From Micromonosporaceae bacterium KJ-029 (GTDB taxonomy: Bacteria; Actinomycetota; Actinomycetes; Mycobacteriales; Micromonosporaceae): a DNA stretch of 64,000 nucleotides. Under the pieces are notes generated by a model. That model was not told the DNA's origin. It did no database searches and worked only from the letters and a program-made list of their open reading frames with translations. Location: contig BIFP01000008.1 in NCBI GenBank assembly GCA_005402585.1, positions 372,001 to 436,000 on the forward strand. The letters are read 5' to 3'. Positions 1 to 64,000 of this stretch are shown piece by piece. Numbering within the stretch: the first letter of the stretch is position 1; each line of letters opens with the position of its first letter. The translations under genes were made by a program, and so were the position numbers.

Positions 1-421
1 GCCAGCGCCGGGCCGCCGGCCAGCGCTGCTCCGGCCGGTCGCCGAGGGTGAACAGTGCCTCCTTGCAGCCCTGGGCGGCGCCCGCCCGGGCGATCGCGAG
101 GACCTCGTCGCGATCCAGGAAGGCCGCCGGCAACCGGTGCGGCACGGTGGCGAAGGTGCAGTAGTGGCACCGGTCCCGGCACAGCCGGGTCAGCGGGATG
201 AAGACCTTCTTGGAGTACGTCACCACACCGGGACGGCCGGCGTCACGCAGACCGGCGTCGCGGATCGCCCCGGCGATGCCGAGCAGTTCCTCCAGGGCCG
301 GGCCGCGGGCGGCCAGCAGTGCCGACGCCTCGTCGACGTCGAGCGCCCGCCCGGCGGCGGCCCGGCGCAGCGCCCGCCGTACGCCCGCGTCGCCCGGCGC
401 CGGCTCGCTCCGATCAACCAT
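1..421 (-). CDS. fbiC: FO synthase, CofG half (FbiC), 5' part only
   Basis: This is the N-terminal 140 codons of the radical SAM enzyme that builds FO (7,8-didemethyl-8-hydroxy-5-deazariboflavin), the chromophore of coenzyme F420. The protein starts [13 protein letters not shown] and reaches [17 protein letters not shown]. It carries the radical SAM iron-sulfur motif C81-x3-C85-x2-C88 in [10 protein letters not shown], which is typical of the CofG half. The gene runs off the left edge, so I cannot tell whether it is the fused CofG-CofH form usual in actinobacteria. The fbiA-fbiB pair lies 1.1 kb away, which supports an F420 role. The family call is firm; the fusion state is inferred. Confidence 0.9.
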
Positions 422-493
422 CCACTCAGCCTATGCGCTGCCGCCCCGTCCACACGCCGTCGGAGTGGGCAACCGCACCCGGTGCGGCGCGGG

Positions 494-1423
494 TCAGGCC
501 GGGTTCTCGCCCGGATTGATGCGTTGGGTGCGGTCGGCGTCACCGTCGGGTCGCGGGATCGCCTGGGTCGGATCGGCGACCTGCCGCGGGATGGCCTGGG
601 TGGGATCGGCGACCTGCCGCGGGATGGCCTGGGTGGGATCGGCCGAGGCCGGCTGCCCGAACGGCGCCGCCGGCTGCGGCGGCACAGCCGGCTGCCCGTG
701 CGGCGGCCAGGTGTGCGGCGACGAGGACGGCCCGGCCGACGGCGTCTGGCCCGCCACCGGCCACCCACCGGCCTGGCCCGCGCCGGAGGAGCCGCCGGCC
801 GGCCCGGTGCCGTACTCACTCGGCCGGCCCGGCGTCGACCACCCGCCACCCGGGAAACCAGGCTGGCCACCGGACTGCCCCGGACCGCCCGGCTGGGGCC
901 AGCCGGGCTGCGGGGTGCCGTAGACGCCGGGCTGCGGCTTCGGCCGCGGTACGTGGTACAGCCGCTGCCAGACCGCCCACACCACATACCCGGCGACCCC
1001 GAACAGCGCCATCCAGGCGGCCCGGCTGAGCAGGCCCGTGAAGGCGGCGAGGATCTGCGCCTCGGCCAGCCGGCCGACCACCCAGATCAACAGCGTCAGC
1101 CCGCCCAGCACGGCACTGGCCGCGTACTCGCCGAGCGCGACCTGCGTAATCAGTTTCGCCCTCGACACGACGGGGGCCACGTGGGTCGCCAGCAGTACGG
1201 CCAGCACCGGCAGGACGATCGCCTCCAGTCCGATGAAGGCGGAGAACGAACCGTCGGCGCGCTCTGTCATCGTGCCCTGCGGGGTCAGCAGTCGGATCAG
1301 CCCGACAAAGAGGAGGATAGCGTTGGCGCCCAGCAGCACGACGGCGGCGAGTTCGCGCAGCGGTCGCGTCACCTGACTGGCCGGGGTCGGGTCGTTGGAG
1401 GGCGGCTCGGCGGGGCTGGTCAC
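494..1423 (-). CDS. Membrane protein with Pro/Gly/Gln-rich tail and 11-residue repeats
   Basis: This 309-residue protein has an N-terminal membrane domain with about four hydrophobic segments between residues 20 and 150. A long low-complexity cytoplasmic-type tail rich in Pro, Gly and Gln follows. Near the C-terminus the unit ADPTQAIPRQV is repeated almost three times. I chose the GTG at 1423 because AGGAGAG lies just upstream; longer in-frame extensions run into the divergent fbiA gene. Proteins with this layout are common and uncharacterised in actinobacteria. The tail, with repeated TQ..PR motifs, could be a phosphorylation or scaffold region, but that is a guess. It lies head to head with fbiA, with about 100 bp between them. 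Confidence 0.75.
   Translation of the reverse strand: MTSPAEPPSNDPTPASQVTRPLRELAAVVLLGANAILLFVGLIRLLTPQGTMTERADGSFSAFIGLEAIVLPVLAVLLATHVAPVVSRAKLITQVALGEYAASAVLGGLTLLIWVVGRLAEAQILAAFTGLLSRAAWMALFGVAGYVVWAVWQRLYHVPRPKPQPGVYGTPQPGWPQPGGPGQSGGQPGFPGGGWSTPGRPSEYGTGPAGGSSGAGQAGGWPVAGQTPSAGPSSSPHTWPPHGQPAVPPQPAAPFGQPASADPTQAIPRQVADPTQAIPRQVADPTQAIPRPDGDADRTQRINPGENPA
555..642. repeat. 33-bp tandem repeat inside a coding region
   Basis: Two full 33-bp units (555-587 and 588-620) and a 22-bp partial third unit (621-642) differ at only two bases. The period is a multiple of three, so each unit adds 11 residues (ADPTQAIPRQV) to the tail of the membrane protein. Copy number probably varies between strains by slippage. 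Confidence 0.9.
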
Positions 1424-1519
1424 GAACTCTCCTCGGGCGAAAGCGGACAGATGCCGACGTGAGCCTAGTCTCCCCGGGCGGCACGATAACGAAGGCGTCA
1501 CGTAGGCGAGGATGGGCCC

Positions 1520-2521
1520 ATGCGCATCGTGGTACTGACCGGGGGAATCGGCGGTGCCCGCTTCCTGCTCGGGGTGCGGGCGTACGCCCGCGAGGTGGGC
1601 GCCGAGGTGACCGCCGTGGTCAACGTCGGCGACGACCTGCGCCTGCACGGACTCCGGGTCTGCCCGGACCTGGACAGCGTCATGTACACCCTCGGCGGTG
1701 GCGCCGATCCGGAGCGGGGCTGGGGCCGGGTCGGCGAGAGCTGGACGGTCAAGGAGGAACTGGCCGCGTACGGGGCCGAACCGAGCTGGTTCGGGTTGGG
1801 CGACAAGGACATCGCCACCCACCTGGTCCGCACCACCATGCTGGACGCGGGCTATCCGCTGCACCAGGTCACCGAGGCGCTGGCGACGCGCTGGCAGCCC
1901 GGCGTACGCCTGCTGCCGGCGACCGACGACCGCCTGGAAACGCATGCGATCGTGAGCGCGAGGAGTGAGCTTGCGAGCCCCGCAGCCGCGAACAGCGCCG
2001 GCTCTGCCGACCTCGACGGTGCGCAGCGGGCCATCCACTTCCAGGAGTGGTGGGTGCGGTACCGGGCGCAGCTGCCCACCCACCGGTTCGTCTTCGTCGG
2101 GGCGGAGGCGGCGAAGCCGGCACCCGGCGTGACGGAGGCGATCGCCGGGGCGGACGTGGTGCTGGTCGCGCCGAGCAACCCGGTGGTCAGCATCGCGCCG
2201 ATCCTGGCCGTACCGGGCCTGCGGGAGGCGGTGACGGACGGACCCGCTCCGGTGGTCGGCGTGTCGCCGATCATCGGCGGCGCGCCGGTGCGCGGCATGG
2301 CGGACCGCTGCCTGGCCGTGCTCGGCGTCGAGTGCAGCGCCGCCGGAGTCGGCGGGCTGTACGGCAGCCGCGCCACCGGCGGCCTGCTCGACGGCTGGCT
2401 GGTCGCCGAGGAGGACGCGGACACGCTGGTGCCGGACGTGACCGTGCGAGCAATGCCGTTACGGATGACCGACGAGGCGGCGACGACGGCGATGGTCCGT
2501 GCCGCGGTGGAGCTGACGTGA
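1520..2521 (+). CDS. fbiA: Phosphoenolpyruvyl/2-phospholactate transferase (F420 biosynthesis)
   Basis: FbiA/CofD joins the activated three-carbon acid (phosphoenolpyruvate-derived in actinobacteria) to FO, giving (dehydro)F420-0. The 333-residue product starts MRIVVLTGGIGGARFLLG, the family's nucleotide-binding signature, followed by VVNVGDDLRLHGLRVCPD and the conserved RAIHFQEWWVRYRAQ block. Between ETH and that block there is an extra stretch, about residues 145-158 (SARSELASPAAAN), encoded by a dispersed DNA repeat; FbiA proteins I recall have only a short loop there. The gene ends in a GTGA overlap with fbiB, so the two are co-transcribed and translationally coupled. Confidence 0.95.
   Translation: MRIVVLTGGIGGARFLLGVRAYAREVGAEVTAVVNVGDDLRLHGLRVCPDLDSVMYTLGGGADPERGWGRVGESWTVKEELAAYGAEPSWFGLGDKDIATHLVRTTMLDAGYPLHQVTEALATRWQPGVRLLPATDDRLETHAIVSARSELASPAAANSAGSADLDGAQRAIHFQEWWVRYRAQLPTHRFVFVGAEAAKPAPGVTEAIAGADVVLVAPSNPVVSIAPILAVPGLREAVTDGPAPVVGVSPIIGGAPVRGMADRCLAVLGVECSAAGVGGLYGSRATGGLLDGWLVAEEDADTLVPDVTVRAMPLRMTDEAATTAMVRAAVELT
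1952..1993. repeat. 42-bp dispersed repeat absorbed in frame into fbiA
   Basis: This block begins GTGAGCGCGAGGAGTGAGC and ends CGAGCCCCGCAGCCGCGAAC. A second copy with the same start, middle and end lies at 31611-31657, between a histidine kinase and its response regulator. Here it is 14 codons long and keeps the frame open, adding a Ser/Ala-rich loop to FbiA. Confidence 0.75.
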
Positions 2522-3606
2522 GGCTGGAGATCCTTCCGGTGCCCGGCATCGGCCACGTGACCGAGGGCGACGACCTGGCGGCGCTGATCGGGGGCGCGGC
2601 ACCCTGGCTGCGCGACGGCGACGTGCTGGTGGTGACGAGCAAGATCGTCTCGAAGGCGGAGGGACGGCTGGTTGACGTCCCGGCCGACGGCCCGGAACGG
2701 CAGGCCGCCCGGGACGAGGTGCTCGCGGCGGAGACCGTCCGGGTGGTGGCCGCCCGGGGCGCGACCCGGATCGTGCAGACCCGCCACGGCTTCGTGATGG
2801 CCGCGGCCGGGATCGACGCCTCCAACGTCGACAAGACCCGGCTGGTGCTGCTCCCCGAGGACCCGGACGCCTCGGCCCGGGCAATCCGCGCCGGCCTGCG
2901 CAAGCGGTACGGCGTGGACGTGGCGGTGATCGTCAGCGACACCATGGGCCGGCCCTGGCGCAACGGGCTCACCGACGTGGCTCTCGGCGTCGCCGGGATG
3001 GACGCGATCCGCGACCACCGGGGCGAGGTCGACCCGTACGGCAACGAGCTGATGCTGACCGAGATGGCGGTGGTCGACGAGTTGGCCGGTGCCGGCGAAC
3101 TGATCAAGGGCAAGTGCGACCAGATGCCGGTGGCGGTGATCCGTGGCTACCTGACCGCGCCGCTGCCAGACGACGGCGAGGGGGCGCGGGTCCTGGTCCG
3201 GGACGCCTCGATGGACCTGTTCTCGCTCGGCACCGCCGAGGCGAGGGCGGCCGGGTTCGCCGCCGCCGCCACGCTGCCGGACCATCCCGGCAGCGCCGCG
3301 CCCGACCCGACGGCGGTCCGCCGGGCGATCGCCGCGGTCGCCGACGCGGTCGCCCCCGGCACGGTCTTCACCCAGGTCACCGACGACGACGTACGCGCCG
3401 GCCTGGTGGCCACCGTGCCCGGCTGGCCGGCCGGGGCCACCACCCTGGTGCTCTGCTCCCCACCCACCCCGGTGGGTCCGTTCCAGCTGGTCCGCTTCGG
3501 CACCGACGTGCAGCGCCTCCGTACCGCCCTGGCCGCGCAGAACATCCCCTCCCAGCTCCTTCCCCCACCCACCGCCACCACCGCCGCCGCCACCCTCGCC
3601 CTCTGA
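2518..3606 (+). CDS. fbiB: Coenzyme F420-0:L-glutamate ligase, CofE domain with short C-terminal extension
   Basis: This enzyme adds glutamates to F420-0 using GTP. The 362-residue product has the CofE domain in the first ~245 residues, with KIVSKAEGR (about 42-50) and the SDTMGRPWRNG motif (about 140-150). The start is the GTG that overlaps the fbiA stop. Mycobacterial FbiB is about 448 residues, with a full C-terminal FMN/nitroreductase domain that reduces dehydro-F420-0. Here only about 110 residues follow CofE, too few for a full nitroreductase fold, so that step may be done by another protein. The 3' end faces the convergent regulator gene 7 bp away. Confidence 0.92.
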   Translation: MRLEILPVPGIGHVTEGDDLAALIGGAAPWLRDGDVLVVTSKIVSKAEGRLVDVPADGPERQAARDEVLAAETVRVVAARGATRIVQTRHGFVMAAAGIDASNVDKTRLVLLPEDPDASARAIRAGLRKRYGVDVAVIVSDTMGRPWRNGLTDVALGVAGMDAIRDHRGEVDPYGNELMLTEMAVVDELAGAGELIKGKCDQMPVAVIRGYLTAPLPDDGEGARVLVRDASMDLFSLGTAEARAAGFAAAATLPDHPGSAAPDPTAVRRAIAAVADAVAPGTVFTQVTDDDVRAGLVATVPGWPAGATTLVLCSPPTPVGPFQLVRFGTDVQRLRTALAAQNIPSQLLPPPTATTAAATLAL

Positions 3607-3613
3607 CCGCCGT

Positions 3614-4603
3614 TCAGGGGTTCAGCAGGGTGCGGCCTCGGGGGGTGAGGGTGTGCAGGACGGTGTTTCGGTCGCGGCGGCTGACCAGCAGACCGGCGGT
3701 TCGCAGCACGCTGGCATGCTGGCTGGCCGCGGCCGGTGAGACGCGCAGCCTCCGGGCCAGCTCGCCGGTGGTGCAGCCGTCCTCGGCGGCGGCCAGCACC
3801 GCCGCCCGGGTACGCCCGAGCAACGCGGCCAACGCCTCCCGCCCCGCGTCGGACGCCGCCGCTCCGTCGGGCGCGAGCCCACCCAGCCGGTCCACCGGGT
3901 AGACCAGCACCGGGGGCAGCTTCGGATCGAGCAGCGCGACCGGCGTGTCCGCGCAGAAGAAGGACGGCACCAACAGCAACCCCCGCCCCTGCAGGTGCAG
4001 TTCGCGGTTTCGCGGGTAGTTGGGGATCTCCAGCACGCCCGACTCCCACCGCACGCCCGGGAGCAGGCTGGTCAGCAGCCCCTGGATGCCACCGTCGAGC
4101 ACGGCCCGTGCCCGGCGCGCCCGATCGGACTCCACCGCCGCCTCGACCCGCCCCCAGTAGGGCCCGAGGGCCAGCTCGCGGTAGCGGCCCATGGTGGTGG
4201 CGAGGTGGTCCAGCACGTCCGGTTCGCCGCGGGCGAGGGCGGATGCGGCAGCGGGCAGGCGACCGCCGCCGGCGAGCAGGGACAGGTCGCGCCGCAGCAG
4301 CCCGACGGGGGTACGCCGCAACGCCTCCATCCCCGCATCGAAGCCGCCGGCGCTCTCGTACGGGGTGAGGAAGTCCGGGAAGTAGCCACGCGGCGGGCTC
4401 AACGCGAACAGCAACCGCAGGCCGTCGGCATCCTCCTGCCGGCGCAGGTCGCGTAGGACCTCGCGCCGCCAGCCGGCCAGCAGCGGATCCCGGGTGCGCT
4501 CGGGCAACAGGTGCAGGCTCAGCACCACTTCCCAGACCGGATCCGCCGCCGGAGCCACACGGGTCCGGAGGATGTCCTCGCCGGAGAAATGGATCTTCAG
4601 CAT
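3614..4603 (-). CDS. Transcriptional regulator with C-terminal ArsR-type winged helix
   Basis: The 329-residue product has a long N-terminal region of unknown fold (about 240 residues) and an ArsR-like winged helix at the C-terminus, about residues 255-325, containing TTGELARRLRVSPAAASQHASVLRTAGLL. No metal-binding cysteine pair is visible in the HTH, so metal sensing is not supported. The ATG at 4603 is chosen because GGGGAG lies 7 bases upstream; the longer reading frame lacks a better site. It is convergent with fbiB and divergent from the NUDIX gene. Proteins of this architecture are common in actinobacteria; the ligand is unknown. Confidence 0.8.
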   Translation of the reverse strand: MLKIHFSGEDILRTRVAPAADPVWEVVLSLHLLPERTRDPLLAGWRREVLRDLRRQEDADGLRLLFALSPPRGYFPDFLTPYESAGGFDAGMEALRRTPVGLLRRDLSLLAGGGRLPAAASALARGEPDVLDHLATTMGRYRELALGPYWGRVEAAVESDRARRARAVLDGGIQGLLTSLLPGVRWESGVLEIPNYPRNRELHLQGRGLLLVPSFFCADTPVALLDPKLPPVLVYPVDRLGGLAPDGAAASDAGREALAALLGRTRAAVLAAAEDGCTTGELARRLRVSPAAASQHASVLRTAGLLVSRRDRNTVLHTLTPRGRTLLNP

Positions 4604-4924
4604 GGAACGACTCCCCGTCGCCCGGCTGGGGGCGCGCCCGACGACGCTCCGCACTCTACCCGGGCCGGATCAGCCTCGGCCTGTTAAGCCTCAGCTGAAA
4701 CACCTCGACGCCCGCCGGTCGGGTCCGCCATGCTTCCCGTGCCACCGGGGGCGGCGCACGTCGGACGTGCCCAGCCTCGGGGCGCCCGGAGACGGGGACG
4801 GTCGGCCGGGCGGCACCATACGAGGGTCTGCGGCTCATGAATTCCGCAGGGGTGCCGCCCGCTCATCGAGCCGGCCCGGCCGCGCCAGCGTGCCCCACCT
4901 TCCGCCCGTACCCTGTGCGGTGAT
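4604..4924. other. Non-coding interval between divergent genes
   Basis: About 320 bp separate the regulator start from the GGGCCCC-type repeat in front of the NUDIX gene. Short open frames exist, but none has a ribosome binding site with coherent codon use or a recognisable product. It should hold the promoters of both flanking genes; I cannot point to a convincing -35/-10 pair. Confidence 0.5.
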
Positions 4925-4978
4925 GGAAGGAGGGGCCCCTTGTTAACGCCTCGTGTAGTAGAAGGGCCCCCTCTTAAC
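4925..4978 (+). repeat. GGGCCCC/TTAAC element, copy 1 of 4
   Basis: The element has two half-units, each GGGCCCC followed a few bases later by TTAAC, joined by a linker with CGTGTAGTAGAA. It covers the region where the NUDIX start codon would be expected, so it either supplies the first 13 codons (from TTG at 4940) or lies in the leader. The other copies are at 10913-10964, 28432-28483 and 59678-59730 (reverse). Confidence 0.9.
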
Positions 4979-4993
4979 AACGAGGGCGGCTGG

Positions 4994-5554
4994 GTGGCGC
5001 TACACGCCGACGCGCTGGCACTGCTCGCCGACTGGGCGCCGACCAGCCCGGACGCCGCAACCGCCCGCGATCGTACGCTCAACCTGCTGGCCGCCGGACC
5101 GGTCGCGATGAGCCGTGAGCACCGGGCCGGGCACGTCACCGCCAGCGCGCTGGTGTTCGACGCGACCGGCTCCCGGGTGCTGCTCTGCCTGCACGGCAAG
5201 TTCCACAAGTGGGTGCAGCTCGGCGGGCACTGCGAGCCCGGCGACCGGACGCTGGCCGGAGCGGCGCTGCGCGAGGCCACCGAGGAGTCGGGCATCGCCG
5301 ACCTGCGGCTGGATCCGGTACCGATCGACGTGGACGTGCACCCGGTGGGCTGCCAGGGCGGGTCGTTGCACCACGACATCCGTTTCGCCGTGTTCGCCCC
5401 GCCCGGGGCGGTGGAACGGCTCAGTGCGGAGTCCGAGGCGCTGGGCTGGTTCCCGCCGGACCAGTTGCCACAGCCACTGGCCGGCGGGACGGCCCGACTC
5501 GTCACGCCGGGCCTGGCGGCCTTCAGACGAGCTTGTCCTCGCCCCGCTCCTTGA
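4994..5554 (+). CDS. NUDIX hydrolase
   Basis: NUDIX proteins hydrolyse nucleoside diphosphates linked to another group. The Nudix box is visible at about residues 76-101 as GGHCEPGDRTLAGAAL then REATEESG, with the metal-binding REATEE core intact. I placed the start at GTG 4994. The in-frame TTG at 4940 would give 204 residues, but its first codons are pure GGGCCCC-repeat sequence, so the choice is uncertain. The product is 186 residues from GTG 4994. The 3' end overlaps the convergent manC gene by 32 bp. The substrate cannot be read from the sequence. Confidence 0.85.
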   Translation: MALHADALALLADWAPTSPDAATARDRTLNLLAAGPVAMSREHRAGHVTASALVFDATGSRVLLCLHGKFHKWVQLGGHCEPGDRTLAGAALREATEESGIADLRLDPVPIDVDVHPVGCQGGSLHHDIRFAVFAPPGAVERLSAESEALGWFPPDQLPQPLAGGTARLVTPGLAAFRRACPRPAP

Positions 5555-6614
5555 GTTCGTCGACGATCGCCTTGACGTCCTGGGCGCGGTCGCGGGGGCA
5601 GACCAGCAACGCGTCCGGGGTGTCGACCACGATGAGGTCCCGTGCGCCGACAGTGGCCACCAGCCGACCGGACTGCGGCACCACCACCATGCCGCTGCTG
5701 TCGTGCAGCAGCACCTCGGCCTTCCCGTCCATCCCGAGCACCACGTTGCCGTCGGCGTCCGCCGGCAGCACCTCGCCGAGGGTGTGGAAATCACCCACGT
5801 CGTTCCACCGGAAGTCGCCCGGCACGGTCGCCACCCGCCCGGCGCTCGCCGCGCCCTCCATCACCGCGTAGTCGACCGAGATCTTCGTCAGCGTCGGCCA
5901 GACCGCGCCGAGCACGTCGTCCTGCTCGGGGGTGCCCCAGACCGCCGCGATCGCGGTTACCCCGGTGTGCAGGGCGGGCTGCTGGCGGGCCAGCTCGGCG
6001 AGGAACGCGGACACCCGCCAGACGAACATGCCGGCGTTCCACAGGTACCGGCCGGACCGGACGTACGCCTCGGCCACCTCGGCGTTCGGCTTCTCCTTGA
6101 ACTCGACGACCGGGCGCATCGGGCTGTCACCGACCGGGTCACCGGTCTGGAGGTACCCGTACCCGGTCTCGGGGCGGGTCGGGGTGATCCCGACGGTCAT
6201 CAGCAGCCCCTGCTCCGCACCCTTGACCGCCTCCCGGACCGTGGCCACCCACCGCTCCGGTTCGCCGATCAGGTGGTCGGCGGCGAACGAGCCCATGACC
6301 GCGTCCGGGTTCCGTACGGCGATCACCGCCGCGGCCAACGCGATGGCGGCGCAGGAGTCCCGCGGCGAGGGCTCGATCAGGATGTTCTCCTCCGGCAGAC
6401 CGGTCAGCTGGCGGGCCACGGCCGCGGCGTGGGCGGCGCCGGTGACCACCATGGTGTGCTCCGGGGTGGTCAGCGGCGCCAGCCGCTCCACCGTCGCCTG
6501 GAGCAGCGACGCGGACGTACCGGTGAAGGGATGGAGGAACTTGGGATGGCCGGCGCGGGACAGCGGCCACAACCTTGTGCCGCTGCCACCCGCCGGAATG
6601 ACGACATAGATCAC
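5523..6614 (-). CDS. manC: Mannose-1-phosphate guanylyltransferase (GDP-mannose pyrophosphorylase)
   Basis: It makes GDP-mannose from mannose-1-phosphate and GTP, feeding PIM, glycan and glycoprotein synthesis. The 363-residue protein begins MIYVVIPAGGSGTRLWPLSR and continues AGHPKFL, the nucleotidyltransferase signature. It has only the transferase domain and no C-terminal phosphomannose isomerase domain. Start GTG 6614 is the only start that leaves the Rossmann strand at the N-terminus; the upstream SD is weak. It is followed on the same strand by the glycosyltransferase gene after a ~50 bp gap. GDP-mannose made here would also serve PimA, at the right end of the window. Confidence 0.93.
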   Translation of the reverse strand: MIYVVIPAGGSGTRLWPLSRAGHPKFLHPFTGTSASLLQATVERLAPLTTPEHTMVVTGAAHAAAVARQLTGLPEENILIEPSPRDSCAAIALAAAVIAVRNPDAVMGSFAADHLIGEPERWVATVREAVKGAEQGLLMTVGITPTRPETGYGYLQTGDPVGDSPMRPVVEFKEKPNAEVAEAYVRSGRYLWNAGMFVWRVSAFLAELARQQPALHTGVTAIAAVWGTPEQDDVLGAVWPTLTKISVDYAVMEGAASAGRVATVPGDFRWNDVGDFHTLGEVLPADADGNVVLGMDGKAEVLLHDSSGMVVVPQSGRLVATVGARDLIVVDTPDALLVCPRDRAQDVKAIVDELKERGEDKLV

Positions 6615-6663
6615 TAGGACATCATGCCCGAACCGCCCGGACCGGGCGCCCCGGTTGCGGGCG

Positions 6664-7806
6664 TCAGGCCCGTGCCCGGGACCAGGCCGCGATGTGTACC
6701 TCGGCGCTGGACTCCCAGGTGAACTCCTTGGCCCGGTCGAAACCGGCCTTGGCCAGCGACAACCGGCGCGGCTCGTCGTCCAGCAGCGCGGCCAGGTCGG
6801 CGGCGATCTGGTCCGGCGCCTCGCTGGTGTACGCGACCGCGTCGCCACCCACCTCCGGCAGCGACAGCCGGGGCGTGGTGAGCACCGGAGCGGCACACGC
6901 CATCGCCTCCAGGATCGGCAACCCGAACCCCTCGCCGTACGACGGGTAGGCGGCGACCAGGGCACCGCCGAGGAAGCCGGGCAGGTCGGCGTAGCGGAGG
7001 TAACCCGGGCGCAGCAGCCGCAGGTGCGACGGCACCTCGGCCACCGCACGGTCGATGTCGTCGTCGTGCCCCTGGCCGCCAGCGACGACCAGCGCGGGCG
7101 GGTCCTCCCGGTCGGCGACCGCCCGGGCCCAGCCACGGATCAGGTTCGGCACGTTCTTGCGCGGCTCCTTGGCGCCAAGGAACGCGACGTAGCTGCTGCC
7201 GCCGAGGCCGAGCCGGGCGCGTACCCGGGCCTTCTCCTCGTCACTGGGGGCGTGGAAGGCGGCGTGGTCCACGCCGTGGTACGCCACGTCGATCCGGGTC
7301 GGGTCGGCGTCCAGCAGCCGGATCAGCTCGTCGCGGGTGGCCTTGCTGGGCACGATCACCCGGTCGGCGCGGCGCAGCGAGGTCTTGATGGCGCTGCGGA
7401 AGAATGTCCTGCGGGACTTGTCGTAGTGCTCCGGTTCGGTGAAGAAGGTCGCGTCGTGCACGGTCACCGTGACCGGGCAGCCGGCCCGCAACGGACAGGT
7501 GTAGAAGGGCGAGTGCAGCACCTCCGCGCCGACCTGCTGGGCGAGCAGGGGCAGGCCGGTCTGCTCCCAGGCGAGCCGGGCGGGCCGGTGGGCGACGGCG
7601 GCGGGTGCGGGGATGATCTCCGCGCCGGGCAGCATCCTGCGGTAGCGCTCCAGGTCGGTGCGGAGGCTGACCACGACCAGGTCCACCGCCGACCCGCACA
7701 CCTTGCCGAGGGCACCGAGCAGGCCGTCGACGTATCTACCGACGCCACCACGGTCGGCGGGGACACTCGTGGCGTCGATGAGCACGCGGGGCGGGCCGGC
7801 GGTCAC
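6664..7806 (-). CDS. GT4-type glycosyltransferase
   Basis: This 380-residue GT-B glycosyltransferase has an N-terminal acceptor domain starting VLIDATSVPADRGGVGRYV. The C-terminal donor domain holds GAKEPRKNVPNLIRGW and the E-x7-E motif in SYGEGFGLPILEAMACAAPV, near residues 285-305. GTG 7806 is preceded by AAGGAGT at good spacing. No membrane span or signal peptide is seen, so it acts in the cytoplasm, probably on a nucleotide-sugar and a lipid-linked or protein acceptor. Its place next to manC suggests mannose or a related donor (inference). In mycobacteria the equivalent position is held by the rhamnosyltransferase wbbL, which is a different family. Confidence 0.88.
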   Translation of the reverse strand: MTAGPPRVLIDATSVPADRGGVGRYVDGLLGALGKVCGSAVDLVVVSLRTDLERYRRMLPGAEIIPAPAAVAHRPARLAWEQTGLPLLAQQVGAEVLHSPFYTCPLRAGCPVTVTVHDATFFTEPEHYDKSRRTFFRSAIKTSLRRADRVIVPSKATRDELIRLLDADPTRIDVAYHGVDHAAFHAPSDEEKARVRARLGLGGSSYVAFLGAKEPRKNVPNLIRGWARAVADREDPPALVVAGGQGHDDDIDRAVAEVPSHLRLLRPGYLRYADLPGFLGGALVAAYPSYGEGFGLPILEAMACAAPVLTTPRLSLPEVGGDAVAYTSEAPDQIAADLAALLDDEPRRLSLAKAGFDRAKEFTWESSAEVHIAAWSRARA

Positions 7807-7957
7807 GGGGCGACTCCTTGCACTGACGGGACTGTGGGGAACAACACTCCGGGCAAGCCTACGCCGAAGCCGGGTACGGACATTGACTGCGACCCGACGG
7901 TACGCCGACTTGTCGCTGTCATCGACTACGGGCGGCGGGCGCGTATCGTTCGCGCCG

Positions 7958-8647
7958 ATGGCCGACAACATTGCCCGGGTGTTCGCCGACGCGATCGCGC
8001 CGGATCCGACCCGACCGCTACTGACCTGGTACGACGACGCCACCGGCGAGCGCACCGAACTCTCCGGCGCGACGCTGGCGAACTGGGCGGCCAAGACCGC
8101 CAACCTGCTCGTCGACGAGTTGGCCCTCGGCCCCGGCGACACGGCGGCGCTGCTGCTCCCGCCGCACTGGCAGACCGCTGCGGTGCTGCTGGGCTGCTGG
8201 TCGGCCGGGCTGACCGTGGTCGACACGCCGGGTGCGGTGAATGTGATCTTCGTCGCCCCGGACCGGGTCGCCGAGGCGGACACCTGGTCGGCCGGCGACC
8301 GCTACGCGCTCGCCCTGCACCCGTTCGCGCTGCCGCTTCGGGAGGTGCCGGCCGGCTTCGCCGACTACGTGACCGAGGTACGCGCCCACGGCGACCACTT
8401 CGGGGCGTACCCGCCGGGTGGCCCGGCCCATGCCACGCTGCGCGCCCGCGCCACCGCCCGCGCCGCGGAGCTGGGCATCGCCTCCGGTGACCGGGTCCTC
8501 GTGGACGTGGACCGGTACCCGGACCCGATCGACTGGCTACTCGCCCCGCTCGCGGCCGGCGCCAGCCTGGTCCTGTGCGCCCACCCCGACCCGGCCCGCC
8601 TGCCCGACCGCCGAGCCGCGGAAAAGGTCACCCTCCCTCTCCCCTGA
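7958..8647 (+). CDS. TIGR03089-type protein (truncated acyl-adenylating-enzyme-like)
   Basis: The 229-residue product resembles the N-terminal part of AMP-binding acyl-CoA synthetases (RPLLTWYDDATGERTELSGATLANWAAK, then LGPGDTAALLLPPHWQTAAVLLGCW). It is far shorter than an active ligase and lacks the SSGTTG-type P-loop. I recognise it as the TIGR03089 family, found next to manB/rml genes in mycobacteria (Rv3268). Function is unknown; catalysis of adenylation is unlikely without the P-loop. It starts at ATG 7958 and diverges from the glycosyltransferase across ~150 bp. Confidence 0.8.
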   Translation: MADNIARVFADAIAPDPTRPLLTWYDDATGERTELSGATLANWAAKTANLLVDELALGPGDTAALLLPPHWQTAAVLLGCWSAGLTVVDTPGAVNVIFVAPDRVAEADTWSAGDRYALALHPFALPLREVPAGFADYVTEVRAHGDHFGAYPPGGPAHATLRARATARAAELGIASGDRVLVDVDRYPDPIDWLLAPLAAGASLVLCAHPDPARLPDRRAAEKVTLPLP

Positions 8648-8660
8648 CCCGGCACCCGCC

Positions 8661-8729
8661 GATCATGGAGTTGTGGTGGGCGGTCGAACCACATTCGCCC
8701 CATCTGCGGAGCACCACAACTCCATGATC
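8661..8729. terminator. Perfect 18-bp inverted repeat, probable bidirectional terminator
   Basis: The arms 8661-8678 and 8712-8729 (GATCATGGAGTTGTGGTG and its exact complement) enclose a 33-nt spacer. It lies between two convergent genes, 14 bp after the stop of the TIGR03089 gene. The long loop and lack of a T tract make it look as much like a small repeated element as a textbook terminator. Confidence 0.7.
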
Positions 8730-8756
8730 GCGGGGCGGGGCGGGGGCCGGGCGGGG

Positions 8757-10784
8757 CTAGAGCTTGGGGCGGGTCTGGGCGAGGGTGGCGAAGGCGGTCA
8801 GGGATTCCGGGTTGGCGAGGGCACCCTTTGCGGCGGCCTGGTCGACGGGGGTGCCGGTAAGGATCTTCTTGACCGGGACCTCCAGCTTCTTCGCCGACAG
8901 GGTGCGCGGGACGGCGCGGACCTGGTGGATCTCGTCGGGGACGTGCCGCGGCGACAGCGCGGTACGCAGCTCACGGCAGATCTTCTTCCGAAGTTCGTCG
9001 TCCAGCGTCAGTCCCTCGGCGAGCACCACGAACAGCAGCAACTCACCGGCGCCGCCCTCGTCGTCCTCCAGGTGCACCACCACCGAGTCGACGACCTCGT
9101 CCAGCCCCTCCACCACCGAGTAGAACTCGGCGGTGCCCAGCCGGACACCACCCCGGTTGAGGGTGGCGTCGGACCGGCCGGTGATCACACAACCGCCGCG
9201 CTCGTTGATGGTGATCCAGTCGCCGTGCCGCCACACCCCCGGGTAGACGTCGAAGTACGCCTCCCGGTAGCGGACGCCGTCCGGGTCGTTCCAGAAGCCC
9301 ACCGGCATGCTCGGCATCGGTTCGGTGATCACCAGCTCGCCCAGCTGACCGATGACGGGCGTGCCGTCCGGTGACCGGGCCTCCACCTTGGCACCCAGCG
9401 CCCGGCAGGTGATCTCCCCGGCATGCACCGGCAGCAGCGGAACCCCGCCGACGAAACCGGTGCACACGTCGGTGCCGCCGGAGAGCGACTGGAGCTGGAG
9501 GTCGGTGCCGACCGTGTCGTACACCCAGGTGAAGCCCTCGGCGGGCAGCGGCGCGCCGGTCGAGCCGACCCCGCGCAGCGCGGACAGGTCGGCCACCTCC
9601 CGTGGTACCAGGCCCGCCTTGCGGCAGGCCAGCAGGAACGGTGCCGAGGTGCCGAAGTACGTGGTGTCGGTCTCCCCGGCCAGCCGCCACAGCTCACCCA
9701 GGTCGGGGTGGCCCGGGTTGCCGTCGAACAACACGATCGCCGCGCCCACCGCCGGCCCGGAGACCAGGAAGTTCCACATCATCCAGCCGGTGGTGGTGAA
9801 CCAGAAGAAGCGGTCGGCCGGGCCCAGGTCGTGGTGCAGGGCGAGCATCTTCAGGTGTTCCAGCAGGATGCCGCCGTGGCCGTGCACGATCGGCTTGGGC
9901 AGGCCGGTGGTGCCGGAGGAGTAGAGCACGTAGAGCGGGTGGTCGAACGGCACCGGGGTGAAGGCCAGCGGCTCGTCGGTCTCCGCCGCCAGGTCGGCCC
10001 AGGAGATCGCACCCTCGGGCGCGGCCTTCATTCGGTCCGAAGCGCCGCCTAGCGGCGCGGAGGCCGAATTAGGGCCGTCAGCGGCCGCCGGGTCGAGGTA
10101 GGAGATGTTGACCGTGTGCCGCAGCGAGGGCAGCGCGGCCCGGATCGCGGCCACCTCGGCGCGCCGGTCCACCGGCTTGTCGCCGTACCGGTAGCCGTCC
10201 ACCGCGACCAGCACCTTCGGCTCGATCTGCTGCCACCGGTCGGTGACGCTGCGGGTGCCGAACTCCGGCGCACACGAGGAGAAGATCGCACCGAGGCTCG
10301 CCGTGGCCAGCAGCAGCACGTACGTCTCGGGGATGTTGGGCGCGTACGCGGCCACCCGGTCGCCGGTGCCGACGCCGAGCCGGCGCAGCCCGGCGGCCAC
10401 CCGGCGGACCTGCTCGCGCAATTGCGCGGCGGTCAGCACCACCGGTGCGCGGGTCTGCCCGTGCGCGATGACCACCGGGTCGTCGTCGGCCCGACCGGGC
10501 ATCCGCAGAACGTTCTCGGCGTAGTTGAGCGTGGCGCCGGGGAACCACCGGGCACCCGGCATGCCCCGCCCTGCCAGGGTGGCGGCCGGCGGGGTGTGCG
10601 CGACGACCTCGAAGTGGTCCCAGATCGAGCGCCAGAACTCCTCAAGGTCAGTGACCGACCACCGCCACAACGCGTCGTAGTCGGCGAACTCCAGCCCGCG
10701 GTGCTCGGCCAGCCAGCGCAGGTACGCCCCGATCCGCGACCGCTGGAGCACGTCCGCCGGCGGCGTCCACAGCACGTCAGTCAC
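8757..10784 (-). CDS. aacS: Acetoacetyl-CoA synthetase
   Basis: It activates acetoacetate to acetoacetyl-CoA with ATP, for ketone body or polyhydroxybutyrate carbon use. The 675-residue protein matches family length (~650) and has the ACS N-terminal region (WRWSVTDLEEFWRSIWDHF), the P-loop LYSSGTTGLPKP, and the C-terminal GGVRLGTAEFYSVVEGLDEV and LSAKKLEVPVKK motifs. The catalytic lysine follows SAK. GTG 10784 has GGGAGGAG upstream. About 16 residues near 238-253 (NSASAPLGGASDRMKA) come from a palindromic DNA insert. It is probably transcribed alone. Confidence 0.93.
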   Translation of the reverse strand: MTDVLWTPPADVLQRSRIGAYLRWLAEHRGLEFADYDALWRWSVTDLEEFWRSIWDHFEVVAHTPPAATLAGRGMPGARWFPGATLNYAENVLRMPGRADDDPVVIAHGQTRAPVVLTAAQLREQVRRVAAGLRRLGVGTGDRVAAYAPNIPETYVLLLATASLGAIFSSCAPEFGTRSVTDRWQQIEPKVLVAVDGYRYGDKPVDRRAEVAAIRAALPSLRHTVNISYLDPAAADGPNSASAPLGGASDRMKAAPEGAISWADLAAETDEPLAFTPVPFDHPLYVLYSSGTTGLPKPIVHGHGGILLEHLKMLALHHDLGPADRFFWFTTTGWMMWNFLVSGPAVGAAIVLFDGNPGHPDLGELWRLAGETDTTYFGTSAPFLLACRKAGLVPREVADLSALRGVGSTGAPLPAEGFTWVYDTVGTDLQLQSLSGGTDVCTGFVGGVPLLPVHAGEITCRALGAKVEARSPDGTPVIGQLGELVITEPMPSMPVGFWNDPDGVRYREAYFDVYPGVWRHGDWITINERGGCVITGRSDATLNRGGVRLGTAEFYSVVEGLDEVVDSVVVHLEDDEGGAGELLLFVVLAEGLTLDDELRKKICRELRTALSPRHVPDEIHQVRAVPRTLSAKKLEVPVKKILTGTPVDQAAAKGALANPESLTAFATLAQTRPKL
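10031..10071. repeat. Palindromic element inserted in frame in aacS
   Basis: The core is a perfect hairpin, GCGCCGC-CTA-GCGGCGC, flanked by TTCGG on the left and CCGAA on the right. It interrupts the coding sequence between YLDPAA and AISWADL, where related enzymes have a short linker, without breaking the frame. It resembles intragenic palindromes known from other bacteria, such as Rickettsia RPEs, in behaviour, not in sequence. Confidence 0.75.
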
Positions 10785-10912
10785 TGATCCACTCCTCCCC
10801 TGGCCCAGCACGACGCTGTGCGGTGGGCCGTGGCGCCATCTTGCCCTACCTCGAAGCGCCATTCTCCGCACCAGGACCCGGCCGGCGCATGTGCCCACCC
10901 CACATGAAATGC

Positions 10913-10964
10913 AAGGAAGGGCCCCTTTTTAACGCCTGCGGTAGTAGACGGGCCCCTTCTTAAC
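10913..10964 (+). repeat. GGGCCCC/TTAAC element, copy 2 of 4
   Basis: It begins AAGGAAGGGCCCC and ends GGGCCCCTTCTTAAC, with linker GCCTGCGGTAGTAGAC. It ends 5 bp before the thioesterase stop codon (minus strand) and lies between two minus-strand genes, thioesterase and aacS. Confidence 0.9.
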
Positions 10965-10969
10965 ACGGC

Positions 10970-11488
10970 TCACTGTGCGCGGTGTGCCTGGATGGCGCGG
11001 CGGCGGGCCAACCGGTGGGCACGCCGGATCTCCGCCTCCCGGCACCGGCGTTCGTCCTCCGGCGTCTCGGGCAGCACCGGGCGCACCGCCCGCGGCGCAC
11101 CGCCCACCTCGACACCGACGAAGACGAGGTACGCGGTGGCCACCCGCACCGGCTCGTCCTCGGCCGAGTCCCAGCGTTCGGCCATCACCCGTACGCCGAC
11201 CTCCATCGACGTCAGCCCGGTCCAGTTCACCTGGGCGTACGCGTGCACCAGGTCACCCACCCGAACCGGCTCGGAGAACACGATCTCGTCGATCGCGGCG
11301 GTGACCGCCGTACCGCCGCTGTGCCGGGCCGCCGCCGCACCGGCGACGTCGTCGACGAACTTCATCAGCACGCCGCCGTGCACGGTGCCGTAGAGATTCA
11401 CGTCGACGGCGGTCATGATCCGGCTGAGCGTGACCCGGGAGTACGACGTCGGCTTGCCCGGCGGAGCGGCGGAGGGGTGCTCGGTCAT
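10970..11488 (-). CDS. Acyl-CoA thioesterase, hotdog fold
   Basis: This 172-residue, single-hotdog protein should hydrolyse acyl-CoA to free acid and CoA in the cytoplasm. The family signature NLYGTVHGGVLMKFVDDVAGAAAARHSGG is present in pieces, including the GTVHGG loop and the D-D pair, as in YciA/BFIT-type enzymes. The C-terminal tail is Arg-rich (RRAHRLARRRAIQAHR), beyond the fold. The start ATG at 11488 fits the alignment. It is divergent from a membrane protein gene 23 bp away, so the two promoters overlap. Chain-length preference cannot be read. Confidence 0.88.
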   Translation of the reverse strand: MTEHPSAAPPGKPTSYSRVTLSRIMTAVDVNLYGTVHGGVLMKFVDDVAGAAAARHSGGTAVTAAIDEIVFSEPVRVGDLVHAYAQVNWTGLTSMEVGVRVMAERWDSAEDEPVRVATAYLVFVGVEVGGAPRAVRPVLPETPEDERRCREAEIRRAHRLARRRAIQAHRAQ

Positions 11489-11511
11489 GTCGAAAACGGT
11501 ACGGTGCGCGG

Positions 11512-12159
11512 ATGCGACATCTGTGGAGCTTCCTCGCCGGGTTGGTGGTGGCGCCGGTCACCTGGGTGCTGGTCACCCTCGGGCAGGACGGATCTGCCGG
11601 CACCGTCGATCGGTGGGTGGAGATCGGCACATCCAACACGGCCAACCTCATCGAACCGGCCGTCTACCTCGCTGTCGGCGGCATCGTGCTGGGTCTGCTC
11701 GGCACGCTGCGCGTCTCACCGCTCGGCCCACTGGTGGCCGGGCTGCTCCTGATCACCCCGTACCTCGGGTTGTTCGTGTCGCCGTTCGGGGTGCGGGACC
11801 GCATCCCGGACGGCTGGGAGTTCCTCGGCGACCCGCTGCCGTTGCGGCTGCCGGTGCAGAACGGCACCCTCTTTCTGATCGGCATGCTGCTGCTGATGGC
11901 GACCTTCAGCGGGCAGCGGTGGCGGTCCTGGCCGCGACCGGTCACCGAGACGGTGCCGACGGCGGGCGGACCGGCGCCGGACCAGACCCTGACCGACTGG
12001 CCCCCGACCACACCGGCGGAGGACACCGCTCCGCTGAGCCTGGGCTACCCGGTTCCGGACCCGACGCCGACCGAGCCGCTGCCCCGGCGGACCGACAACG
12101 TCTCGCCCTGGTCGGCACCGCCGGGCAACCTGCCCCGGCGCGACGACGCCATCAACTGA
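11512..12159 (+). CDS. Four-helix membrane protein with proline-rich tail
   Basis: The 215-residue product has hydrophobic segments at about residues 5-22, 49-66, 70-90 and 118-134, then an 80-residue Pro/Thr-rich cytoplasmic-type tail ending PPGNLPRRDDAIN. No domain is recognised. It starts at ATG 11512, only 23 bp from the divergent thioesterase start, with no clear SD, so the mRNA may be leaderless. The final six codons including the stop are the first unit of an 18-bp triplication. Confidence 0.75.
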   Translation: MRHLWSFLAGLVVAPVTWVLVTLGQDGSAGTVDRWVEIGTSNTANLIEPAVYLAVGGIVLGLLGTLRVSPLGPLVAGLLLITPYLGLFVSPFGVRDRIPDGWEFLGDPLPLRLPVQNGTLFLIGMLLLMATFSGQRWRSWPRPVTETVPTAGGPAPDQTLTDWPPTTPAEDTAPLSLGYPVPDPTPTEPLPRRTDNVSPWSAPPGNLPRRDDAIN

Positions 12160-12195
12160 GACGACGCCATCAACTGAGACGACGCCATCAACTGA
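12142..12195. repeat. Three exact 18-bp tandem copies, each with a stop codon
   Basis: GACGACGCCATCAACTGA occurs at 12142-12159, 12160-12177 and 12178-12195 with no mismatch. The first copy encodes the gene's last residues DDAIN and its TGA; the other two follow in the same frame. The period is 6 codons, so a loss or gain does not change the protein. Confidence 0.95.
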
Positions 12196-12215
12196 CCTGA
12201 CGAACCCTCACCGGC

Positions 12216-12252
12216 CGTCACCCGCCCGGCGCAGGTCACCGGGCGGGTGACG
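12216..12252. terminator. Bidirectional hairpin terminator
   Basis: A perfect 14-bp GC-rich stem (CGTCACCCGCCCGG with its complement) and a 9-nt loop lie between the convergent membrane-protein and acyl-CoA dehydrogenase genes, 4 bp before the dehydrogenase stop. Confidence 0.8.
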
Positions 12253-12256
12253 GGCG

Positions 12257-13420
12257 TCAGTCCTTGAGCAGCTGGCGCGCCATCACGATGCGCTGCACCT
12301 GGTTGGTGCCCTCGTAGATCTGGGTGATCTTGGCGTCCCGCATCATCCGCTCGACCGGGTAGTCCCGGGTGTACCCGTAGCCGCCGAGCAGTTGCACCGC
12401 GTCGGTGGTGATCTCCATGGCGGCATCCGAGGCGAAGCACTTGGCCGCCGCGCCGAAGTAGGTGAGGTCGGCGTCGCCGCGCTCGGAGCGACCGGCCGCG
12501 GCGTACGTCAGCTGCCGTGCCGCCTCCAGCTTCATACCCATGTCGGCGAGCATGAACTGCACGCCCTGGAACTCGGCGATCGGCCGGCCGAACTGCTTGC
12601 GCTCGGCGACGTACCCCTTGGCGTAGTCGAGCGCGCCCTGGGCGATGCCGACGGCCTGGGCGGCGATGGTGACCCGGGTGTGGTCCAGGGTCTTCATCGC
12701 GGTGGCGAAGCCGGTGCCCTCGGCGCCGATCATCCGGTCCGCCGGGATCCGGACGCCGTCGAGGTAGACCTCGCGAGTCGGCGAGCCCTTGATGCCGAGC
12801 TTCTTCTCCGGCGCGCCGAAGCTGACACCCGGATCGGATTTCTCGACCACGAAGGCGGAGATGCCCCGGGACCGGGCGGCGGGATCGGTCACCGCGAAGA
12901 CGGTGTAGTACTCGGAGACGCCGGCGTTGGTGATCCACCGCTTCACGCCGTCGAGCACCCAGTGATCGCCGTCACGTACCGCCCGGGTGGTCATCGACGC
13001 CGCGTCGCTGCCGGCCTCCGGCTCGGAGAGGCAGTACGAGAACATCGCCTCACCGGCGGCGACCGGGGTCAGGTAGCGGCGCTTGAGCGCGTCGGAACCG
13101 GCCAGCAGCAGCGGCATGGTGCCCAGTTTGTTCACCGCCGGGATCAGCGAGGACGAGGCGCAGGCCCGCGCCACCTCCTCGATCACGATCGCCGTGGCCA
13201 GCGCGTCCGCCCCGGCGCCGCCGTACTCGACCGGGATGTGCGGGGCGTGGAAGTCGGCGGCACGCAGCGCGTCGTACGACGCCTTCGGGAACTCACCGGT
13301 CTCGTCCGCCTCAGCGGCGTGCGGGGCCACCTTCGCCGCACAGACCTCACGGACCGCTTCCCGGATCGCCTCATGCTCCTCGGGCAACCGATACACGTCG
13401 AACGACTGCTCTGCGGCCAT
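12257..13420 (-). CDS. Acyl-CoA dehydrogenase (FadE25-like)
   Basis: This FAD enzyme makes the alpha-beta double bond in acyl-CoA. At 387 residues it has normal length, with the N-terminal helical domain, the FAD/substrate-binding FSYCLSEPEAGSDAASM and WVLDGVKRWITNAG blocks, and the C-terminal YTRDYPVERMMRDAKITQIYEGTNQVQR signature present in parts. The family's catalytic-base glutamate (IYEGT) is present. Position near the TIGR03089 gene matches fadE25 in mycobacteria (from memory), a broadly acting or branched-chain enzyme. The start is ATG 13420. The promoter should lie in the 250-bp gap before udg, where I see no clear motif. Confidence 0.93.
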   Translation of the reverse strand: MAAEQSFDVYRLPEEHEAIREAVREVCAAKVAPHAAEADETGEFPKASYDALRAADFHAPHIPVEYGGAGADALATAIVIEEVARACASSSLIPAVNKLGTMPLLLAGSDALKRRYLTPVAAGEAMFSYCLSEPEAGSDAASMTTRAVRDGDHWVLDGVKRWITNAGVSEYYTVFAVTDPAARSRGISAFVVEKSDPGVSFGAPEKKLGIKGSPTREVYLDGVRIPADRMIGAEGTGFATAMKTLDHTRVTIAAQAVGIAQGALDYAKGYVAERKQFGRPIAEFQGVQFMLADMGMKLEAARQLTYAAAGRSERGDADLTYFGAAAKCFASDAAMEITTDAVQLLGGYGYTRDYPVERMMRDAKITQIYEGTNQVQRIVMARQLLKD

Positions 13421-13671
13421 GCCGGCCCCTCCCCTTCACCGCTATCATGCGCAGTCTGTAGCGTCACCTGGGCGCCCACCGCGCAGACTGAAGGATAACG
13501 GCCACAGATCAGGTGATGTTACCGGCGCGTAAGCTCGGCGATGACAGAGCACCGACGCCGCTCGGCGATGATGGAACACAGATATAGAGCCACCCTCTCC
13601 GGTGCCCCGGCAGGCGCCGCAGCGGAACGCGACGCGGCCACGCGGCGCCAGTGCGAGCGGAGAAGACAGCC

Positions 13672-15099
13672 GTGACCATCCCGTACCCGAACACCCAGCC
13701 GATGCCCGCCATCGCCGCGGTGACACCCCCTTCGGGTGCCTCCCGCCCCCGGGTGACCTTCCTGGGCACCGGCTACCTCGGCGCGACCTACGCCATCTGC
13801 TACGCCGAACTCGGTTACGAGGTGCTCGGGTTCGACGTCGACGCCGACAAGATCGCCAAACTCAACGCCGGCAAGGTGCCGATCCACGAGCCCGGCCTCG
13901 ACGAGTTGCTCCGACGCAACCTGGCCGCAGGGCGGCTGCGGTTCAGCACCGACATCGGCGAGACCGCCGACTTCGGTGACGTGCACTTCATCTGCGTCGG
14001 CACGCCCCAGCGCGCCGACGGGATGGGCGCCGACCTGTCGTACGTCGAGGCGTCGATCACCAGCCTGGCCCAGCACCTGACCCGCAAGGCGCTGATCGTC
14101 GGCAAGTCCACCGTCCCGGTCGGCACCGCCGAGTGGGTGGAGCAGCTGGTCGGCAAGCACACCCCAGCTGACCTCGGCGTCGAGGTGGCCTGGAGCCCCG
14201 AGTTCCTCCAGGAGGGCTTCGCCGTCGACGACGTACTGCGCCCGAACCGGATCGTGGTCGGCGTCAAGAGCGAGTGGGCCAACGGCATGCTGTACGCGGC
14301 CCACAAAGGCGTCTTCGACCTGGCCGCCACCGAGGACCGCGAGGTGCCCCTGGTGGTCACCGACTTCGCCACCGCCGAACTGGTCAAGGTCGCCGCGAAC
14401 GCCTTCCTGGCCACCAAGATCTCCTTCATCAACGCGATGGCCGAGGTCTGCGAGGCCGCCGGCGGCGACGTCACCCAGCTCGCCCGGGCCATCGGGTACG
14501 ACCCGCGGATCGGCAACCGCTTCCTCCAGGCCGGGCTCGGCTTCGGCGGCGCCTGCCTGCCCAAGGACATCCGCGCCTTCCAGGCCCGGGCCCAGGAACT
14601 CGGTGCCGGCGAGGCGCTGCGCTTCCTGCACGAGGTCGACCTGATCAACCTACGTCGCCGGACCCGGGTGCTCCAGCTCGCCGCGGACCTGCTCGGCCGC
14701 CGCTCCGGTCCCGCCGGGCCGGACCTGTCCGGCACCCGGATCGCGGTGCTCGGGGCGACCTTCAAGCCCAACACCGACGACGTCCGCGACGCGCCCGCCC
14801 TCGCCGTCGCGGCGCTGCTGCACAAGGCCGGCGCCGACGTGCACGTCTACGACCCCCAGGGCATGGAGAACGCCCGCCGGGCGGTACCCGAGCTGACCTA
14901 CGAGCCGGACATGGCCGAGGCGGTGACCGGTGCCGACCTGGTCTGCGTCCTCACCGAGTGGGCGGACTTCCGCAACGCGGACCCGACCGCCCTCGGTGAG
15001 CTGGTCGCGGGTCGACGGGTGGTCGACGCCCGCAACTGCCTCGACTCGGCACTGTGGACGCAGGCGGGGTGGGAGTACCGCGGGTTGGGCCGGCCGTAG
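13672..15099 (+). CDS. UDP-glucose 6-dehydrogenase
   Basis: It oxidises UDP-glucose to UDP-glucuronate with two NAD+, supplying uronic acid for surface polysaccharide. The 475-residue protein has the N-terminal Rossmann motif FLGTGYLGATYAICYAELGYEV, the central dimer helix, and the catalytic cysteine in GFGGACLPKDIRAF, with C-terminal GATFKPNTDDVRDAPA. Start GTG 13672 has GGAGAAG about 9 bases upstream. The ~28 residues before the Rossmann strand are Pro/Ala-rich and could be shortened by starting at ATG 13702. No other polysaccharide genes flank it. Confidence 0.93.
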   Translation: MTIPYPNTQPMPAIAAVTPPSGASRPRVTFLGTGYLGATYAICYAELGYEVLGFDVDADKIAKLNAGKVPIHEPGLDELLRRNLAAGRLRFSTDIGETADFGDVHFICVGTPQRADGMGADLSYVEASITSLAQHLTRKALIVGKSTVPVGTAEWVEQLVGKHTPADLGVEVAWSPEFLQEGFAVDDVLRPNRIVVGVKSEWANGMLYAAHKGVFDLAATEDREVPLVVTDFATAELVKVAANAFLATKISFINAMAEVCEAAGGDVTQLARAIGYDPRIGNRFLQAGLGFGGACLPKDIRAFQARAQELGAGEALRFLHEVDLINLRRRTRVLQLAADLLGRRSGPAGPDLSGTRIAVLGATFKPNTDDVRDAPALAVAALLHKAGADVHVYDPQGMENARRAVPELTYEPDMAEAVTGADLVCVLTEWADFRNADPTALGELVAGRRVVDARNCLDSALWTQAGWEYRGLGRP

Positions 15100-15111
15100 T
15101 ATTCGCGGTGG

Positions 15112-15185
15112 GGTTTTCCGGGGGAGCCCACCCGCTCCGGGCGGTCAGGCTTGATCCCTGCGCGGGCGGGCTCCCCCGGAAAACC
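15112..15185. repeat. 24-bp near-perfect inverted repeat after the UDP-glucose dehydrogenase gene
   Basis: Arms 15112-15135 and 15162-15185 match at 23 of 24 positions (outer sequence GGTTTTCCGGGGGAGCC) around a 26-nt spacer. It begins 13 bp after the dehydrogenase stop, where a terminator is expected. The arm length and the AAAACC/GGTTTT ends would also fit a tiny MITE-like element. Confidence 0.8.
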
Positions 15186-15351
15186 TGACTTCCGCGGCCG
15201 CCGCGATACCGCTCACGTGGCGTCGAAGTCGGCTGATTCGCATTGTGGTGTCCTGCCTCCTGGGGGCTGACCCGCCGACAATGGTCGAATTCTGGGCCGG
15301 CATTGGGCATGCTGCGACAGTGGGAATCCACAGTGCGGGTGGAGGGGTGTC

Positions 15352-18300
15352 GTGGCGACCTTTCAGTGCTCCTCGTGCGATCGGGAGATCAAGCCGGCGG
15401 TCCGCTGCCCGCACTGCGGCGCCCACCAGCCACAGTGGGCCGACCACCTGGCGGACATCGAGCGGTCCATCGCTGAGATGAAGGCCCGCGAGGCCGCCAT
15501 CGCCAGCGAGCAGCGGAAGCTGGCCGCCCAGATGCAGGCGGCGGTCTTCCAGCGCGACATCCTCGCGCACGCCGGCAGCAGCGGTGACGAGCGCACCAGG
15601 CAGGACGCCCGGCCGCGCCGTGTGCTGCGGCGCCGACCGCCGCGCCGGTCGTCGGCCGACGGCGCGGCGCCACCACGGGTGCCCCGCCAGGGCGCCACCG
15701 CCGGTACGGACGATCCCCCGCCGCCACCCCCGGCCGCCCCCGTCTGGCTGGACGCCGACAACCCCGAGCACCCGCCGGAGGCGTCCTCGCGGGAGGTCCA
15801 GAACATCCCCCTCGGCCTCGGCGCACTGCTGCTCGGGGTCGCCGCGGTGGTCTTCGCCGCGGTCGCGACCAGCTCGATGGACGCGCTGGCCCGCCTCGGG
15901 ATCCTGCTGCTCGCGACCATACTCATGTTGCTCGCCCCGCCGGTGCTGGCCAAGCGGGGGCTGACCTCCACCGCCGAGACCATCTCCGCGGTGGGGCTGC
16001 TCCTGGTGCCGCTCGCCGGGTACGCGCTGTGGGCCGTGGACCGGATCGGCAACGGCGGCGCCTCCGGCGCGGTCTTCGCCGGGGTCATCTTCGCGGTCAC
16101 CGCCGCCGTCTCCGTCGGGTACGCCGGCTGGACCCGGCTACGCGCCCCCCGGTTCGCCACCGTGCTGGCCGCCCAGCCGGTGGTGCCACTGCTCGCGTAC
16201 GACCGGATCAGCGGCCCGGCGAGCTGGGCGCTGGTGCTGACCGTGGTGGCCCTGCTCGACCTCTGGCTGGCCCGCTCTCCGGTCACGGTGGAACAGCCGC
16301 TCGCCGACCCGACCGCTTCCACGCGGGCGAACGCGCCCCGTCAGCGGGAGGCCGACGGACGGCCCGAGGGGGCGCCGGAGGAGTCCGGCGAGCTGCTCGA
16401 CCTCACCGCCGACGCCCAGGCCGCGCCGTCGGCCCGGCCGGTGCCCGGGCTGCGCGAGCTGACCTGGGCGCTGCACGGCGTCGCCGTCGCGATCGGCCTC
16501 GCGTACGCCGTGACCGCCCTGCTGCGGACCAGCACCGTGGCGGGCGCGACCGGCGCCGGGCTGGTGCTGCTGCTGGCCGCCGCCGTCTGCCTGGCCGGGA
16601 CGCTGGTGCTGCGGCGTCCGCCGCTGCCCGACATCGGCGCCGGTGTGCTCACCCTCGCCGTCATCGGCGCACTGGGCCGGGTCGCCTCGGTGGCGCTGCC
16701 CGGCCGCTCGCTGCTGCTGATCGCGGCCGTCATCACGGTCACCGGCCTCGCCGTACGGGCGGTACCGGAATCCGCCCGTCGCGGGCCGCAGCTGGCCGCC
16801 GCGGTGGCGTTGACGGTCAGCGGGGTGGTGGTTGCCGGCAGCGCCCTGCGCGCCGGGATCGCCCCGGTACGGGCCGCCCTGCCGGCCTGGGCGGCGGACC
16901 TCGACCGGTACCCGGCCGAGCTGGCCGCCGCGGTGGGCCCGGCCGCCTGGCAGCTCGCCGCCAGCGCCTTCCTGCTGACCGTGGCCGCGGTGCTGGCCCT
17001 GCCGCCGGAGATCCGCCGCGAGTTCGCGGTGACCGGCGCCGCGCTCACCGCGCTCGCCGTACCGGCCTCCTTCGGGTTGGCCTGGACGCTGGCACCGTGG
17101 CCGATGGTGCTGACCGCGATCGGCATCGGTGCGATCGGACTGTCCGCCCGCACCACCCGGGCGGCGGTGGCACACGCGGTGGTCGCCGCCGGTGTCGGGT
17201 TGGCCGGCGCGGGCGCCGCCCTGGCCCGGCCGGCGCTGACCGCCGCCGTGCTGCTCACCTTCGTCGTGGCCGGCGCCCTGATCGCCGCCGCCCCCCGGAT
17301 CCGGCTCGCCCCGGCCGCCGCGGACACCGTCTCGGCCTGGGCTGCCGGGGGCGCGGCCTTCGCGCTGCCCGGGGCGGTGGCCGCCTTCGTCGCCGCCACC
17401 CTGCCCACCGACGCCACTCCGACCCCGGCGAGCCTGCGCGAGGCGACCGTGCCGGTGCTGGCGGCCAGCTTCCTCGCCGTCTGCGTCACTCTCGGCTATG
17501 CCGCCGTCGTCCAGGTGTCCCAACGGCAGATCCCGGTGCCGCTGTCGGTGGGTACCGGCCTCGGCGCGCTGGTGGTGGCCGCCGCCGGGTTCGGCGCCCC
17601 GGGGGCCACCGTGGCCGACGCCTGGGTCGCCGCGCTGCTGCTGGTCTCCGCCGTACTGCTCTTCCTGGCCCCGTCGATCGACGCCGGCCGCCGGTCCGAC
17701 CTGGCCCTGGACGGCTCCGACCTGGCCGCCGCCGCGGTGACCGCCGCCCTGGTCGCCACCCTGCTGCGGATCGGTGCGGTGCTCGCACCGAGCGGGCAAC
17801 TCGCCGTGGCCGCCGCGCTGGTCCTGGTGGTCGCCGTGGCCGCGCGGGCGATGCCCGAGGAGTGGCGGCGCGGGCCGGTGGTCGGACTCGCGGTCGGCGG
17901 CGTGCTGATCGGGCTGCTGGCCGGTTGGATGGCCCTGCGCGGTGGCGTCGGAGTGCTGGCCACCCCCGGTCCGATCTGGCACGGTGACCTCAGCGACTGG
18001 CCGGCCGCGCCGACCGGTGGCAGCACCTGGCAGGGCCCGATCGCCTTGATCCTGCTCGCGGTGGCCGCTGGCATCCTGTTGCCATCCCCCTGGCGCTACG
18101 ACGTGTCCGGCGCGGCGGTCGTGCTGGCCACCATCGGCGCCCCGGCCGCGTTCAACCTGTCGTGGTGGTCGCCGGTCCTGATCGGCGGCATGGTCGCCAC
18201 CGTCTTAGGGATGGCCGCCGTCGCCTCCGTCGACCCCCGGGCCGCGCTGTCCCGACTCACGGTCGCCGGGGTGGTCGCGTTGCACGCGGCCGGCGCCGGC

Positions 18301-20253
18301 CTGGTGCGGCCGTGGACCACCGCGCTCGCCCTGGGCAGCATCGCGTTGATCGGCGCGGTGGTGGCGGCGCTGGCCCGCTCCATGGCCGAGCCGCTCGTCG
18401 AGGACATCCACGCCGAGGGAATGCCGCCGCACCTGGCGCAGGCCGGCGGTGCGGGCTTGGGCGCAGCGTTGCTGGCGTTGCCGGGCGCCACGGCCGCCCT
18501 AGCCGTCGAGTTCGGGCACGCGCCCCAGGTGGTGCTCACCGCCGGCCTGGCCGCGTCCAGCCTCGGCCTGGCCGCGGTGGCGACCGTCCGCCGGCAGGTT
18601 CCGCAGTACCTGCCCTGGGCGAGCGCCGGTGTGGTCGGCGGCGCGACGGTGACCGCGCTGGTCGCCGTACCCCTCCACCTGCCGGTCGGTGTCTACGCCG
18701 CCGCCGCGGCCCTGCTCGGGGTGCTCGCCGAACTGGTCCGGGGGGCGACCGAGCCGCCGGCCGACGCGGCTCAGCCGGTCCGCCGCTGGTCGGTGCTGCT
18801 GGACGGGGCGCTGCGGCGGCTGCCCGACGACGGCGCCCGGCGCCGGTGGCAGGTGAGCCCGGCCGCCGGGGCGCTGGCCGCCGCCGCCCTGCCGACCGTC
18901 CTTGCGCTGGTCTCCATCGCCCCGGCGCTGCTGGCGGCACTGGTCGACCCGCACCGGTCTCTCGGGAGGATCTGGCAGGGGCCACCAGCGGAACTGCTCG
19001 ACCCACCGCCGGCCGCGGTCAACCCGACCCATGTGCTCACCGCGCTGCTGCTCACCGTGACGGCGGCCCTGGCGGCCACCGGATTCAGCGGCGGCCGGCG
19101 GTCCCGGGCGGTGCCGGTGGTGCTGCCCGGCGCCGCGGTGACGCTGTTGATCGCCCCGGTCGCGCTCGGCGGCGGCTGGCCGGCGAGCACGCTCTCGGCG
19201 CTGGCCGTGTTCACCATCTCGATGCTGGGGCTGGCCCTGACGCCGCCGCCGTCCCTGGTGGAACGGGCCCGCTCGTTGCGGCTGGCCCGGGTACTGGTCT
19301 TCGTGATCGGCCTGGCAGCCGGCGGGGCGGGGCTCGCCGGCAGCCTCGCGACCCGGGAGCTGACCCTGTTCACCCTCGGCGGTGCGGTCGGGGTCGGCGT
19401 GGTCGCGGCGCTGTACGGCACCACCTCGCGGGCCCGCATCCTCGGCTGGCTGTTCGCCTCGCTGATGGCGCAGCTGTTCGTGCTCACCGCCGGTCTGGTG
19501 GCCGGGCTCGCCGCGGTCTGGTCCGCGTTCGGGGTGCTCGCGGTCGGCGCCGCGCTCCAGGTCGTCGCCGCCACCCTGCCCCGGCTGCGTCGCCCCGAGG
19601 CGCAGCGCGAGGCGGCGACGGTGGAGTGGACCGGGTACGCCGCCGCACTGATCGCGCTGGCCCTGGCCTTCGACTCGCCCCGACACATCGCCGCCCTGCT
19701 GGCCGCCTGGGGCGCGGTCCTCGGTCTGGCAGCGACCCGACCCGGTCGCCGGCCGGCGGAGCGGCGGGTCCTGTTCTGGGCGGTGGTGGTCTGCGAGATC
19801 ACCGCCTGGTGGATCCTGATGCGGGTCGCCCATGTGGCGCTGCCCGAGGCGTACACCCTGCCGTTCGCCGCGCTGGCCCTGCTGGTCGGCGTCCTGGAGC
19901 TGCGCCAGCGGCCGGACCTGAGCAGCTGGGTGGCGTACGGGCCGGCGCTGGTGGCCGCGTTCGTACCCACCCTGGCGATCGTGCTGGCCACCGATTCGAG
20001 CACACTGCGCCAGGTGCTGCTGCTTCTCGGCGCCGTCGCCATACTGGTCTTCGGCTCGATGAGCCAGCAGCAGGCCCCGGTGATCGTGGGCGCGGTGGTC
20101 ACCGCCATCGCGGCGGTGCACGCGCTGTTCAGCCTCGGACCGTGGTTGGCGTTGATTCCGGTCGGCTTCCTGCTGCTGGTCCTCGGGGCCAGCAACGAAC
20201 GCCGGCGCCGCGCCCAGGAACGCCTCCAGACCGCGCTACGCGGGATGCGGTGA
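15352..20253 (+). CDS. Very large polytopic membrane protein with N-terminal zinc ribbon
   Basis: The 1633-residue product opens with a zinc ribbon (C6-x2-C9 and C19-x2-C22), then a short coiled coil (about 28-65, SIAEMKAREAAIASEQRKLA) and a charged, Pro-rich linker to about residue 145. The rest is almost all hydrophobic Ala/Leu/Val segments, roughly 40 membrane spans, broken by a few polar loops, ending in an Arg-rich tail. I recognise it as the type annotated in actinobacteria as SCO7613 C-terminal-domain membrane proteins; function is unknown. The start is GTG 15352 because the zinc ribbon follows directly. It is transcribed alone. No transporter motif is visible. Confidence 0.8.
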   Translation: MATFQCSSCDREIKPAVRCPHCGAHQPQWADHLADIERSIAEMKAREAAIASEQRKLAAQMQAAVFQRDILAHAGSSGDERTRQDARPRRVLRRRPPRRSSADGAAPPRVPRQGATAGTDDPPPPPPAAPVWLDADNPEHPPEASSREVQNIPLGLGALLLGVAAVVFAAVATSSMDALARLGILLLATILMLLAPPVLAKRGLTSTAETISAVGLLLVPLAGYALWAVDRIGNGGASGAVFAGVIFAVTAAVSVGYAGWTRLRAPRFATVLAAQPVVPLLAYDRISGPASWALVLTVVALLDLWLARSPVTVEQPLADPTASTRANAPRQREADGRPEGAPEESGELLDLTADAQAAPSARPVPGLRELTWALHGVAVAIGLAYAVTALLRTSTVAGATGAGLVLLLAAAVCLAGTLVLRRPPLPDIGAGVLTLAVIGALGRVASVALPGRSLLLIAAVITVTGLAVRAVPESARRGPQLAAAVALTVSGVVVAGSALRAGIAPVRAALPAWAADLDRYPAELAAAVGPAAWQLAASAFLLTVAAVLALPPEIRREFAVTGAALTALAVPASFGLAWTLAPWPMVLTAIGIGAIGLSARTTRAAVAHAVVAAGVGLAGAGAALARPALTAAVLLTFVVAGALIAAAPRIRLAPAAADTVSAWAAGGAAFALPGAVAAFVAATLPTDATPTPASLREATVPVLAASFLAVCVTLGYAAVVQVSQRQIPVPLSVGTGLGALVVAAAGFGAPGATVADAWVAALLLVSAVLLFLAPSIDAGRRSDLALDGSDLAAAAVTAALVATLLRIGAVLAPSGQLAVAAALVLVVAVAARAMPEEWRRGPVVGLAVGGVLIGLLAGWMALRGGVGVLATPGPIWHGDLSDWPAAPTGGSTWQGPIALILLAVAAGILLPSPWRYDVSGAAVVLATIGAPAAFNLSWWSPVLIGGMVATVLGMAAVASVDPRAALSRLTVAGVVALHAAGAGLVRPWTTALALGSIALIGAVVAALARSMAEPLVEDIHAEGMPPHLAQAGGAGLGAALLALPGATAALAVEFGHAPQVVLTAGLAASSLGLAAVATVRRQVPQYLPWASAGVVGGATVTALVAVPLHLPVGVYAAAAALLGVLAELVRGATEPPADAAQPVRRWSVLLDGALRRLPDDGARRRWQVSPAAGALAAAALPTVLALVSIAPALLAALVDPHRSLGRIWQGPPAELLDPPPAAVNPTHVLTALLLTVTAALAATGFSGGRRSRAVPVVLPGAAVTLLIAPVALGGGWPASTLSALAVFTISMLGLALTPPPSLVERARSLRLARVLVFVIGLAAGGAGLAGSLATRELTLFTLGGAVGVGVVAALYGTTSRARILGWLFASLMAQLFVLTAGLVAGLAAVWSAFGVLAVGAALQVVAATLPRLRRPEAQREAATVEWTGYAAALIALALAFDSPRHIAALLAAWGAVLGLAATRPGRRPAERRVLFWAVVVCEITAWWILMRVAHVALPEAYTLPFAALALLVGVLELRQRPDLSSWVAYGPALVAAFVPTLAIVLATDSSTLRQVLLLLGAVAILVFGSMSQQQAPVIVGAVVTAIAAVHALFSLGPWLALIPVGFLLLVLGASNERRRRAQERLQTALRGMR

Positions 20254-20623
20254 ACCGGATGCCCCATGCTGTCCATCTGTGGGCATTATGTTCATATCAG
20301 GCTTGATGTCTGGTATGCCCACGACGCCGATCGGCTCGGGGCGGAATCCTGGGCGGGTGCCCGGCGTTGTAACCCGTGGCTGACCAAGGAGAACCCCGCC
20401 CCGCCCCACCCGCGTGAGCGCGGCCGGCAGACCCCCCGGGAATGACCCGGCCCCCTCAGCCGTTGTACACCGTCCCGGCGCCGCGAAGAGCCCCCCGGCC
20501 CGCGAGCCGCCGAAAAACGCTTACCCCCTCTTTCCGTTCCGCGCCACCACGGCGCCGGCGTCGCACACCACCCCCCGGTTTCACCAGACGGCGACGCCCA
20601 ACCCCCGAAACGGAGCCACAATC
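20254..20623 (+). other. 370-bp leader of the lytic-transglycosylase-like gene
   Basis: No gene is supported here. The stretch holds a structured RNA candidate (20337-20403), then about 220 nt of C-rich, poorly structured leader before the ATG at 20624. Such a long leader before a cell-wall enzyme gene suggests control at RNA level. Confidence 0.55.
20337..20403 (+). ncRNA. Candidate riboswitch, possibly c-di-AMP (ydaO-like)
   Basis: An 8-bp stem (20337-20344 with 20396-20403) encloses GGAATCC just inside the 5' strand and GGAGAACC just inside the 3' strand, with an inner CGGGT/ACCCG stem (20354-20358 with 20372-20376). The GAATCC...GGAGGAACC pairing of motifs is what I recall from c-di-AMP riboswitches, which in actinobacteria often precede cell-wall hydrolase genes, as here. 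The second half of that riboswitch (a GGGGTGAATC-like segment) is not obvious, so the class is uncertain. Confidence 0.4.
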
Positions 20624-21223
20624 ATGAACACCACACTGCGTAAGACCGTGCTCGGAATCGCCGGCCTCGCCTTCGCCGGTGGACTCGCCGCCGGCCCGCT
20701 CAACGCCGCCACCACCACCGAACCCACCCCCACCACCACCGCCGCCGCCGTCCAGGCCGACACCCCCACCACCAAGCCCGACAGCACCAAGCTGACCCCC
20801 AACGGTGTGCAGGGCGCACAGTCGCGCATCAACCTCAACAGCGAGCAGACCGACAACGCCAAGGCCATCATCGCCGCCACCAAGAAGACCGGCATGGACG
20901 AGCGTGCCGCCGTGGTCGCCATCGCCACCTCGCTGCAGGAGTCGAAGCTGGAGAACCTGGGCCACCTCGGTGACCGCAACGACCACGACTCGCAGGGCCT
21001 GTTCCAGCAGCGCCCGTCCAGCGGTTGGGGCACGGTCGAGCAGATCACCGACCCCGAGTACTCCACCACCGCGTTCCTCAAGGGCCTCAAGCAGGTCGAC
21101 GGATGGAAGGACATGCCGCTGACCAAGGCCGCGCAGACCGTGCAGGTCTCGGCCTACCCCGACCACTACGCCCAGTGGGAGCAGCAGGCCGCCGACCTCG
21201 TCGCCCAGAACTGGAACAGCTGA
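20624..21223 (+). CDS. Secreted lytic-transglycosylase/lysozyme-like protein
   Basis: The 199-residue product has a Sec signal peptide (MNTTLRKTVLGIAGLAFAGG then cleavage near residues 27-29), a Thr/Pro-rich linker (about 30-65) and a single small domain with AAVVAIATSLQESKLENLGH and DSQGLFQQRPSSGWG. That pair of motifs is typical of the lysozyme-like fold domains attached to actinobacterial peptidoglycan hydrolases; the Glu in LQES would be the catalytic acid. It should act on peptidoglycan outside the membrane. The ATG at 20624 has CGGAG upstream. No LysM or NlpC domain is present. A strong terminator follows at once. Confidence 0.82.
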   Translation: MNTTLRKTVLGIAGLAFAGGLAAGPLNAATTTEPTPTTTAAAVQADTPTTKPDSTKLTPNGVQGAQSRINLNSEQTDNAKAIIAATKKTGMDERAAVVAIATSLQESKLENLGHLGDRNDHDSQGLFQQRPSSGWGTVEQITDPEYSTTAFLKGLKQVDGWKDMPLTKAAQTVQVSAYPDHYAQWEQQAADLVAQNWNS

Positions 21224-21239
21224 CAACCCACACAGCAGA

Positions 21240-21281
21240 GCCGACTGGCCGGCACCCCGATCGGGGTGCCGGCCAGTCGGC
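21240..21281. terminator. 42-nt perfect palindrome, bidirectional terminator
   Basis: The two 21-nt halves are exact complements (core GGCACCCCGATCGGGGTGCC). It sits between the convergent lytic-enzyme gene and the last gene of the ABC operon. Confidence 0.9.
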
Positions 21282-21293
21282 GTCCAGCTCCCC

Positions 21294-22319
21294 CTATGTC
21301 CGGTCGCGCTGGCGGCGGGCGGCCAGGCGGCGGGCCAGGTCGGCGGTGGTGCCCCAGATGCCGCGCCGGAACAGCAGCACGACCAGGACGAAGATGCCGC
21401 CGGTGACCAGGCCGATCGCCTCGAAGCCGGAGAACGACAGCCAGTCCTCCAGCCGGACCACGATGCCCGCGCCGAGCACTCCGCCCCAGAGCGTGCCGAT
21501 CCCGCCCAGCACCACGACGATGACCGCCTTGCCGGAGGTGGTCCAGTGCAGGACCTCCAGGGAGACGAAGCGGTGGCCGACGGCGAACAGCCCACCGCCG
21601 AGGCCGGCGAGGAAGCCGGAGAGCACGAAGACGGTCAGCTTGTAGCGGTGCACCGGGTATCCGAGCGCGCGGGCCCGAGCCGGGTTGTCCCGGATACCGA
21701 CCAGCACCCGGCCGAACGGCGAGTGGACGATGCGCCACGCGCCGGCCAGGCCGAGCAGCACGATCGGCAGGATCGCGTAGTAGAAGTAGTAGTCGTCGGT
21801 GAGGTCGAGCCCGAAGAACTCCCGCGGGATGCCCTGCAGGCCGTTCTCGCCCTGGGTCACCGAGCGCCACTCGTTGGCGATGTAGTAGACCATCTGCGCG
21901 AACGCCAGGGTGACCATCGCGAAGTAGATGCCGGTCCGCTTCACCGCGAGGTAGCCGATCGGTACGGCGAGCACCGCCGCGGCGAGCGCTCCGGCCAGCA
22001 CGGCGGCCGGGAACGGCAGCCCGAGGTGAATTGCCACCAGGCCGGTCACGTACGCCGACGCCCCCCAGAACGCCGCGTGCCCGAAGGACATCAGCCCGGT
22101 GAAGCCGAGCAGCAGGTCCACCGCGACGGCGAACAGCGCCCAGCAGAGGATGTCCACCGCCACCGCCGGGTAGAGATTGTTGGGCAGCCAGAGCGCCACC
22201 CCGAGGCCGACCGCGAGCAGCGCGTACCGGACCCAGCCGGGCGCGCGGGCGACCGTGACCAGCGCCGACGGGACGGCCTGCCCGGTCCGCCCGGTCTTGG
22301 GGTCCACGGTGCTCGTCAT
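21294..22319 (-). CDS. livM: Branched-chain amino acid type ABC permease LivM
   Basis: This is the second membrane subunit of a HAAT-family importer. The 341-residue protein has about nine hydrophobic spans and the family motif GFTGLMSFGHAAFWGASAYVTG, with IRDNPARARALGYPVHRYKL as the cytoplasmic coupling loop. The start ATG 22319 overlaps the livH stop (ATGA), so translation is coupled. It is the last gene of the five-gene operon livG-livF-livK-livH-livM. Confidence 0.93.
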   Translation of the reverse strand: MTSTVDPKTGRTGQAVPSALVTVARAPGWVRYALLAVGLGVALWLPNNLYPAVAVDILCWALFAVAVDLLLGFTGLMSFGHAAFWGASAYVTGLVAIHLGLPFPAAVLAGALAAAVLAVPIGYLAVKRTGIYFAMVTLAFAQMVYYIANEWRSVTQGENGLQGIPREFFGLDLTDDYYFYYAILPIVLLGLAGAWRIVHSPFGRVLVGIRDNPARARALGYPVHRYKLTVFVLSGFLAGLGGGLFAVGHRFVSLEVLHWTTSGKAVIVVVLGGIGTLWGGVLGAGIVVRLEDWLSFSGFEAIGLVTGGIFVLVVLLFRRGIWGTTADLARRLAARRQRDRT

Positions 22320-23197
22320 GCCGGTGCCTCCTCACGGCCGAACAGCCCGGCCGGGCGCCAGAGCAGAACGACGGCCATCACGATGAAGACGATCGTCTGG
22401 GACACGATCGGGTAGTCCGAGAGGTACGCCTCGCCCCACGCCTGCACCAATCCGATGCCGAAGCCGGCGGCAACCGAACCGAAGATGGAGCCGAGCCCAC
22501 CGATCACCACGACGGCGAAGACCACGATGATGAGGTCGGCGCCCATCAGCGGGTTCACCGCCCGCATCGGCGCGGCGAGCACGCCGGCCAGGCCGGCCAG
22601 GCCGATGCCGAAGCCGAACACCGGGGTGACCCAGCGCCCGACGTTGACTCCGAACGCGCGGGTCAGTTCCGGCCGTTCGGTCGACGCGCGGACCACCATG
22701 CCGACCCGGGTACGGGTCAGCGCCCACCACACCCCGAGGCAGACCGCCACGGCGAAGCCGAGGATGAATACGCGGTACGTCGGGAAGTCGAAGATCCCGA
22801 AGTCGACCGAGCCGCTCAGCGCGGACGGGGTCTCGTACGGGCTGGACTGCACGCCGTACCGGAGCTTCACCAGGTCCTGGAGAATGAGCGTGAGGCCGAA
22901 GGTGAGCAGGAAGTTGTAGAGCGGGTCGAGCCGGGTGAGCCGGTGGATGAAGGCCCGCTCGAGGGCCATGCCGAGCAGCGCCAGCCCCACCGGTACCACC
23001 ACCAGCGCCGCCCAGAACGGCACGCCCGCCTCGTTGAGCAGCACGTACGCGCCGAACGCCCCGAGCATGTAGAACGCGCCGTGGGCGAAGTTGACCACCC
23101 GCAGCATGCCGAAGATGACTGCGAGACCGAGGGCGAGCAGGGCGTAGAACGCCCCGCTCACCAACCCGTTGAACGTGTTCTGAAGAAAGCTGGTCAC
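22316..23197 (-). CDS. livH: Branched-chain amino acid type ABC permease LivH
   Basis: First membrane subunit, 293 residues, with about eight hydrophobic spans. It opens with TSFLQNTFNGLVSGAFYALLA, and the family motif GMLRVVNFAHGAFYMLGAFGA follows, with the RASTERPELTRAFGVNV coupling loop. The GTG at 23197 overlaps the stop of the binding-protein gene (GTGA), which decides the start; the longer open frame would run into that gene. Confidence 0.93.
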   Translation of the reverse strand: MTSFLQNTFNGLVSGAFYALLALGLAVIFGMLRVVNFAHGAFYMLGAFGAYVLLNEAGVPFWAALVVVPVGLALLGMALERAFIHRLTRLDPLYNFLLTFGLTLILQDLVKLRYGVQSSPYETPSALSGSVDFGIFDFPTYRVFILGFAVAVCLGVWWALTRTRVGMVVRASTERPELTRAFGVNVGRWVTPVFGFGIGLAGLAGVLAAPMRAVNPLMGADLIIVVFAVVVIGGLGSIFGSVAAGFGIGLVQAWGEAYLSDYPIVSQTIVFIVMAVVLLWRPAGLFGREEAPA

Positions 23198-24447
23198 AGC
23201 TTGCAGTCCGGGGACGGGGCCCGGAACGCCTCCGCAGCCGGAATCGTCTCCAGGATCTTGACGTAGTCCCACGGCTCGGAGACCTCGGACTGCGGCTTCA
23301 CCTGGGCCAGGTACGCGTCGTGGACGACCCGGTGGTCCTCGGCGCGGATCTTGCCGTTGCGCAGGAAGACGTCGTTGACCTCCTTGCCCTCCAGTTCCTT
23401 CACGATCGTGTCGGCGTCGTCGGTGCCGGCGGCCTGCACGGCCTCCAGGTACTGGGTGGCGGCCGAGTAGTTGGCCGCGTGCGCGAAGGAGGGCCGGGTG
23501 CCGGTCTCCCCCTGGAACCGGTCGGCGAACTCGCGGTTCTGCTGGTCGAAGTTCCAGTACCAGGCATCGGTGTAGGTGGTGCCGGCCAGCGCCGCCGGGG
23601 TGAGCGAGTGGATGTCGGTGATGAACATCAGGCCGACCGCGAGCCCGACGCCCTTGTCCCGCAGCTTGAACTCGTTGTACTGCTTCACCACGTTGACCAG
23701 CTCGGCGCCGGCCTGCATGGTGCCGAGCACCTGCGGCTTCGGGTTCAGCGTCGGCGCCTTGAGCAGGAAGGTGGAGAAGTCGCCGCTGGTGTTGGGGAAC
23801 GGCGCGCCGTCCTTGCCGACGACCGTGCCGCCGGCGGCGGTGATGGCCTCGGAGAAGCTCTTCTCCATGTCCTGGCCGAAGGCGTAGTTCGGGTACAGGA
23901 TGTACCAGTTCTTGCCGACCTGCTGGGTGGTGACCTTGCCGGTGCCGTTGGCCAGCATGTACGTGTCGTACGCGTAGTGGAACGTGTACTTGTTGCAGCT
24001 CTTGCCGGTCAGCTCGGTGGTCGCCGCGCCGATGTTGAAGTAGAGCTTCTTCTTCTCCTTCGCCACGTCGGCCACGCGCAGCGCCGCCGACGAGGTGGGC
24101 ACGTCGAGGATCAGGTCGACGCCCTGGCGGTCGAACATCTCCTGCGCCTTGCTGTTTGCAACGTCCGGCTTGTTCTGGTGGTCGGCCGTCTCGACGGTGA
24201 TGTCCGTGGTCACCGCCTTGTCGCCGTACTTGGCCTTGAAGTCGGCGATGGCCATCTCCACGGCCTTCACCGAGTTCTTGCCGGACAACTCGGAGTACGC
24301 CCCGGACTGGTCGTTGAGCACGCCCAGCACGATCTTGCCCCCGGTCAGCTTCTCGTCGCCGCCCGACTGGGGACCACCGCCGCCGCAGCCGGCGACCACC
24401 ATCATCGCGGCCGCCGACGCGGCGGCCACACCCACCGTCCTACGCAT
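23194..24447 (-). CDS. ABC transporter substrate-binding lipoprotein (LivK-like)
   Basis: The 417-residue protein is exported and lipid-anchored: signal peptide with lipobox VVAGC, Cys21 as anchor. The mature part is a type I periplasmic-binding fold (KIVLGVLNDQSGAYSELSGKNS near the start), as in Leu/Ile/Val, amide and urea binders. I chose ATG 24447 because GGAAAGGG is well spaced from it; ATG 24453 would be too close. It lies inside the operon between livF and livH, so it is expressed with the ATPases. Substrate is not deducible: the family binds amino acids, short amides, urea and aromatics. Confidence 0.9.
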   Translation of the reverse strand: MRRTVGVAAASAAAMMVVAGCGGGGPQSGGDEKLTGGKIVLGVLNDQSGAYSELSGKNSVKAVEMAIADFKAKYGDKAVTTDITVETADHQNKPDVANSKAQEMFDRQGVDLILDVPTSSAALRVADVAKEKKKLYFNIGAATTELTGKSCNKYTFHYAYDTYMLANGTGKVTTQQVGKNWYILYPNYAFGQDMEKSFSEAITAAGGTVVGKDGAPFPNTSGDFSTFLLKAPTLNPKPQVLGTMQAGAELVNVVKQYNEFKLRDKGVGLAVGLMFITDIHSLTPAALAGTTYTDAWYWNFDQQNREFADRFQGETGTRPSFAHAANYSAATQYLEAVQAAGTDDADTIVKELEGKEVNDVFLRNGKIRAEDHRVVHDAYLAQVKPQSEVSEPWDYVKILETIPAAEAFRAPSPDCKL

Positions 24448-24499
24448 GCCCATCCCTTTCCGTCCGCGCGTCGCGCGGGGTCCGTCGTGAGAGGAGAAT

Positions 24500-25192
24500 T
24501 CAGATGCCGAGGTACGACAGCAGCTCGCGTTCCCGCGACTGCACCTCGGAGTTGTCCATCGCCTCCGCGATGCGTCCCTCGGCCAGCAGGTAGTGCCGGT
24601 CGGCCACGCCGGTGGCGAAGTGCAGGTTCTGCTCGACCAGCAGCACCGTCACGCCGTGCCGCTTGGCCTCCCGAAGGAGGTCGCCGACCTGCTGCACGAG
24701 CAGCGGCGAGAGCCCCTCGGTCGGTTCGTCGCAGAGCAGCAGCCGGGCGCCCATCCGCAGCACCCGGGCCAGGGCCAGCATCTGCTGCTCGCCGCCGGAG
24801 AGCATGGTGGCGGCGGAGTCGCGCCGCTCGTACAGGGCGGGGAACGCCTCGTACACCCGCTCCAGCGACCACGGGTCCGGCCCCACCGTCGGCGGCAGGG
24901 TCAGGTTTTCCGTCACGGTCAACGTGGCGTAGCTGCCGCGATCGTCGGGGACCCAACCGAGCCCCAGCCGCGCCCGCCGGTGCGCCGGGAGTCTGCCCAC
25001 GTCCCGCCCGTCCAGTTCGACGGTCCCCCGAAGGCCCGCGTGCAGTCCCATGACGCAGCGCAGCAGCGTGGACTTGCCGGCGCCGTTGCGTCCGACCAGG
25101 GTGACCACCTCGCCGGCCTGCACCTCCAGGCCGACCTCCCGCAACACCTGCGCCTCGCCGTACCAGGCGGACAGGTTCTCAATGCGCAGCAT
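24500..25192 (-). CDS. livF: ABC transporter ATP-binding protein LivF
   Basis: The 230-residue ATPase has Walker A GRNGAGKST at residues 34-42, signature LSGGEQQMLALAR (about 131-143), and Walker B RLLLCDEPTEGLSP. The short length and absence of an extra C-terminal tail are typical of LivF as opposed to LivG. It starts at ATG 25192 inside the end of livG (14-bp overlap). Confidence 0.94.
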   Translation of the reverse strand: MLRIENLSAWYGEAQVLREVGLEVQAGEVVTLVGRNGAGKSTLLRCVMGLHAGLRGTVELDGRDVGRLPAHRRARLGLGWVPDDRGSYATLTVTENLTLPPTVGPDPWSLERVYEAFPALYERRDSAATMLSGGEQQMLALARVLRMGARLLLCDEPTEGLSPLLVQQVGDLLREAKRHGVTVLLVEQNLHFATGVADRHYLLAEGRIAEAMDNSEVQSRERELLSYLGI

Positions 25193-25940
25193 CGGCGGCT
25201 CCCAGGTAGGCGGTGATCACGCGCTCGTCGGCGCGGACCTGCTCGTACGGGCCCTCGACCAGGACCTTGCCGGCCTGCAGGACGGTGACGGTGTCGGCGA
25301 GCCGCCCGACGACGCTCATGTTGTGCTCGACCATCACCACGGTCCGGCCCTGCCGGGTCCGGGCGATCAGGTCGACGGTGCGGTCGACGTCCTCCAGGCC
25401 CATGCCGGCAGTCGGCTCGTCCAGCAGCAGCACCTTCGGGTCCAGCGCGAGCGCGATCGCCAGTTCCAGGGCCCGTTTGCGGCCGTACGCGAGGGCCTCC
25501 GCGGGCGCCTCGGCCAGGTCGGCCAGGCCGACCATGTCCAGCAGTTCGCCGGCCCGGTCGGCGTAGCGGCGCATCAGCTTCGCCGAGCGCCAGAACCGCC
25601 AGCCCAGCCCACTCGGGCTCTGCAACGCCAGCTCGACGTGCTCGCGGGCGCTCAGTTGCGGAAAGAGGCTGGTGATCTGGAACGAGCGGGCCACCCCCAG
25701 CCGGGCGACCCGCTCCGGAGGCAGGCCGGTGACATCCCGGCCGGCCAGCTCGATCCGCCCGTCAGTGGGGCTCAGGAAGCCGGTGAGCAGGTTGAACAGC
25801 GTGGTCTTGCCCGCGCCGTTCGGCCCCACCAACGCGTGCACGCTGTCCGGCGCGACGTCGAGGTCGACACCGTCGACCGCCCGGAAGCCCCGGAAGTCGC
25901 GGGTCAGCCCGCGCGCCGACAGGATCGCTTGCCCGGTCAT
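25179..25940 (-). CDS. livG: ABC transporter ATP-binding protein LivG
   Basis: The 253-residue ATPase has Walker A GPNGAGKTT at about 39-47, the Liv-type signature LAYGRKRALELAIAL, and Walker B KVLLLDEPTAGM followed by the LivG loop GLEDVDRTVDLI. ATG 25940 is preceded by GAAGGA at 8 bases; the GTG six codons upstream lacks a site. It is the first gene of the operon, so its promoter lies in the 310-bp gap shared with the SPFH gene. Confidence 0.94.
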   Translation of the reverse strand: MTGQAILSARGLTRDFRGFRAVDGVDLDVAPDSVHALVGPNGAGKTTLFNLLTGFLSPTDGRIELAGRDVTGLPPERVARLGVARSFQITSLFPQLSAREHVELALQSPSGLGWRFWRSAKLMRRYADRAGELLDMVGLADLAEAPAEALAYGRKRALELAIALALDPKVLLLDEPTAGMGLEDVDRTVDLIARTRQGRTVVMVEHNMSVVGRLADTVTVLQAGKVLVEGPYEQVRADERVITAYLGAADAAH

Positions 25941-26250
25941 CGCCCATCCTTCGGTCACCGGCGACGACCAGTTCGGTGATCGGCGTCACAGGGCCGTCGC
26001 GTGCAGGAAACCTACGGCGCGGCCAACACGGCGATCTATGTCGATGATCAACACAATTCCGGAGCGCCAAGGGTGCAGCGTCCCCACCCCGCGGCCCACG
26101 CGCCACCCCGGCAGGGCATCGACGACGGCCAGTTCCCACCGGCCGCCGCGGAAGAGATGTGTCGATGCCACCCTCCGGACGGCCGGACCTTGCCCACGGC
26201 GGCTACGTTGATGATCAACACAGCAGACCACCCCGGAAAGGTCCGAACAC
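25941..26250. promoter_or_regulatory. Divergent control region with two copies of a 19-bp motif
   Basis: Between livG (left) and the SPFH gene (right) no gene is supported. The 19-bp sequence TAYGTYGATGATCAACACA occurs at 26037-26055 and 26204-26222, differing at two pyrimidines; its core GTTGATGATCAAC is a near palindrome. One copy lies near each gene, the right one 29 bp before the SPFH start codon, so it may be an operator or promoter element shared by both units. No -35/-10 pair is certain. Confidence 0.5.
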
Positions 26251-27114
26251 ATGCCGTTCGGCTTCACCCTCGCGATCGTCGCCACCGTCGCCGCGGCCAT
26301 CGCCGCCGCCGTCGCCCTCCTCAGTTCGCGCCGAAGCGTGCGGCAGCCCAGCATCCTCGCGGCGACCGCCGCCGCGGTCGCGGCACTCCTCATCACCGTG
26401 GCGTCGAGCGCCCACTCGGTACCGATCCGCTCGGTCGGGATCGTCACCAGCTTCAACAAGCCGACCGGTCAGGTCACCGGCTCCGGCCTGAAGTGGGTCG
26501 CGCCGTGGCAGCGGGTCGGCGAGTGGGACGCCGGACGGCAGAAGTACGACCACATCGGCACCGACAACTGCGTCCGGGTGCGGACCGGCACCCTCGCCGA
26601 CGCGTGCGTCGAGGTGCTGGTCGAGTGGCAGGTGCGGCCCGAGAACGCCCCGAAGCAGTTCATGGACTACAAGGGCGACTTCGACAGCTTCCGTGGACAG
26701 CGGGTCGGCGTGCAGCTCGACAGCGCGGTGAACGACGCCTTCGCCATCTACAACCCGCTGGAGCGGATCGACGCGAAGACCGGCAGCCTGAACGTCGACC
26801 TCAAGCCCTTCTCCGAGAGCATCAAGACCAACGCGGAGGGCCGGCTGGCCGACGACGTCGACATCCTGTCGGTCACCATCACCCGGGTCAACCACGACGA
26901 GAAGACCGAGGGCAACATCAAGGCGTTCCAGGACAAGCTCGCCCAGACCCGCAACCTCGAACAGGACCGCCGCAACGCCGAGATCCAGAAGCAGATCACC
27001 GAGACCAACGCCAAGGTCGACAAGGTGACCCGCTGCCTGGAGATCGCCGAGAAGAACGGCAGCTCGCCGGGTCTGTGCATCAACCCGGGCATCATCACCG
27101 GCGCCGCCAACTGA
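26251..27114 (+). CDS. SPFH/prohibitin-like membrane protein
   Basis: The 287-residue product has two N-terminal membrane segments (about 4-24 and 36-53), then an SPFH/band 7 domain: VPIRSVGIVTSFNKPTGQV, SGLKWVAPWQRV, then the long VDILSVTITRVNHDEKTEGN and coiled-coil region (about 215-260, AQTRNLEQDRRNAEIQKQIT). SPFH proteins form oligomeric membrane scaffolds and often control proteases or lipid domains. No NfeD or protease partner is next to it. The ATG has GGAAAGG upstream. Two cysteines near the C-terminus (CLEIAEKNGSSPGLC) could form a disulfide (inference). Confidence 0.85.
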   Translation: MPFGFTLAIVATVAAAIAAAVALLSSRRSVRQPSILAATAAAVAALLITVASSAHSVPIRSVGIVTSFNKPTGQVTGSGLKWVAPWQRVGEWDAGRQKYDHIGTDNCVRVRTGTLADACVEVLVEWQVRPENAPKQFMDYKGDFDSFRGQRVGVQLDSAVNDAFAIYNPLERIDAKTGSLNVDLKPFSESIKTNAEGRLADDVDILSVTITRVNHDEKTEGNIKAFQDKLAQTRNLEQDRRNAEIQKQITETNAKVDKVTRCLEIAEKNGSSPGLCINPGIITGAAN

Positions 27115-27276
27115 GAGAGACCGGCAATGGGGCGGTGGAGGCGAGGCAGGTCCTGGCCGAGGATGGCAAGGCGGAGGAGGAGGCCATGCCGGTGTCGCCT
27201 GGCCGACGACGACAACGCCGCCAGCCGAAGCGCCAGGGCACACCGCAGCCCCACCAGTCTTACTGCCGGTCTCTCT
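27113..27276. repeat. 13-bp inverted repeat bounding a 137-bp segment
   Basis: AGAGAGACCGGCA (from 27114) is repeated as its exact complement at 27264-27276. The left arm touches the SPFH stop codon. The segment between holds only a basic low-complexity frame. It may be a long-range terminator or the ends of a small element. Confidence 0.5.
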
Positions 27277-27278
27277 GA
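27135..27278 (+). CDS. Possible small basic protein, 47 residues
   Basis: From GTG 27135 the frame reads VEARQVLAEDGKAEEEAMP then a very basic stretch (GRRRQRRQPKRQ) and ends YCRSL. Third codon positions are mostly G or C, which slightly favours coding. The ribosome binding site is poor, the sequence is low complexity, and I know no homologue. It overlaps the 27113-27276 inverted repeat. I list it as a candidate only. Confidence 0.2.
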   Translation: MEARQVLAEDGKAEEEAMPVSPGRRRQRRQPKRQGTPQPHQSYCRSL

Positions 27279-27324
27279 ACCGGCCGCCCTCGCCGGATGA
27301 CCGGCGAGGGCGGCCCGGGCCAGG

Positions 27325-28368
27325 TCAGTTGGTCAACGCGTCCAGCGCCAGGTCGACGTCCCCCTCGGTGGAGTACAGGTGGAAGGCGGCCCGGACCCGG
27401 CCGGCCCGGACCGATGCGCGGACGCCGGCCCGTTCCAGCTTCTCCCGTGCGCCGGGCACCTCCACGGTGACGATCGCGCTGTCGCCGGGCGGTTGTCCCA
27501 GTCCCGCGAGGAACCGGTTGGCCAACGCCACGTCGTACGCGTGCACCGCCGGCACCCCGATCTCCAACAGCAGTTCCAGCGCCGGGGCCGCACCGACCCA
27601 GCTGAACCAGGCGGGCGAGATGTCGAACCGGCGCGCGTCGTCGGCGAGCCGCAGGGGCGGCCCGTAGTAGGACGCGTGCGGGTCGCGACCGGCGTACCAG
27701 CCGGCGGCGTCCGGCCGCAGCCGATCCCGCAGCGCAGGGTCGAGATAGGCGAACGCGGTGCCCCGGGGACCCATCAGCCACTTGTACCCGCCGGTCACCA
27801 CCACGTCGGCGCGGGCCGCCTCGAACGGCAGCCAGCCGCACGCCTGGGTGGCGTCGACCGCGACGAGCGCGCCGTGGGCCCGGGCTGCCGCGACGATGTC
27901 GTCGTACGCGGCCACCGCACCGTCGGCGGACTGCACCAGGCTGAACGCCACCAGGTCGGTGCCGGCGTCGACCGCCGAGGCCAGCTCGTCCAGCGGCACG
28001 GTGCGTACCTCGACCCCCCGTTCCCGCTGTACCAGCCAGGGAAAGAGATTCGAGGTGAACTCGACCTCGGGGACGACCACCCGCGCACCGGCGGGCAGGG
28101 CGGCGGCGACCGGCGCCAGCAACTGGGAGACGTTGGCACCGACCGCCACGTCGGCCACCGGCACCCCGACCAGCCGGGCGAACGCGGCCCGGGACCGCTC
28201 GGTCGCCTCGCCCCAGACCTCCCACGAGCCCCGTCCCACGCGCCAGGCGGCGAGTGCCTCCTGCAACGCCTCCCAGGCCGGGTCCGGCGGCAACCCGTAG
28301 CTGGCGGTGTTCAGCCATCCGGGCTGCGGTTGCCACAGCTTCTGCGCCTGTTCCAGTTCCACGCCCAC
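27325..28368 (-). CDS. PLP-dependent aminotransferase class V
   Basis: The 347-residue enzyme has the class V fold shared by cysteine desulfurases, kynureninase and isopenicillin N epimerases. The PLP lysine is in VVVTGGYKWLMGPRG, with LVAVDATQACGWLP as the cofactor-binding Asp strand and the N-terminal WLNTASYGLPPD motif. It lacks the cysteine loop needed for a desulfurase role, so epimerase/aminotransferase-like chemistry is more likely. The start is GTG 28368 or the GTG six bases on; neither has a strong SD. It stands alone. Confidence 0.85.
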   Translation of the reverse strand: MGVELEQAQKLWQPQPGWLNTASYGLPPDPAWEALQEALAAWRVGRGSWEVWGEATERSRAAFARLVGVPVADVAVGANVSQLLAPVAAALPAGARVVVPEVEFTSNLFPWLVQRERGVEVRTVPLDELASAVDAGTDLVAFSLVQSADGAVAAYDDIVAAARAHGALVAVDATQACGWLPFEAARADVVVTGGYKWLMGPRGTAFAYLDPALRDRLRPDAAGWYAGRDPHASYYGPPLRLADDARRFDISPAWFSWVGAAPALELLLEIGVPAVHAYDVALANRFLAGLGQPPGDSAIVTVEVPGAREKLERAGVRASVRAGRVRAAFHLYSTEGDVDLALDALTN

Positions 28369-28431
28369 CGACGCTAGCCGCCCCCACGGCCGGAGTTGAG
28401 CGCCAATCCCCGCCCCGTGGCACCCGCTCGA

Positions 28432-28483
28432 AAGGAAGGGCCCCCTGTTAACGCCTGCGGTATAGGAGGGGCCCCTTGTTAAC
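28432..28483 (+). repeat. GGGCCCC/TTAAC element, copy 3 of 4
   Basis: It begins AAGGAAGGGCCCCC and ends GGGGCCCCTTGTTAAC, with linker GCCTGCGGTATAGGA. The last TTAAC supplies the TAA stop codon of the dicarboxylate symporter on the minus strand, so the element has become part of that gene's end. Confidence 0.92.
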
Positions 28484-29891
28484 GGGGCCGGGCCAGCGTC
28501 GTGACCAGCTCACGGTCGGATCGGTTCGGCTGCTCCGGTTGGCGCGGCTGGTCCGTCGCGGAACCGTCCTCCTCGTCGAGCATGGTGCTCTCGTCGAACG
28601 GGCGCTGGCCGCTGAGTACCGCCCGCGCCTGCTCACGGTCGAACTCGCCGGTCCAGGTGCCGACCAGGACGGTGGCGACCGCGTTGCCGGCGAAGTTGGT
28701 CAGTGCCCTCGCCTCGGACATGAACCGGTCGATGCCGACGATCAGCCCGACCCCGTCGAGCAGATCCGGCCGATGCGACTGGAGCCCGCCGGCGAGCGTG
28801 GCGAGACCGGCACCGGTCACCCCCGCCGCCCCCTTCGAAGCGATGATCATGAACAGCAGCAGGCCGACCTGTTCTCCGATCGACATCGGCTTGCCCATCG
28901 CGTCGGCGACGAACAACGCGGCCATGGTCAGGTAGATCGCCGTCCCGTCGAGGTTGAACGAGTACCCCGTCGGCACGGTGATCCCGACGACCGGCTTGCT
29001 GATGCCGACGTGCTCCATCTTCGCGATCAGCCGGGGCAACGCCGACTCCGACGACGAGGTGGAGACGATGAGCAGGAACTCCCGTCCGAGGTAGCGGATC
29101 AGGGTGAAGATGTTCACCCGCGCCACCAGCCAGAGCAGCGAGCCGAGCACCACGACGACGAAGAGCAGGCAGGTTGCGTAGAAGCCCAGCATGATCTGGG
29201 CGAGGCTGGTCAGGGCGTCGACACCGGTCGCGCCGACCACCGCCGCCATGGCCCCGAACGCGCCGATCGGGGCAACCCACATGATCATGGCGAGGACCTT
29301 GAAGACGAGCCGCTGGATGACGCCGATCGCGCGCAGCACCGGCTCACCCCGGGTACCGAGGCCCTGCACCGCGAAGCCGACCAGCAGCGCGACCAGCAGC
29401 GTCTGCAACACCTCGCCCCCGGTGAGGGCGGAGAGCAGCGAGGTCGGGATGACGCCGAGAAGGAAATCGGTCGTCCCGGCGCTCTCCCCGCCAGCCGCGG
29501 CCTGGCCGGCACCGGCCGTGCCGGCGTCCAGGTGCAGGCCGGAGCCGGGCTGGATGATGTTGCCGACCACCAGGCCGATGGCCAGCGCGACGGTCGACAT
29601 GAGCAGGAAGTAGCCGAGCGCCAGTCCGCCGACCTTGCCGACCTTCGCCGCCTGCCGGACGGAGCCGACGCCGAGCACGATGGTGCAGAAGATCACTGGG
29701 CTGATCATCATCTTGATCAGGGCGATGAAGCCGGTGCCGAGCGGTTTCAGCGCGACACCGACCTCGGGGGCGGCGAGACCGACGACGACACCGGCGACCG
29801 CCGCGGCGATCACCGCCAGATAGAGGTAACGGGTGAGATCCCGGCGCGCGGACCGGGCCGGCGTCGGGGCGGTGGCGTGGGTGGTGTCCAT
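28479..29891 (-). CDS. dctA: Sodium/proton:C4-dicarboxylate symporter (DctA-like)
   Basis: The 470-residue protein belongs to the DAACS family that imports succinate, fumarate, malate or aspartate/glutamate. Visible marks are the Ser-rich re-entrant loop LLIVSTSSSESALPRLIAKM, the VPTGYSFNLDGTAIYLTMA motif, and about eight hydrophobic spans. The C-terminal 60 residues are polar. The stop codon comes from the GGGCCCC/TTAAC repeat. It diverges from a DcuS/DcuR-like pair, the usual arrangement for dicarboxylate-induced transport, which favours dicarboxylates over glutamate as substrate (inference). Confidence 0.9.
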   Translation of the reverse strand: MDTTHATAPTPARSARRDLTRYLYLAVIAAAVAGVVVGLAAPEVGVALKPLGTGFIALIKMMISPVIFCTIVLGVGSVRQAAKVGKVGGLALGYFLLMSTVALAIGLVVGNIIQPGSGLHLDAGTAGAGQAAAGGESAGTTDFLLGVIPTSLLSALTGGEVLQTLLVALLVGFAVQGLGTRGEPVLRAIGVIQRLVFKVLAMIMWVAPIGAFGAMAAVVGATGVDALTSLAQIMLGFYATCLLFVVVVLGSLLWLVARVNIFTLIRYLGREFLLIVSTSSSESALPRLIAKMEHVGISKPVVGITVPTGYSFNLDGTAIYLTMAALFVADAMGKPMSIGEQVGLLLFMIIASKGAAGVTGAGLATLAGGLQSHRPDLLDGVGLIVGIDRFMSEARALTNFAGNAVATVLVGTWTGEFDREQARAVLSGQRPFDESTMLDEEDGSATDQPRQPEQPNRSDRELVTTLARPR

Positions 29892-29931
29892 GCCGACAAT
29901 GTGACCTGCGCCTCATCCCGAGACAGCCTTG

Positions 29932-29947
29932 TGGTCATACTGGTCAT
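29932..29947. promoter_or_regulatory. Direct repeat TGGTCAT in the dctA/dcuS interval
   Basis: TGGTCAT occurs at 29932-29938 and again at 29941-29947, 9 bp apart, in the 130-bp gap between divergent genes. It is about 40 bp upstream of the dctA start and could be the response regulator's site. Confidence 0.35.
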
Positions 29948-30021
29948 CCCCGCGACCCACGGCCGACACCACGCCGACCCGCGCGCGACACTGGTCACCG
30001 CTGGTGACGAGGACGGGAGCG

Positions 30022-31614
30022 GTGGTGGCGCGACGGCAGTGGAGCATCGCGGGGCAGCTGTTCGCCCTCCAGGCCACGGTGATCATCCTGCTGGTGGCGG
30101 TGGCCACCGGCGGGGCGATCTGGCTGGCCCGTACCGACGCGCAGCAGGCGGCCCGCGAGGAGGTGCTCTCGGTCGCGAAGACGGTGGCCGGCACACCCGA
30201 CGTACGGGCCGCGCTGGCGTCGACCGACCCGTCGGCCATCCTCCAGCCGTATGCGGAGGCCATCCGGGTGGAGACCGGAACGGACTTCGTGGTGGTGATG
30301 GCACCGGACCGCACCCGCTACACCCACCCGAGTCCGGAACAGATCGGCCGGCCCTTCGTCGGCAGCATCGAACCGGCGCTGTCCGGTCGGGCCTTCACCA
30401 CCACCAACGTCGGCACGCTCGGCAAGTCGGTACGGGCGGTCGCGCCGGTACGCGACGGCGACGGGCGGGTCGTCGGACTGGTCTCGGTCGGCATCACCAC
30501 CCACGCGATCAACCGGCGGCTGCTGGAGCAGGCGCCGCTGCTCCTCGGTGCCGCCGGCCCGGCGCTGGCCGTCGCCGGTTTCGGGTCCTGGCTGCTCAAC
30601 CGGCGGTTGCGCCGGCAGACGCATGGGCTCGGACCGGCTCAGATGACCCGGATGTACGAGTACTACGACGCGGTCCTGCACTCGGTGCGGGAGGGGTTGG
30701 TGGTGCTCACCTCCGACCGGCGCGTGGCGTTGGTCAACGACGAGGGCCGCCGGCTGCTCCGGCTGGGCGCCGAGCCGGACCTGGTCGACCGGCCGGCGGC
30801 CGGACTCGACCTCCCGCCCGCGGTGACCGACCTGCTCACCTCCGGCCGGGACGCGCACGACGAGCCGGTGCTCGCCGGTGACCGGGTGCTGGTGGCCAAC
30901 CAGCGCCAGGCGCGCTTCGAGGGCGACCTCGTGGGCACCGTGTTGACCCTGCGGGACCAGACCGAGCTGCGGGCCCTGACCAGCGAACTCGATTCGGTCC
31001 GGGCGCTGACCGAGGCGCTCCAGGCCCAGACGCACGAGTCGGCGAACCGCCTGCACACGGTGCTGACGCTGGTGGAGTTGGGGCGTACCGGGGAGGCGGT
31101 CGAGCTGGCCACCCGCGACCTGACGCTGGCGCAGCAGCTGACCGACCGGGTGGTCGGCGCGGTCGCCGATCCCGCGCTGGCGGCCCTGCTGCTCGGCAAG
31201 TCCGCCCAGGCCGCCGAGCGCGGCGTCGACCTGGTGATCGAGCCGGAATGCCGGCTCGACACCAGCCCGCTGCCCACCACCGACCTGCTCACCGTGGTCG
31301 GTAACCTGGTCGACAACGCCCTGGAGGCGGTCGCCGGTACCACGCCGCCGCGCCGGGTCCAGGTCTTCGTCGGCGTGGTCGACGGCGGGTTGACGGTCCG
31401 GGTGTCCGACAGCGGCCCGGGCCTGGACGCGGAGCGGGTGGCCGACGCCTTCCGCCGGGGCTGGTCGACCAAGAGCACCGGTCGCGGTCTCGGTCTGGCC
31501 CTGGTCGGTCAGGTGGTCGAGCGCCACGGCGGCGACACGGTGGTCGAGCCCGCCGAAAACGGCGGTACCCGGTTCACCGTACGGCTGCCGATCCGCGCGG
31601 AGGACGGCCGGTGA
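30022..31614 (+). CDS. DcuS/CitA-type sensor histidine kinase
   Basis: The 530-residue protein has a membrane span (about 10-32), an extracytoplasmic PAS-like (sCache) domain to about residue 170, a second span (about 173-195), a cytoplasmic PAS, and a kinase core. The phosphoacceptor is H338 in AQTHESANRLHTV, the CitA-type box; N-box DNALEA, G1 SDSGPGLDA and G2 GRGLGLAL are intact. Known members sense citrate or C4-dicarboxylates outside the cell. GTG 30022 has GAGGA upstream. It diverges from dctA and precedes its response regulator. Confidence 0.9.
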   Translation: MVARRQWSIAGQLFALQATVIILLVAVATGGAIWLARTDAQQAAREEVLSVAKTVAGTPDVRAALASTDPSAILQPYAEAIRVETGTDFVVVMAPDRTRYTHPSPEQIGRPFVGSIEPALSGRAFTTTNVGTLGKSVRAVAPVRDGDGRVVGLVSVGITTHAINRRLLEQAPLLLGAAGPALAVAGFGSWLLNRRLRRQTHGLGPAQMTRMYEYYDAVLHSVREGLVVLTSDRRVALVNDEGRRLLRLGAEPDLVDRPAAGLDLPPAVTDLLTSGRDAHDEPVLAGDRVLVANQRQARFEGDLVGTVLTLRDQTELRALTSELDSVRALTEALQAQTHESANRLHTVLTLVELGRTGEAVELATRDLTLAQQLTDRVVGAVADPALAALLLGKSAQAAERGVDLVIEPECRLDTSPLPTTDLLTVVGNLVDNALEAVAGTTPPRRVQVFVGVVDGGLTVRVSDSGPGLDAERVADAFRRGWSTKSTGRGLGLALVGQVVERHGGDTVVEPAENGGTRFTVRLPIRAEDGR

Positions 31615-31657
31615 GCGCGCGGCGTGAGCCGGGGGTACGAGCCCCGCGGTCGCGAAC
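31611..31657. repeat. Dispersed repeat between kinase and response regulator
   Basis: It begins GTGAGCGCGCGGCGTGAGC and ends GAGCCCCGCGGTCGCGAAC, matching the block inside fbiA (1952-1993). Its first GTGAGC contains the kinase stop codon, and another GTGAGCGC, 12 bp beyond its end, is the regulator start. This suggests that the usual GTGA gene overlap was split by the element. Confidence 0.7.
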
Positions 31658-31669
31658 GGGGGTGGCGTC

Positions 31670-32353
31670 GTGAGCGCCATCCGGGTCCTGGTCGTGGAGG
31701 ACGAGCCGCTGTTGGCCGAGGCGCACCGGGCGTACGCCGAGCGGGTGCCGGGCTTCGTCGTGGTCGGCGTCGCGCACACCGCGCGCGAGGCGATGGCCGT
31801 GCTGCGGCGCAACGGCGGCGCGGATGTCGACCTGGTGCTGCTCGACTTCAGGCTGCCCGACCTGCACGGGTTGGAGGTCTGCCGGGCGTTGCGGGCGGCC
31901 GGCAGCAACGTGGACGTGCTCGCGGTGACCTCCGCCCGCGACCTGGCCGCGGTCCGCACGGCGGTCTCCCTGGGGGTGGCCCACTATCTGCTGAAGCCGT
32001 TCACCTTCGCGGCCTTCCGCGACAAGCTCCAGCGGTACGCCGACTACCGGCGGCAGGCCCTCGCCGCGGGTGAGGTCACCGCGCAACACGAGGTGGACCG
32101 GATGTTCGCCACGCTGCGCGGCACCAGCGGGCAGACCCTGCCCAAGGGCTTGGACGAGCAGACGCTGCACGCGGTGCTCGGCGCCCTGTCTTCTGACGCG
32201 GGCCGCTCCGCGAACGAGGTGGCGCACCGGACCGGAGTCTCCCGGGTGACCGCCCGCCGGTACCTGGAGTACCTGGTGACCGTCGAGCGAGCCCGGCGGA
32301 CGCCGCGCTACGGCACCCCCGGCCGACCGGAGATGGAGTACCGCGCGGTCTGA
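31670..32353 (+). CDS. DcuR/CitB-type response regulator
   Basis: The 227-residue protein has a receiver domain with the acidic pocket (E10, D11), phosphoacceptor D59 in LVLLDFRLPD, and the conserved lysine in YLLKPF. A linker and a C-terminal HTH (ANEVAHRTGVSRVTARRYLEYL, about 185-205) follow, as in CitB/DcuR. It should activate dctA when the upstream kinase senses dicarboxylate. The start GTG 31670 fits the receiver's first strand. Confidence 0.92.
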   Translation: MSAIRVLVVEDEPLLAEAHRAYAERVPGFVVVGVAHTAREAMAVLRRNGGADVDLVLLDFRLPDLHGLEVCRALRAAGSNVDVLAVTSARDLAAVRTAVSLGVAHYLLKPFTFAAFRDKLQRYADYRRQALAAGEVTAQHEVDRMFATLRGTSGQTLPKGLDEQTLHAVLGALSSDAGRSANEVAHRTGVSRVTARRYLEYLVTVERARRTPRYGTPGRPEMEYRAV

Positions 32354-32381
32354 CCGGGCAGCGAGACGGCCCGGCCCAGGG

Positions 32382-35300
32382 TCAGCTGACGTTGGCGGGG
32401 CCGAGGACGCTCTTCAGGTCGGCCATCAGGGCGGTGGTCGCCGCCACCCGCACCGGGCCGAGCCGCAGGGTGGTGGTCCGGCTGCCGTTGAGCAGTTTGA
32501 CGTGCACCTCGGCGTCGCCCGGGTGCAGCACCAGGGTCTCCTTGAGCCGTTCCACCAGCGGCGGGGTGCAGCGGGTCACCGGGATGGTGAGGGTGACCGG
32601 CTTGTTGGCCGTACTGGTGCTGACATCCGGCAGCGACATGTCCATCGCCATGATGCGGGGGGTGTCGTCACGACGGTCGACCCGGCCCTTGACCACCACG
32701 ATCGCGTCCTCGGCGATGTACTGCCCGATCACCTCGTAGGTGTTCGGGAAGAACAGGGTTTCCACCCCACCGGCGAGATCCTCCAGGGTGGCCGACGCCC
32801 ACGCCCGGCCCTGCTTGGTGACCCGCCGCTGCACGCCGGAGAGGATGCCGGCGAGGGTGACCACCGCGCCGTCGGGCACGGTGCCCTCCTCGGAGAGGGC
32901 GGCGATGGTGCAGTCGGCCGCCGCGCCCAGGACGTGTTCCAGGCCGAACAGCGGATGATCGGAGACGTACAGGCCGAGCATCTCGCGCTCGAAGGCGAGC
33001 TTGTCGCGCTTGTCCCACTCCCCCTCGGCGATGGTCGGCATGACCGTGGTGTTGGTCGCCGTCTCGGTCTCGCCGAAGCCCGCGCCGAACAGGTCGTACT
33101 GCCCGACGGCCTCCTTGCGCTTGACGTCGGCGTACGCGTCGATGGCGTCGGCGTGCACGGTGAGCAGGCCCTTGCGGGGGTGCTTGAGCGAGTCGAACGC
33201 CCCCGCCTTGATCAGCGATTCGATGGTCTTCTTGTTACAGACCACCGCGTCCACCTTGGACAGGAAGTCGTAGAAGTCGGCGTACTCGCCCTTCTCGTCG
33301 CGGCACCGCATGATCGCGGTGACCACGTTCGCGCCGACGTTGCGGATCGCGCCGAGGCCGAAGCGGATCTCCTTGCCGACCGGGGTGAACGGACCGGCGG
33401 AGGTGTTCACGTCCGGCGGCAGCACCTGGATGCCCATCCGGCGGCACTCCGACAGGTACATGGCCATCTTGTCCTTGTCGTCGCCGACGGAGGTCAGCAG
33501 CGCCGCCATGTACTCGGCCGGGTAGTGCGCCTTCAGGTACGCCGTCCAGTACGACACCAGCCCGTACGCGGCCGAGTGCGCCTTGTTGAAGGCGTACCCG
33601 GCGAACGGGACCAGCACGTCCCAGACCTTCTGGATCGCGTCGTCGGAGTAGCCGTGTTCGCGGCAGCCGTCCCGGAACGGGATGAACTCCTTGTCCAGGA
33701 TCTCCTTCTTCTTCTTGCCCATCGCCCGGCGCAGCAGGTCGGCCTGGCCGAGGGTGTACCCGGCGAGGATCTGCGCGGCACGCTGCACCTGCTCCTGGTA
33801 GACGATCAGGCCGTAGGTGGGGGCGAGGATCTCCCGCAGCGGCTCCTCCAGCTCCGGGTGGATCGGGGTGATCTCCTGGAGGCCGTTCTTGCGCAGCGCG
33901 TAGTTGGTGTGGGAGTCCACACCCATCGGGCCGGGACGGTACAGCGCCAGGACGGCGGAGATGTCCTCGAAGTTGTCCGGCTTCATCATCCGCAGCAGCG
34001 AGCGCATCGGCCCGCCGTCGAGCTGGAACACGCCCAGGGTGTCGCCCCGGGCCAGCAGCTCGTACGCGGCCTTGTCGTCCAGCGGCAACCCCAGCAGGTC
34101 CAGCTCCTTGCCGTGGTTGAGCTGGATGTTCTTCACCGCGTCGTCGATGATGGTCAGGTTCCGCAGGCCGAGGAAGTCCATCTTCAACAGCCCGAGCGAC
34201 TCGCACGTCGGGTAGTCGAACTGGGTGATGATGACCCCGTCGGAGTCCCGGCGCATCAGCGGGATGTGCTCGATGATCGGTTCGGCGGACATGATGACGC
34301 CGGCGGCGTGCACGCCGGTCTGCCGGATCAGGCCCTCGATGCCCCGGGCGGTGTCGATGACCTTCTTGACGTCGGCCTCGGACTCGTACATGCCGCGGAT
34401 CTCGCCGGCCTCGGCGTACCGGGGGTGTTTCGGGTCGAAGATGCCTTCGAGGGGAATGTCCTTGCCCATCACGGCCGGCGGCATGGCCTTGGTGATCCGG
34501 TCACCGACCGCGTACGGGTAGCCGAGCACCCGGGCCGAGTCCTTGATCGCGGCCTTCGCCTTGATGGTGCCGAAGGTGGCGATCTGCGCGACCTTGTCCT
34601 CGCCCCACTTGTCGGTGACGTACTTGATCACCTCACCGCGCCGGCGCTCGTCGAAGTCGATGTCGACATCCGGCATGGAGACCCGCTCGGGGTTGAGGAA
34701 CCGCTCGAAGATCAGCCCATGCGGGATCGGGTCCAGGTCGGTGATGCCCAGGGCGTACGCGACCAGCGAACCGGCCGCCGAGCCACGGCCGGGACCGACC
34801 GCGATGCCCTGGGACTTGGCCCACTGGATGAAGTCGGCGACCACGAGGAAGTACGACGGGAAGCCCATCTGGATGATGACGCCCAGCTCGTACTCGGCCT
34901 GCACCACGTGCCCCTCGGGGATGCCCTGCGGGTAGCGGCGGGCCAGGCCGGCGAAGGTCTCCTTGCGGAACCAGGACTCCTCGGTCTCCCCCTCGGGCAC
35001 CGGGAAGCGCGGCATCAGGTTGTGGAACTCGAACATCCCGGTCGGGTCGACCCGCTCCGCCACCAGCAGGGTGTTGCGGCAGCCCTCCAGCCAGGCGTCG
35101 GAGCCGTCCACGCCGCGCATCTCGTCCGCGGACTTGATGTAGTAGCCGCTGCCGCCGAACTTGAACCGGTTCGGGTCGGCCACGTTGCTGCCGGTCTGCA
35201 CGCAGAGCAGCACGTCGTGCGCCTCGGACTGCGCCTCGTGCGTGTAGTGCGAGTCGTTGGTGACCACCGGCGGGATGTCGAGCTTGCGGCCGATCTCCAG

Positions 35301-35915
35301 CAGCCCGTCCCGGACCCGCTTCTCGATGTCCAGGCCGTGGTCCATCAGCTCCAGGAAGTAGTTCTCCTTGCCGAAGATGTCCTGGTACTTCGCCGCGGCT
35401 TCGAGGGCCTGCGCGTCGTGGCCGAGCCGCAGCCGGGTCTGCACCTCGCCGGAGGGGCAACCGGTGGTGGCCATCAGGCCGTCGGCGTACTCGGCGAGCA
35501 GCTCCGCGTCCATCCGGGGCCACTTGACGAAGTAACCGTCGGTGTACGCCTTGCTGGTGAGCGTGAAGAGATTGTGCAGGCCGGTCTTGTTGCGCGCCCA
35601 GATCGTCTTGTGCGTGTAGCCACCGCTACCGGAGACGTCGTCGCTCTTCTGCTCCGGCCGGCCCCAGCGCACCCGCTGCTTGTGGAACCGCGACTCCGGC
35701 GCCACGTACGCCTCGATGCCCAGGATCGGGGTGACCCCGGCGGCCATCGCCTGCTTGTAGAAGTCGTTCGCGCCGTGCATGTTGCCGTGGTCGGTCATCG
35801 CCACGGCCGGCATTCCCTGCCGCTTGACCTCGGCGAACAGGTCCTTGAGGCGGGCCGCTCCGTCGAGCATCGAGTACTCCGTGTGCACGTGCAGATGCGC
35901 GAACGAATCGCCCAT
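32382..35915 (-). CDS. dnaE: DNA polymerase III subunit alpha
   Basis: This is the replicative polymerase. At 1177 residues it has the N-terminal PHP domain ([19 protein letters not shown] and [17 protein letters not shown]), the catalytic palm Asp residues in [13 protein letters not shown] (about residue 415), the fingers, the HhH region and a C-terminal OB fold. The PHP metal ligands at the start look complete, which in actinobacteria supports 3'-5' proofreading by the alpha subunit. No intein is present. Codons about 36-61 are duplicated as a fragment at 41441-41519. It is flanked by a divergent repeat-rich gap. Confidence 0.97.
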
Positions 35916-36286
35916 GCGGAGGCCCCCCGGGGTCGGATGATCGAGTCGGTCGACCCACCCTATCGCCGCCGCCGGAGCCGGCTCCAGCGCGCCGCGCGGC
36001 GCCGACCGCCGAGGTGTCCTGGATCATGCGTACGCCGGTCGAAGGGCAGGTTTTGGTAAACGGGTCCGTCGGGATTCCGTACCAACGTCTTGATCAACGG
36101 TGTGCCCGAGCGGCATTAGCGAGCAGCGGCGAGCTACGGGCGCGAGATCTTGGACAGTTCCCGTTACGCCTTGACGGAAACTGTCCAAGATCTCGACCGG
36201 GTGTAGTCGGAACGGAGTTGGGAGCGCATCCTGGGCGCGACAATCCCTGCGGCGAAGCTCTGGACCTCACGAAAGAAGCGGCGCGG
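35916..36286. other. Non-coding interval upstream of dnaE
   Basis: About 370 bp between the dnaE start and the MFS gene end, both on the minus strand. It contains the palindrome at 36143-36195 and should contain the dnaE promoter. No coding frame is convincing. Confidence 0.6.
36143..36195. terminator. Long hairpin terminator or repeated palindrome
   Basis: Arms 36143-36164 and 36174-36195 pair at 21 of 22 positions (CGAGATCTTGGACAGTT...) with a 9-nt loop. It follows the stop of the minus-strand MFS gene by about 90 bp. The lower GC of the arms compared with surroundings suggests a dispersed element as well as a terminator. Confidence 0.8.
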
Positions 36287-37546
36287 TTAGCGTCGATCAG
36301 TCGCCGGTCGTGTGCGGCCTTTGGGCTGCGAGATGCGAGGCGAGGGCACTCCGGGATCCTGGGCCGGCGCGGCGGGACGTCGCTTGAGCAGGGCTGGCGC
36401 TGCGGCAAGGGTCGCCACGACGGCGCCGAGGCCGGCCACCAGGAGGGTCGCGGCTCCGCCGAGGAGGACGACCGCCGGGCCGCCGAGGGCCGTACCCGAG
36501 AGATTGGCGCCGTTGAGCACTGCCGACGCGGACGCGAAGGCACGGCCGCGTACCTCGGCGGGAACCTCGGCGTGGATGAGGTTCCTGATCGCCAGGCTCT
36601 GCATGGCGTTGGCGACTCCGGTGAGCACGAAGCCGACGAGCGCCACGGCGAGGATGGGGATGGTGGCGACCACCGTCAACGCGAGGCCCATGAGGAGTCC
36701 GGCTCCCGCCAGTACGCGCGGCTGCGCGGCCACCGGCACGCGAGGTGCGAGCAGGACCGATGCTGCCACCATTCCGACAGCGTGGGCCGTCACCACCAGC
36801 CCGTAGCCGATGTTCGTCGTGCCGAGGTCCTCGCGGGCGAAGAACACCCGGGCGACGCTCATGGTCGCGGTGAAGACGACGGCGGCGGCCAATGCCGCAA
36901 TGGCGGTGGCCAGCAGGCGGTTGCGGCCGAGCACGGTGACGCCCTCCCGTACCTGCTGCGACCAGCGTGGGCGGGCAGCGGGCACCGGTTCCCGGCGTAC
37001 CGTCACCACGGCGAGAAGCACGGCCATCAGCACGAACGTCACCGCGTCGACCAGCAGCGCGACCCGGCTGCCGAACGCTGCCACGAGCACCCCGGCCAGA
37101 GCGGGCCCTACGGCGTTACCGACCGCCCGGAAGGCTTCCAGGCGCCCGTACCCGTGCGCCACCCTCTCTTCGCCGGTAATCGCCGGTACCAGGAGCAACA
37201 GCGCCGGCGAGACGATGGAGAGCCCCGCACCCAGCGCCACCACGAGCACCAGCGTGACGCCGACGTGGTCGGTGAACGCGATCACCGCTACGACGATGGC
37301 CTGCACCAGCGTGACGACCGTGATCAGGCGCCGGCTCTCCACGCGGTCGATCAGGGGCGCGGCGAGCGGACCGACCACCACGACCGGAAGCACCCCCGCC
37401 ACGACCAGGGCGGATATCAGGACGCCCGAGGCGCCCTGCTCGTAGAACCGCAGGGTCAACGCCACCAGCGCGATCTGGTCCCCCATCGAGGAGACCGCAT
37501 AGGCGAGCGCGACCGCGGTCAGCGCTGAACCACCTCGAGCCGGCAT
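36287..37546 (-). CDS. Major facilitator superfamily transporter
   Basis: The 419-residue protein has 12 predicted spans of the MFS-3 (enterobactin-exporter/MefA) type: it opens MPARGGSALTAVALAYAVSS with MGDQIALVALTLRFYEQ after the first span. The charged cytoplasmic loop PLIDRVESRRLI sits between spans 2 and 3. The C-terminal 30 residues are polar and Pro/Arg-rich. Substrate unknown; the family includes macrolide and siderophore exporters. It is followed by the hairpin at 36143-36195 and preceded by another terminator, so it is a single-gene unit. Confidence 0.82.
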   Translation of the reverse strand: MPARGGSALTAVALAYAVSSMGDQIALVALTLRFYEQGASGVLISALVVAGVLPVVVVGPLAAPLIDRVESRRLITVVTLVQAIVVAVIAFTDHVGVTLVLVVALGAGLSIVSPALLLLVPAITGEERVAHGYGRLEAFRAVGNAVGPALAGVLVAAFGSRVALLVDAVTFVLMAVLLAVVTVRREPVPAARPRWSQQVREGVTVLGRNRLLATAIAALAAAVVFTATMSVARVFFAREDLGTTNIGYGLVVTAHAVGMVAASVLLAPRVPVAAQPRVLAGAGLLMGLALTVVATIPILAVALVGFVLTGVANAMQSLAIRNLIHAEVPAEVRGRAFASASAVLNGANLSGTALGGPAVVLLGGAATLLVAGLGAVVATLAAAPALLKRRPAAPAQDPGVPSPRISQPKGRTRPATDRR

Positions 37547-37603
37547 CTCGCGATACTGGCACGGACGACGCCGAGCGGCGGCGGCAGCGGCTGCTGAAAC
37601 GAC

Positions 37604-37640
37604 GGCGCGGGGCGCCCGGGTACCCCGGGCGCCCCGCGCC
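37604..37640. terminator. GC-rich terminator after the DHA2 exporter gene
   Basis: A perfect 17-bp stem (37604-37620 with 37624-37640) and a 3-nt loop lie just past the stop of the minus-strand exporter at 37649. Confidence 0.85.
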
Positions 37641-37648
37641 TGGTGCGG

Positions 37649-39229
37649 TCAGTGCGTGGAGGTCAGCGTCGCCTCCTGGCGGGCCCGCTCGTCGCCGCTG
37701 ACGGTGTGCAGCGGCTTCTCGCGGATGAACAGCACCGTGACCAGGGCGAGGAACGCGATCGGCGCGCCGATGAGGAACAGCTCCGAGGTGGCGGTGGCGT
37801 ACGCGTCCTGCACGATCCGCAGCACCGGCTCGGGCAGCGCGGACAGGTCGGGCACCTCGGTGGTGCCGCCGTCGCCGGCTCCGGCGGCCGGGCCGAGCTG
37901 GTCGGTCATCAGGCTGGTGACCCGGGTGGCCAGCACCGCGCCGAGGGCGCTGACGCCGATCGCGCCGCCCATGCTGCGGAAGAAGGTCAGCACGGAGGTG
38001 GCCGCCCCCAGTTCGTGGGCGGGCACGTCGTTCTGTGCCGCCAGCACCAGGTTCTGCATGAGCATGCCGACGCCGATGCCGAGCACCGCCATGTAGGTGA
38101 ACAGCAGCGGCATCGGGGTGTCGGCGTCGATGGTCCCCAGCAGCAGCATGCCGACGGTCATCACGGCGGCTCCGGCCACCAGGTACGCCTTCCACCGGCC
38201 GTACTTGGTGATGAGCTGGCCGGCGACCGTGGACGACACCAGCAGGCCGAGGATCATCGGCAGGCTCATCAGGCCGGCGACGGTCGGCGACTTGCCGAGC
38301 GAGGTCTGGAAGTACTGGGACAGGAACACCGTGCCGCCGAAGAGGGCGACGCCGACCAGCACGCTGGCGATGGTGGTCAGCGCGACGGTGCGGCTGCGGA
38401 AGATGTCCAGCGGGATGATCGGCTCCGGCACCCGGGATTCGACCCAGACGGCCGCCCCCAGCAGCGCCAGGCCACCCACGACCATCAGCACCGTCCAGCC
38501 GGAGGCCCAGGCGAACTTGTGTCCGGCCAGCGACGACCAGATCAGCAGGGTGGAGACGCCGGCGGTGATCAGTGCCGCGCCGGCCCAGTCGATGCGTACC
38601 TCGCGGCGGATGACCGGCAGGTGCAGGGTGCGCTGGAGCAGGACGATGGACAGGATGCTGAACGGCACGCCGATCAGGAAGCACCAGCGCCAGCCCAGCC
38701 AGGAGGTGTCGACCAGAACGCCGCCGATCAGCGGGCCGGCGATGGTGCCGACGCCGAAGACGGCGCCGAAGATGCCGGCGTAGCGACCCAGTTCGCGGGG
38801 CGGAATCATCGCCGCCATCACGATCATCGCCAGGGCGGTCATGCCGCCGGCGCCGACGCCCTGCACCACCCGGCTGAACAGCAGTACCTCGACATTCGGG
38901 GTGAGGCCGGCGATCAGCGAGCCGACCACGAACAGGCCGAGGGAGAGCTGGATGAGCAGCTTCTTGCTGTAGAGGTCGGCCATCTTGCCCCACAGCGGCA
39001 CGGTGGCGGTCATGGCCAGCAGCTCGGTGGTGACGATCCAGGTGTAGACGGTCTGGCTGCCGTGCAGGTCGGCGATGATGCGGGGCAGCGCGTTCGCCAC
39101 CACCGTCGAGGCGAGAATCGCCACGAACATGCCCACCATCAGCCCCGAGAGGGCCTGGAGGACCTCTCGGCGGGACATCCGGCCAGCGCTCGCGTCGGGC
39201 GCGTCGATCGGCTCGGTCGTTGCGGTCAT
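37649..39229 (-). CDS. DHA2-family (EmrB/QacA) multidrug exporter
   Basis: The 526-residue protein has 14 predicted spans and the DHA2 antiporter motif C region: FVAILASTVVANALPRIIADL and TVPLWGKMADLYSKKLLIQL (motif A), with GVGAGGMTALAMIVMAAMIPP and PLIGGVLVDTSWLGWRWCFL. It should expel drugs or metabolites using the proton gradient. It lies 66 bp downstream of a TetR gene on the same strand, so the two are probably one operon under that repressor. Confidence 0.9.
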   Translation of the reverse strand: MTATTEPIDAPDASAGRMSRREVLQALSGLMVGMFVAILASTVVANALPRIIADLHGSQTVYTWIVTTELLAMTATVPLWGKMADLYSKKLLIQLSLGLFVVGSLIAGLTPNVEVLLFSRVVQGVGAGGMTALAMIVMAAMIPPRELGRYAGIFGAVFGVGTIAGPLIGGVLVDTSWLGWRWCFLIGVPFSILSIVLLQRTLHLPVIRREVRIDWAGAALITAGVSTLLIWSSLAGHKFAWASGWTVLMVVGGLALLGAAVWVESRVPEPIIPLDIFRSRTVALTTIASVLVGVALFGGTVFLSQYFQTSLGKSPTVAGLMSLPMILGLLVSSTVAGQLITKYGRWKAYLVAGAAVMTVGMLLLGTIDADTPMPLLFTYMAVLGIGVGMLMQNLVLAAQNDVPAHELGAATSVLTFFRSMGGAIGVSALGAVLATRVTSLMTDQLGPAAGAGDGGTTEVPDLSALPEPVLRIVQDAYATATSELFLIGAPIAFLALVTVLFIREKPLHTVSGDERARQEATLTSTH

Positions 39230-39295
39230 AAGTGCGCTTCCTCACGCGTTGTTCTGCCCTCGACGCGGGCGCGCCAGGGTGGGTGGGAACGTTCG

Positions 39296-39907
39296 TCAGC
39301 CCCGTTCGGGGTCGGGCAGGCCGGCGGCGATGGCGGCGAAAGCCTCGTCGAGCAGCGCGGACAGCGAGCCGGTGCCGCCGCTGGTCGCCCAGCGGAGCAT
39401 CGCCGTCCGCAGCGCGGCCCCGGCGACCGCCACCACGAGGACGGGGTACACGTCGTCGGGCGGCAGGCCCAGGCGGGCGGCGACGGCCTCGACCAGCGCC
39501 TGTTCGGTGGCCGCGTTGCCGGAAACCATGCGGGCCAGCAGCACGGGGTGCTGCATCACCACGCGCAGCCGCAGCAGCCACAGTTCGGCGTCGCCCTGCA
39601 CCTCGTGGACGACCTCGCCGAGGGCCCGCCGGAGCGCCTCCAGCGCGGGCTGGTCGGTGGGTACGGCGGCGAGGGCACGCAGCACCGCGTCGGCCCCGGG
39701 GTCGCACACCAGCGCGTCGTCCTTGGTCGGGAAGTAGTTGAAGAACGTACGCGCGGAGACGTCGGCCGCCTCGCTGATGTCCTCGACCGTCACCTGGTCG
39801 AGTCCGCGTTCGGCGACCAGGCGCAGCGCGGCGGCGGCAAGGGCGGCGTGGGTCTGCCGCTTCTTGCGGTCCCGCCGGCCCAGCGGCGTCGGGTCGTCCA
39901 AGGTCAT
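39296..39907 (-). CDS. TetR-family repressor
   Basis: The 203-residue protein has the N-terminal TetR HTH (RLVAERGLDQVTVEDISEAADVSARTFFNYF in parts, about 28-58) and an all-helical ligand domain. The RTFFNYFPTKDD motif is typical. ATG 39907 is chosen because the HTH then starts at the usual distance; SD is weak. As first gene before the DHA2 exporter it likely represses its own operon and is released by an exported compound. Confidence 0.9.
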   Translation of the reverse strand: MTLDDPTPLGRRDRKKRQTHAALAAAALRLVAERGLDQVTVEDISEAADVSARTFFNYFPTKDDALVCDPGADAVLRALAAVPTDQPALEALRRALGEVVHEVQGDAELWLLRLRVVMQHPVLLARMVSGNAATEQALVEAVAARLGLPPDDVYPVLVVAVAGAALRTAMLRWATSGGTGSLSALLDEAFAAIAAGLPDPERG

Positions 39908-39929
39908 GGGAGAACCGTAGGGACAAAGG

Positions 39930-39942
39930 TGCAGTGTCTGCA
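39930..39942. promoter_or_regulatory. Candidate TetR operator
   Basis: TGCAGTGTCTGCA is an inverted repeat with 5-bp arms and a 3-bp centre, 23 bp upstream of the TetR start. The surroundings are AT-rich (CAAAGTTTTAGATTG), suggesting the promoter. Confidence 0.45.
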
Positions 39943-40009
39943 AAGTTTTAGATTGTGATGCGAAACGCTTCCGATCGACACTATGTCGTGCAGCGGACAC
40001 TGTTGCGCG

Positions 40010-40048
40010 TTGGACAATAGTGTGTGACACACAGTATCGTGTGACACA
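40010..40048 (+). promoter_or_regulatory. padR promoter with duplicated operator-like site
   Basis: GTGTGACACA occurs exactly twice, at 40022-40031 and 40039-40048; the second copy's last base is the A of the padR ATG. TTGGAC (40010-40015), 17 bp, then AGTATC (40033-40038) could be -35 and -10, placing transcription start near the ATG. That would give a leaderless mRNA, consistent with the absence of an SD, and the repeats would let PadR block its own promoter. Confidence 0.5.
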
Positions 40049-40389
40049 TGGTCAGCGACGATGTCCTGCGGACACACCTCCAGGAACTACGCCGGGGCAC
40101 GGTGGTGGTGGCCAGCCTGGTCGCCCTACGCCGGGCCGACTACGGCTACGCGCTGCTGCAACGGCTCACCGGACACGGCTTCCCGGTCGACGCCAACACC
40201 CTCTACCCCCTGCTGCGCCGGCTGGAGGAGCAAGGGCTCCTGACCAGCGAGTGGAACACCGAGGAGAGCCGGCCGCGCAAGTTCTACCGCACCAGCGATG
40301 CCGGCGAGCGGGCGCTGGACCGGATGCTCGACGACCTCGCCGCCGTACAGACCTCCCTGGCCGCCCTGATCGAAGGAGCCCCCCGTTGA
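40048..40389 (+). CDS. PadR-family transcriptional regulator
   Basis: The 113-residue protein is a PadR winged helix: RRADYGYALLQRLTGHGFPVDANTLYPLLRRLEEQGLLTSEW holds the recognition helix and wing, with RPRKFYRTSDAGERAL in the wing. It has the short C-terminal dimer helix of subfamily 2. It overlaps the next gene by TTGA, the usual PadR/HAAS-protein pair, whose partner is a membrane protein. Autorepression is likely from the duplicated site in its promoter. Confidence 0.92.
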   Translation: MVSDDVLRTHLQELRRGTVVVASLVALRRADYGYALLQRLTGHGFPVDANTLYPLLRRLEEQGLLTSEWNTEESRPRKFYRTSDAGERALDRMLDDLAAVQTSLAALIEGAPR

Positions 40390-41333
40390 CGACCTCCCTG
40401 ACCGATCGCTACCTCACCGCGACGCTGCGCTCCGTGCCGGCACCCAGACGCGAGGAGATCGCCACCGAGCTCCGCGCCTCGATCGCGGACATGATCGATG
40501 GCCGGACGGCGGACGGGCACGACGCCGCGACGGCCGAACGCGAGGTGCTCAACGAACTGGGCGACCCGGCCCAGCTCGCCGCCCGCTACGCCGACCGTCG
40601 GCTCCAACTCATCGGCCCCGCCTACTACCTGGCCTGGCAGCGCCTGCTGATCGTGCTGCTCAGCACCATCCCCGCGATCGTCGGCGTAGTGGTGGGGGTG
40701 GTCACCGCCACCACCAGCGACAACCCGGGCAATGCCATCGGCGCGGCCGTGAGCACGGCCTTCAACGTCGCGGTGCAGATCGCCTTCTGGGTGACGGCGG
40801 TCTTCGCGGTGATGGAACGGCTGGGCACCCAGCTGAACCTGCCGGAGTGGAACGTCGACCAGCTTCCCGACGAGCCCGTCGAGCGGGTCATCAGCCTCAC
40901 CGACGCGTGCTCCGCGATCGTGTTCCTGGTGCTGACCATCGCGTTCCTGCCATGGCAGCAGTTCCAGTCGGTGATCTCGTCCGACGGCGGCCGGCTGCCG
41001 ATCCTCGACCCGGCGCTGTGGACGTCCTGGATTCCGGTGTTCCTCGCCGTCCTGGTCGCCAGCATCGGGCTGGAGATCGCCAAGTACCGCGCCCGCCGGT
41101 GGACCTGGTCGCTGGTGGCCGTCAACGCCGCACTCAACCTGGCCTTCGCGGTGCCGGCAATCTGGCTGCTGCTCAACGACCGGCTGCTGAACCCCGACTT
41201 CGTCGCCCGCTTCGCCTGGCTGCGCGACGGCGGCCTCGACATCGTGGCCCGGATCAGCGTCACGGCGATCATCCTGATCTCGATCTGGGACGTGATCGAC
41301 AGCGTGATCAAGGCGCGCCGGGCCGCGCGCTGA
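40386..41333 (+). CDS. HAAS-domain (DUF1700-like) membrane protein
   Basis: The 315-residue protein has an N-terminal helical HAAS-type domain (TDRYLTATLRSVPAPRREEI and EVLNELGDPAQLAARYADRR), followed by about seven hydrophobic spans between residues 75 and 310. The TTG start overlaps the padR stop, with GAAGGAG 7 bases before. Such proteins are almost always encoded after PadR regulators; their role is thought to be in membrane stress sensing but is not known. Confidence 0.85.
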   Translation: MTTSLTDRYLTATLRSVPAPRREEIATELRASIADMIDGRTADGHDAATAEREVLNELGDPAQLAARYADRRLQLIGPAYYLAWQRLLIVLLSTIPAIVGVVVGVVTATTSDNPGNAIGAAVSTAFNVAVQIAFWVTAVFAVMERLGTQLNLPEWNVDQLPDEPVERVISLTDACSAIVFLVLTIAFLPWQQFQSVISSDGGRLPILDPALWTSWIPVFLAVLVASIGLEIAKYRARRWTWSLVAVNAALNLAFAVPAIWLLLNDRLLNPDFVARFAWLRDGGLDIVARISVTAIILISIWDVIDSVIKARRAAR

Positions 41334-41440
41334 CCTGGCGACCGGGGGCGTGGGCGGGACGCACGGGGGTCCCCGCCCACGCCCTCTTCGGCCGGCGCCG
41401 GATGTCGCGCACGCCCTGTCCGGCGCCCCGGCCGGCCGGT

Positions 41441-41519
41441 GTGACGCCGGACGGCCATCCCCTGCTTGTGAAGTCGTTCGCGCCGTGCATGTTGCCGTGG
41501 TCGGTCATCGTCACGGCCG
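41441..41519 (-). pseudogene. 79-bp copy of the dnaE PHP-domain start
   Basis: This intergenic segment matches dnaE 35731-35809 over 79 bp, with a run of 40 identical bases (41471-41510 versus 35761-35800), a few substitutions, and one inserted and one deleted base. Read on the minus strand it still encodes [13 protein letters not shown] before the frame is lost. No other part of dnaE is here, so it is a relic or a captured fragment, not a second polymerase. The surrounding 340 bp (41334-41675) holds no supported gene. On the + strand it would be antisense to dnaE mRNA. Confidence 0.85.
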
Positions 41520-41675
41520 CGGGGCGCGCCGGCGGTAGCGCGGACCGTTCCGGGTCGTACGGGTCTGTTCCGCACGCCCGTTCCGCGGCTGCGAACGGGT
41601 CGAGCCTCCCTACCGTGTGCCGGTCCCGGCGGCGCGCCAGCGTCGTCATCCCCCGACCGGAAAGGCTCTCCCACC

Positions 41676-43481
41676 ATGACGCCACCCGAGGGCGTGCGCG
41701 GCATCCGACGCGGCCGGCTGCTGCGCCGGCTGTCCGGCGCCGTGTTAGCGGCCCTGCTCACCGTCACCCTCGTCGCCCTGAACCCACCGGGGCGGGCCAC
41801 GGCCGCCACCGGCGACCTGATTCTCAACGGCACATTCGACAACGGCAGCACCGAGCCGTGGTGGACGCGGCTGGCCGAGACCCGCACCACTGTGCAGTCG
41901 GGCCAGCTGCGGATCCAGACGGCTGGGCGTGCCGTCAACACCTGGGACGATCTCGTCGGACACTTCGAGTTCGGGGTGACCGCCGGCCAGCGGTACCGGC
42001 TGCGGTTCGACGCGGCGGCGAACGTCGCCCGAACGGTCCGAGTGTCGGTCTCCCGGGTCAACACCCCGTTCACCTCCGCCGTCGACCGGACGGTGCAACT
42101 CGACGGAACGATGCGCGGGTTCACCTTCGACTTCGTCTCCCCGTTCGGCGACCCCAACGCGGTGCTGCTGTTCCATCTCGGCGCAAGCCCCGCCTCGACG
42201 GTACGGCTGGACAACATCTCCCTCCTGCCGCTGGCCGCCGACCCGGCGTCCGACCCCGTCCTGTACTGGGACCGGGTACTGACGGACACCTTCCGCGCCG
42301 TCGACCGGGCGCCGACCGTGCTGGCCCGGGAGGCGGCGATCCTGCACGCGGCGATGCACGATGCGGCCGTCTCGGTCACCGGCGTCGGGCAGCCGTACCG
42401 GGTCCGGGTGCCGGTCAGCTATCCGGGAAGGCTCGACGACGTGGTGGCCCCCTCGTTGCACGCCGCCCTCGACCAGGCTGCGCTCACCGTCCTGACCGCC
42501 CTCTACCCGGACCGTTCGTTCGCCGCCGAGTACGCCGGGGCCGTGAACCGCCGGCCATCCGGGACCAACGCTGCGGAGGTGACCCGGGGCGAGTCGGTCG
42601 GCACGGCGGCGGCCGACGCCAACCTCCAGGCGCGCGCCGCCGACGGCTCCGCCAATGCGGACAACCCGCCCTACCAACTCGACGGGGTACGCGGCTCGTG
42701 GCGGCCGACGGAGGGCCGGCCCTCGGTGACCCCGAACTGGGGCCTGGTCACCCCGTTCGCCCTCACCTCCGGCCGGCAGTTCCGGCCCGGGCTCCCCGCC
42801 GGTGCCGGGACCTATGCCGCCCTGCTCGGCACCCAGACCTACCAAGACCAGGTGCGGGAGGTACGCGACCTCGGCGGACGGGTCTCGTCGCAGCGCACGG
42901 CCGAGCAGACGGAGATCGCCTTCTTCTGGGCCAACGACCTGGCCGGCACGTACAAGCCCCCGGGCCAGTTGCTCACCCACACCCGGATCGTGGCGGAGCA
43001 GCGCCAGTTGGGCATCCTCGCCAACGCCCGGCTGTTCGGGCTCGTCGGCCTCGCCCTGGCCGACGCCGGCATCGCCGCCTGGGATGCCAAGTACCTGACC
43101 CCGATAGACCTGTGGCGTCCGGACACCGCGATCGAGGACCTCGGCGACGCCGCCTGGGAGCCGTTGTCCCAGGACGTGATGGGGCGCTCGTTCTCCCCGT
43201 CGTTTCCCGCGTACGTCTCCGGGCACGCCACGTTCGCGGGCGCCTGGGCGGCCGTGATGCAGCGCTACTTCGGCACCGACGCGATCGCGTTCGACGCGAC
43301 CACGGACGACCCGCACGCCCAGGACATCGTCCGCCCGATGGCGGGCTTCGACGCCGCCGCCCGGGAGAACGCACTGAGCCGGATCTACCTCGGCGTCCAC
43401 TACCGGTTCGACGCCGACGCCGGCTTGGCGACGGGCCGGGCGGTGGGTGAGTACGTCTACGCAAACCGGCTGCGACCCTGA
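41676..43481 (+). CDS. Secreted vanadium-dependent haloperoxidase-like enzyme with carbohydrate-binding-type domain
   Basis: The 601-residue protein has a signal peptide (about 1-44, RRLSGAVLAALLTVTLVAL then ATAA), a beta-sandwich domain like CBM4/9 (about 46-190, GDLILNGTFDNGSTEPWW), and a haloperoxidase/PAP2 domain. Vanadate ligands expected from fungal chloroperoxidase are all visible: K472 and R481 (KYLTPIDLWRP), S515-G516-H517 (PAYVSGHATF), R569 and H575 (RIYLGVHYRFD). The K-to-R spacing is two residues longer than in the fungal enzyme. It may halogenate, or act as a phosphatase, outside the cell. ATG 41676 has GGAAAGG. Confidence 0.85.
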   Translation: MTPPEGVRGIRRGRLLRRLSGAVLAALLTVTLVALNPPGRATAATGDLILNGTFDNGSTEPWWTRLAETRTTVQSGQLRIQTAGRAVNTWDDLVGHFEFGVTAGQRYRLRFDAAANVARTVRVSVSRVNTPFTSAVDRTVQLDGTMRGFTFDFVSPFGDPNAVLLFHLGASPASTVRLDNISLLPLAADPASDPVLYWDRVLTDTFRAVDRAPTVLAREAAILHAAMHDAAVSVTGVGQPYRVRVPVSYPGRLDDVVAPSLHAALDQAALTVLTALYPDRSFAAEYAGAVNRRPSGTNAAEVTRGESVGTAAADANLQARAADGSANADNPPYQLDGVRGSWRPTEGRPSVTPNWGLVTPFALTSGRQFRPGLPAGAGTYAALLGTQTYQDQVREVRDLGGRVSSQRTAEQTEIAFFWANDLAGTYKPPGQLLTHTRIVAEQRQLGILANARLFGLVGLALADAGIAAWDAKYLTPIDLWRPDTAIEDLGDAAWEPLSQDVMGRSFSPSFPAYVSGHATFAGAWAAVMQRYFGTDAIAFDATTDDPHAQDIVRPMAGFDAAARENALSRIYLGVHYRFDADAGLATGRAVGEYVYANRLRP

Positions 43482-43494
43482 CCCGGCAACCCCC

Positions 43495-43523
43495 GCCCCG
43501 CCCGCCCGCCGGGCGGGCGGGGC
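43495..43523. terminator. GC-rich palindrome between convergent genes
   Basis: A 14-bp self-complementary pair (43495-43508 and 43510-43523) made of GCCCC/GCCCG blocks lies 14 bp after the haloperoxidase stop. Confidence 0.75.
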
Positions 43524-43558
43524 GTCCCGCGGGCTCCCCGGCACGTCGACCAGCCGGT

Positions 43559-44128
43559 TCAGGCGCCCGCCATCGGATCGTCGACCGGCCGCTGCCCGTC
43601 GAGCGCCGCGAACCGGCGGCCGTCGGCCCCGATGCCAGACGCCGACGCGCTGGAGCGGCCGTGCCTCCATACCGCCAGCAGGCCCGCCGCACCGGCCAGC
43701 GCGCAGACCGCGGAGGCCACCGCGACGCGCACCATCCGGCGGCCCACACCCGCCTGGGCCGCCGTGGGAGCCGGACTGCGCGGCGGCGATTCGCGCCGGT
43801 TCGCCTCCGGAGGTCGCGGGTGGTCGGGTCGGGCCGGCTCTGCCAGACGCATGTCGATCTCGTTTCGCGCGGCCAGCCAGCGCCGTGTCTCCGCATCCGG
43901 CGTGCCGCTGGCGGCGAGCAGCGCCAGTACGACGCGCTCCTGGGGCAGGGTGACCCGCCCCAGCGCGGCTGCCAGGGTGCTGGGCGGAAGCCAGTGCCCG
44001 GCGGTGGTCGCGCGCCTGGATATCTCCCGGTAGGTGAGCCCGGTGCTCAGGCGGAGCTGACGCAGCGCCGCCACGTACTCCCCGGGCGTCGCTACGCGTG
44101 ACGGGCATGCCGGAACGGCATGGCTCAT
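43559..44128 (-). CDS. Membrane-anchored HTH protein
   Basis: The 189-residue protein has an N-terminal XRE-like HTH (EYVAALRQLRLSTGLTYREISRRA, then STLAAALGRVTLPQERVVLALL, about 15-75), a Pro-rich linker and one membrane span (about 128-148, MVRVAVASAVCALAGAAGLL), with a short outer tail. ATG 44128 has GGGGAGG upstream. Its HTH closely resembles that of the divergent 44335-45333 gene, so they are paralogues sharing a 206-bp control region. One-span HTH proteins may sense outside signals directly; the target is unknown. Confidence 0.8.
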   Translation of the reverse strand: MSHAVPACPSRVATPGEYVAALRQLRLSTGLTYREISRRATTAGHWLPPSTLAAALGRVTLPQERVVLALLAASGTPDAETRRWLAARNEIDMRLAEPARPDHPRPPEANRRESPPRSPAPTAAQAGVGRRMVRVAVASAVCALAGAAGLLAVWRHGRSSASASGIGADGRRFAALDGQRPVDDPMAGA

Positions 44129-44334
44129 GGGCACCTCCCCGTGACGTGGTACGGACCGCGAGCCAGCAGGCACGGCTCGCGGCCCTGACGGTAGGTAGCG
44201 GAATCGTGACGAGCAATGCCCATTGTCGCGACCGGTCGTGTCCGGGCAGCTCACCGCGCCGCGTCCGGCTTTGCGTCCGGACTGCCGGACAGCCGTCGTT
44301 GTCCCAACGAGGCCGGATTGCCGAGAATCAGGCA

Positions 44335-45333
44335 ATGGGCCACGGGGAGCACGACATCGACCAGATCACCGAACCGGACACGTTCCTGGCGGCGTTGCGT
44401 GCGTTGAAGAAGCGGTCCGGGCTGACGTACCGTCAGTTGGAGCAGTGCGCCGCTGGCAACGGGGACGTCCTGGCGCGCAGCACGGCCGCCGACATGCTGA
44501 GCCGCAGTACGCTGCCCCGTCCGGAGGTGCTCGCCGCGTTCATCCGCGCCTGCGGCCAAGGGGAACAGGTCGACGCATGGCTGCGCGCGCGAGAGCGGCT
44601 CGCCGCTCTGGCTTCAGCGCCGCCCAGCGAGGCGGCCAGTACGCCGAACTCAGCGGCCCACGCGCCAGCGGGTGACCGCGCCGTCCGGCGGCGGGCCATA
44701 TTGGCACTGCTCGTGCTCGGTGCCGTGGCGCTGACCACGGCGGGCGCCAGCGTGCGGCTCGGCTGGCAGCCCGCCACCCTCGCCGGGTCGGCCGCCGCCG
44801 ACCCCACCAGGACGAACGCCGGCACGACCGCGGCCAGCGGCGTAACCGGCCCGGCGACCGGACTGGTCCGCATCCGGCCCGTCCGCACCCCGCAGCTCTG
44901 CCTGAGTGAGGGGCGCGACACCACCGGCGCCTATGCCAGCGAGATCGCCGTCCAGCAGCCGTGCGAGGACTCGACCCCGCCCGACACATACCTCGAACCG
45001 ACGGGTGGCGGGCTGTACTTCATCTGGTGGGACCACCCCATGAAGGGGCGTGGCTGCCTCACCGTCCAGGAGGACAACCGCGGCACGCTGCTGCTGGAAC
45101 CGTGGCTGGACTGCCGCACCGATCGGTGGTCGCAGGTGTTCCGGTTCGAGCCACTGCCCGGCGAGCCGGGCGCGTACCAGATCCGGCCGGGACGGGAGGG
45201 GCTGTGCCTCGGCATCCGGGACAACGCCACACAGGCTGCCGCCGCGGCCGCCATCGAGCCCTGCACCGGCGGCCGCGACCAGCGGTTCCTGATCGACCCG
45301 GTCGGCGGGCCGGGTGAGGTCGCGGGCGACTAA
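44335..45333 (+). CDS. Membrane-anchored HTH protein with outer ricin-type lectin-like domain
   Basis: The 332-residue protein has an HTH domain (TFLAALRALKKRSGLTYRQLEQCA then STAADMLSRSTLPRPEVLAAFI, about 15-75), a span at about 122-142 (AILALLVLGAVALTTAGA), and an extracytoplasmic domain from about 180 with paired cysteines and the repeated Gln/Trp pattern of beta-trefoil lectins (LCLSEGRDTTGAY, DRWSQVFRFEPL, LCLGIRDNATQ). It could couple sugar or wall-fragment binding outside to DNA binding inside (inference). The start is ATG 44335, with a weak SD. Confidence 0.78.
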   Translation: MGHGEHDIDQITEPDTFLAALRALKKRSGLTYRQLEQCAAGNGDVLARSTAADMLSRSTLPRPEVLAAFIRACGQGEQVDAWLRARERLAALASAPPSEAASTPNSAAHAPAGDRAVRRRAILALLVLGAVALTTAGASVRLGWQPATLAGSAAADPTRTNAGTTAASGVTGPATGLVRIRPVRTPQLCLSEGRDTTGAYASEIAVQQPCEDSTPPDTYLEPTGGGLYFIWWDHPMKGRGCLTVQEDNRGTLLLEPWLDCRTDRWSQVFRFEPLPGEPGAYQIRPGREGLCLGIRDNATQAAAAAAIEPCTGGRDQRFLIDPVGGPGEVAGD

Positions 45334-45412
45334 CGGACCAGGAACGGGCAGGTCTGGACAGGTGAACGTACGATCGTCGGCGGCAGATCCGACGCGTACC
45401 GAGGGAGCGGCC

Positions 45413-46009
45413 GTGGAACTGATCATCGGATTGTTGTGTCTGGTGTTGATCGTCGTGGCGGTTCTCGGCTTCGGCGTATCGATCTACAACGGGCTGGTCC
45501 GGGCCCGCAACGCGTACCGCAACGCCTTCGCCCAGATCGACGTGCAGCTCGTCCGCCGGCACGACCTCATCCCCAACCTGGTCGAGACCGCCAAGGGATA
45601 CCTCAAGCACGAGCGGGAGACGCTGGAGGCGGTGATCTCCGCCCGGACCGCCGCCGTCAACGCGCAGGCCGCCGCCGCGGCTGCCCCCGGCGACCCGGCC
45701 GCCATGCAGCAGCTCAGCGGCGCGGAGAACATGCTCACCGCCACGCTCGGCCGGCTGTTCGCGCTCTCCGAGGCGTACCCGGACCTCAAGGCCAACCAGA
45801 ACATGATGCAGCTGTCGGAGGAACTGACCTCGACGGAGAACCGGGTCGCCTTCGCCCGGCAGGCGTACAACGACGCGGTGATGACCTACAACAACAAGCG
45901 CGAGGTGTTCCCGTCCAGCCTGCTCGCCGGGATGTTCTCGTTCGGGCCGGCGGCGCTGTTCGAGCCGGACGACCCGCAGCAGCGTCGGGCCCCGCAGGTC
46001 TCGTTCTGA
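45413..46009 (+). CDS. lemA: LemA-family protein
   Basis: The 198-residue protein has an N-terminal span (about 2-22) and the LemA helical bundle: YNGLVRARNAYRNAFAQIDVQLVRRHDLIPNLVETAKGYL, split here into pieces, with SARTAAVNAQ and AYNDAVMTYNNKREVFPS. LemA proteins commonly pair with M48 proteases, as here, 10 bp downstream. GTG 45413 has GAGGGAG. Their joint role is thought to be membrane quality control. Confidence 0.92.
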   Translation: MELIIGLLCLVLIVVAVLGFGVSIYNGLVRARNAYRNAFAQIDVQLVRRHDLIPNLVETAKGYLKHERETLEAVISARTAAVNAQAAAAAAPGDPAAMQQLSGAENMLTATLGRLFALSEAYPDLKANQNMMQLSEELTSTENRVAFARQAYNDAVMTYNNKREVFPSSLLAGMFSFGPAALFEPDDPQQRRAPQVSF

Positions 46010-46019
46010 CCGAGCACCG

Positions 46020-47996
46020 ATGAACTTCTTCGAACGTCAGCGCCAGGTACGGCGACTGTCGACCCGGCTGGTGCTGCTGTTCGTGCTGGCCGTGGTCGGC
46101 ATCGTGGTGGTGGTCAACCTCGCCGCCGTGATCGCGTTCAACGCCACCACCGGCGCGCCGGAGCGGCTGATCGGACTGGTCACCGTGGTCACCCTGGCCA
46201 CGGTCGCGGCGATCGGGCTGGCCGCGCTGGTGCGCACGCTGACGTTGCGCGGCGGGGGCGGGAAGGTGGCCCGCGAGCTGGGCGGGGTGCCGGTGCCGGC
46301 GGACACCACCGACCCGGAGCTGCGCCGGCTGCGCAACGTCGTCGAGGAGATGGCGCTGGCCTCCGGCGTACCCGTTCCCGAGGTCTACCTCCTGCCGGAG
46401 GAGTCGTCGATCAACGCCTTCGCCGCCGGCTGGGGCCCGTCCGACGCCGCCGTCGCGGTCACCCGGGGCGCACTGCAACGACTCAACCGGGACGAACTCC
46501 AGGGAGTCATCGCCCACGAGTTCGCCCACGTCGTCAATGGCGACATGCGGCTCAACATCCGCCTGATGGGCCTGCTGTTCGGCATCCTGTTCCTCACCGT
46601 GATCGGCCGGGGCATGGCCCGCGTCGGCCTGCTCGGCGGCGGGCGGCAACGCAGCAACAACAGCGGTGGCGGCGGCATCAACCCGCTGATGCTGGTGGGG
46701 CTGGCGCTGCTGGTGGCCGGGTACGTCGGGGTTCTCGCCGGGCGACTCATCCAGGCGTCGGTCTCCCGGCAACGGGAGTACCTGGCCGACGCCTCGGCCG
46801 TGCAGTACACCCGCCAGACCCGCGGCATCGCCGGGGCGCTCAAGAAGATCGGCGGGCTGACCGACGGCTCCGAACTGAAGTCGCCCAAGCGCGACGAGGT
46901 CGGCCACATGCTCTTCGGCGAGGCGACCCGGGCATCCTGGTTCGCCACCCATCCCCCGCTGGTCAACCGGATCCGGGCCCTGGAGCCGTCGTTCGACCCG
47001 GCCGAGCTGCGACAGCTGTCCCAGCAGTGGGCGGCGGCCCCGCCGTCGGGCCGGCAGGAAGACGTTGCGCTCGGCCTCGCCCCGGCCGCGCCGGCTCGGC
47101 CCGCGCAGGCCCCCGGCGGGCAGGCCGCACCGGCCGGGCCGGCACTCCCCGGGCACGACGCGCGGGTCCGCGTCGCGCCGGCCGAGGTGCTGGGCCGGGT
47201 GGCCGCGCCGACCGAGACCGCCTACACCCACGCCGCGGCGATCCTGGACCGCATCCCGGATTCGATGCTCGACCGGGCACGCAACCGGGACACCGCCGTA
47301 CCGCTGCTGCTCGGCCTGCTGCTCAGCGCCGAACCACAGGTCCGGCAGCACCAGCACGCCGCCCTGGCCGACCGGCACGGCCCGGCCCTCGCCGACGCCG
47401 CCCTGCGCGAGTCGGACGACCTGGCCGGGCTGCACCCCACGCTCCGGCTGCCGCTGGCCGAGCTGACCTTCCCGGCGCTGCGCGCCCGCCCGGCCCCGGA
47501 ACTGGAGTCGCTGCTGGCCGCCGTGTTCACGCTGATCCACGCCGACGGTGCGATCAACGTGACCGAGTACTGCCTGTCCCGGCTGCTGCTGGCCGAGATC
47601 CAGGAGTCGCTGCGGCCGGACTCCCGCTGGCGTACCGACCGGCGCACGCTCACCGACGCCCGCTCGGCCGCGGCCTTCCTGCTGGCCACGCTCGCCCAGG
47701 TGGGGCACGACGATCGGGCCGCCGCCGACCGGGCGTTCCAGGCCGGCATCGCCACCCTGATGCCCGGCACGACCCTGCCGTACGCCCCGCCCGAGAACGG
47801 CGTGCTGGCCCTGGAGACCGCCTGGCCGGTGCTGGACGGGCTACGCCCGGCAGACAAGGAGCGGCTGGTGGCGGCCACCGTGGCGGTGATCAGCCACGAC
47901 GGGACGATGACCGTGGCCGAGATCGAGTTGCTGCGTACCATCTGCGGTCTGCTGCATTGCCCGCTGCCGCCGATGGCCGGTCACGGGATCGACTGA
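46020..47996 (+). CDS. M48-family (HtpX-like) membrane metalloprotease with TerB-like tail
   Basis: The 658-residue protein has two N-terminal spans (about 15-38, 45-65), the zinc motif H166-E-F-A-H170, a further hydrophobic pair (about 190-240) and the third ligand E253 in QREYLADASAV, the HtpX-type arrangement. After about residue 340 a Pro/Ala-rich linker leads to a helical domain of ~250 residues with two TerB-like segments (TLIHADGAINVTEYCLSRLL and VAVISHDGTMTVAEIELLRT). It should cleave damaged membrane proteins. It is co-transcribed with lemA. Confidence 0.9.
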   Translation: MNFFERQRQVRRLSTRLVLLFVLAVVGIVVVVNLAAVIAFNATTGAPERLIGLVTVVTLATVAAIGLAALVRTLTLRGGGGKVARELGGVPVPADTTDPELRRLRNVVEEMALASGVPVPEVYLLPEESSINAFAAGWGPSDAAVAVTRGALQRLNRDELQGVIAHEFAHVVNGDMRLNIRLMGLLFGILFLTVIGRGMARVGLLGGGRQRSNNSGGGGINPLMLVGLALLVAGYVGVLAGRLIQASVSRQREYLADASAVQYTRQTRGIAGALKKIGGLTDGSELKSPKRDEVGHMLFGEATRASWFATHPPLVNRIRALEPSFDPAELRQLSQQWAAAPPSGRQEDVALGLAPAAPARPAQAPGGQAAPAGPALPGHDARVRVAPAEVLGRVAAPTETAYTHAAAILDRIPDSMLDRARNRDTAVPLLLGLLLSAEPQVRQHQHAALADRHGPALADAALRESDDLAGLHPTLRLPLAELTFPALRARPAPELESLLAAVFTLIHADGAINVTEYCLSRLLLAEIQESLRPDSRWRTDRRTLTDARSAAAFLLATLAQVGHDDRAAADRAFQAGIATLMPGTTLPYAPPENGVLALETAWPVLDGLRPADKERLVAATVAVISHDGTMTVAEIELLRTICGLLHCPLPPMAGHGID

Positions 47997-48008
47997 CCGC
48001 CACCCCGG

Positions 48009-48632
48009 TCACGTCTCGATCGGCGCGCCCGTCCGGTCGACCCGGCCGGGCGCGCCCGGCTCCCCGGCGGTGCGGCGGGCCCGCCACTCCCAGGCCAGCT
48101 GCGCGTAGATCACCTCGTCGGCCCATTCGCCCTTGACGAACTCGTTCTCCCGCAGGTGCGCCTCGCGTCGCATTCCCAACCGCTCCAGCACCCGGGCCGA
48201 CGCGGTGTTGCGGGCGTCCAGCCGACCGGTGATGCGGTGCAGGTCGAGCTGGTCGAAGCCGAGTGCCAGCATCGCCGCCGCGGCCTCGGTGGCGTAGCCG
48301 TGCCCGCGATGGTCGGGGTGCAGCAGGTAACCGATCTCGCCCTGCCGGTGTTCCGGGCTGGTCCAGATCAGGACCACGTCACCGACCAACCGCCCGGTAC
48401 GCCGATCCACCGCCGCCAGTTGGATCACGTCACCCTTGGCGCGCAGGGCGGTCCGCTCCTGCCGCCGGACCAGCACCGCCCGGCTGCCGTCGAGATCCGT
48501 CGGCGCCTCGCTGTAGAGGTATCGGTGCACGGCGGGGTCGGCGAAGTAGGCGTGCAGGTCGGCGAGGTCCGACGGCTGGAACGGCCGCAGGTCCAGCCGC
48601 TCGGTCCGCAGCGGGAAGTCGGGCGTCAACAT
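48009..48632 (-). CDS. GNAT-family N-acetyltransferase (RimJ/RimL type)
   Basis: The 207-residue protein has the RimJ-like opening RTERLDLRPFQPSDLADLHAYF, the acetyl-CoA site in GEIGYLLHPDHRGHGYATEAA, and the family's conserved DARNTASARVLERLGMRREA. It transfers an acetyl group to an unknown amine. The start is ATG 48632. It is convergent with the M48 gene (12 bp gap). Confidence 0.9.
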   Translation of the reverse strand: MLTPDFPLRTERLDLRPFQPSDLADLHAYFADPAVHRYLYSEAPTDLDGSRAVLVRRQERTALRAKGDVIQLAAVDRRTGRLVGDVVLIWTSPEHRQGEIGYLLHPDHRGHGYATEAAAAMLALGFDQLDLHRITGRLDARNTASARVLERLGMRREAHLRENEFVKGEWADEVIYAQLAWEWRARRTAGEPGAPGRVDRTGAPIET

Positions 48633-48778
48633 CGGGGCAGGTTACCGCCTGCCCGGCCGGGTGCCCACCGGAAAAGCTCGGCGTGCCGGCCACCCTGCCG
48701 GGCGTGGCGGTGCCGTCCACGCGCACGTCCCCGGCGGTGCCCGATGGCGTCAGGCGACGGGATGGCATCCTCACCAGG

Positions 48779-50050
48779 GTGACCACCGACGACTGGCGGC
48801 GGCCCGGGCCCACCCCCGAACAGCAGCGCCTGGACCTCTACGCCGGGCTGGCCGCGACGGCCCTGGCCCTGTTCAGCCTCACGCTGACCCGCAGCACCGG
48901 GACGTTCGTGCTGGGTCCGCCGCCGTCCGGCCCCGAACAGATCTTCTGGGCCGTCGCGGTCACCCTGCCGCTGGTCTGGCGGCGCCGCTTCCCCGTCGCC
49001 ACCACGCTGGTCATATCGGCCGCCTTCATCGCCGCACAGGCCCGCGCCGCGCCGGAGTGGCAGCTCGCCTCCTGGGCGTTGTTCGCCGCTCTCTACACGC
49101 TGGGCGCCTGGGGCCAGGACCGCCGGTTGTCCCGACGGCTACGCATCGGCGTGATCGCCGTGATGTTCGTCTGGCTCGGCCTCCACTACGCGCTCAACTT
49201 CCGCAGCATCCCGGCGGACGCCTTCGCCGACGCGATCGGGCCCGTGCCGCCCATGCTCGCCGCGGTCGTGACCGGCGTGCTTGTCAACGGGCTGTACTTC
49301 GGGTTCGCGTACTTCTTCGGAGAGACCGCGTGGATCGCCGCCCGCCGGCAGCACGAGCTAGCACGGCAGGCGGAGCAGCTACGCCGGTCACAGGCCGAGG
49401 TCCGGGAGCACGCGGTGGTCGGCGAGCGGGTCCGGATCGCCCGTGAGCTGCACGATGTGGTCGCCCACCACGTGTCGGTGATGGGGGTGCAGGCGTCGGC
49501 CTGCCGACGGGTCTTCGACAAGGACCCGGCGAAGGCCCTGGTGGCGCTGACCGCGATCGAGGAGACCGCCCGCACCGCGGTCGACGAGCTACGCCGCATG
49601 CTCGGCGTGCTGCGCGCCCGCGACGGCGACCCGGAACACACCGCGCAGCCCGCCGGGATCGACCAGGTCACCGCCGTGGTCGACCGGGCCCGCGAGGCCG
49701 GCCTGGGGGCGACCCTGGGGGTGTACGGGGAGCCGGCGCCGCTGCCGGAGTCGCTCTCCCAGGCGGCGTACCGGGTGGTTCAGGAGGCCACGACGAACGT
49801 GCTGAAGCACGCCACCGGAGCGACCGTGCTGGACGTACGGGTTCGCTACCTGGCACACGAGATGGAGGTCGACGTGACCGACGACGGCCGGGCCACCCGC
49901 CCGGCGAACGCCGACGGGCTGGGGCTGATCGGAATGCGCGAACGGATCACCGCCCACAGTGGCGCGCTGGAGGTCGGTCCCCGCACCGGCGGCGGCTGGC
50001 GGGTACGCGCCCGCTTTCCGCTGCCCGCCACGGTGGGGCGTCCCGCATGA
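48779..50050 (+). CDS. NarL-type system sensor histidine kinase (HisKA_3)
   Basis: The 423-residue protein has about five membrane spans (residues 20-185), a coiled-coil (ARRQHELARQAEQLRRSQAE), the HisKA_3 box with H225 in ARELHDVVAHHVSVM, and an HATPase domain (EATTNVLKHA, then GLGLIGMRERI). No outer sensor domain is visible, so it is of the intramembrane-sensing type, often watching the cell envelope or an adjacent ABC transporter. It overlaps the regulator gene by ATGA. GTG 48779 gives the usual short N-terminus. Confidence 0.92.
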   Translation: MTTDDWRRPGPTPEQQRLDLYAGLAATALALFSLTLTRSTGTFVLGPPPSGPEQIFWAVAVTLPLVWRRRFPVATTLVISAAFIAAQARAAPEWQLASWALFAALYTLGAWGQDRRLSRRLRIGVIAVMFVWLGLHYALNFRSIPADAFADAIGPVPPMLAAVVTGVLVNGLYFGFAYFFGETAWIAARRQHELARQAEQLRRSQAEVREHAVVGERVRIARELHDVVAHHVSVMGVQASACRRVFDKDPAKALVALTAIEETARTAVDELRRMLGVLRARDGDPEHTAQPAGIDQVTAVVDRAREAGLGATLGVYGEPAPLPESLSQAAYRVVQEATTNVLKHATGATVLDVRVRYLAHEMEVDVTDDGRATRPANADGLGLIGMRERITAHSGALEVGPRTGGGWRVRARFPLPATVGRPA

Positions 50051-50730
50051 GGAGTGAACCTATCCGGGTGCTGCTCGCGGACGACCAGCATCTGGTCCGC
50101 ACCGGATTCCGGGTCATCCTCGAGGTGGAGGACGACATCGAGGTGGTCGGGGAGGCCGCGGAGGGCGAACGGGCGGTCGGTATGACCCGGGCGCTGCGCC
50201 CGGACGTGGTGCTGATGGACGTGGAGATGCCCGGCGTGAACGGGCTGGAGGCCACCCGACGGATCACCTCGGACGCGGCCGAGTCCGGCGAGACGGCCGT
50301 ACTGATCCTCACCACCTTCGACCGGGACGACTACCTGTTCGCCGCGCTGGCCGCCGGGGCCAGCGGCTTCCTGCTCAAGAACGGGACGCCGGAGGCGCTG
50401 GTCGAGGCGATCCGGGTGGTGGCCCGTGGCGACGGGCTGCTCGCCCCGGATGTCACCCGTCGAGTGATCGCCACCTTCGCCCGCCCGGATGGCCGAACCG
50501 GCGGCGGGACCTCCGAGGAGGCGCTGGACGCCCTCACGCCCCGGGAGCGGGAGGTCCTGGTCCTGGTCGCCGGGGGTGCCAGCAACGCCGAGATCGCCGC
50601 CGCGCTGCACCTCGGCGAGGCCACCGTGAAGTCGCACGTCAGCCGGATGCTGGCCAAGCTGGGCCTACGCGACCGGGTCCAGGCGGTGATCTTCGCGTAC
50701 GAGCACGGGGTGGTCCGGCCCGGCGGGTGA
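50047..50730 (+). CDS. NarL/LuxR-type response regulator
   Basis: The 227-residue protein has a receiver domain with D58 in DVVLMDVEMPG and conserved K in GASGFLLKNG, then the LuxR HTH (LTPREREVLVLVAGGASNAEIAAALHLGEATVKSHV in pieces, about 162-205). It is coupled to its kinase by ATGA. The next genes encode an ABC-2 exporter, so it probably controls that operon, possibly through the two similar dyads at 50736-50777. Confidence 0.94.
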   Translation: MRSEPIRVLLADDQHLVRTGFRVILEVEDDIEVVGEAAEGERAVGMTRALRPDVVLMDVEMPGVNGLEATRRITSDAAESGETAVLILTTFDRDDYLFAALAAGASGFLLKNGTPEALVEAIRVVARGDGLLAPDVTRRVIATFARPDGRTGGGTSEEALDALTPREREVLVLVAGGASNAEIAAALHLGEATVKSHVSRMLAKLGLRDRVQAVIFAYEHGVVRPGG

Positions 50731-50735
50731 GCGAC

Positions 50736-50777
50736 TCCGCCTCAAGGCGGAACCCCGATCTCCGCCGCCGGGCGGAG
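50736..50777. promoter_or_regulatory. Two similar dyads before the ABC exporter genes
   Basis: TCCGCCT-CA-AGGCGGA (50736-50751) and CTCCGCC-GCCG-GGCGGAG (50760-50777) share the CTCCGCC/GGCGGA half-sites. They lie in the 72-bp gap after the response regulator gene and could be its binding sites, or paired hairpins that attenuate readthrough. Confidence 0.45.
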
Positions 50778-50802
50778 GGCAACCGATGATCAAGAACCTA
50801 GC

Positions 50803-51705
50803 GTGTACACCGTGACCAAGGTGCTCCGCCTCGACGGTGTCGACCGCAGCTTCGGCGACCGTCAGGTGCTCAAGAACGTGTCCTTCGACGTCGCCGCCGG
50901 CCGGATGACCGGCTTCGTCGGCGGCAACGGTGCCGGCAAGACCACCACCATGCGCATCATTCTCGGGGTCCTCGCCGCGGATGCCGGCCAGGTGACCTGG
51001 CAGGGCGTCCCGCTGAGCCGGGAGGTCCGGCGCCGCTTCGGTTACATGCCGGAGGAACGCGGCCTCTATCCGAAGATGAGCGTCCGCGAGCAGGTGATCT
51101 ACCTCGGCCAGCTGCACGGGCTGACCGCCGAGGCCGCCCGACGCGCCACCGACTCGCTGCTGGAACGGGTCGGGCTCGCCGAGCGCGGCGGCGACCTGCT
51201 GGAGACGCTGTCGCTGGGCAACCAACAACGCGCCCAGATCGCCGCCGCGCTGGTGCACGAACCCGACGTGCTGGTGCTCGACGAACCCTTCTCCGGCCTC
51301 GACCCGCTGGCCGTGGACACCATCGTGGCGGTGCTGCGCGAACGGGCCGCCGCCGGTGCTCCGGTGCTCTTCTCCAGCCACCAGCTCGACGTCGTCGAGC
51401 GGCTCTGCGACGACCTGGTGATCATCGCGGACGGCACGATCCGCGCCGCCGGCAGCCGGGAGCAGTTGCGCGCGACGTACACCTCGCCCCGCTTCGAACT
51501 GGTGGTGGAGAGCGACGCCGGCTGGCTGCGGGACCAGCCCGGGGTGACCCTGGTCGACCTCGACGGCGCCCACGCCGTCTTCGACCTCGTGCCCGGCGCG
51601 GACGAGCAACCGGTGCTGCACGCGGCGCTGGCCCGCGGCCCGGTCCGCGCGTTCCGCCCGGTCAGCCCCTCCCTCGCCGAGATCTTCCGAGAGGTCGCCC
51701 AGTGA
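50803..51705 (+). CDS. ABC exporter ATP-binding protein (NatA-like)
   Basis: The 300-residue ATPase has Walker A GGNGAGKTT (about 41-49), signature SLGNQQRAQIAAALV (a variant of LSGGQ), Walker B DVLVLDEPFSGLDPLA, and a C-terminal regulatory domain of ~80 residues. The family (NatA, drug and bacteriocin exporters) pumps outward. GTG 50803 or GTG 50812 may be the start; neither has an SD, which suggests a leaderless mRNA. It overlaps the permease gene by GTGA. Confidence 0.92.
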   Translation: MYTVTKVLRLDGVDRSFGDRQVLKNVSFDVAAGRMTGFVGGNGAGKTTTMRIILGVLAADAGQVTWQGVPLSREVRRRFGYMPEERGLYPKMSVREQVIYLGQLHGLTAEAARRATDSLLERVGLAERGGDLLETLSLGNQQRAQIAAALVHEPDVLVLDEPFSGLDPLAVDTIVAVLRERAAAGAPVLFSSHQLDVVERLCDDLVIIADGTIRAAGSREQLRATYTSPRFELVVESDAGWLRDQPGVTLVDLDGAHAVFDLVPGADEQPVLHAALARGPVRAFRPVSPSLAEIFREVAQ

Positions 51706-52763
51706 ACACCATGCAGGCCACCCGCCTGGTCGCCGCCCGGGAGATCCGGGTCAAGCTGCGCGACCGTACCTTCCTGATCAGCACCGTGTTCTTCCTGCTG
51801 ATCGCCGCGGCGGCGACCATCCTGCCACCGCTGCTCTCCGGCGGACCGTCCACCGTGGCGGTGACCGAGGCGGCGGCCGGCCCGCTGCGCGCAGCCGGGC
51901 TGGAGGTGCGGACGGTCCCCGACGACGCCGCCGCCGAGCAGGCGGTCCGTGACGGCGACGCGGACGCCGCGGTCGTCTCCGGCCCGGCCGTGCTCGCCAT
52001 GAACGAGGCCCCTGACGACGTGGTCTCCGCGTTGAGCAGCGCACCCGCGGTCCGGCTGCTGAATCCGGACGCGGTGGACCCGGTGGTGGCCTTCCTGGTG
52101 CCGTTCGCCTTCGCCTTCATCTTCTTCGTCACGTCGCAGACCTTCGGCGTGCAGATCGCGCAGAGCATCATCGAGGAGAAGCAGACCCGGATCGTGGAGA
52201 TCCTCGTCGCCGCGGTACCGGTACGCGCCCTGCTGGCCGGAAAGATGCTCGCCGGCACGATCCTCGCGCTCGGGCAGATCGCCCTGGTCGCCCTGGTCGC
52301 GGTGGCCGGCATGGCGTTCGGCGACAGCAGCGGACTGCTCTCGCTGCTCGGGCCGGCGATCGGCTGGTTCGTACCGTTCTTCCTGCTCGGCTTCGTGCTG
52401 ATCGCGTCCATGTGGGCGGCGGCCGGCGCGCTGGTCAACCGGCTGGAGGACATCGGCGGAGTGTCCATGCCGGTGCAGCTCGCGGTGATGCTGCCGTTCT
52501 TCGCGGTGATCTTCCTGAACGACAACGTCACCGCCATGCGGGTGCTGTCCTACCTGCCCTTCTCGGCGCCGACGGCGATGCCGTTGCGACTGTTCACCGG
52601 GGACGCGGCCGGCTGGGAGCCGCTGGTGGCGCTGGTGCTGCTCCTGGTGGCGGCGGTCGGGTTCCTGGTCGCCGGAGCCCGGGTGTACGAGGGGTCGCTG
52701 CTGCGTACCAACGGCCGCACCTCGATCCGCACCGCCTGGCGGGAGCGGGAGACGCTGGGCTGA
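51702..52763 (+). CDS. ABC-2 type permease (NatB-like)
   Basis: The 353-residue membrane partner has a span at about 27-50 (TFLISTVFFLLIAAAATIL), a large outer loop (about 50-125), and a cluster of about five spans to residue 335, the NatB/ABC2_membrane_3 pattern. EEKQTRIVEILVAAVP is the conserved cytoplasmic coupling helix. Substrate is unknown (sodium, drug or peptide). Its stop codon lies in the stem of a shared terminator. Confidence 0.9.
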   Translation: MNTMQATRLVAAREIRVKLRDRTFLISTVFFLLIAAAATILPPLLSGGPSTVAVTEAAAGPLRAAGLEVRTVPDDAAAEQAVRDGDADAAVVSGPAVLAMNEAPDDVVSALSSAPAVRLLNPDAVDPVVAFLVPFAFAFIFFVTSQTFGVQIAQSIIEEKQTRIVEILVAAVPVRALLAGKMLAGTILALGQIALVALVAVAGMAFGDSSGLLSLLGPAIGWFVPFFLLGFVLIASMWAAAGALVNRLEDIGGVSMPVQLAVMLPFFAVIFLNDNVTAMRVLSYLPFSAPTAMPLRLFTGDAAGWEPLVALVLLLVAAVGFLVAGARVYEGSLLRTNGRTSIRTAWRERETLG

Positions 52764-52785
52764 CCGGCCGGGCCACCCGGTCAGC
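52759..52785. terminator. Bidirectional terminator overlapping two stop codons
   Basis: GCTGACCGG (52759-52767) pairs with CCGGTCAGC (52777-52785) over a 9-nt loop. The TGA of the permease is in the left arm and that of the convergent DUF402 gene in the right arm. Confidence 0.75.
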
Positions 52786-53395
52786 AGGGGACGCTGGCCC
52801 AGCCGGCGGGCAGGCGCGGGACGGGCCAGGCCGGGTCTGGCTGCCAGGCCGCCCAGGACTTGTCCCACCAGCGCTCGTCGGCGTCGAGCAGGCCGGCGAT
52901 CCGGTCGCCTTCGGCGCGGATCGCCGGCCCCATTCCCGGATAGCGCCCCTCCACCAGCCGCTGGGCGAAGAGCTCGACATCCTTGAAGACGTACCGGTCG
53001 GCGTCCGCGGCCCACCACAGGTCCAGCTCGTGGTCGAGGGTGTCCACCCCGATGGACGTACGCCGCAACGGGTCCTGAAGGTTGAAGTACCAGCCGGCGA
53101 AGGCCCGGTCCGGGCCGGACCAGAACACGTCGACCGAGTGCGCCTCGCCGGGACGTTGCAGCATCAGCTTGCCGTGCCCGGTCCAGGCGGTGTGGCCCGC
53201 CGCCTGCCAGGGGTGCCGGCCGCACGGGAACGTCCCGTCGTCGGGGAAACCGAACTCGGCCCCCGGCGGCAGGTAGAGCGCGAGCAGGTCGGGCGAGTCC
53301 TCGACGCAGATCGTCGGGCAGCCGAACCAGACCTCGCCGCGCAGGATCTCGCGCCGGACGACCACGTCACCCGGCTTGAACCGTCCCTCCGTCAC
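52781..53395 (-). CDS. DUF402-domain protein
   Basis: The 204-residue protein has the DUF402 core: PGDVVVRREILRGEVWFGCP, SVDVFWSGPDRAFAGWYFNLQDPLRR, and the acidic WWAADADRYVFKDVELF motif. Characterised relatives (FomD, ntdP-like) hydrolyse nucleoside tri/diphosphates or CMP-linked phosphonates using two metal ions held by Asp/Glu residues in such motifs. Start GTG 53395 fits the domain edge. No phosphonate genes are near, so the substrate is open. Confidence 0.8.
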   Translation of the reverse strand: MTEGRFKPGDVVVRREILRGEVWFGCPTICVEDSPDLLALYLPPGAEFGFPDDGTFPCGRHPWQAAGHTAWTGHGKLMLQRPGEAHSVDVFWSGPDRAFAGWYFNLQDPLRRTSIGVDTLDHELDLWWAADADRYVFKDVELFAQRLVEGRYPGMGPAIRAEGDRIAGLLDADERWWDKSWAAWQPDPAWPVPRLPAGWASVPC

Positions 53396-53558
53396 AGTGC
53401 GGACCCTATCCTGGCGACCCTGGTGGTCGGGCCGGGCGTGCTTCGACCGCTTCCTGGCCCGGGTCGCCCGGAGCCTCGGGTGCGCGCACATCAGCCGCCC
53501 GGATCGTCGGAGGTGACTGGTAGAAAGCCCGGGAACTGTCGACGGGAGGAGCGTGTTC

Positions 53559-53957
53559 ATGGACGTGCGGGACGCGGCCAGACGGTGGGCAACCGCCTGG
53601 GCCCACGGCTGGCCAGCCAAGGACGTGGACAGCATCGTCGACCTGCAGGCGGAGGACGGCGACCACTGGGCGTCCATGTTCCGCCCGTACCGGGGACGCG
53701 CCGGGTTACGCGCCTACGTCGAGGAGTGTTTCGGCGAGGAGACCCGCCCGGCCGAGGTCTGGTTCGGTGAACCGCAGGTCGACGGTGACCTGGCGACCGT
53801 CGAGTACTGGGCCGTGACCTACCCGCACGACCAGGCGGTCACCATCTCTGGCTGCACACTGGTGCGCTTCGACGCGGACGGCCTGGTGACCGAGTCCCGC
53901 GACTACTCCCACATCAAGGACGGCCGGTTGCTCCCACCCGCCGCCCTCTTCACCTGA
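53559..53957 (+). CDS. SnoaL/NTF2-like small protein
   Basis: The 132-residue protein fits the cone-shaped NTF2/SnoaL fold: RDAARRWATAWAHGWPAKDVDSIVDL, then MFRPYRGRAGLRAYVEECF and a beta-rich end (GCTLVRFDADGLVTESRDY). Members are isomerases, cyclases or ligand binders. ATG 53559 is preferred to GTG 53553 because GGAGG is then 9 bases upstream. It stands alone. Confidence 0.8.
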   Translation: MDVRDAARRWATAWAHGWPAKDVDSIVDLQAEDGDHWASMFRPYRGRAGLRAYVEECFGEETRPAEVWFGEPQVDGDLATVEYWAVTYPHDQAVTISGCTLVRFDADGLVTESRDYSHIKDGRLLPPAALFT

Positions 53958-54001
53958 CAGTCCGCCGAACGAGGTCTTCCGGCAGAGGCCATGGCGGGAC
54001 G

Positions 54002-55273
54002 TCACAACTCGGGCAGTTTGCGCATGGTGCGCAGCGGGGAGAAGACGACCCAGAACACCCCGAGCAGGGCCGCGAGGCTGGCAATCCAGAGGGCGGGACG
54101 TACCCCGATCGCGGCACCGAGTGCCCCGCCGATCAGGGCACCGATCGGCCGGATGCCGTGGTTGACGGTGCGTCTGAAACCGGAGACCACGGCGAGCATC
54201 GCCACCGGTGTGGCCGCGATCTGCACCGATCCGACCGCGATGTCGAGGACTATGACGCCCAGTGCGGAGACGAACTCGGCGGCGAACAGCAGCGCGAGCA
54301 CCAGCGGCTGCGGTCCCATGGCCAGTGGCACGAGGACAAGTGGGGCCGGAAAGGCGACGAAACCGAGGAGCACCGCGGGGCCGATGCCGATCCGGCGACT
54401 GATCGGGCCGGTGACCGCCGCGCCAAGCAGTCCGCCGAACGCGCCGGCCCCGATGATCAGGCCCAGTACGCCAGGGGAGACGCCCAGATCCGTGGTCACG
54501 TACAGCACGAAGAGCGCGGCGAACATGTAGTTGAACAGGTTGAGCGTGGTGGTGCCGAACAGCGTCGCCCGTAGTACCGCAGAGCGGGCCACGTACCGCA
54601 CGCCGGCAGCCATGCCCAGGGCCGAGCCGCTCGGTACGGGACGCTCTGTGACCCTTGTCCGGGCCAGGAAGACCGCCGACGTCAGATAGGTGAGCACGCC
54701 GGAGACCAGTGCGACCGGGGCGGTGAGCACCTGCACGAGCACGCCACCGATGCTCGGGCCGGCAACGTGCGACATGGCTCTGCTGCCGTTGACCAGGCTG
54801 TTGGCGTCCACATAGTCCGGCCGCTGGACCAGGGCGGCGAACAGGCTGATGTGCGCCACCTCGAAGAACACCGAGAGGACCCCGATAAGGAAGGCCACGG
54901 CACAGAGCAGCAGCAGGTTCAGTGCGTCCGCCCACCACAGCAGTGGCACAGCCAGCAGAAGGCCTGCCCGGCCGAGGTCGGCGATGATCATTACCTGGCG
55001 TCGGCGCGGGTACCGGTCCACCCAGGCGCCGGCCGGCAGGGAGAAGAACAGGTTCGGCAGCAGCGAGGCGGCGGTCAGGTAGCCCATCTCGGCGGGTCCG
55101 GCGCCGACCGCGAGCAGGGCCAGCAGCGGCACGGCGAGCATGGTGATCTGGTCGCCGAAGAGCGAGACGGTCTGCGCGGACCAGTAGCGGCGGAAGGCGG
55201 TTTGCTGTAGCAGCCGCGGGATGCGCGGCCAGCGCGGCGGTGCCGGGTCGGCCAGGACGAGGGGTTCAATCAT
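54002..55273 (-). CDS. Major facilitator superfamily transporter, MefA/enterobactin-exporter type
   Basis: The 423-residue protein has 12 predicted spans: RRYWSAQTVSLFGDQITMLA opens span 1, and AGAWVDRYPRRRQVMIIADL is the motif A loop. Its start overlaps the end of the ArsR-type regulator gene by 8 bp, so the two are an operon and the regulator likely controls efflux of an unknown compound. Confidence 0.88.
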   Translation of the reverse strand: MIEPLVLADPAPPRWPRIPRLLQQTAFRRYWSAQTVSLFGDQITMLAVPLLALLAVGAGPAEMGYLTAASLLPNLFFSLPAGAWVDRYPRRRQVMIIADLGRAGLLLAVPLLWWADALNLLLLCAVAFLIGVLSVFFEVAHISLFAALVQRPDYVDANSLVNGSRAMSHVAGPSIGGVLVQVLTAPVALVSGVLTYLTSAVFLARTRVTERPVPSGSALGMAAGVRYVARSAVLRATLFGTTTLNLFNYMFAALFVLYVTTDLGVSPGVLGLIIGAGAFGGLLGAAVTGPISRRIGIGPAVLLGFVAFPAPLVLVPLAMGPQPLVLALLFAAEFVSALGVIVLDIAVGSVQIAATPVAMLAVVSGFRRTVNHGIRPIGALIGGALGAAIGVRPALWIASLAALLGVFWVVFSPLRTMRKLPEL

Positions 55274-55883
55274 GGTCGGATCCCGCGCGCTGGCCCTCGG
55301 AGGGTACGACTTTGCGCGGTAGCGCCATCTGGACGATCATCACTGGGCGGGACCCGGGCGGGCGTTTCGCCGGGTCGGCGATCCGCTCGTCGTACCGGGC
55401 CAGCAGCGCGTCGACCTCCTCCGTGAGCTCGCGCAGCTCGGTGGCGGTGACGTGCAGCAGCGCGTCGCCGAAGCCGGCGGCGGCCCGCCACTCGACGGGC
55501 TCGTCGGCGCGGATTGCGAGGTACTCCTGCGCGCGTTGCAAGTAGAGGGCGAGCATGAGGCTGTTGATCTGATCCGTGGCGGCCTTCATGGCCGGATCGT
55601 CGGAGTCGTCGTCCCAGGACGTGTATTGCGTGGTGGCTCGCCAGGGCCGTTCCCGACCGTCCGCACCGGGAACGCGTTCGGCGAACCCGTACTTGGCGAG
55701 CTGCCGCAGATGGAACGAGCAGTTCGGCACGTTGTCGTCGAGCCGGGCGGCAGCCTGAGTTGCGGTCATCGGTCCTTCGCCGCGCAGCAGCCCGATCAGG
55801 CGCATCCGCAGCGGGTGCGCGTACGCCCGCAGGGCGCGTGGGTCGGTGACTTTGATGGAACGGTGAGGCACCTCGTCGGTCAC
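55266..55883 (-). CDS. ArsR/winged-helix regulator
   Basis: The 205-residue protein has an N-terminal winged helix: LRAYAHPLRMRLIGLLRGEG, MTATQAAARLDDNVPNCSFHLRQLAKYG, with a ~100-residue C-terminal helical domain. No metal cysteine box is present, so an organic ligand is more likely. GTG 55883 sits right after TACTAT (minus strand), which could be a -10 box, so the message may be leaderless. It is the first gene of a regulator-exporter operon. Confidence 0.88.
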   Translation of the reverse strand: MTDEVPHRSIKVTDPRALRAYAHPLRMRLIGLLRGEGPMTATQAAARLDDNVPNCSFHLRQLAKYGFAERVPGADGRERPWRATTQYTSWDDDSDDPAMKAATDQINSLMLALYLQRAQEYLAIRADEPVEWRAAAGFGDALLHVTATELRELTEEVDALLARYDERIADPAKRPPGSRPVMIVQMALPRKVVPSEGQRAGSDHD

Positions 55884-55892
55884 ATAGTAGAG

Positions 55893-55911
55893 GATACTTT
55901 AGAAAGCTATC
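55893..55911. promoter_or_regulatory. AT-rich imperfect dyad, candidate operator
   Basis: GATACTTTAGAAAGCTATC pairs as GATA..TT...AA..TATC, 9 bp upstream of the regulator start, in the only markedly AT-rich patch of this region. It likely covers the promoter and may be the regulator's own site. Confidence 0.5.
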
Positions 55912-55988
55912 TCTAGCAAATGTTCTGGTCGGGGCACGAAGACGGCGCCGTCGCGCCTTCCGCCAGCCGAGGGCCGGTTCAAAAGACA

Positions 55989-56025
55989 GGGCGCGCACGC
56001 AAGCCCGCGGCTCGCGTGCGCGCCC
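55989..56025 (-). terminator. Intrinsic terminator of yebC
   Basis: A perfect 12-bp stem (GGGCGCGCACGC with its complement) and 13-nt loop are followed on the minus strand by CTGTCTTTTG, giving a short T run. It begins 16 bp after the yebC stop. Confidence 0.88.
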
Positions 56026-56040
56026 GTGGTCGGGGCCGGC

Positions 56041-56790
56041 TCAGCCGACCGCCTCCATCACGTCGTCGCTGACGTCGAAGTTGGCGTAGACGTTCTGCAC
56101 GTCGTCGGAGTCCTCCAGGACGTCGATCAGCTTGAAGATCTTGCGCGCGCCCTCTTCGTCCAACGGCACGTTGACGCTGGGGATCAGGGAGGACTCGGCC
56201 GACTCGTACTCGATGCCGGCGTCCTGCAGGGAGGTCCGCACGGCGAGCAGGTCACCCGGCTCGGAGACCACCTCGAACGCCTCGCCCAGGTCGTTGACCT
56301 CCTCGGCGCCCGCGTCGAGGACCGCCAGCATCACGTCGTCCTCGGTGGTGCCCGCCTTCGGCACGATCACCACGCCCTTGCGGGAGAACATGTACGACAC
56401 CGAGCCGGCGTCGGCGAACGAGCCGCCGTTGCGGGTCAGCGCGGTGCGTACCTCGGTGGCGGCGCGGTTGCGGTTGTCGGTCAGGCACTCGATCAGCAGC
56501 GCGACGCCGTTCGGGCCGTAGCCTTCGTACATGATCGTCTGGTAGTCGGCGCCGCCGGCCTCCAGACCGGAGCCGCGCTTGACGGCCCGGTCGATGTTGT
56601 CGTTCGGGACCGAGTTCTTCTTGGCCTTCTGGATGGCGTCGTAGAGGGTCGGGTTGCCGGCCGGGTCACCACCGCCGGTACGCGCTGCGACCTCCACGTT
56701 CTTGATCAGCTTGGCGAACATCTTGCCGCGCTTGGCGTCGATGACCGCCTTCTTGTGCTTGGTCGTCGCCCACTTTGAGTGGCCGGACAT
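56041..56790 (-). CDS. yebC: YebC/PmpR-family protein
   Basis: The 249-residue protein is full length, with [37 protein letters not shown], and [12 protein letters not shown]. Members are transcription regulators and, in recent work, translation factors that relieve ribosome stalling at prolines (TACO1-like). In related actinobacteria yebC usually sits between pdxT and ruvC; here ruvC is not downstream, and pdxT is 2.3 kb upstream. A terminator follows at once. Confidence 0.95.
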
Positions 56791-57012
56791 CTGTTACCTC
56801 CGTTGCTACCCGCCGTCTGCATCGACCGCACCGCACGCGCCCCGCTCCGCACCCGGCGCACACGGTGGTGCCGGTCAGCTCTGGTGGAAGCCGTGGCGGC
56901 CAGATGGCCCTGCCGAATCTCGACAATCCTACCGACGCACCACGACTGACCGTCACCCGCCGCACGCTAGCGGTCGGCGCGATCCCTGCGATCAACGCAT
57001 AGCGGACAAAAG

Positions 57013-57309
57013 CTATTCCCCCATGCCGTACGACCCCAGTACGGTGAAACCGGCGCTGCTCCGCTGTTCGCAGCGCTCCTCCAGGTCGGCCCGGTAGCGC
57101 TGGAACGACTCCAGTGCCGGCAGCGGCCCGGGCAGCTCCGGGCCCATGGCGATGTCGACGAAGCGGTGCCCGCTATCGAGCCGCAGGGCCAGGTAACGGA
57201 ACCCCGGCGGCCTGAGCCGGGCCAGTTCCTCGTGTACGGCGCCGAGCAGGGTCAGGTGCTCCGCGAGGCGATCGGGGCGGACCACGTACGTGATCATGAT
57301 CGTCTCCAT
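57013..57309 (-). CDS. Conserved small protein of unknown function
   Basis: The 98-residue product (METIMITYVVRPDRLAEHLT, then LGAVHEELARLRPPGFRYLA) looks like a ferredoxin-like alpha/beta fold of the dimeric barrel kind used by small monooxygenases, based on the ITYVVRP strand and helix pattern only. It starts 2 bp after the FMN reductase stop with GGTGAG as SD, so the two are one operon and it may be that enzyme's partner. No catalytic residues are identified. Confidence 0.7.
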   Translation of the reverse strand: METIMITYVVRPDRLAEHLTLLGAVHEELARLRPPGFRYLALRLDSGHRFVDIAMGPELPGPLPALESFQRYRADLEERCEQRSSAGFTVLGSYGMGE

Positions 57310-57311
57310 GC

Positions 57312-58010
57312 TCACCGCCCCGCCACCGGGACCGTGTCCCGACCTGTCGCCCCGCCGGCGCCACCACCGGCCCGATCCGGCTCCGGCCGATCGCCGGAGC
57401 CGCGTCCCCCGGCAGCCGTAAGGAGGTCGGTGAGCATCGCTGTCAACGCCGCCGCCCGGCCCTCGCCAGGCACGATCGGTGCTTGCGCGGTCGGATCGGA
57501 CGACTCCTCGCCGGACCAGTCGAAGTCGGCAAAGAGCCCCAGCTCGACGTGGCCCGGCACGACCGTCATCCCCACCTCGGTGAGAATCGACCGCAGGTGC
57601 TCGACCGCCTGCCCGCCTCCGTGCACGCCGTAGCAGAGCACACCGGCCGGCTTGCCACGCCACTCGGCGTCCAGATAGTCGATGCCGTTCTTGAGCACGG
57701 CCGGAATCGAATGGTTGTACTCGGGGGTCACGAAGATGAAGGCGTCACACGCCGCCACCACCGCCGACCAGCGGCGGGTGTGGTCATGGCGGTAGTCGCC
57801 GAACCTCGCCGGCACCGGTTCGTCCAGCATCGGCAGCCGCTGCTCCGCGAGGTCGATCAGCTCGACGGTTGCGGCGCCGGCCCGTATCACCGGGTGCCCG
57901 GCCGCCACCTCGGCCGCCCATCGGGCCACCGCCGGCCCCCGTCGGCCCGGACGGCTGCTGCCCACGACCAGGCCCACGACGACCGGTCCGTTCTTCTGCG
58001 CACTGTTCAT
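57312..58010 (-). CDS. NAD(P)H-dependent FMN reductase
   Basis: The 232-residue flavodoxin-fold protein has the FMN phosphate loop in VVGLVVGSSRPGRRGPAVARW and the family motif FVTPEYNHSIPAVLKNGIDYL, plus GVHGGGQAVEHLRSIL. It transfers electrons from NAD(P)H to FMN, quinones or nitro/azo compounds. The last ~40 residues are a disordered Gly/Arg tail. It diverges from an MmyB-like regulator, 100 bp away, which probably controls it; such reductase/regulator pairs are common in actinobacteria. Confidence 0.92.
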   Translation of the reverse strand: MNSAQKNGPVVVGLVVGSSRPGRRGPAVARWAAEVAAGHPVIRAGAATVELIDLAEQRLPMLDEPVPARFGDYRHDHTRRWSAVVAACDAFIFVTPEYNHSIPAVLKNGIDYLDAEWRGKPAGVLCYGVHGGGQAVEHLRSILTEVGMTVVPGHVELGLFADFDWSGEESSDPTAQAPIVPGEGRAAALTAMLTDLLTAAGGRGSGDRPEPDRAGGGAGGATGRDTVPVAGR

Positions 58011-58110
58011 GTTTCGATCCCACCGGCGTTCCGGCACCGCCGGGAGGCCGGCGCGAGGGTAGCCCTGGCGGGGACACCCTCGCGCCCGGCGGCACCGGCA
58101 GACTGGACCC

Positions 58111-58962
58111 GTGATCGACGGAGAGTTGGGCGCGTTCCTCCGCAGCCGCCGGGAGGCCCTGCGGCCCGGCCAGGTGGGGTTGCCCGAAGGTACCCGGCGG
58201 CGCACTCCGGGACTGCGCAGGGCGGAGTTGGCCACGCTGGCCCAGGTCAGCGTGGAGTACCTGACCCGCCTCGAACAGGGCCGGGACACCCGGCCCTCAC
58301 CGGAGATCCTCGCCGCGCTGGCCGACGCGCTGCGGCTCGGCGACGCCGACCGGCAACACCTGCAGGAACTCGCATCGGTCGACCATCGCCGGCAACTGTG
58401 CGCGGGCGGGCGGCCAGCGATCTCGCGTACCGTCCGCCCGGAGGTCCGGACGCTGCTGGAGGCGCTGCGCGACCGGCCGGCGTACCTGCTCAACCGGCTC
58501 GGCGACGTGCTCGCCTGGAACGACACGTTCGACCGGCTGGCCCGCCCGCTGGGGCTGCTCGACGGCGATCACCCCAACCTGGTGTGGTTCGTGTTCACCG
58601 ACGAACGGGCCCGCGAGTACTTTCCCGACTGGGCGGAGCTGGCCGACCAGCAGGTCACCGAGTTGCACGGGCTGCGCCGGGGTGACCGGGCCACCGACGC
58701 GTTCGCCGAGCGACTCGGCCGTACCGTCGGAGCGCCGTTCACGTCTCGATGGCTGCGGCGGCCGGTCGCGGTGAGGTCCACCGGCCGCCGCTGGTTGCGG
58801 CATCCGGAGGTGGGGCCGCTGAGGCTGGCGTACGAGACGCTGGAGGTCGCGGACGACCAGCAGCGGCTGGTGGTGCAGCTACCCGCCGACGCCGCCAGCG
58901 CGGAGGCGCTGGACCGGCTGCTGGGCCGGCGGCCGGGTGGGCTGCGCTCGGTGGCCGGCTGA
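58111..58962 (+). CDS. XRE-family regulator with MmyB-like ligand domain
   Basis: The 283-residue protein has an N-terminal HTH_31 domain: GAFLRSRREALRPGQVGL, LRRAELATLAQVSVEYLTRLEQGRDTRPS (in pieces, about 5-65), and the MmyB-like C-terminal domain (AYLLNRLGDVLAWNDTFDRL, WVRHP-type WLRHPEVGPLRLAYE). Such domains bind fatty acids or small aromatics. It diverges from the FMN reductase gene, its likely target. The start is GTG 58111. Confidence 0.92.
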   Translation: MIDGELGAFLRSRREALRPGQVGLPEGTRRRTPGLRRAELATLAQVSVEYLTRLEQGRDTRPSPEILAALADALRLGDADRQHLQELASVDHRRQLCAGGRPAISRTVRPEVRTLLEALRDRPAYLLNRLGDVLAWNDTFDRLARPLGLLDGDHPNLVWFVFTDERAREYFPDWAELADQQVTELHGLRRGDRATDAFAERLGRTVGAPFTSRWLRRPVAVRSTGRRWLRHPEVGPLRLAYETLEVADDQQRLVVQLPADAASAEALDRLLGRRPGGLRSVAG

Positions 58963-58986
58963 AGTTCGGACCGGCCCGGAGGCCGG

Positions 58987-59040
58987 CACGCGCTGGCCCG
59001 CTTCGACTCGCGCCACGCTCTGGCCCGGTTCGACTCGCGC
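58987..59040. repeat. 27-bp tandem duplication at the end of the regulator gene
   Basis: Units 58987-59013 and 59014-59040 (core GGCCCGSTTCGACTCGCGC) match at 25 of 27 positions. They lie between the regulator stop and the convergent pdxT stop. The TTCGACT core recalls a tRNA T-loop, but no stem fits around it. Confidence 0.85.
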
Positions 59041-59053
59041 CGCGCCGACGGGC

Positions 59054-59665
59054 TCAGCTCGCGGTGCGGACCAGTTCCACGAAGTATCCGTGCAGCCGCA
59101 GGTCGCCGGTGAGTTCCGGGTGGAACGAGGTGGCCAGCAGGTTGCCCTGGCGCACTGCCACGATCCGGCCGGCCGCCGGGCCGTCGGTGACCGTACCCAG
59201 GACCTCGACGGCGTCGCCGACCCGTTCGACCCAGGGGGCGCGGATGAAGATCGCGTGCAGCGGCCCGCCGGCGACGCCGGCGACCTCGACCGGCGCCTCG
59301 AACGAGTCGACCTGCCGGCCGAACGCGTTGCGCCGCACGGTCATCGCGATGCCGTCGAAGCCGCGCTGGTCCGGCCGGCCGTCGAGCACCTCGGTGGCCA
59401 GCATGATCATGCCGGCGCACGATCCGTAGACCGGCATCCCGGCGGCGATCCGCTTGTCGATCGGGTCACGCAGGTCGAAGATGTCGACCAGCTTGCTGAT
59501 CGTGGTGGACTCCCCGCCCGGGATGACCAGGGCGTCGACCGCGTCGAGTTCCTCTGGCCGGCGGACCGGGCGGGCCTGCGCGCCCGCCCCGGTCAGCGCC
59601 GTGACGTGTTCGCGGACGTCGCCCTGCAGGGCGAGCACACCGATCACGGGTGCCGTCACGTGCAT
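59054..59665 (-). CDS. pdxT: Pyridoxal 5'-phosphate synthase glutaminase subunit
   Basis: PdxT releases ammonia from glutamine and passes it to PdxS for PLP synthesis. The 203-residue class I glutaminase has [14 protein letters not shown], the GGEST oxyanion loop, the nucleophile cysteine in YGSCAGMI, and the His-x-Glu pair in [10 protein letters not shown]. It follows pdxS on the same strand, with a GGGCCCC/TTAAC element in the 69-bp gap, so the two genes may not be as tightly coupled as usual. Confidence 0.96.
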
Positions 59666-59677
59666 ACCCTTCCAGGT

Positions 59678-59730
59678 GTTAAGAGGGGGCCCCTGTTCTA
59701 CGCGAGGCGTTAACAGGGGGCCCCTCCTTT
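59678..59730 (-). repeat. GGGCCCC/TTAAC element, copy 4 of 4 (reverse)
   Basis: Read on the minus strand it begins AAAGGAGGGGCCCCC and ends GGGGCCCCCTCTTAAC, with linker GCCTCGCGTAGAACA. It fills the gap between pdxS and pdxT, 13 bp before the pdxT start and 4 bp past the pdxS stop. Confidence 0.92.
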
Positions 59731-59734
59731 CAGG

Positions 59735-60652
59735 TCACCAGCCGCGTTCGGCTAGACGGTGGGGCTGGGGGATCTCGTCGACGTTGATGCCGACCATCGC
59801 CTCACCGAGTCCCCGGGAGACCTTGGCCAACACGTCCGGGTCGTCGTGGAAGGTGGTCGCCTTGACGATCGCGGCGGCCCGCTGGGCCGGGTTGCCGGAC
59901 TTGAAGATGCCGGAGCCGACGAAGACGCCCTCCGCGCCGAGCTGCATCATCATGGCGGCGTCGGCCGGGGTGGCGATGCCACCGGCGGTGAACAGCACCA
60001 CCGGCAGCTTGCCGGTCTCGGCGATCTCCTTGACCAGCTCGTACGGCGCCTGCAACTCCTTCGCCGCGACGAACAGCTCGTCGGTGGGCAGCGACTGGAG
60101 CCGGCGGATCTCCTGGCGGATCTTGCGCATGTGGGTGGTGGCGTTGGAGACGTCACCGGTGCCGGCCTCGCCCTTGGAGCGGATCATCGCCGCGCCCTCG
60201 GTGATCCGGCGCAGCGCCTCGCCCAGGTTGGTCGCACCGCAGACGAACGGGACGGTGAAGGCCCACTTGTCGATGTGGTTGGCGTAGTCGGCCGGGGTGA
60301 GCACCTCGGACTCGTCGACGTAGTCGACGCCGAGGGACTGCAGGATCTGCGCCTCGACGAAGTGGCCGATGCGGGCCTTGGCCATCACCGGGATGGAGAC
60401 CGCGTTGATGATGCCGTCGATCATGTCGGGGTCGCTCATCCGCGACACCCCACCCTGCGCGCGGATGTCGGCCGGCACGCGCTCCAGCGCCATCACCGCG
60501 ACCGCGCCGGCGTCCTCAGCGATCTTGGCTTGCTCGGGGGTGACCACATCCATGATCACGCCGCCCTTGAGCATCTCGGCCATGCCGCGCTTCACGCGGG
60601 CGGTGCCGACGACCGGGGTGGCACCGGTGTTCGGGGAAGTCGTCTCGGACAC
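59735..60652 (-). CDS. pdxS: Pyridoxal 5'-phosphate synthase lyase subunit
   Basis: PdxS condenses ribose-5-phosphate, glyceraldehyde-3-phosphate and ammonia into PLP in a dodecamer with PdxT. The 305-residue protein has [21 protein letters not shown] split by the usual strands, the Schiff-base lysine in [15 protein letters not shown], and the phosphate-binding [14 protein letters not shown] and [14 protein letters not shown]. It is the first gene of the unit. The ~150 bp before it probably hold the promoter. Confidence 0.97.
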
Positions 60653-60800
60653 GGGTCATCGCTCCTCAGGGCGTGCTCGGGGAGGTGGCAGCGGAGATGC
60701 TACGCCCGGGTCAACGCCCTACCGACAGCCAATCAGACCCGTGGTGGCCTGCTCTGTGGCCGCCGTCACCCTGGGGTGTCCGTCGAGGTCAGCGCCCGGG

Positions 60801-61307
60801 TCACCGGGTGGGGACGTCGGCGGCGGGGACGGCGAGGGTCGGGTCGTCGATGTCGAAGTAGTTCGGCCAGGTGTGCCCGCGTCCCATCCGGAACAGGCGT
60901 ACCAGCCGCCGGCCGCGCGCCGTACGGGCGTCCCGGACCAGGTCGGTGTGCACCTGCCGGGCCAGGGCGAGCCGTCGGCTGGCGGCGATGACAGCCTCGC
61001 AATCCGGGTCGCTGAGGTCCAGCCGGATGGTGCGCAACTGCCGGGTCAGGTCGTTCTCGGCCGCCTCCCGCTCGTCCGGGCGGGCGTCGAGCGCGATGCG
61101 CGCCGCCGCGTACAGCTCGGTGCCGTAGCGACGCTCGGCCAGCACCGCCGCCGCGGCGGCCCGGCGCAGCAGGTGGGCGTCCAGGGCGCGGGCGGCGAGC
61201 TGCGCACGACCCTGCAGCCGTTCGACCCGGCTGGCGGTCCAGACCAGGTACGCCGCGACCAGGGCGACGACCACCGTCGCGCCCACCACCCACCACATGC
61301 CCGGCAT
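60801..61307 (-). CDS. Small membrane protein with LemA-like helix
   Basis: The 168-residue protein has one N-terminal span (about 3-24, MWWVVGATVVVALVAAYLVW) and a long, Ala/Arg-rich helical region (RLQGRAQLAARALDAHLLRR and AALILAERRYG-like AAVLAERRYGTELY) that recalls LemA but is too divergent to name. The gene lies 26 bp after pimA on the same strand, so it belongs to the PIM lipid operon. The ATG at 61307 has GGGAG 11 bases upstream. Confidence 0.78.
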   Translation of the reverse strand: MPGMWWVVGATVVVALVAAYLVWTASRVERLQGRAQLAARALDAHLLRRAAAAAVLAERRYGTELYAAARIALDARPDEREAAENDLTRQLRTIRLDLSDPDCEAVIAASRRLALARQVHTDLVRDARTARGRRLVRLFRMGRGHTWPNYFDIDDPTLAVPAADVPTR

Positions 61308-61333
61308 CGTAGTGCTGCTCCCATTCCTCCCGG

Positions 61334-62494
61334 TCAGGCCAGCTCCACCCACTCCTGGTCGATCACCCGCCCGTCGGTCGCCTCGATCGCCGCTGCGTAT
61401 ACCTCCAGAACCCGGCGGGCAACCACGGGCCAGTCGAAATTCGCCACTACCTGGTCACCGCAGGCGGTCAGCTCCGCCCGCTGCGCCGGGTCGTCCAGCA
61501 GCTCCGCCAGGGTCTCGCGCAGCGCCACCGGGTCACCGGTGGGGAACAGTCGACCCGCCCGGCCGCTGTCGAGCACTCTACGGAAGGCGTCGAGGTCGCT
61601 GGCGACCACGGTGGTGCCCCCGGCCAGCGCCTCGGTGAGGATCATCCCGAAGGATTCCCCGCCGGTGTTCGGTGCGACGTAGAGGTGCACGCTGCGTAGC
61701 ATGCGCGCCTTGTCCTCCTCGGACACCAGTCCGAGGAAGGTCACCCGATCCCGAAGGTCGGGCGGAAACTGGTCGAACAGGTCGTCCGGGTCGCCGGGGC
61801 CGGCGACCAGCAGGCGCAGCCCGGGGCGCTGGCGGGCCAGTTCGACGAAGGCGTCCCGCAGGATCGGGAAGCCCTTGCGGGGCTCGGTGAACCGGCCCAG
61901 GAAGCCGAGCGTGCCGCCGGTGCCCTCGTCGATCTCCCCGGGCCAGCTGGGCAGCGGCTCGACTCCGGCGAACTTGGCCACCGCGACCCCGTTCGGGATC
62001 TCCACCGCGCCGCCGTCCAGGTGCTCGACCTGCACCTTGCGGGCCAGGGCGCTGACCGCGATCCGGGCGGTGATCCGCTCCAGCACGATCTGGAGTGCCC
62101 CCTGGGCGGCGGCGAGCACCCGGGAGCGGGTCATCGCGGTGTGGAAGGTGGCCACCACCGGCCCCCGGGCGGAGAGCACGGCAAGCATGGACAGACTCAG
62201 CGTCAACGGCTCGTGCACGTGCAGCACGTCGAAGTCGCCCCGGGTGATCCACCGGCGTACCCGGGCGGTGGAGACCGGGCCGAACGCGATCCGGGCCACC
62301 GAGCCGTTGTACGGCAGGGGCACCGACCGGCCGGCCGGCACCACGTACGGCGGCAGTGGCGAGTCCTCGTCCGCCGGGGCGAGGACGCTCACCTCGTGCC
62401 CGAGCCCGATCAGCGCCTCCGCGAGGTCCATGACGTGGTTCTGCACCCCGCCGGGCACGTCGAAGGAGTACGGGCAGACGATGCCGATCCGCAT
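61334..62494 (-). CDS. pimA: Phosphatidylinositol alpha-mannosyltransferase
   Basis: PimA adds the first mannose from GDP-mannose to phosphatidyl-myo-inositol on the inner membrane face. The 386-residue GT4 enzyme begins MRIGIVCPYSFDVPGGVQNH, the family's acceptor loop, and has FLGRFTEPRKGFPILRDAF and the E-x7-E motif in NTGGESFGMILTEALAGGTT. GDP-mannose would come from manC at 5.5-6.6 kb. It lies between patA and the small LemA-like gene in the usual operon order. Confidence 0.95.
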   Translation of the reverse strand: MRIGIVCPYSFDVPGGVQNHVMDLAEALIGLGHEVSVLAPADEDSPLPPYVVPAGRSVPLPYNGSVARIAFGPVSTARVRRWITRGDFDVLHVHEPLTLSLSMLAVLSARGPVVATFHTAMTRSRVLAAAQGALQIVLERITARIAVSALARKVQVEHLDGGAVEIPNGVAVAKFAGVEPLPSWPGEIDEGTGGTLGFLGRFTEPRKGFPILRDAFVELARQRPGLRLLVAGPGDPDDLFDQFPPDLRDRVTFLGLVSEEDKARMLRSVHLYVAPNTGGESFGMILTEALAGGTTVVASDLDAFRRVLDSGRAGRLFPTGDPVALRETLAELLDDPAQRAELTACGDQVVANFDWPVVARRVLEVYAAAIEATDGRVIDQEWVELA

Positions 62495-62508
62495 TGCGCC
62501 CGTCCCCC

Positions 62509-63387
62509 TCAGTCCAGCCACATCCGCTGCAACATGTGCCAGTCTTGCGGATTCCGGGCGATGCCCGCCGCGAGACGGTCGGCGATCAGCTGGGTCAGCG
62601 ATCGGACCCGGACATCCAGTGTGCCCTCCTCGGGCCCCGGCACCGGCAACGGGCCGTCGAGCACGGCGACCGCCACATCCGGTTCGTACCACATCGACGC
62701 CACGTACAACGGCGCGCCGGTGCGCAGCGCGAGCAGCGCCGGGCCGGCCGGCATCCGGGTCCGGCCGCCGAAGAACTTCACCTCCACCCCTCGGGTGGAC
62801 AGGTCCCGATCGGCGAGCAGCGGCACCACCGCGCCGGCGGCGAGCCGGTCGGTCAGCACGTCGATCGCCGGGCGTTCGCCGCCGGTGGTGGGCAGGATCT
62901 CCATTCCCAGGCCCTGCCGGAACGCGACGAACCGCTCGTAGACGCCCTCCGGCTTGAGTCGCTCGGCGACGGTGGACAGCGGCCAGCCGTTGGCCGCGAC
63001 CCAGGCCCCGGCCGCGTCCCAGTTGCCGGCGTGCGGCAGCGCCACCACCGCTCCCCGCCCGGCCGCCACGTCGGCGGCGAGCAGCTCGGCGCGGCCCAGC
63101 CGGAACCCGGCGAGGATCTGCTGTCGGCTCAGCGAGGGCAGCCGGAACGCTTCCATCCAGTAGCGGGCGTACGAGCGCATACCCGCGCGGACCAGCTCGT
63201 CCAGCTCGGCCTCGGGAAGTTCCGGGCCGACCACCCGGCGCAGGTTCCCGCGCAGGCGGGTGGTACCGGGGCCGCGGCGCCGGTACGCGCGGTCGGCCAC
63301 GGCGTTGAACGCCGCGGCGGCGACCGGCCGGGGCAACGCGCGGACCAGCCGCCAGCCGGCGGCGAAGCCGAGTTCGGTGAGATTCAC
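62509..63387 (-). CDS. patA: PIM acyltransferase (PatA), lipid A acyltransferase family
   Basis: PatA acylates the mannose of PIM1/PIM2 with palmitate. The 292-residue protein has the catalytic H-x4-D in ALPHAGNWDAAG, with LLADRDLSTRGVEVKFFG and GPALLALRTGAPLYVA. I prefer GTG 63387 over GTG 63393 because GGAGG is then about 8 bases upstream. It lies between pgsA and pimA (14 bp), in the order pgsA-patA-pimA known from mycobacteria. Confidence 0.93.
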   Translation of the reverse strand: MNLTELGFAAGWRLVRALPRPVAAAAFNAVADRAYRRRGPGTTRLRGNLRRVVGPELPEAELDELVRAGMRSYARYWMEAFRLPSLSRQQILAGFRLGRAELLAADVAAGRGAVVALPHAGNWDAAGAWVAANGWPLSTVAERLKPEGVYERFVAFRQGLGMEILPTTGGERPAIDVLTDRLAAGAVVPLLADRDLSTRGVEVKFFGGRTRMPAGPALLALRTGAPLYVASMWYEPDVAVAVLDGPLPVPGPEEGTLDVRVRSLTQLIADRLAAGIARNPQDWHMLQRMWLD

Positions 63388-63424
63388 CGGCACCCGCCTC
63401 CCGCCCGGGCGGCTGGTGTGCCGC

Positions 63425-64000
63425 TCACCCGTGGCCGCCCGGTACGCCGACCTGCTGGGCCTGCCGGTACACGTGCCGCATCCGCTGACCGACGGTGAAC
63501 AGCGACACCGCCGCGAGCAGCCACAGCGCGATCGGCAGCGCCTTGTCGACGCCGAGCCCGGTGAGCAGTCCGCCGACGCCGACGATCAGCAGCCGCTCGG
63601 TGCGCTCGGCGATGCCGACGTTGCAGGTCATCCCGAGCCCTTCGGCGCGGGCCTTGACGTAGGAGACGAGCCCACCGGCGGCCAGGCAGATCAGCGCGGC
63701 GGCCATACCGGCGCGATCCCCTCTGGTGGCGAGGTAGAAGGCGACCGCGCCGAACACCGCGCTGTCGGCGACCCGGTCCATGCTGGAGTCGAGGAACGCG
63801 CCGAACTTGGTGGAGCCGCCGCTCATCCGGGCCATCGTCCCGTCGAGCAGGTCGGTGAGCGCGAAGACCGTCACGATCAGCGCACCGGCGACCAGGTTGC
63901 CGCGGGCACCGAAGCCGAGCGCGCCGACGAGCACGCCGACGGTGCCCGCGACGGTGACCGCGTTGGGGGACACGCCCGCGCGCAGCAGGCGGCGGGCGAT
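63425..64000 (-). CDS. pgsA: CDP-alcohol phosphatidyltransferase (PIP synthase type), 3' part
   Basis: This integral membrane enzyme would join CDP-diacylglycerol with inositol phosphate to start PI and PIM synthesis. The motif D-x2-D-G-x2-A-R-x8-G-x3-D-x3-D is complete in DLLDGTMARMSGGSTKFG followed by AFLDSSMDR, and about five spans follow. The frame is open to the window edge (192 codons, first residues IARRLLRAGVSPNAV), so the N-terminus is missing. Position before patA and pimA supports the PIP synthase role over phosphatidylglycerol synthase. Confidence 0.9.
   Translation of the reverse strand: MARRLLRAGVSPNAVTVAGTVGVLVGALGFGARGNLVAGALIVTVFALTDLLDGTMARMSGGSTKFGAFLDSSMDRVADSAVFGAVAFYLATRGDRAGMAAALICLAAGGLVSYVKARAEGLGMTCNVGIAERTERLLIVGVGGLLTGLGVDKALPIALWLLAAVSLFTVGQRMRHVYRQAQQVGVPGGHG

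Follow-up and report, generated by a model that had tools for sequence, protein, structure and literature searches.

A REP-like palindromic repeat of Micromonospora, a probable self-spreading signal at the ends of genes

The analyzed window, a stretch of 64,000 nucleotides from a Micromonospora genome of 7.2 Mb, contains four copies of a short palindromic repeat that seems to mark the ends of genes and to spread by itself, in the manner of REP elements. We consider it about an even chance that the repeat is a REP-type family of the Micromonosporaceae that would provide the adjoining gene with its 3'-end hairpin, in the role of a terminator or mRNA-end signal. The repeat has a defined anatomy, is present at some orthologous sites and absent from others, is tightly linked to stop codons, and is homogenized within individual genomes. 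The four 52-bp copies that had been predicted in the window were all real and matched AAGGARGGGCCCCYTNTTAACGCCTNNNGTANNNNNNGGGCCCCYTNTTAAC with 0 mismatches. Gene borders were derived from a home-made codon-usage gene finder plus Pfam, and the copies and their adjoining genes are as follows:

4927..4978, plus strand, copy 1, direct dimer with cores at 4933-4947 and 4964-4978, lying between divergent genes ahead of the NUDIX gene
4994..5554, plus strand, NUDIX hydrolase gene, start approximate (gene call and Pfam)
8757..10784, minus strand, acetyl-CoA-synthetase-like gene to the left of copy 2 (gene call and Pfam)
10913..10964, plus strand, copy 2, a direct dimer whose right end lies 5 bp away from the minus-strand thioesterase stop
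10970..11488, minus strand, thioesterase (4HBT) gene, its stop abutting copy 2 (gene call and Pfam)
27325..28368, minus strand, class-V aminotransferase gene to the left of copy 3 (gene call and Pfam)
28432..28483, plus strand, copy 3, a direct dimer; the SDF/dctA-like symporter gene takes its TAA stop (minus strand) from the right TTAAC
28479..29891, minus strand, SDF (dicarboxylate symporter) gene, with its end within copy 3 (gene call and Pfam)
59054..59665, minus strand, pdxT (SNO family) gene, preceded by copy 4 (gene call and Pfam)
59678..59729, minus strand, copy 4, direct dimer, filling the pdxS-pdxT gap and beginning 5 nt past the pdxS TGA
59735..60652, minus strand, pdxS (SOR_SNZ family) gene (gene call and Pfam)

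The gene calls and Pfam confirmed the proposed location of the copies at gene borders for the thioesterase gene, the dctA-like stop and the pdxS-pdxT gap. The claimed overlap of copy 1 with the NUDIX start held only for an alternative TTG start at 4940, while the called start lies 15 bp downstream of the copy. Copy 4 is placed 12 bp ahead of the called pdxT start, and the pdxS protein ends in RGW-TGA, as it also does in relatives both with and without the element. Some copies, such as the one between pdxS and pdxT, are found within apparent operons, a position ill-suited to a strong terminator. A search of the window against Rfam gave 0 matches at the gathering threshold, and copy 4 yielded only a far sub-threshold miRNA match (18 bits versus 100, E 0.4).

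The repeat is built from a palindromic unit of 21-23 bp, GTAAGGARGG-NNN-CCYTNTTAAC (in its extended form (GG)TGTAAGGARGG-NNN-CCYTNTTAACA), which may stand alone or be doubled, either directly with a period of 31 bp or in inverted orientation. The window copies represent the direct-dimer form, and perfect inverted dimers were also found in relatives. With ≤2 mismatches allowed, the half unit GGGCCCCYTNTTAAC was present eight times in the window as compared with 0.25 expected, and no shuffled sequence gave 8. A spacing of 31 bp was found in 108/108 distinct same-strand unit pairs lying <200 bp apart in the sampled sequence of the same genome, where the opposite-strand pairs separated by 15-45 bp numbered 6; direct 31-bp dimers dominate this genome, and in some relatives inverted ones are common. 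The repeat carries terminal inverted repeats GGTGTWARNARGG (i.e. GGTGTAAGGARGG versus GGTGTTAANARGG), which are perfect or nearly so in the inverted dimers. The left unit is preceded by GTG and the right one by GTA[G/T], the fourth position being G in 74/107 copies. The degenerate positions are arranged symmetrically (R6/Y14, R37/Y45), yet they vary independently. In one of the genomes the palindromes are near-identical to each other. Diagnostic bases shift in step within a genome, and the homogenization is genome-specific.

The Micromonospora studied here is a soil bacterium, and it belongs to actinobacteria known for making antibiotics. The genome under study contains 171 dimer copies with ≤3 mismatches (173 with a looser pattern), and the expectation of hundreds of copies per genome was therefore right in its order of magnitude. 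The repeat likewise extends beyond the window into relatives: it was detected in 46 of the 121 Micromonospora genomes, with 1 to 228 copies each, and in four further genera of Micromonosporaceae. It was absent from all 391 genomes surveyed beyond the family, phages and plasmids gave no repeat match, and no viral contig had the exact pattern. Searches of the literature revealed no description of the repeat recognizable from titles and abstracts, and six exact repeat sequence strings had no occurrence in the literature searched.

Placement was analyzed in 107 of the 171 copies, namely the best genome matches and their neighbors in the same stretches. Nearly all of them (105/107) were intergenic, with 49 in convergent, 48 in tandem and 8 in divergent gaps. 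A gene reading toward the element was located upstream of 81 of these 105 copies and absent for 24, whereas only 48% would be expected from the gap types (p ~1.6e-9). In 72/81 cases the stop codon of this gene ended between -2 and +6 nt relative to the element, while uniform placement in the same gaps predicts 16.9. All three frames are represented among the stop-abutting copies, with TAA at positions 0..2 relative to the element, TGA at -2..0 and an abutting TGA at -7..-5, and the element often supplies the stop codon of the gene itself. In convergent gaps, a stop was found at 43/49 left ends as compared with 6/49 right ends in an equal window. The same link was seen in other genomes (18/26, 17/22, 9/16, 4/10 and 15/20).

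When orthologous gaps with and without the element were compared at one site, the TetR site, occupied gaps were ~55 bp longer. The gap measured 45-76 bp in 9/12 occupied loci (median 65.5 over all 12, the outlying values of -620, 448 and 1334 in the other three stemming from gene detection), and the median over 35 empty loci was 9 bp, with 3/50 loci left out owing to weak gene matches. In 11/12 occupied loci the end of the protein departed from its usual length by no more than one residue. When traces of decay were sought at this site in element-free Micromonospora, only one locus, L131, exceeded its shuffle maximum (15 versus 12). A separate family in this element-free genome (M. avicenniae) with its decayed-looking copy was considered and rejected; a single-unit pattern gave 1 match there. 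The pdxS stop was followed by the element at +1..+5 in 12 of the 13 element-bearing genomes examined and in 0/13 readable element-free loci (8/29 loci were unreadable by pattern, and G141, whose gene is interrupted by the end of a contig, was excluded). The occupied positions are common to many carriers and absent elsewhere; since other species lack them, the repeat is not a sequence retained at identical positions in all distant relatives. Much of its distribution is old and vertical; the tree used in the analysis is based on ~1.7 kb of DNA. Between orthologous copies, constrained core positions were 83-91% identical and the downstream 27 bp 35-38%, as counted by column, with few copies carrying one-base indels that were not realigned.

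Two further sites were compared in the best 30 of 121 genomes each, the first of which was G147 itself. At the L350 palindrome site, a hairpin was present between the same stops in 28/29 of these other genomes (shuffled, 4/29), including 22/23 of the element-free ones, in which it differs from the element. The GGARGGGCCCCTNNNCGAGGGGCCCYTCC hairpin of this site was tried as a second repeat family and discarded, being found at one site per genome in 9/28 genomes. At the L345 site, where 20 loci of the 29 others were scored and 9 were not placeable, a hairpin was found in 13/20 loci, including 7/8 element-free ones (shuffled, 2/17).

The consensus gives a single long hairpin (z -4.7), which in the 52-mer is imperfect because its halves are direct repeats of the palindromic unit. 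The predicted folding of the window copies was borne out in part: copies 4 and 1 beat their shuffles (z -4.22 and -2.51), but copies 2 and 3 did not (-0.44 and -0.45). No variable pair of the direct dimer covaried, in either the long hairpin or the unit hairpins (8 pairs, p 0.18-1), whereas the arms of the inverted dimers were matched at variable positions (20/22 and 21/22 in G147; p<0.001). Two of the inverted copies of G118 at first suggested compensatory changes, but the test on 22 copies was mixed, with p 0.001-0.02 in five register/pair combinations and most others not significant, and no weight is placed on it. By median folding energy, the elements (-25.0 kcal/mol) are less stable than convergent 3' ends that lack the element (-29.7), and the stem is followed by TTAACA, with no T-tract. 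In same-strand gaps, a further hairpin behind the element was found in 1/23 cases versus 26/106 element-free gaps, a weak difference (Fisher p 0.044), while in convergent pairs the opposite gene had its own hairpin as often as elsewhere (8/18 versus 43/98).

The high copy number, the patchiness, the longer TetR gap and the homogenization fit a REP-type repeat, and the stop-codon link, the scarcity of further hairpins downstream and the presence of other hairpins at element-free sites fit a 3'-end signal. According to the preferred reading, an element at a stop would form, or stand in for, the hairpin marking the 3' end of the upstream mRNA, and it would act as a terminator or as a 3'-end/stability signal that ends or protects transcripts, its palindromic form being usable from both sides. 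It would presumably spread by insertion or template-switch turnover, with a candidate host or mobile factor keeping the copies uniform. The original prediction of a mobile repeat or an RNA processing/termination signal gains partial support in both of its parts. A more elaborate version, which we put forward only tentatively, is a dispersed gene-end cassette that might colonize stops, replace the native terminator hairpin and be kept uniform by a lineage-specific putative factor, either a 3'-end or roadblock-termination protein with sequence specificity or a new mobilizer; upon loss of this factor, the copies would decay jointly and unrelated hairpins would take over.

The same copy number, patchy carriage and lengthened TetR gap, together with the terminal inverted repeats, the near-identity of palindromes in one genome and the genome-specific homogenization, would also be produced by a purely selfish, functionless MITE- or REP-like repeat, for which gene ends are harmless sites thanks to its own stops. 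We regard this as a realistic though lesser possibility, since uniform survival in gaps predicts far fewer stop-abutting copies than the 72 found, the core is kept at orthologous sites where flanks have diverged, and other hairpins often occupy the same place in element-free genomes. Furthermore, no boundary or length showed a clear excess of target-site duplications, although the copies may be too old for this, and no transposase was found for the repeat, Y1_Tnp being the only one tested. The independent variation of symmetric degenerate positions is, on the other hand, expected of duplex half-sites and not of a hairpin, and in the absence of covariation in the direct dimer, recognition as duplex DNA is conceivable. 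The repeat might then be a site for a putative dimeric protein, with two binding sites about three helical turns apart, serving as a roadblock terminator or as a nucleoid-protein or recombinase site at gene ends. The constant 31-bp spacing, the occurrence of both direct and inverted arrangements, and diagnostic bases that shift as if tracking a recognizer agree with it, but the strict arm complementarity of the inverted dimers is not needed for duplex binding, and the tight stop-codon spacing is left unexplained; we hold it to be unlikely.

The stop codon within -2..+6 nt could also point to a translation-level signal, in which the hairpin would stall the terminating ribosome and lower the expression of the upstream gene, as reported for E. 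coli REPs that lie no more than 15 nt from a stop; earlier work cited by the RepRanger paper concerns such stalling at REPs <16 nt from the stop (PMC12306157). Given the large share of convergent gene ends and the dozens of genes that bear the repeat, this seems quite improbable. A classical REPIN mobilized by a RAYT (Y1) transposase is largely refuted and deserves hardly any credence. It is suggested by the GTAG-like string beside the right unit, by the palindromic, high-copy, extragenic nature of the repeat and by one partial Y1_Tnp match of the genome (positions 58-119 of 121) at C8:198699, ~3.4 kb from a copy at C8:202247. However, Y1_Tnp (PF01797) was detected in 7/27 carriers and 9/37 non-carriers, i.e. 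without association, and was absent from 12/15 same-genus carriers, several of them with >100 copies, and it was rejected as the mobilizer.

REPIN-RAYT systems are known for paired palindromic units, vertical persistence and patchy loss. The repeat resembles them in these respects and differs in that Y1 transposase is unassociated with its carriage. With MITEs it shares a size of ~55-60 bp, terminal inverted repeats, a longer occupied gap and the lack of coding capacity; it differs in that target duplication was not seen, in that no parent transposon was found (only Y1_Tnp being tested), and in its unusually tight position at stop codons. Like intrinsic terminators, it places a predicted hairpin right behind the stop, bidirectional when palindromic; unlike them, it has no T-tract, and the hairpin of the direct dimer is imperfect and non-covarying. 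As to REPs, a palindromic unit of ~20-40 bp, >100 copies and an extragenic location near 3' ends were all found, while the dimers of the sampled genome are, contrary to the mostly opposite orientation of REP dimers, predominantly direct (108 versus 6 pairs).

Di Nocera et al. (2013, PMC3733652) described GTAG and CGTC super-families of REP/BIME elements, with tagged families mainly in gamma- and alphaproteobacteria; the main text of that paper contains none of the words Micromonospora, Actinobacteria, Salinispora, Streptomyces or Frankia. As in its account, the present repeat is a short palindromic unit with >100 intergenic copies, as monomers and dimers, lying between convergent or unidirectional genes near the 3' end of the upstream gene, with termini that give stop codons. 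It departs from that account in that the stops are TAA/TGA in three frames instead of TAG, in that no RAYT is linked, and in the dominance of direct 31-bp dimers, head-tail dimers being absent or rare in most genomes described there. The RepRanger paper (PMC12306157) counts REP-like palindromes in three other Actinomycetota, Micromonospora not being among them. The repeat would accordingly represent a REP-type family in actinobacteria without a linked RAYT and with an almost exact stop-codon link.

It has long been asked why REP-like repeats are located at gene ends. The natural plus/minus species pairs at orthologous sites make the choice between a selfish repeat and a borrowed terminator directly testable, and the patchy presence offers a clear search route to the putative factor keeping the copies uniform. 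In Neisseria and Haemophilus, uptake-sequence pairs act as terminators, and the repeat resembles them as a short repeated motif that is proposed to double as a terminator.

All four copies of a 52-bp palindromic element proposed in the original prediction were found in the window, and each agreed with the proposed pattern without a single mismatch:

4927-4978, + strand: copy 1, direct dimer, 0 mismatches to the pattern
10913-10964, + strand: copy 2, direct dimer, 0 mismatches to the pattern
28432-28483, + strand: copy 3, direct dimer, 0 mismatches to the pattern
59678-59729, - strand: copy 4, direct dimer, 0 mismatches to the pattern

The half unit occurred eight times in the window, well over the 0.25 occurrences expected by chance. 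The source genome (7.2 Mb), a Micromonospora as judged by its nearest named relatives, contained the direct dimer 171 times (94 in forward and 77 in reverse orientation), and a control search with the reversed pattern gave 0 matches. From these, 107 copies were examined together with their flanks (0, 1, 2 and 3 mismatches in 70, 30, 6 and 1 copies, respectively), and their unit is the palindrome AAGGARGG-NNN-CCYTNTTAAC, extended by GGTGT on the left and A on the right, both conserved less strictly. Lone units were scarce, and same-strand units less than 200 bp apart were spaced by 31 bp in all 108 distinct pairs of the sampled sequence of this genome.

Owing to the reverse-complementary symmetry of the core, a direct dimer can also form a single imperfect hairpin (z against shuffles of -4.7 for the consensus and -4.22, -2.51, -0.44 and -0.45 for the window copies). 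In relatives, the unit was also arranged as perfect inverted dimers with a 30-bp offset, most of those examined being centred on GACGTC. A search of 13 genomes for units followed by A revealed 42 forward and 38 reverse matches in one of them (G147), most of the listed ones in inverted pairs, and 1 to 20 matches in each of the other 12. Among 26 distinct palindromes, the two arms agreed at position 0 (24/26), R6 (26/26), Y14 (24/26) and N16 (24/26); agreement exceeded shuffling significantly at 0, R6 and N16, and not at the nearly invariant Y14. Variable pairs of direct dimers showed no covariation, so the data support a structure for inverted dimers only. Two G147 palindromes (loci L350 and L345) lie between CTGAGGT and ACCTCAG, and a stop codon could be copied across them by template switching.

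Based on our own gene calls, 49 of the 107 copies lay in convergent, 32 in tandem same-strand, 16 in tandem opposite-strand and 8 in divergent gaps, and two within called genes. Where an upstream gene faced the element, its stop codon ended at -2 to +6 of the first base of the element in 72 of 81 copies, compared with 16.9 expected for uniform placement in the same gaps. These stops were mainly TGA at +5 (33), TAA at -2 (23), completed by the AA of the element itself, and TGA at 0 (11), with five elsewhere. The other end had no such fixed position: in convergent gaps, a window of equal size captured a stop at 6 of 49 right ends. At least one end touched a stop in 78 of 105 intergenic copies, and both ends did so in 10. 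In other genomes the abutment was less strict (18/26, 17/22, 9/16, 4/10 and 15/20). Some convergent gaps of the source genome hold two elements, each adjoining the stop of its own gene (L001, L087, L088), and a second element was present in seven gap remainders of the sample.

Matches were found in 27 of 200 genomes (5 of 44 genera) of the family sample, and in 46 of 121 genomes of the genus sample (1 to 228 copies each; 75 with none). Only 2 of 394 genomes matched in the class-wide sample, namely the source genome and another of the same genus, with none among the 391 outside the family; the viral contigs, plasmids and phages searched contained no match either. Diagnostic bases vary among genomes and are nearly fixed inside each, though divergence among the loci is limited by their retrieval through likeness to the window's pattern. 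CCTG or CCTC follows the first TTAACG in 92 of 95 source-genome dimers, none of which carries TTATC; one pair of genomes (G071, G051) has GCA at the left centre in 33/33 copies, GCA (24) or TGC (9) at the right, and CTTT in 18, and another (G016, G136) has TTATC in 19/19 and CTTT in 16. The copies undergo concerted evolution within genomes.

Occupancy of individual sites differs among genomes. A scan of named genomes retrieved 80 loci around one source-genome region bearing three copies. At the stop of a TetR-family gene, 12 loci, including our own, were occupied, and most other Micromonospora loci were not. For 47 comparable loci, the gap measured a median of 65.5 bp when occupied (45 to 76 bp in 9 of 12, the three outliers stemming from gene detection) and 9 bp when empty (35 loci), a difference of about one element length, located at the stop codon. 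The TetR protein ended within one residue of its usual length in 11 of the 12 occupied loci, L124 being the exception. Occupancy changed six times on a tree of 56 rows, with at least two changes forced by well-supported branches. We infer that the difference in TetR gap length reflects gain of the element rather than its loss. Decayed-looking copies, concerning the TetR and purA sites, were seen in two loci without an intact element (M. avicenniae, region L131:5805; Micromonospora sp. CB01531, region L143:5077). Behind pdxS, the site of copy 4 in the window, 12 of the 13 element-bearing genomes examined had the element at +1 to +5 from the same TGA, the exception being G134, whereas 0 of 13 readable element-free genomes did. 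The constrained core of orthologous copies was 91% identical at the TetR site and 83% at pdxS, compared with about 50% at free positions and 35-38% in the following 27 bp, as computed without realigning a few copies with one-base indels.

Many sites without the element carry another hairpin. Among pdxS-pdxT gaps without the element and with the stop at least 50 nt upstream of the conserved PdxT start, 5 of 10 had a hairpin with z < -2. We also compared the gaps matching the two G147 palindromes across other Micromonospora. At the first, a hairpin lay between the same two converging stops in 28 of 29 genomes (shuffled, 4/29), including 22 of 23 without direct dimers; in L408 it is an inverted form of the element. 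In L399, L409, L411 (element-free G620, G615 and G651) and others, the core of the hairpin, GGAAGGGCCCCT..AGGGGCCCTTCC, resembles that of the element and occurs at a single site per genome. At the second, a hairpin was found in 13 of 20 genomes (shuffled, 2/17), including 7 of 8 element-free ones. Two loci there (L437 and L438, from G631 and G134) lack the 61 bp of G147 and have a closed gap, representing either a true empty site or an exact deletion. Of 98 convergent 3' ends without the element in the source genome, 43 had a strong hairpin (4 when shuffled), a median of 12 nt past the stop. In same-strand gaps, such a hairpin followed the element in 1 of 23 cases vs 26 of 106 element-free gaps (p 0.044). 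Given these hairpins at element-free sites and their rarity behind elements, the element appears to occupy the position of an ordinary 3' hairpin. This is opposed by weaker folding than at ordinary convergent 3' ends (median -25.0 vs -29.7 kcal/mol) and by some copies within apparent operons. Judging from sequence, the element would most likely serve as a 3'-end hairpin signal for the abutting gene, read as an RNA hairpin or as duplex DNA.

The features of the element agree with those of REP elements, described mainly for Proteobacteria, including their position near 3' ends and the stop codons provided by their termini (PMC3733652). The Micromonosporaceae element differs in (i) its host group, (ii) its direct 31-bp dimer, (iii) the supply of stops in three frames and (iv) the absence of a linked RAYT transposase, and is therefore classed as a REP variant. 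The RAYT family PF01797 was present in 7 of 27 carriers vs 9 of 37 non-carriers, and was absent from 12 of 15 carriers of the same genus. The source genome has one partial Y1_Tnp (RAYT family) match (L108, G000:C8:198699-198887), about 3.4 kb from one copy.
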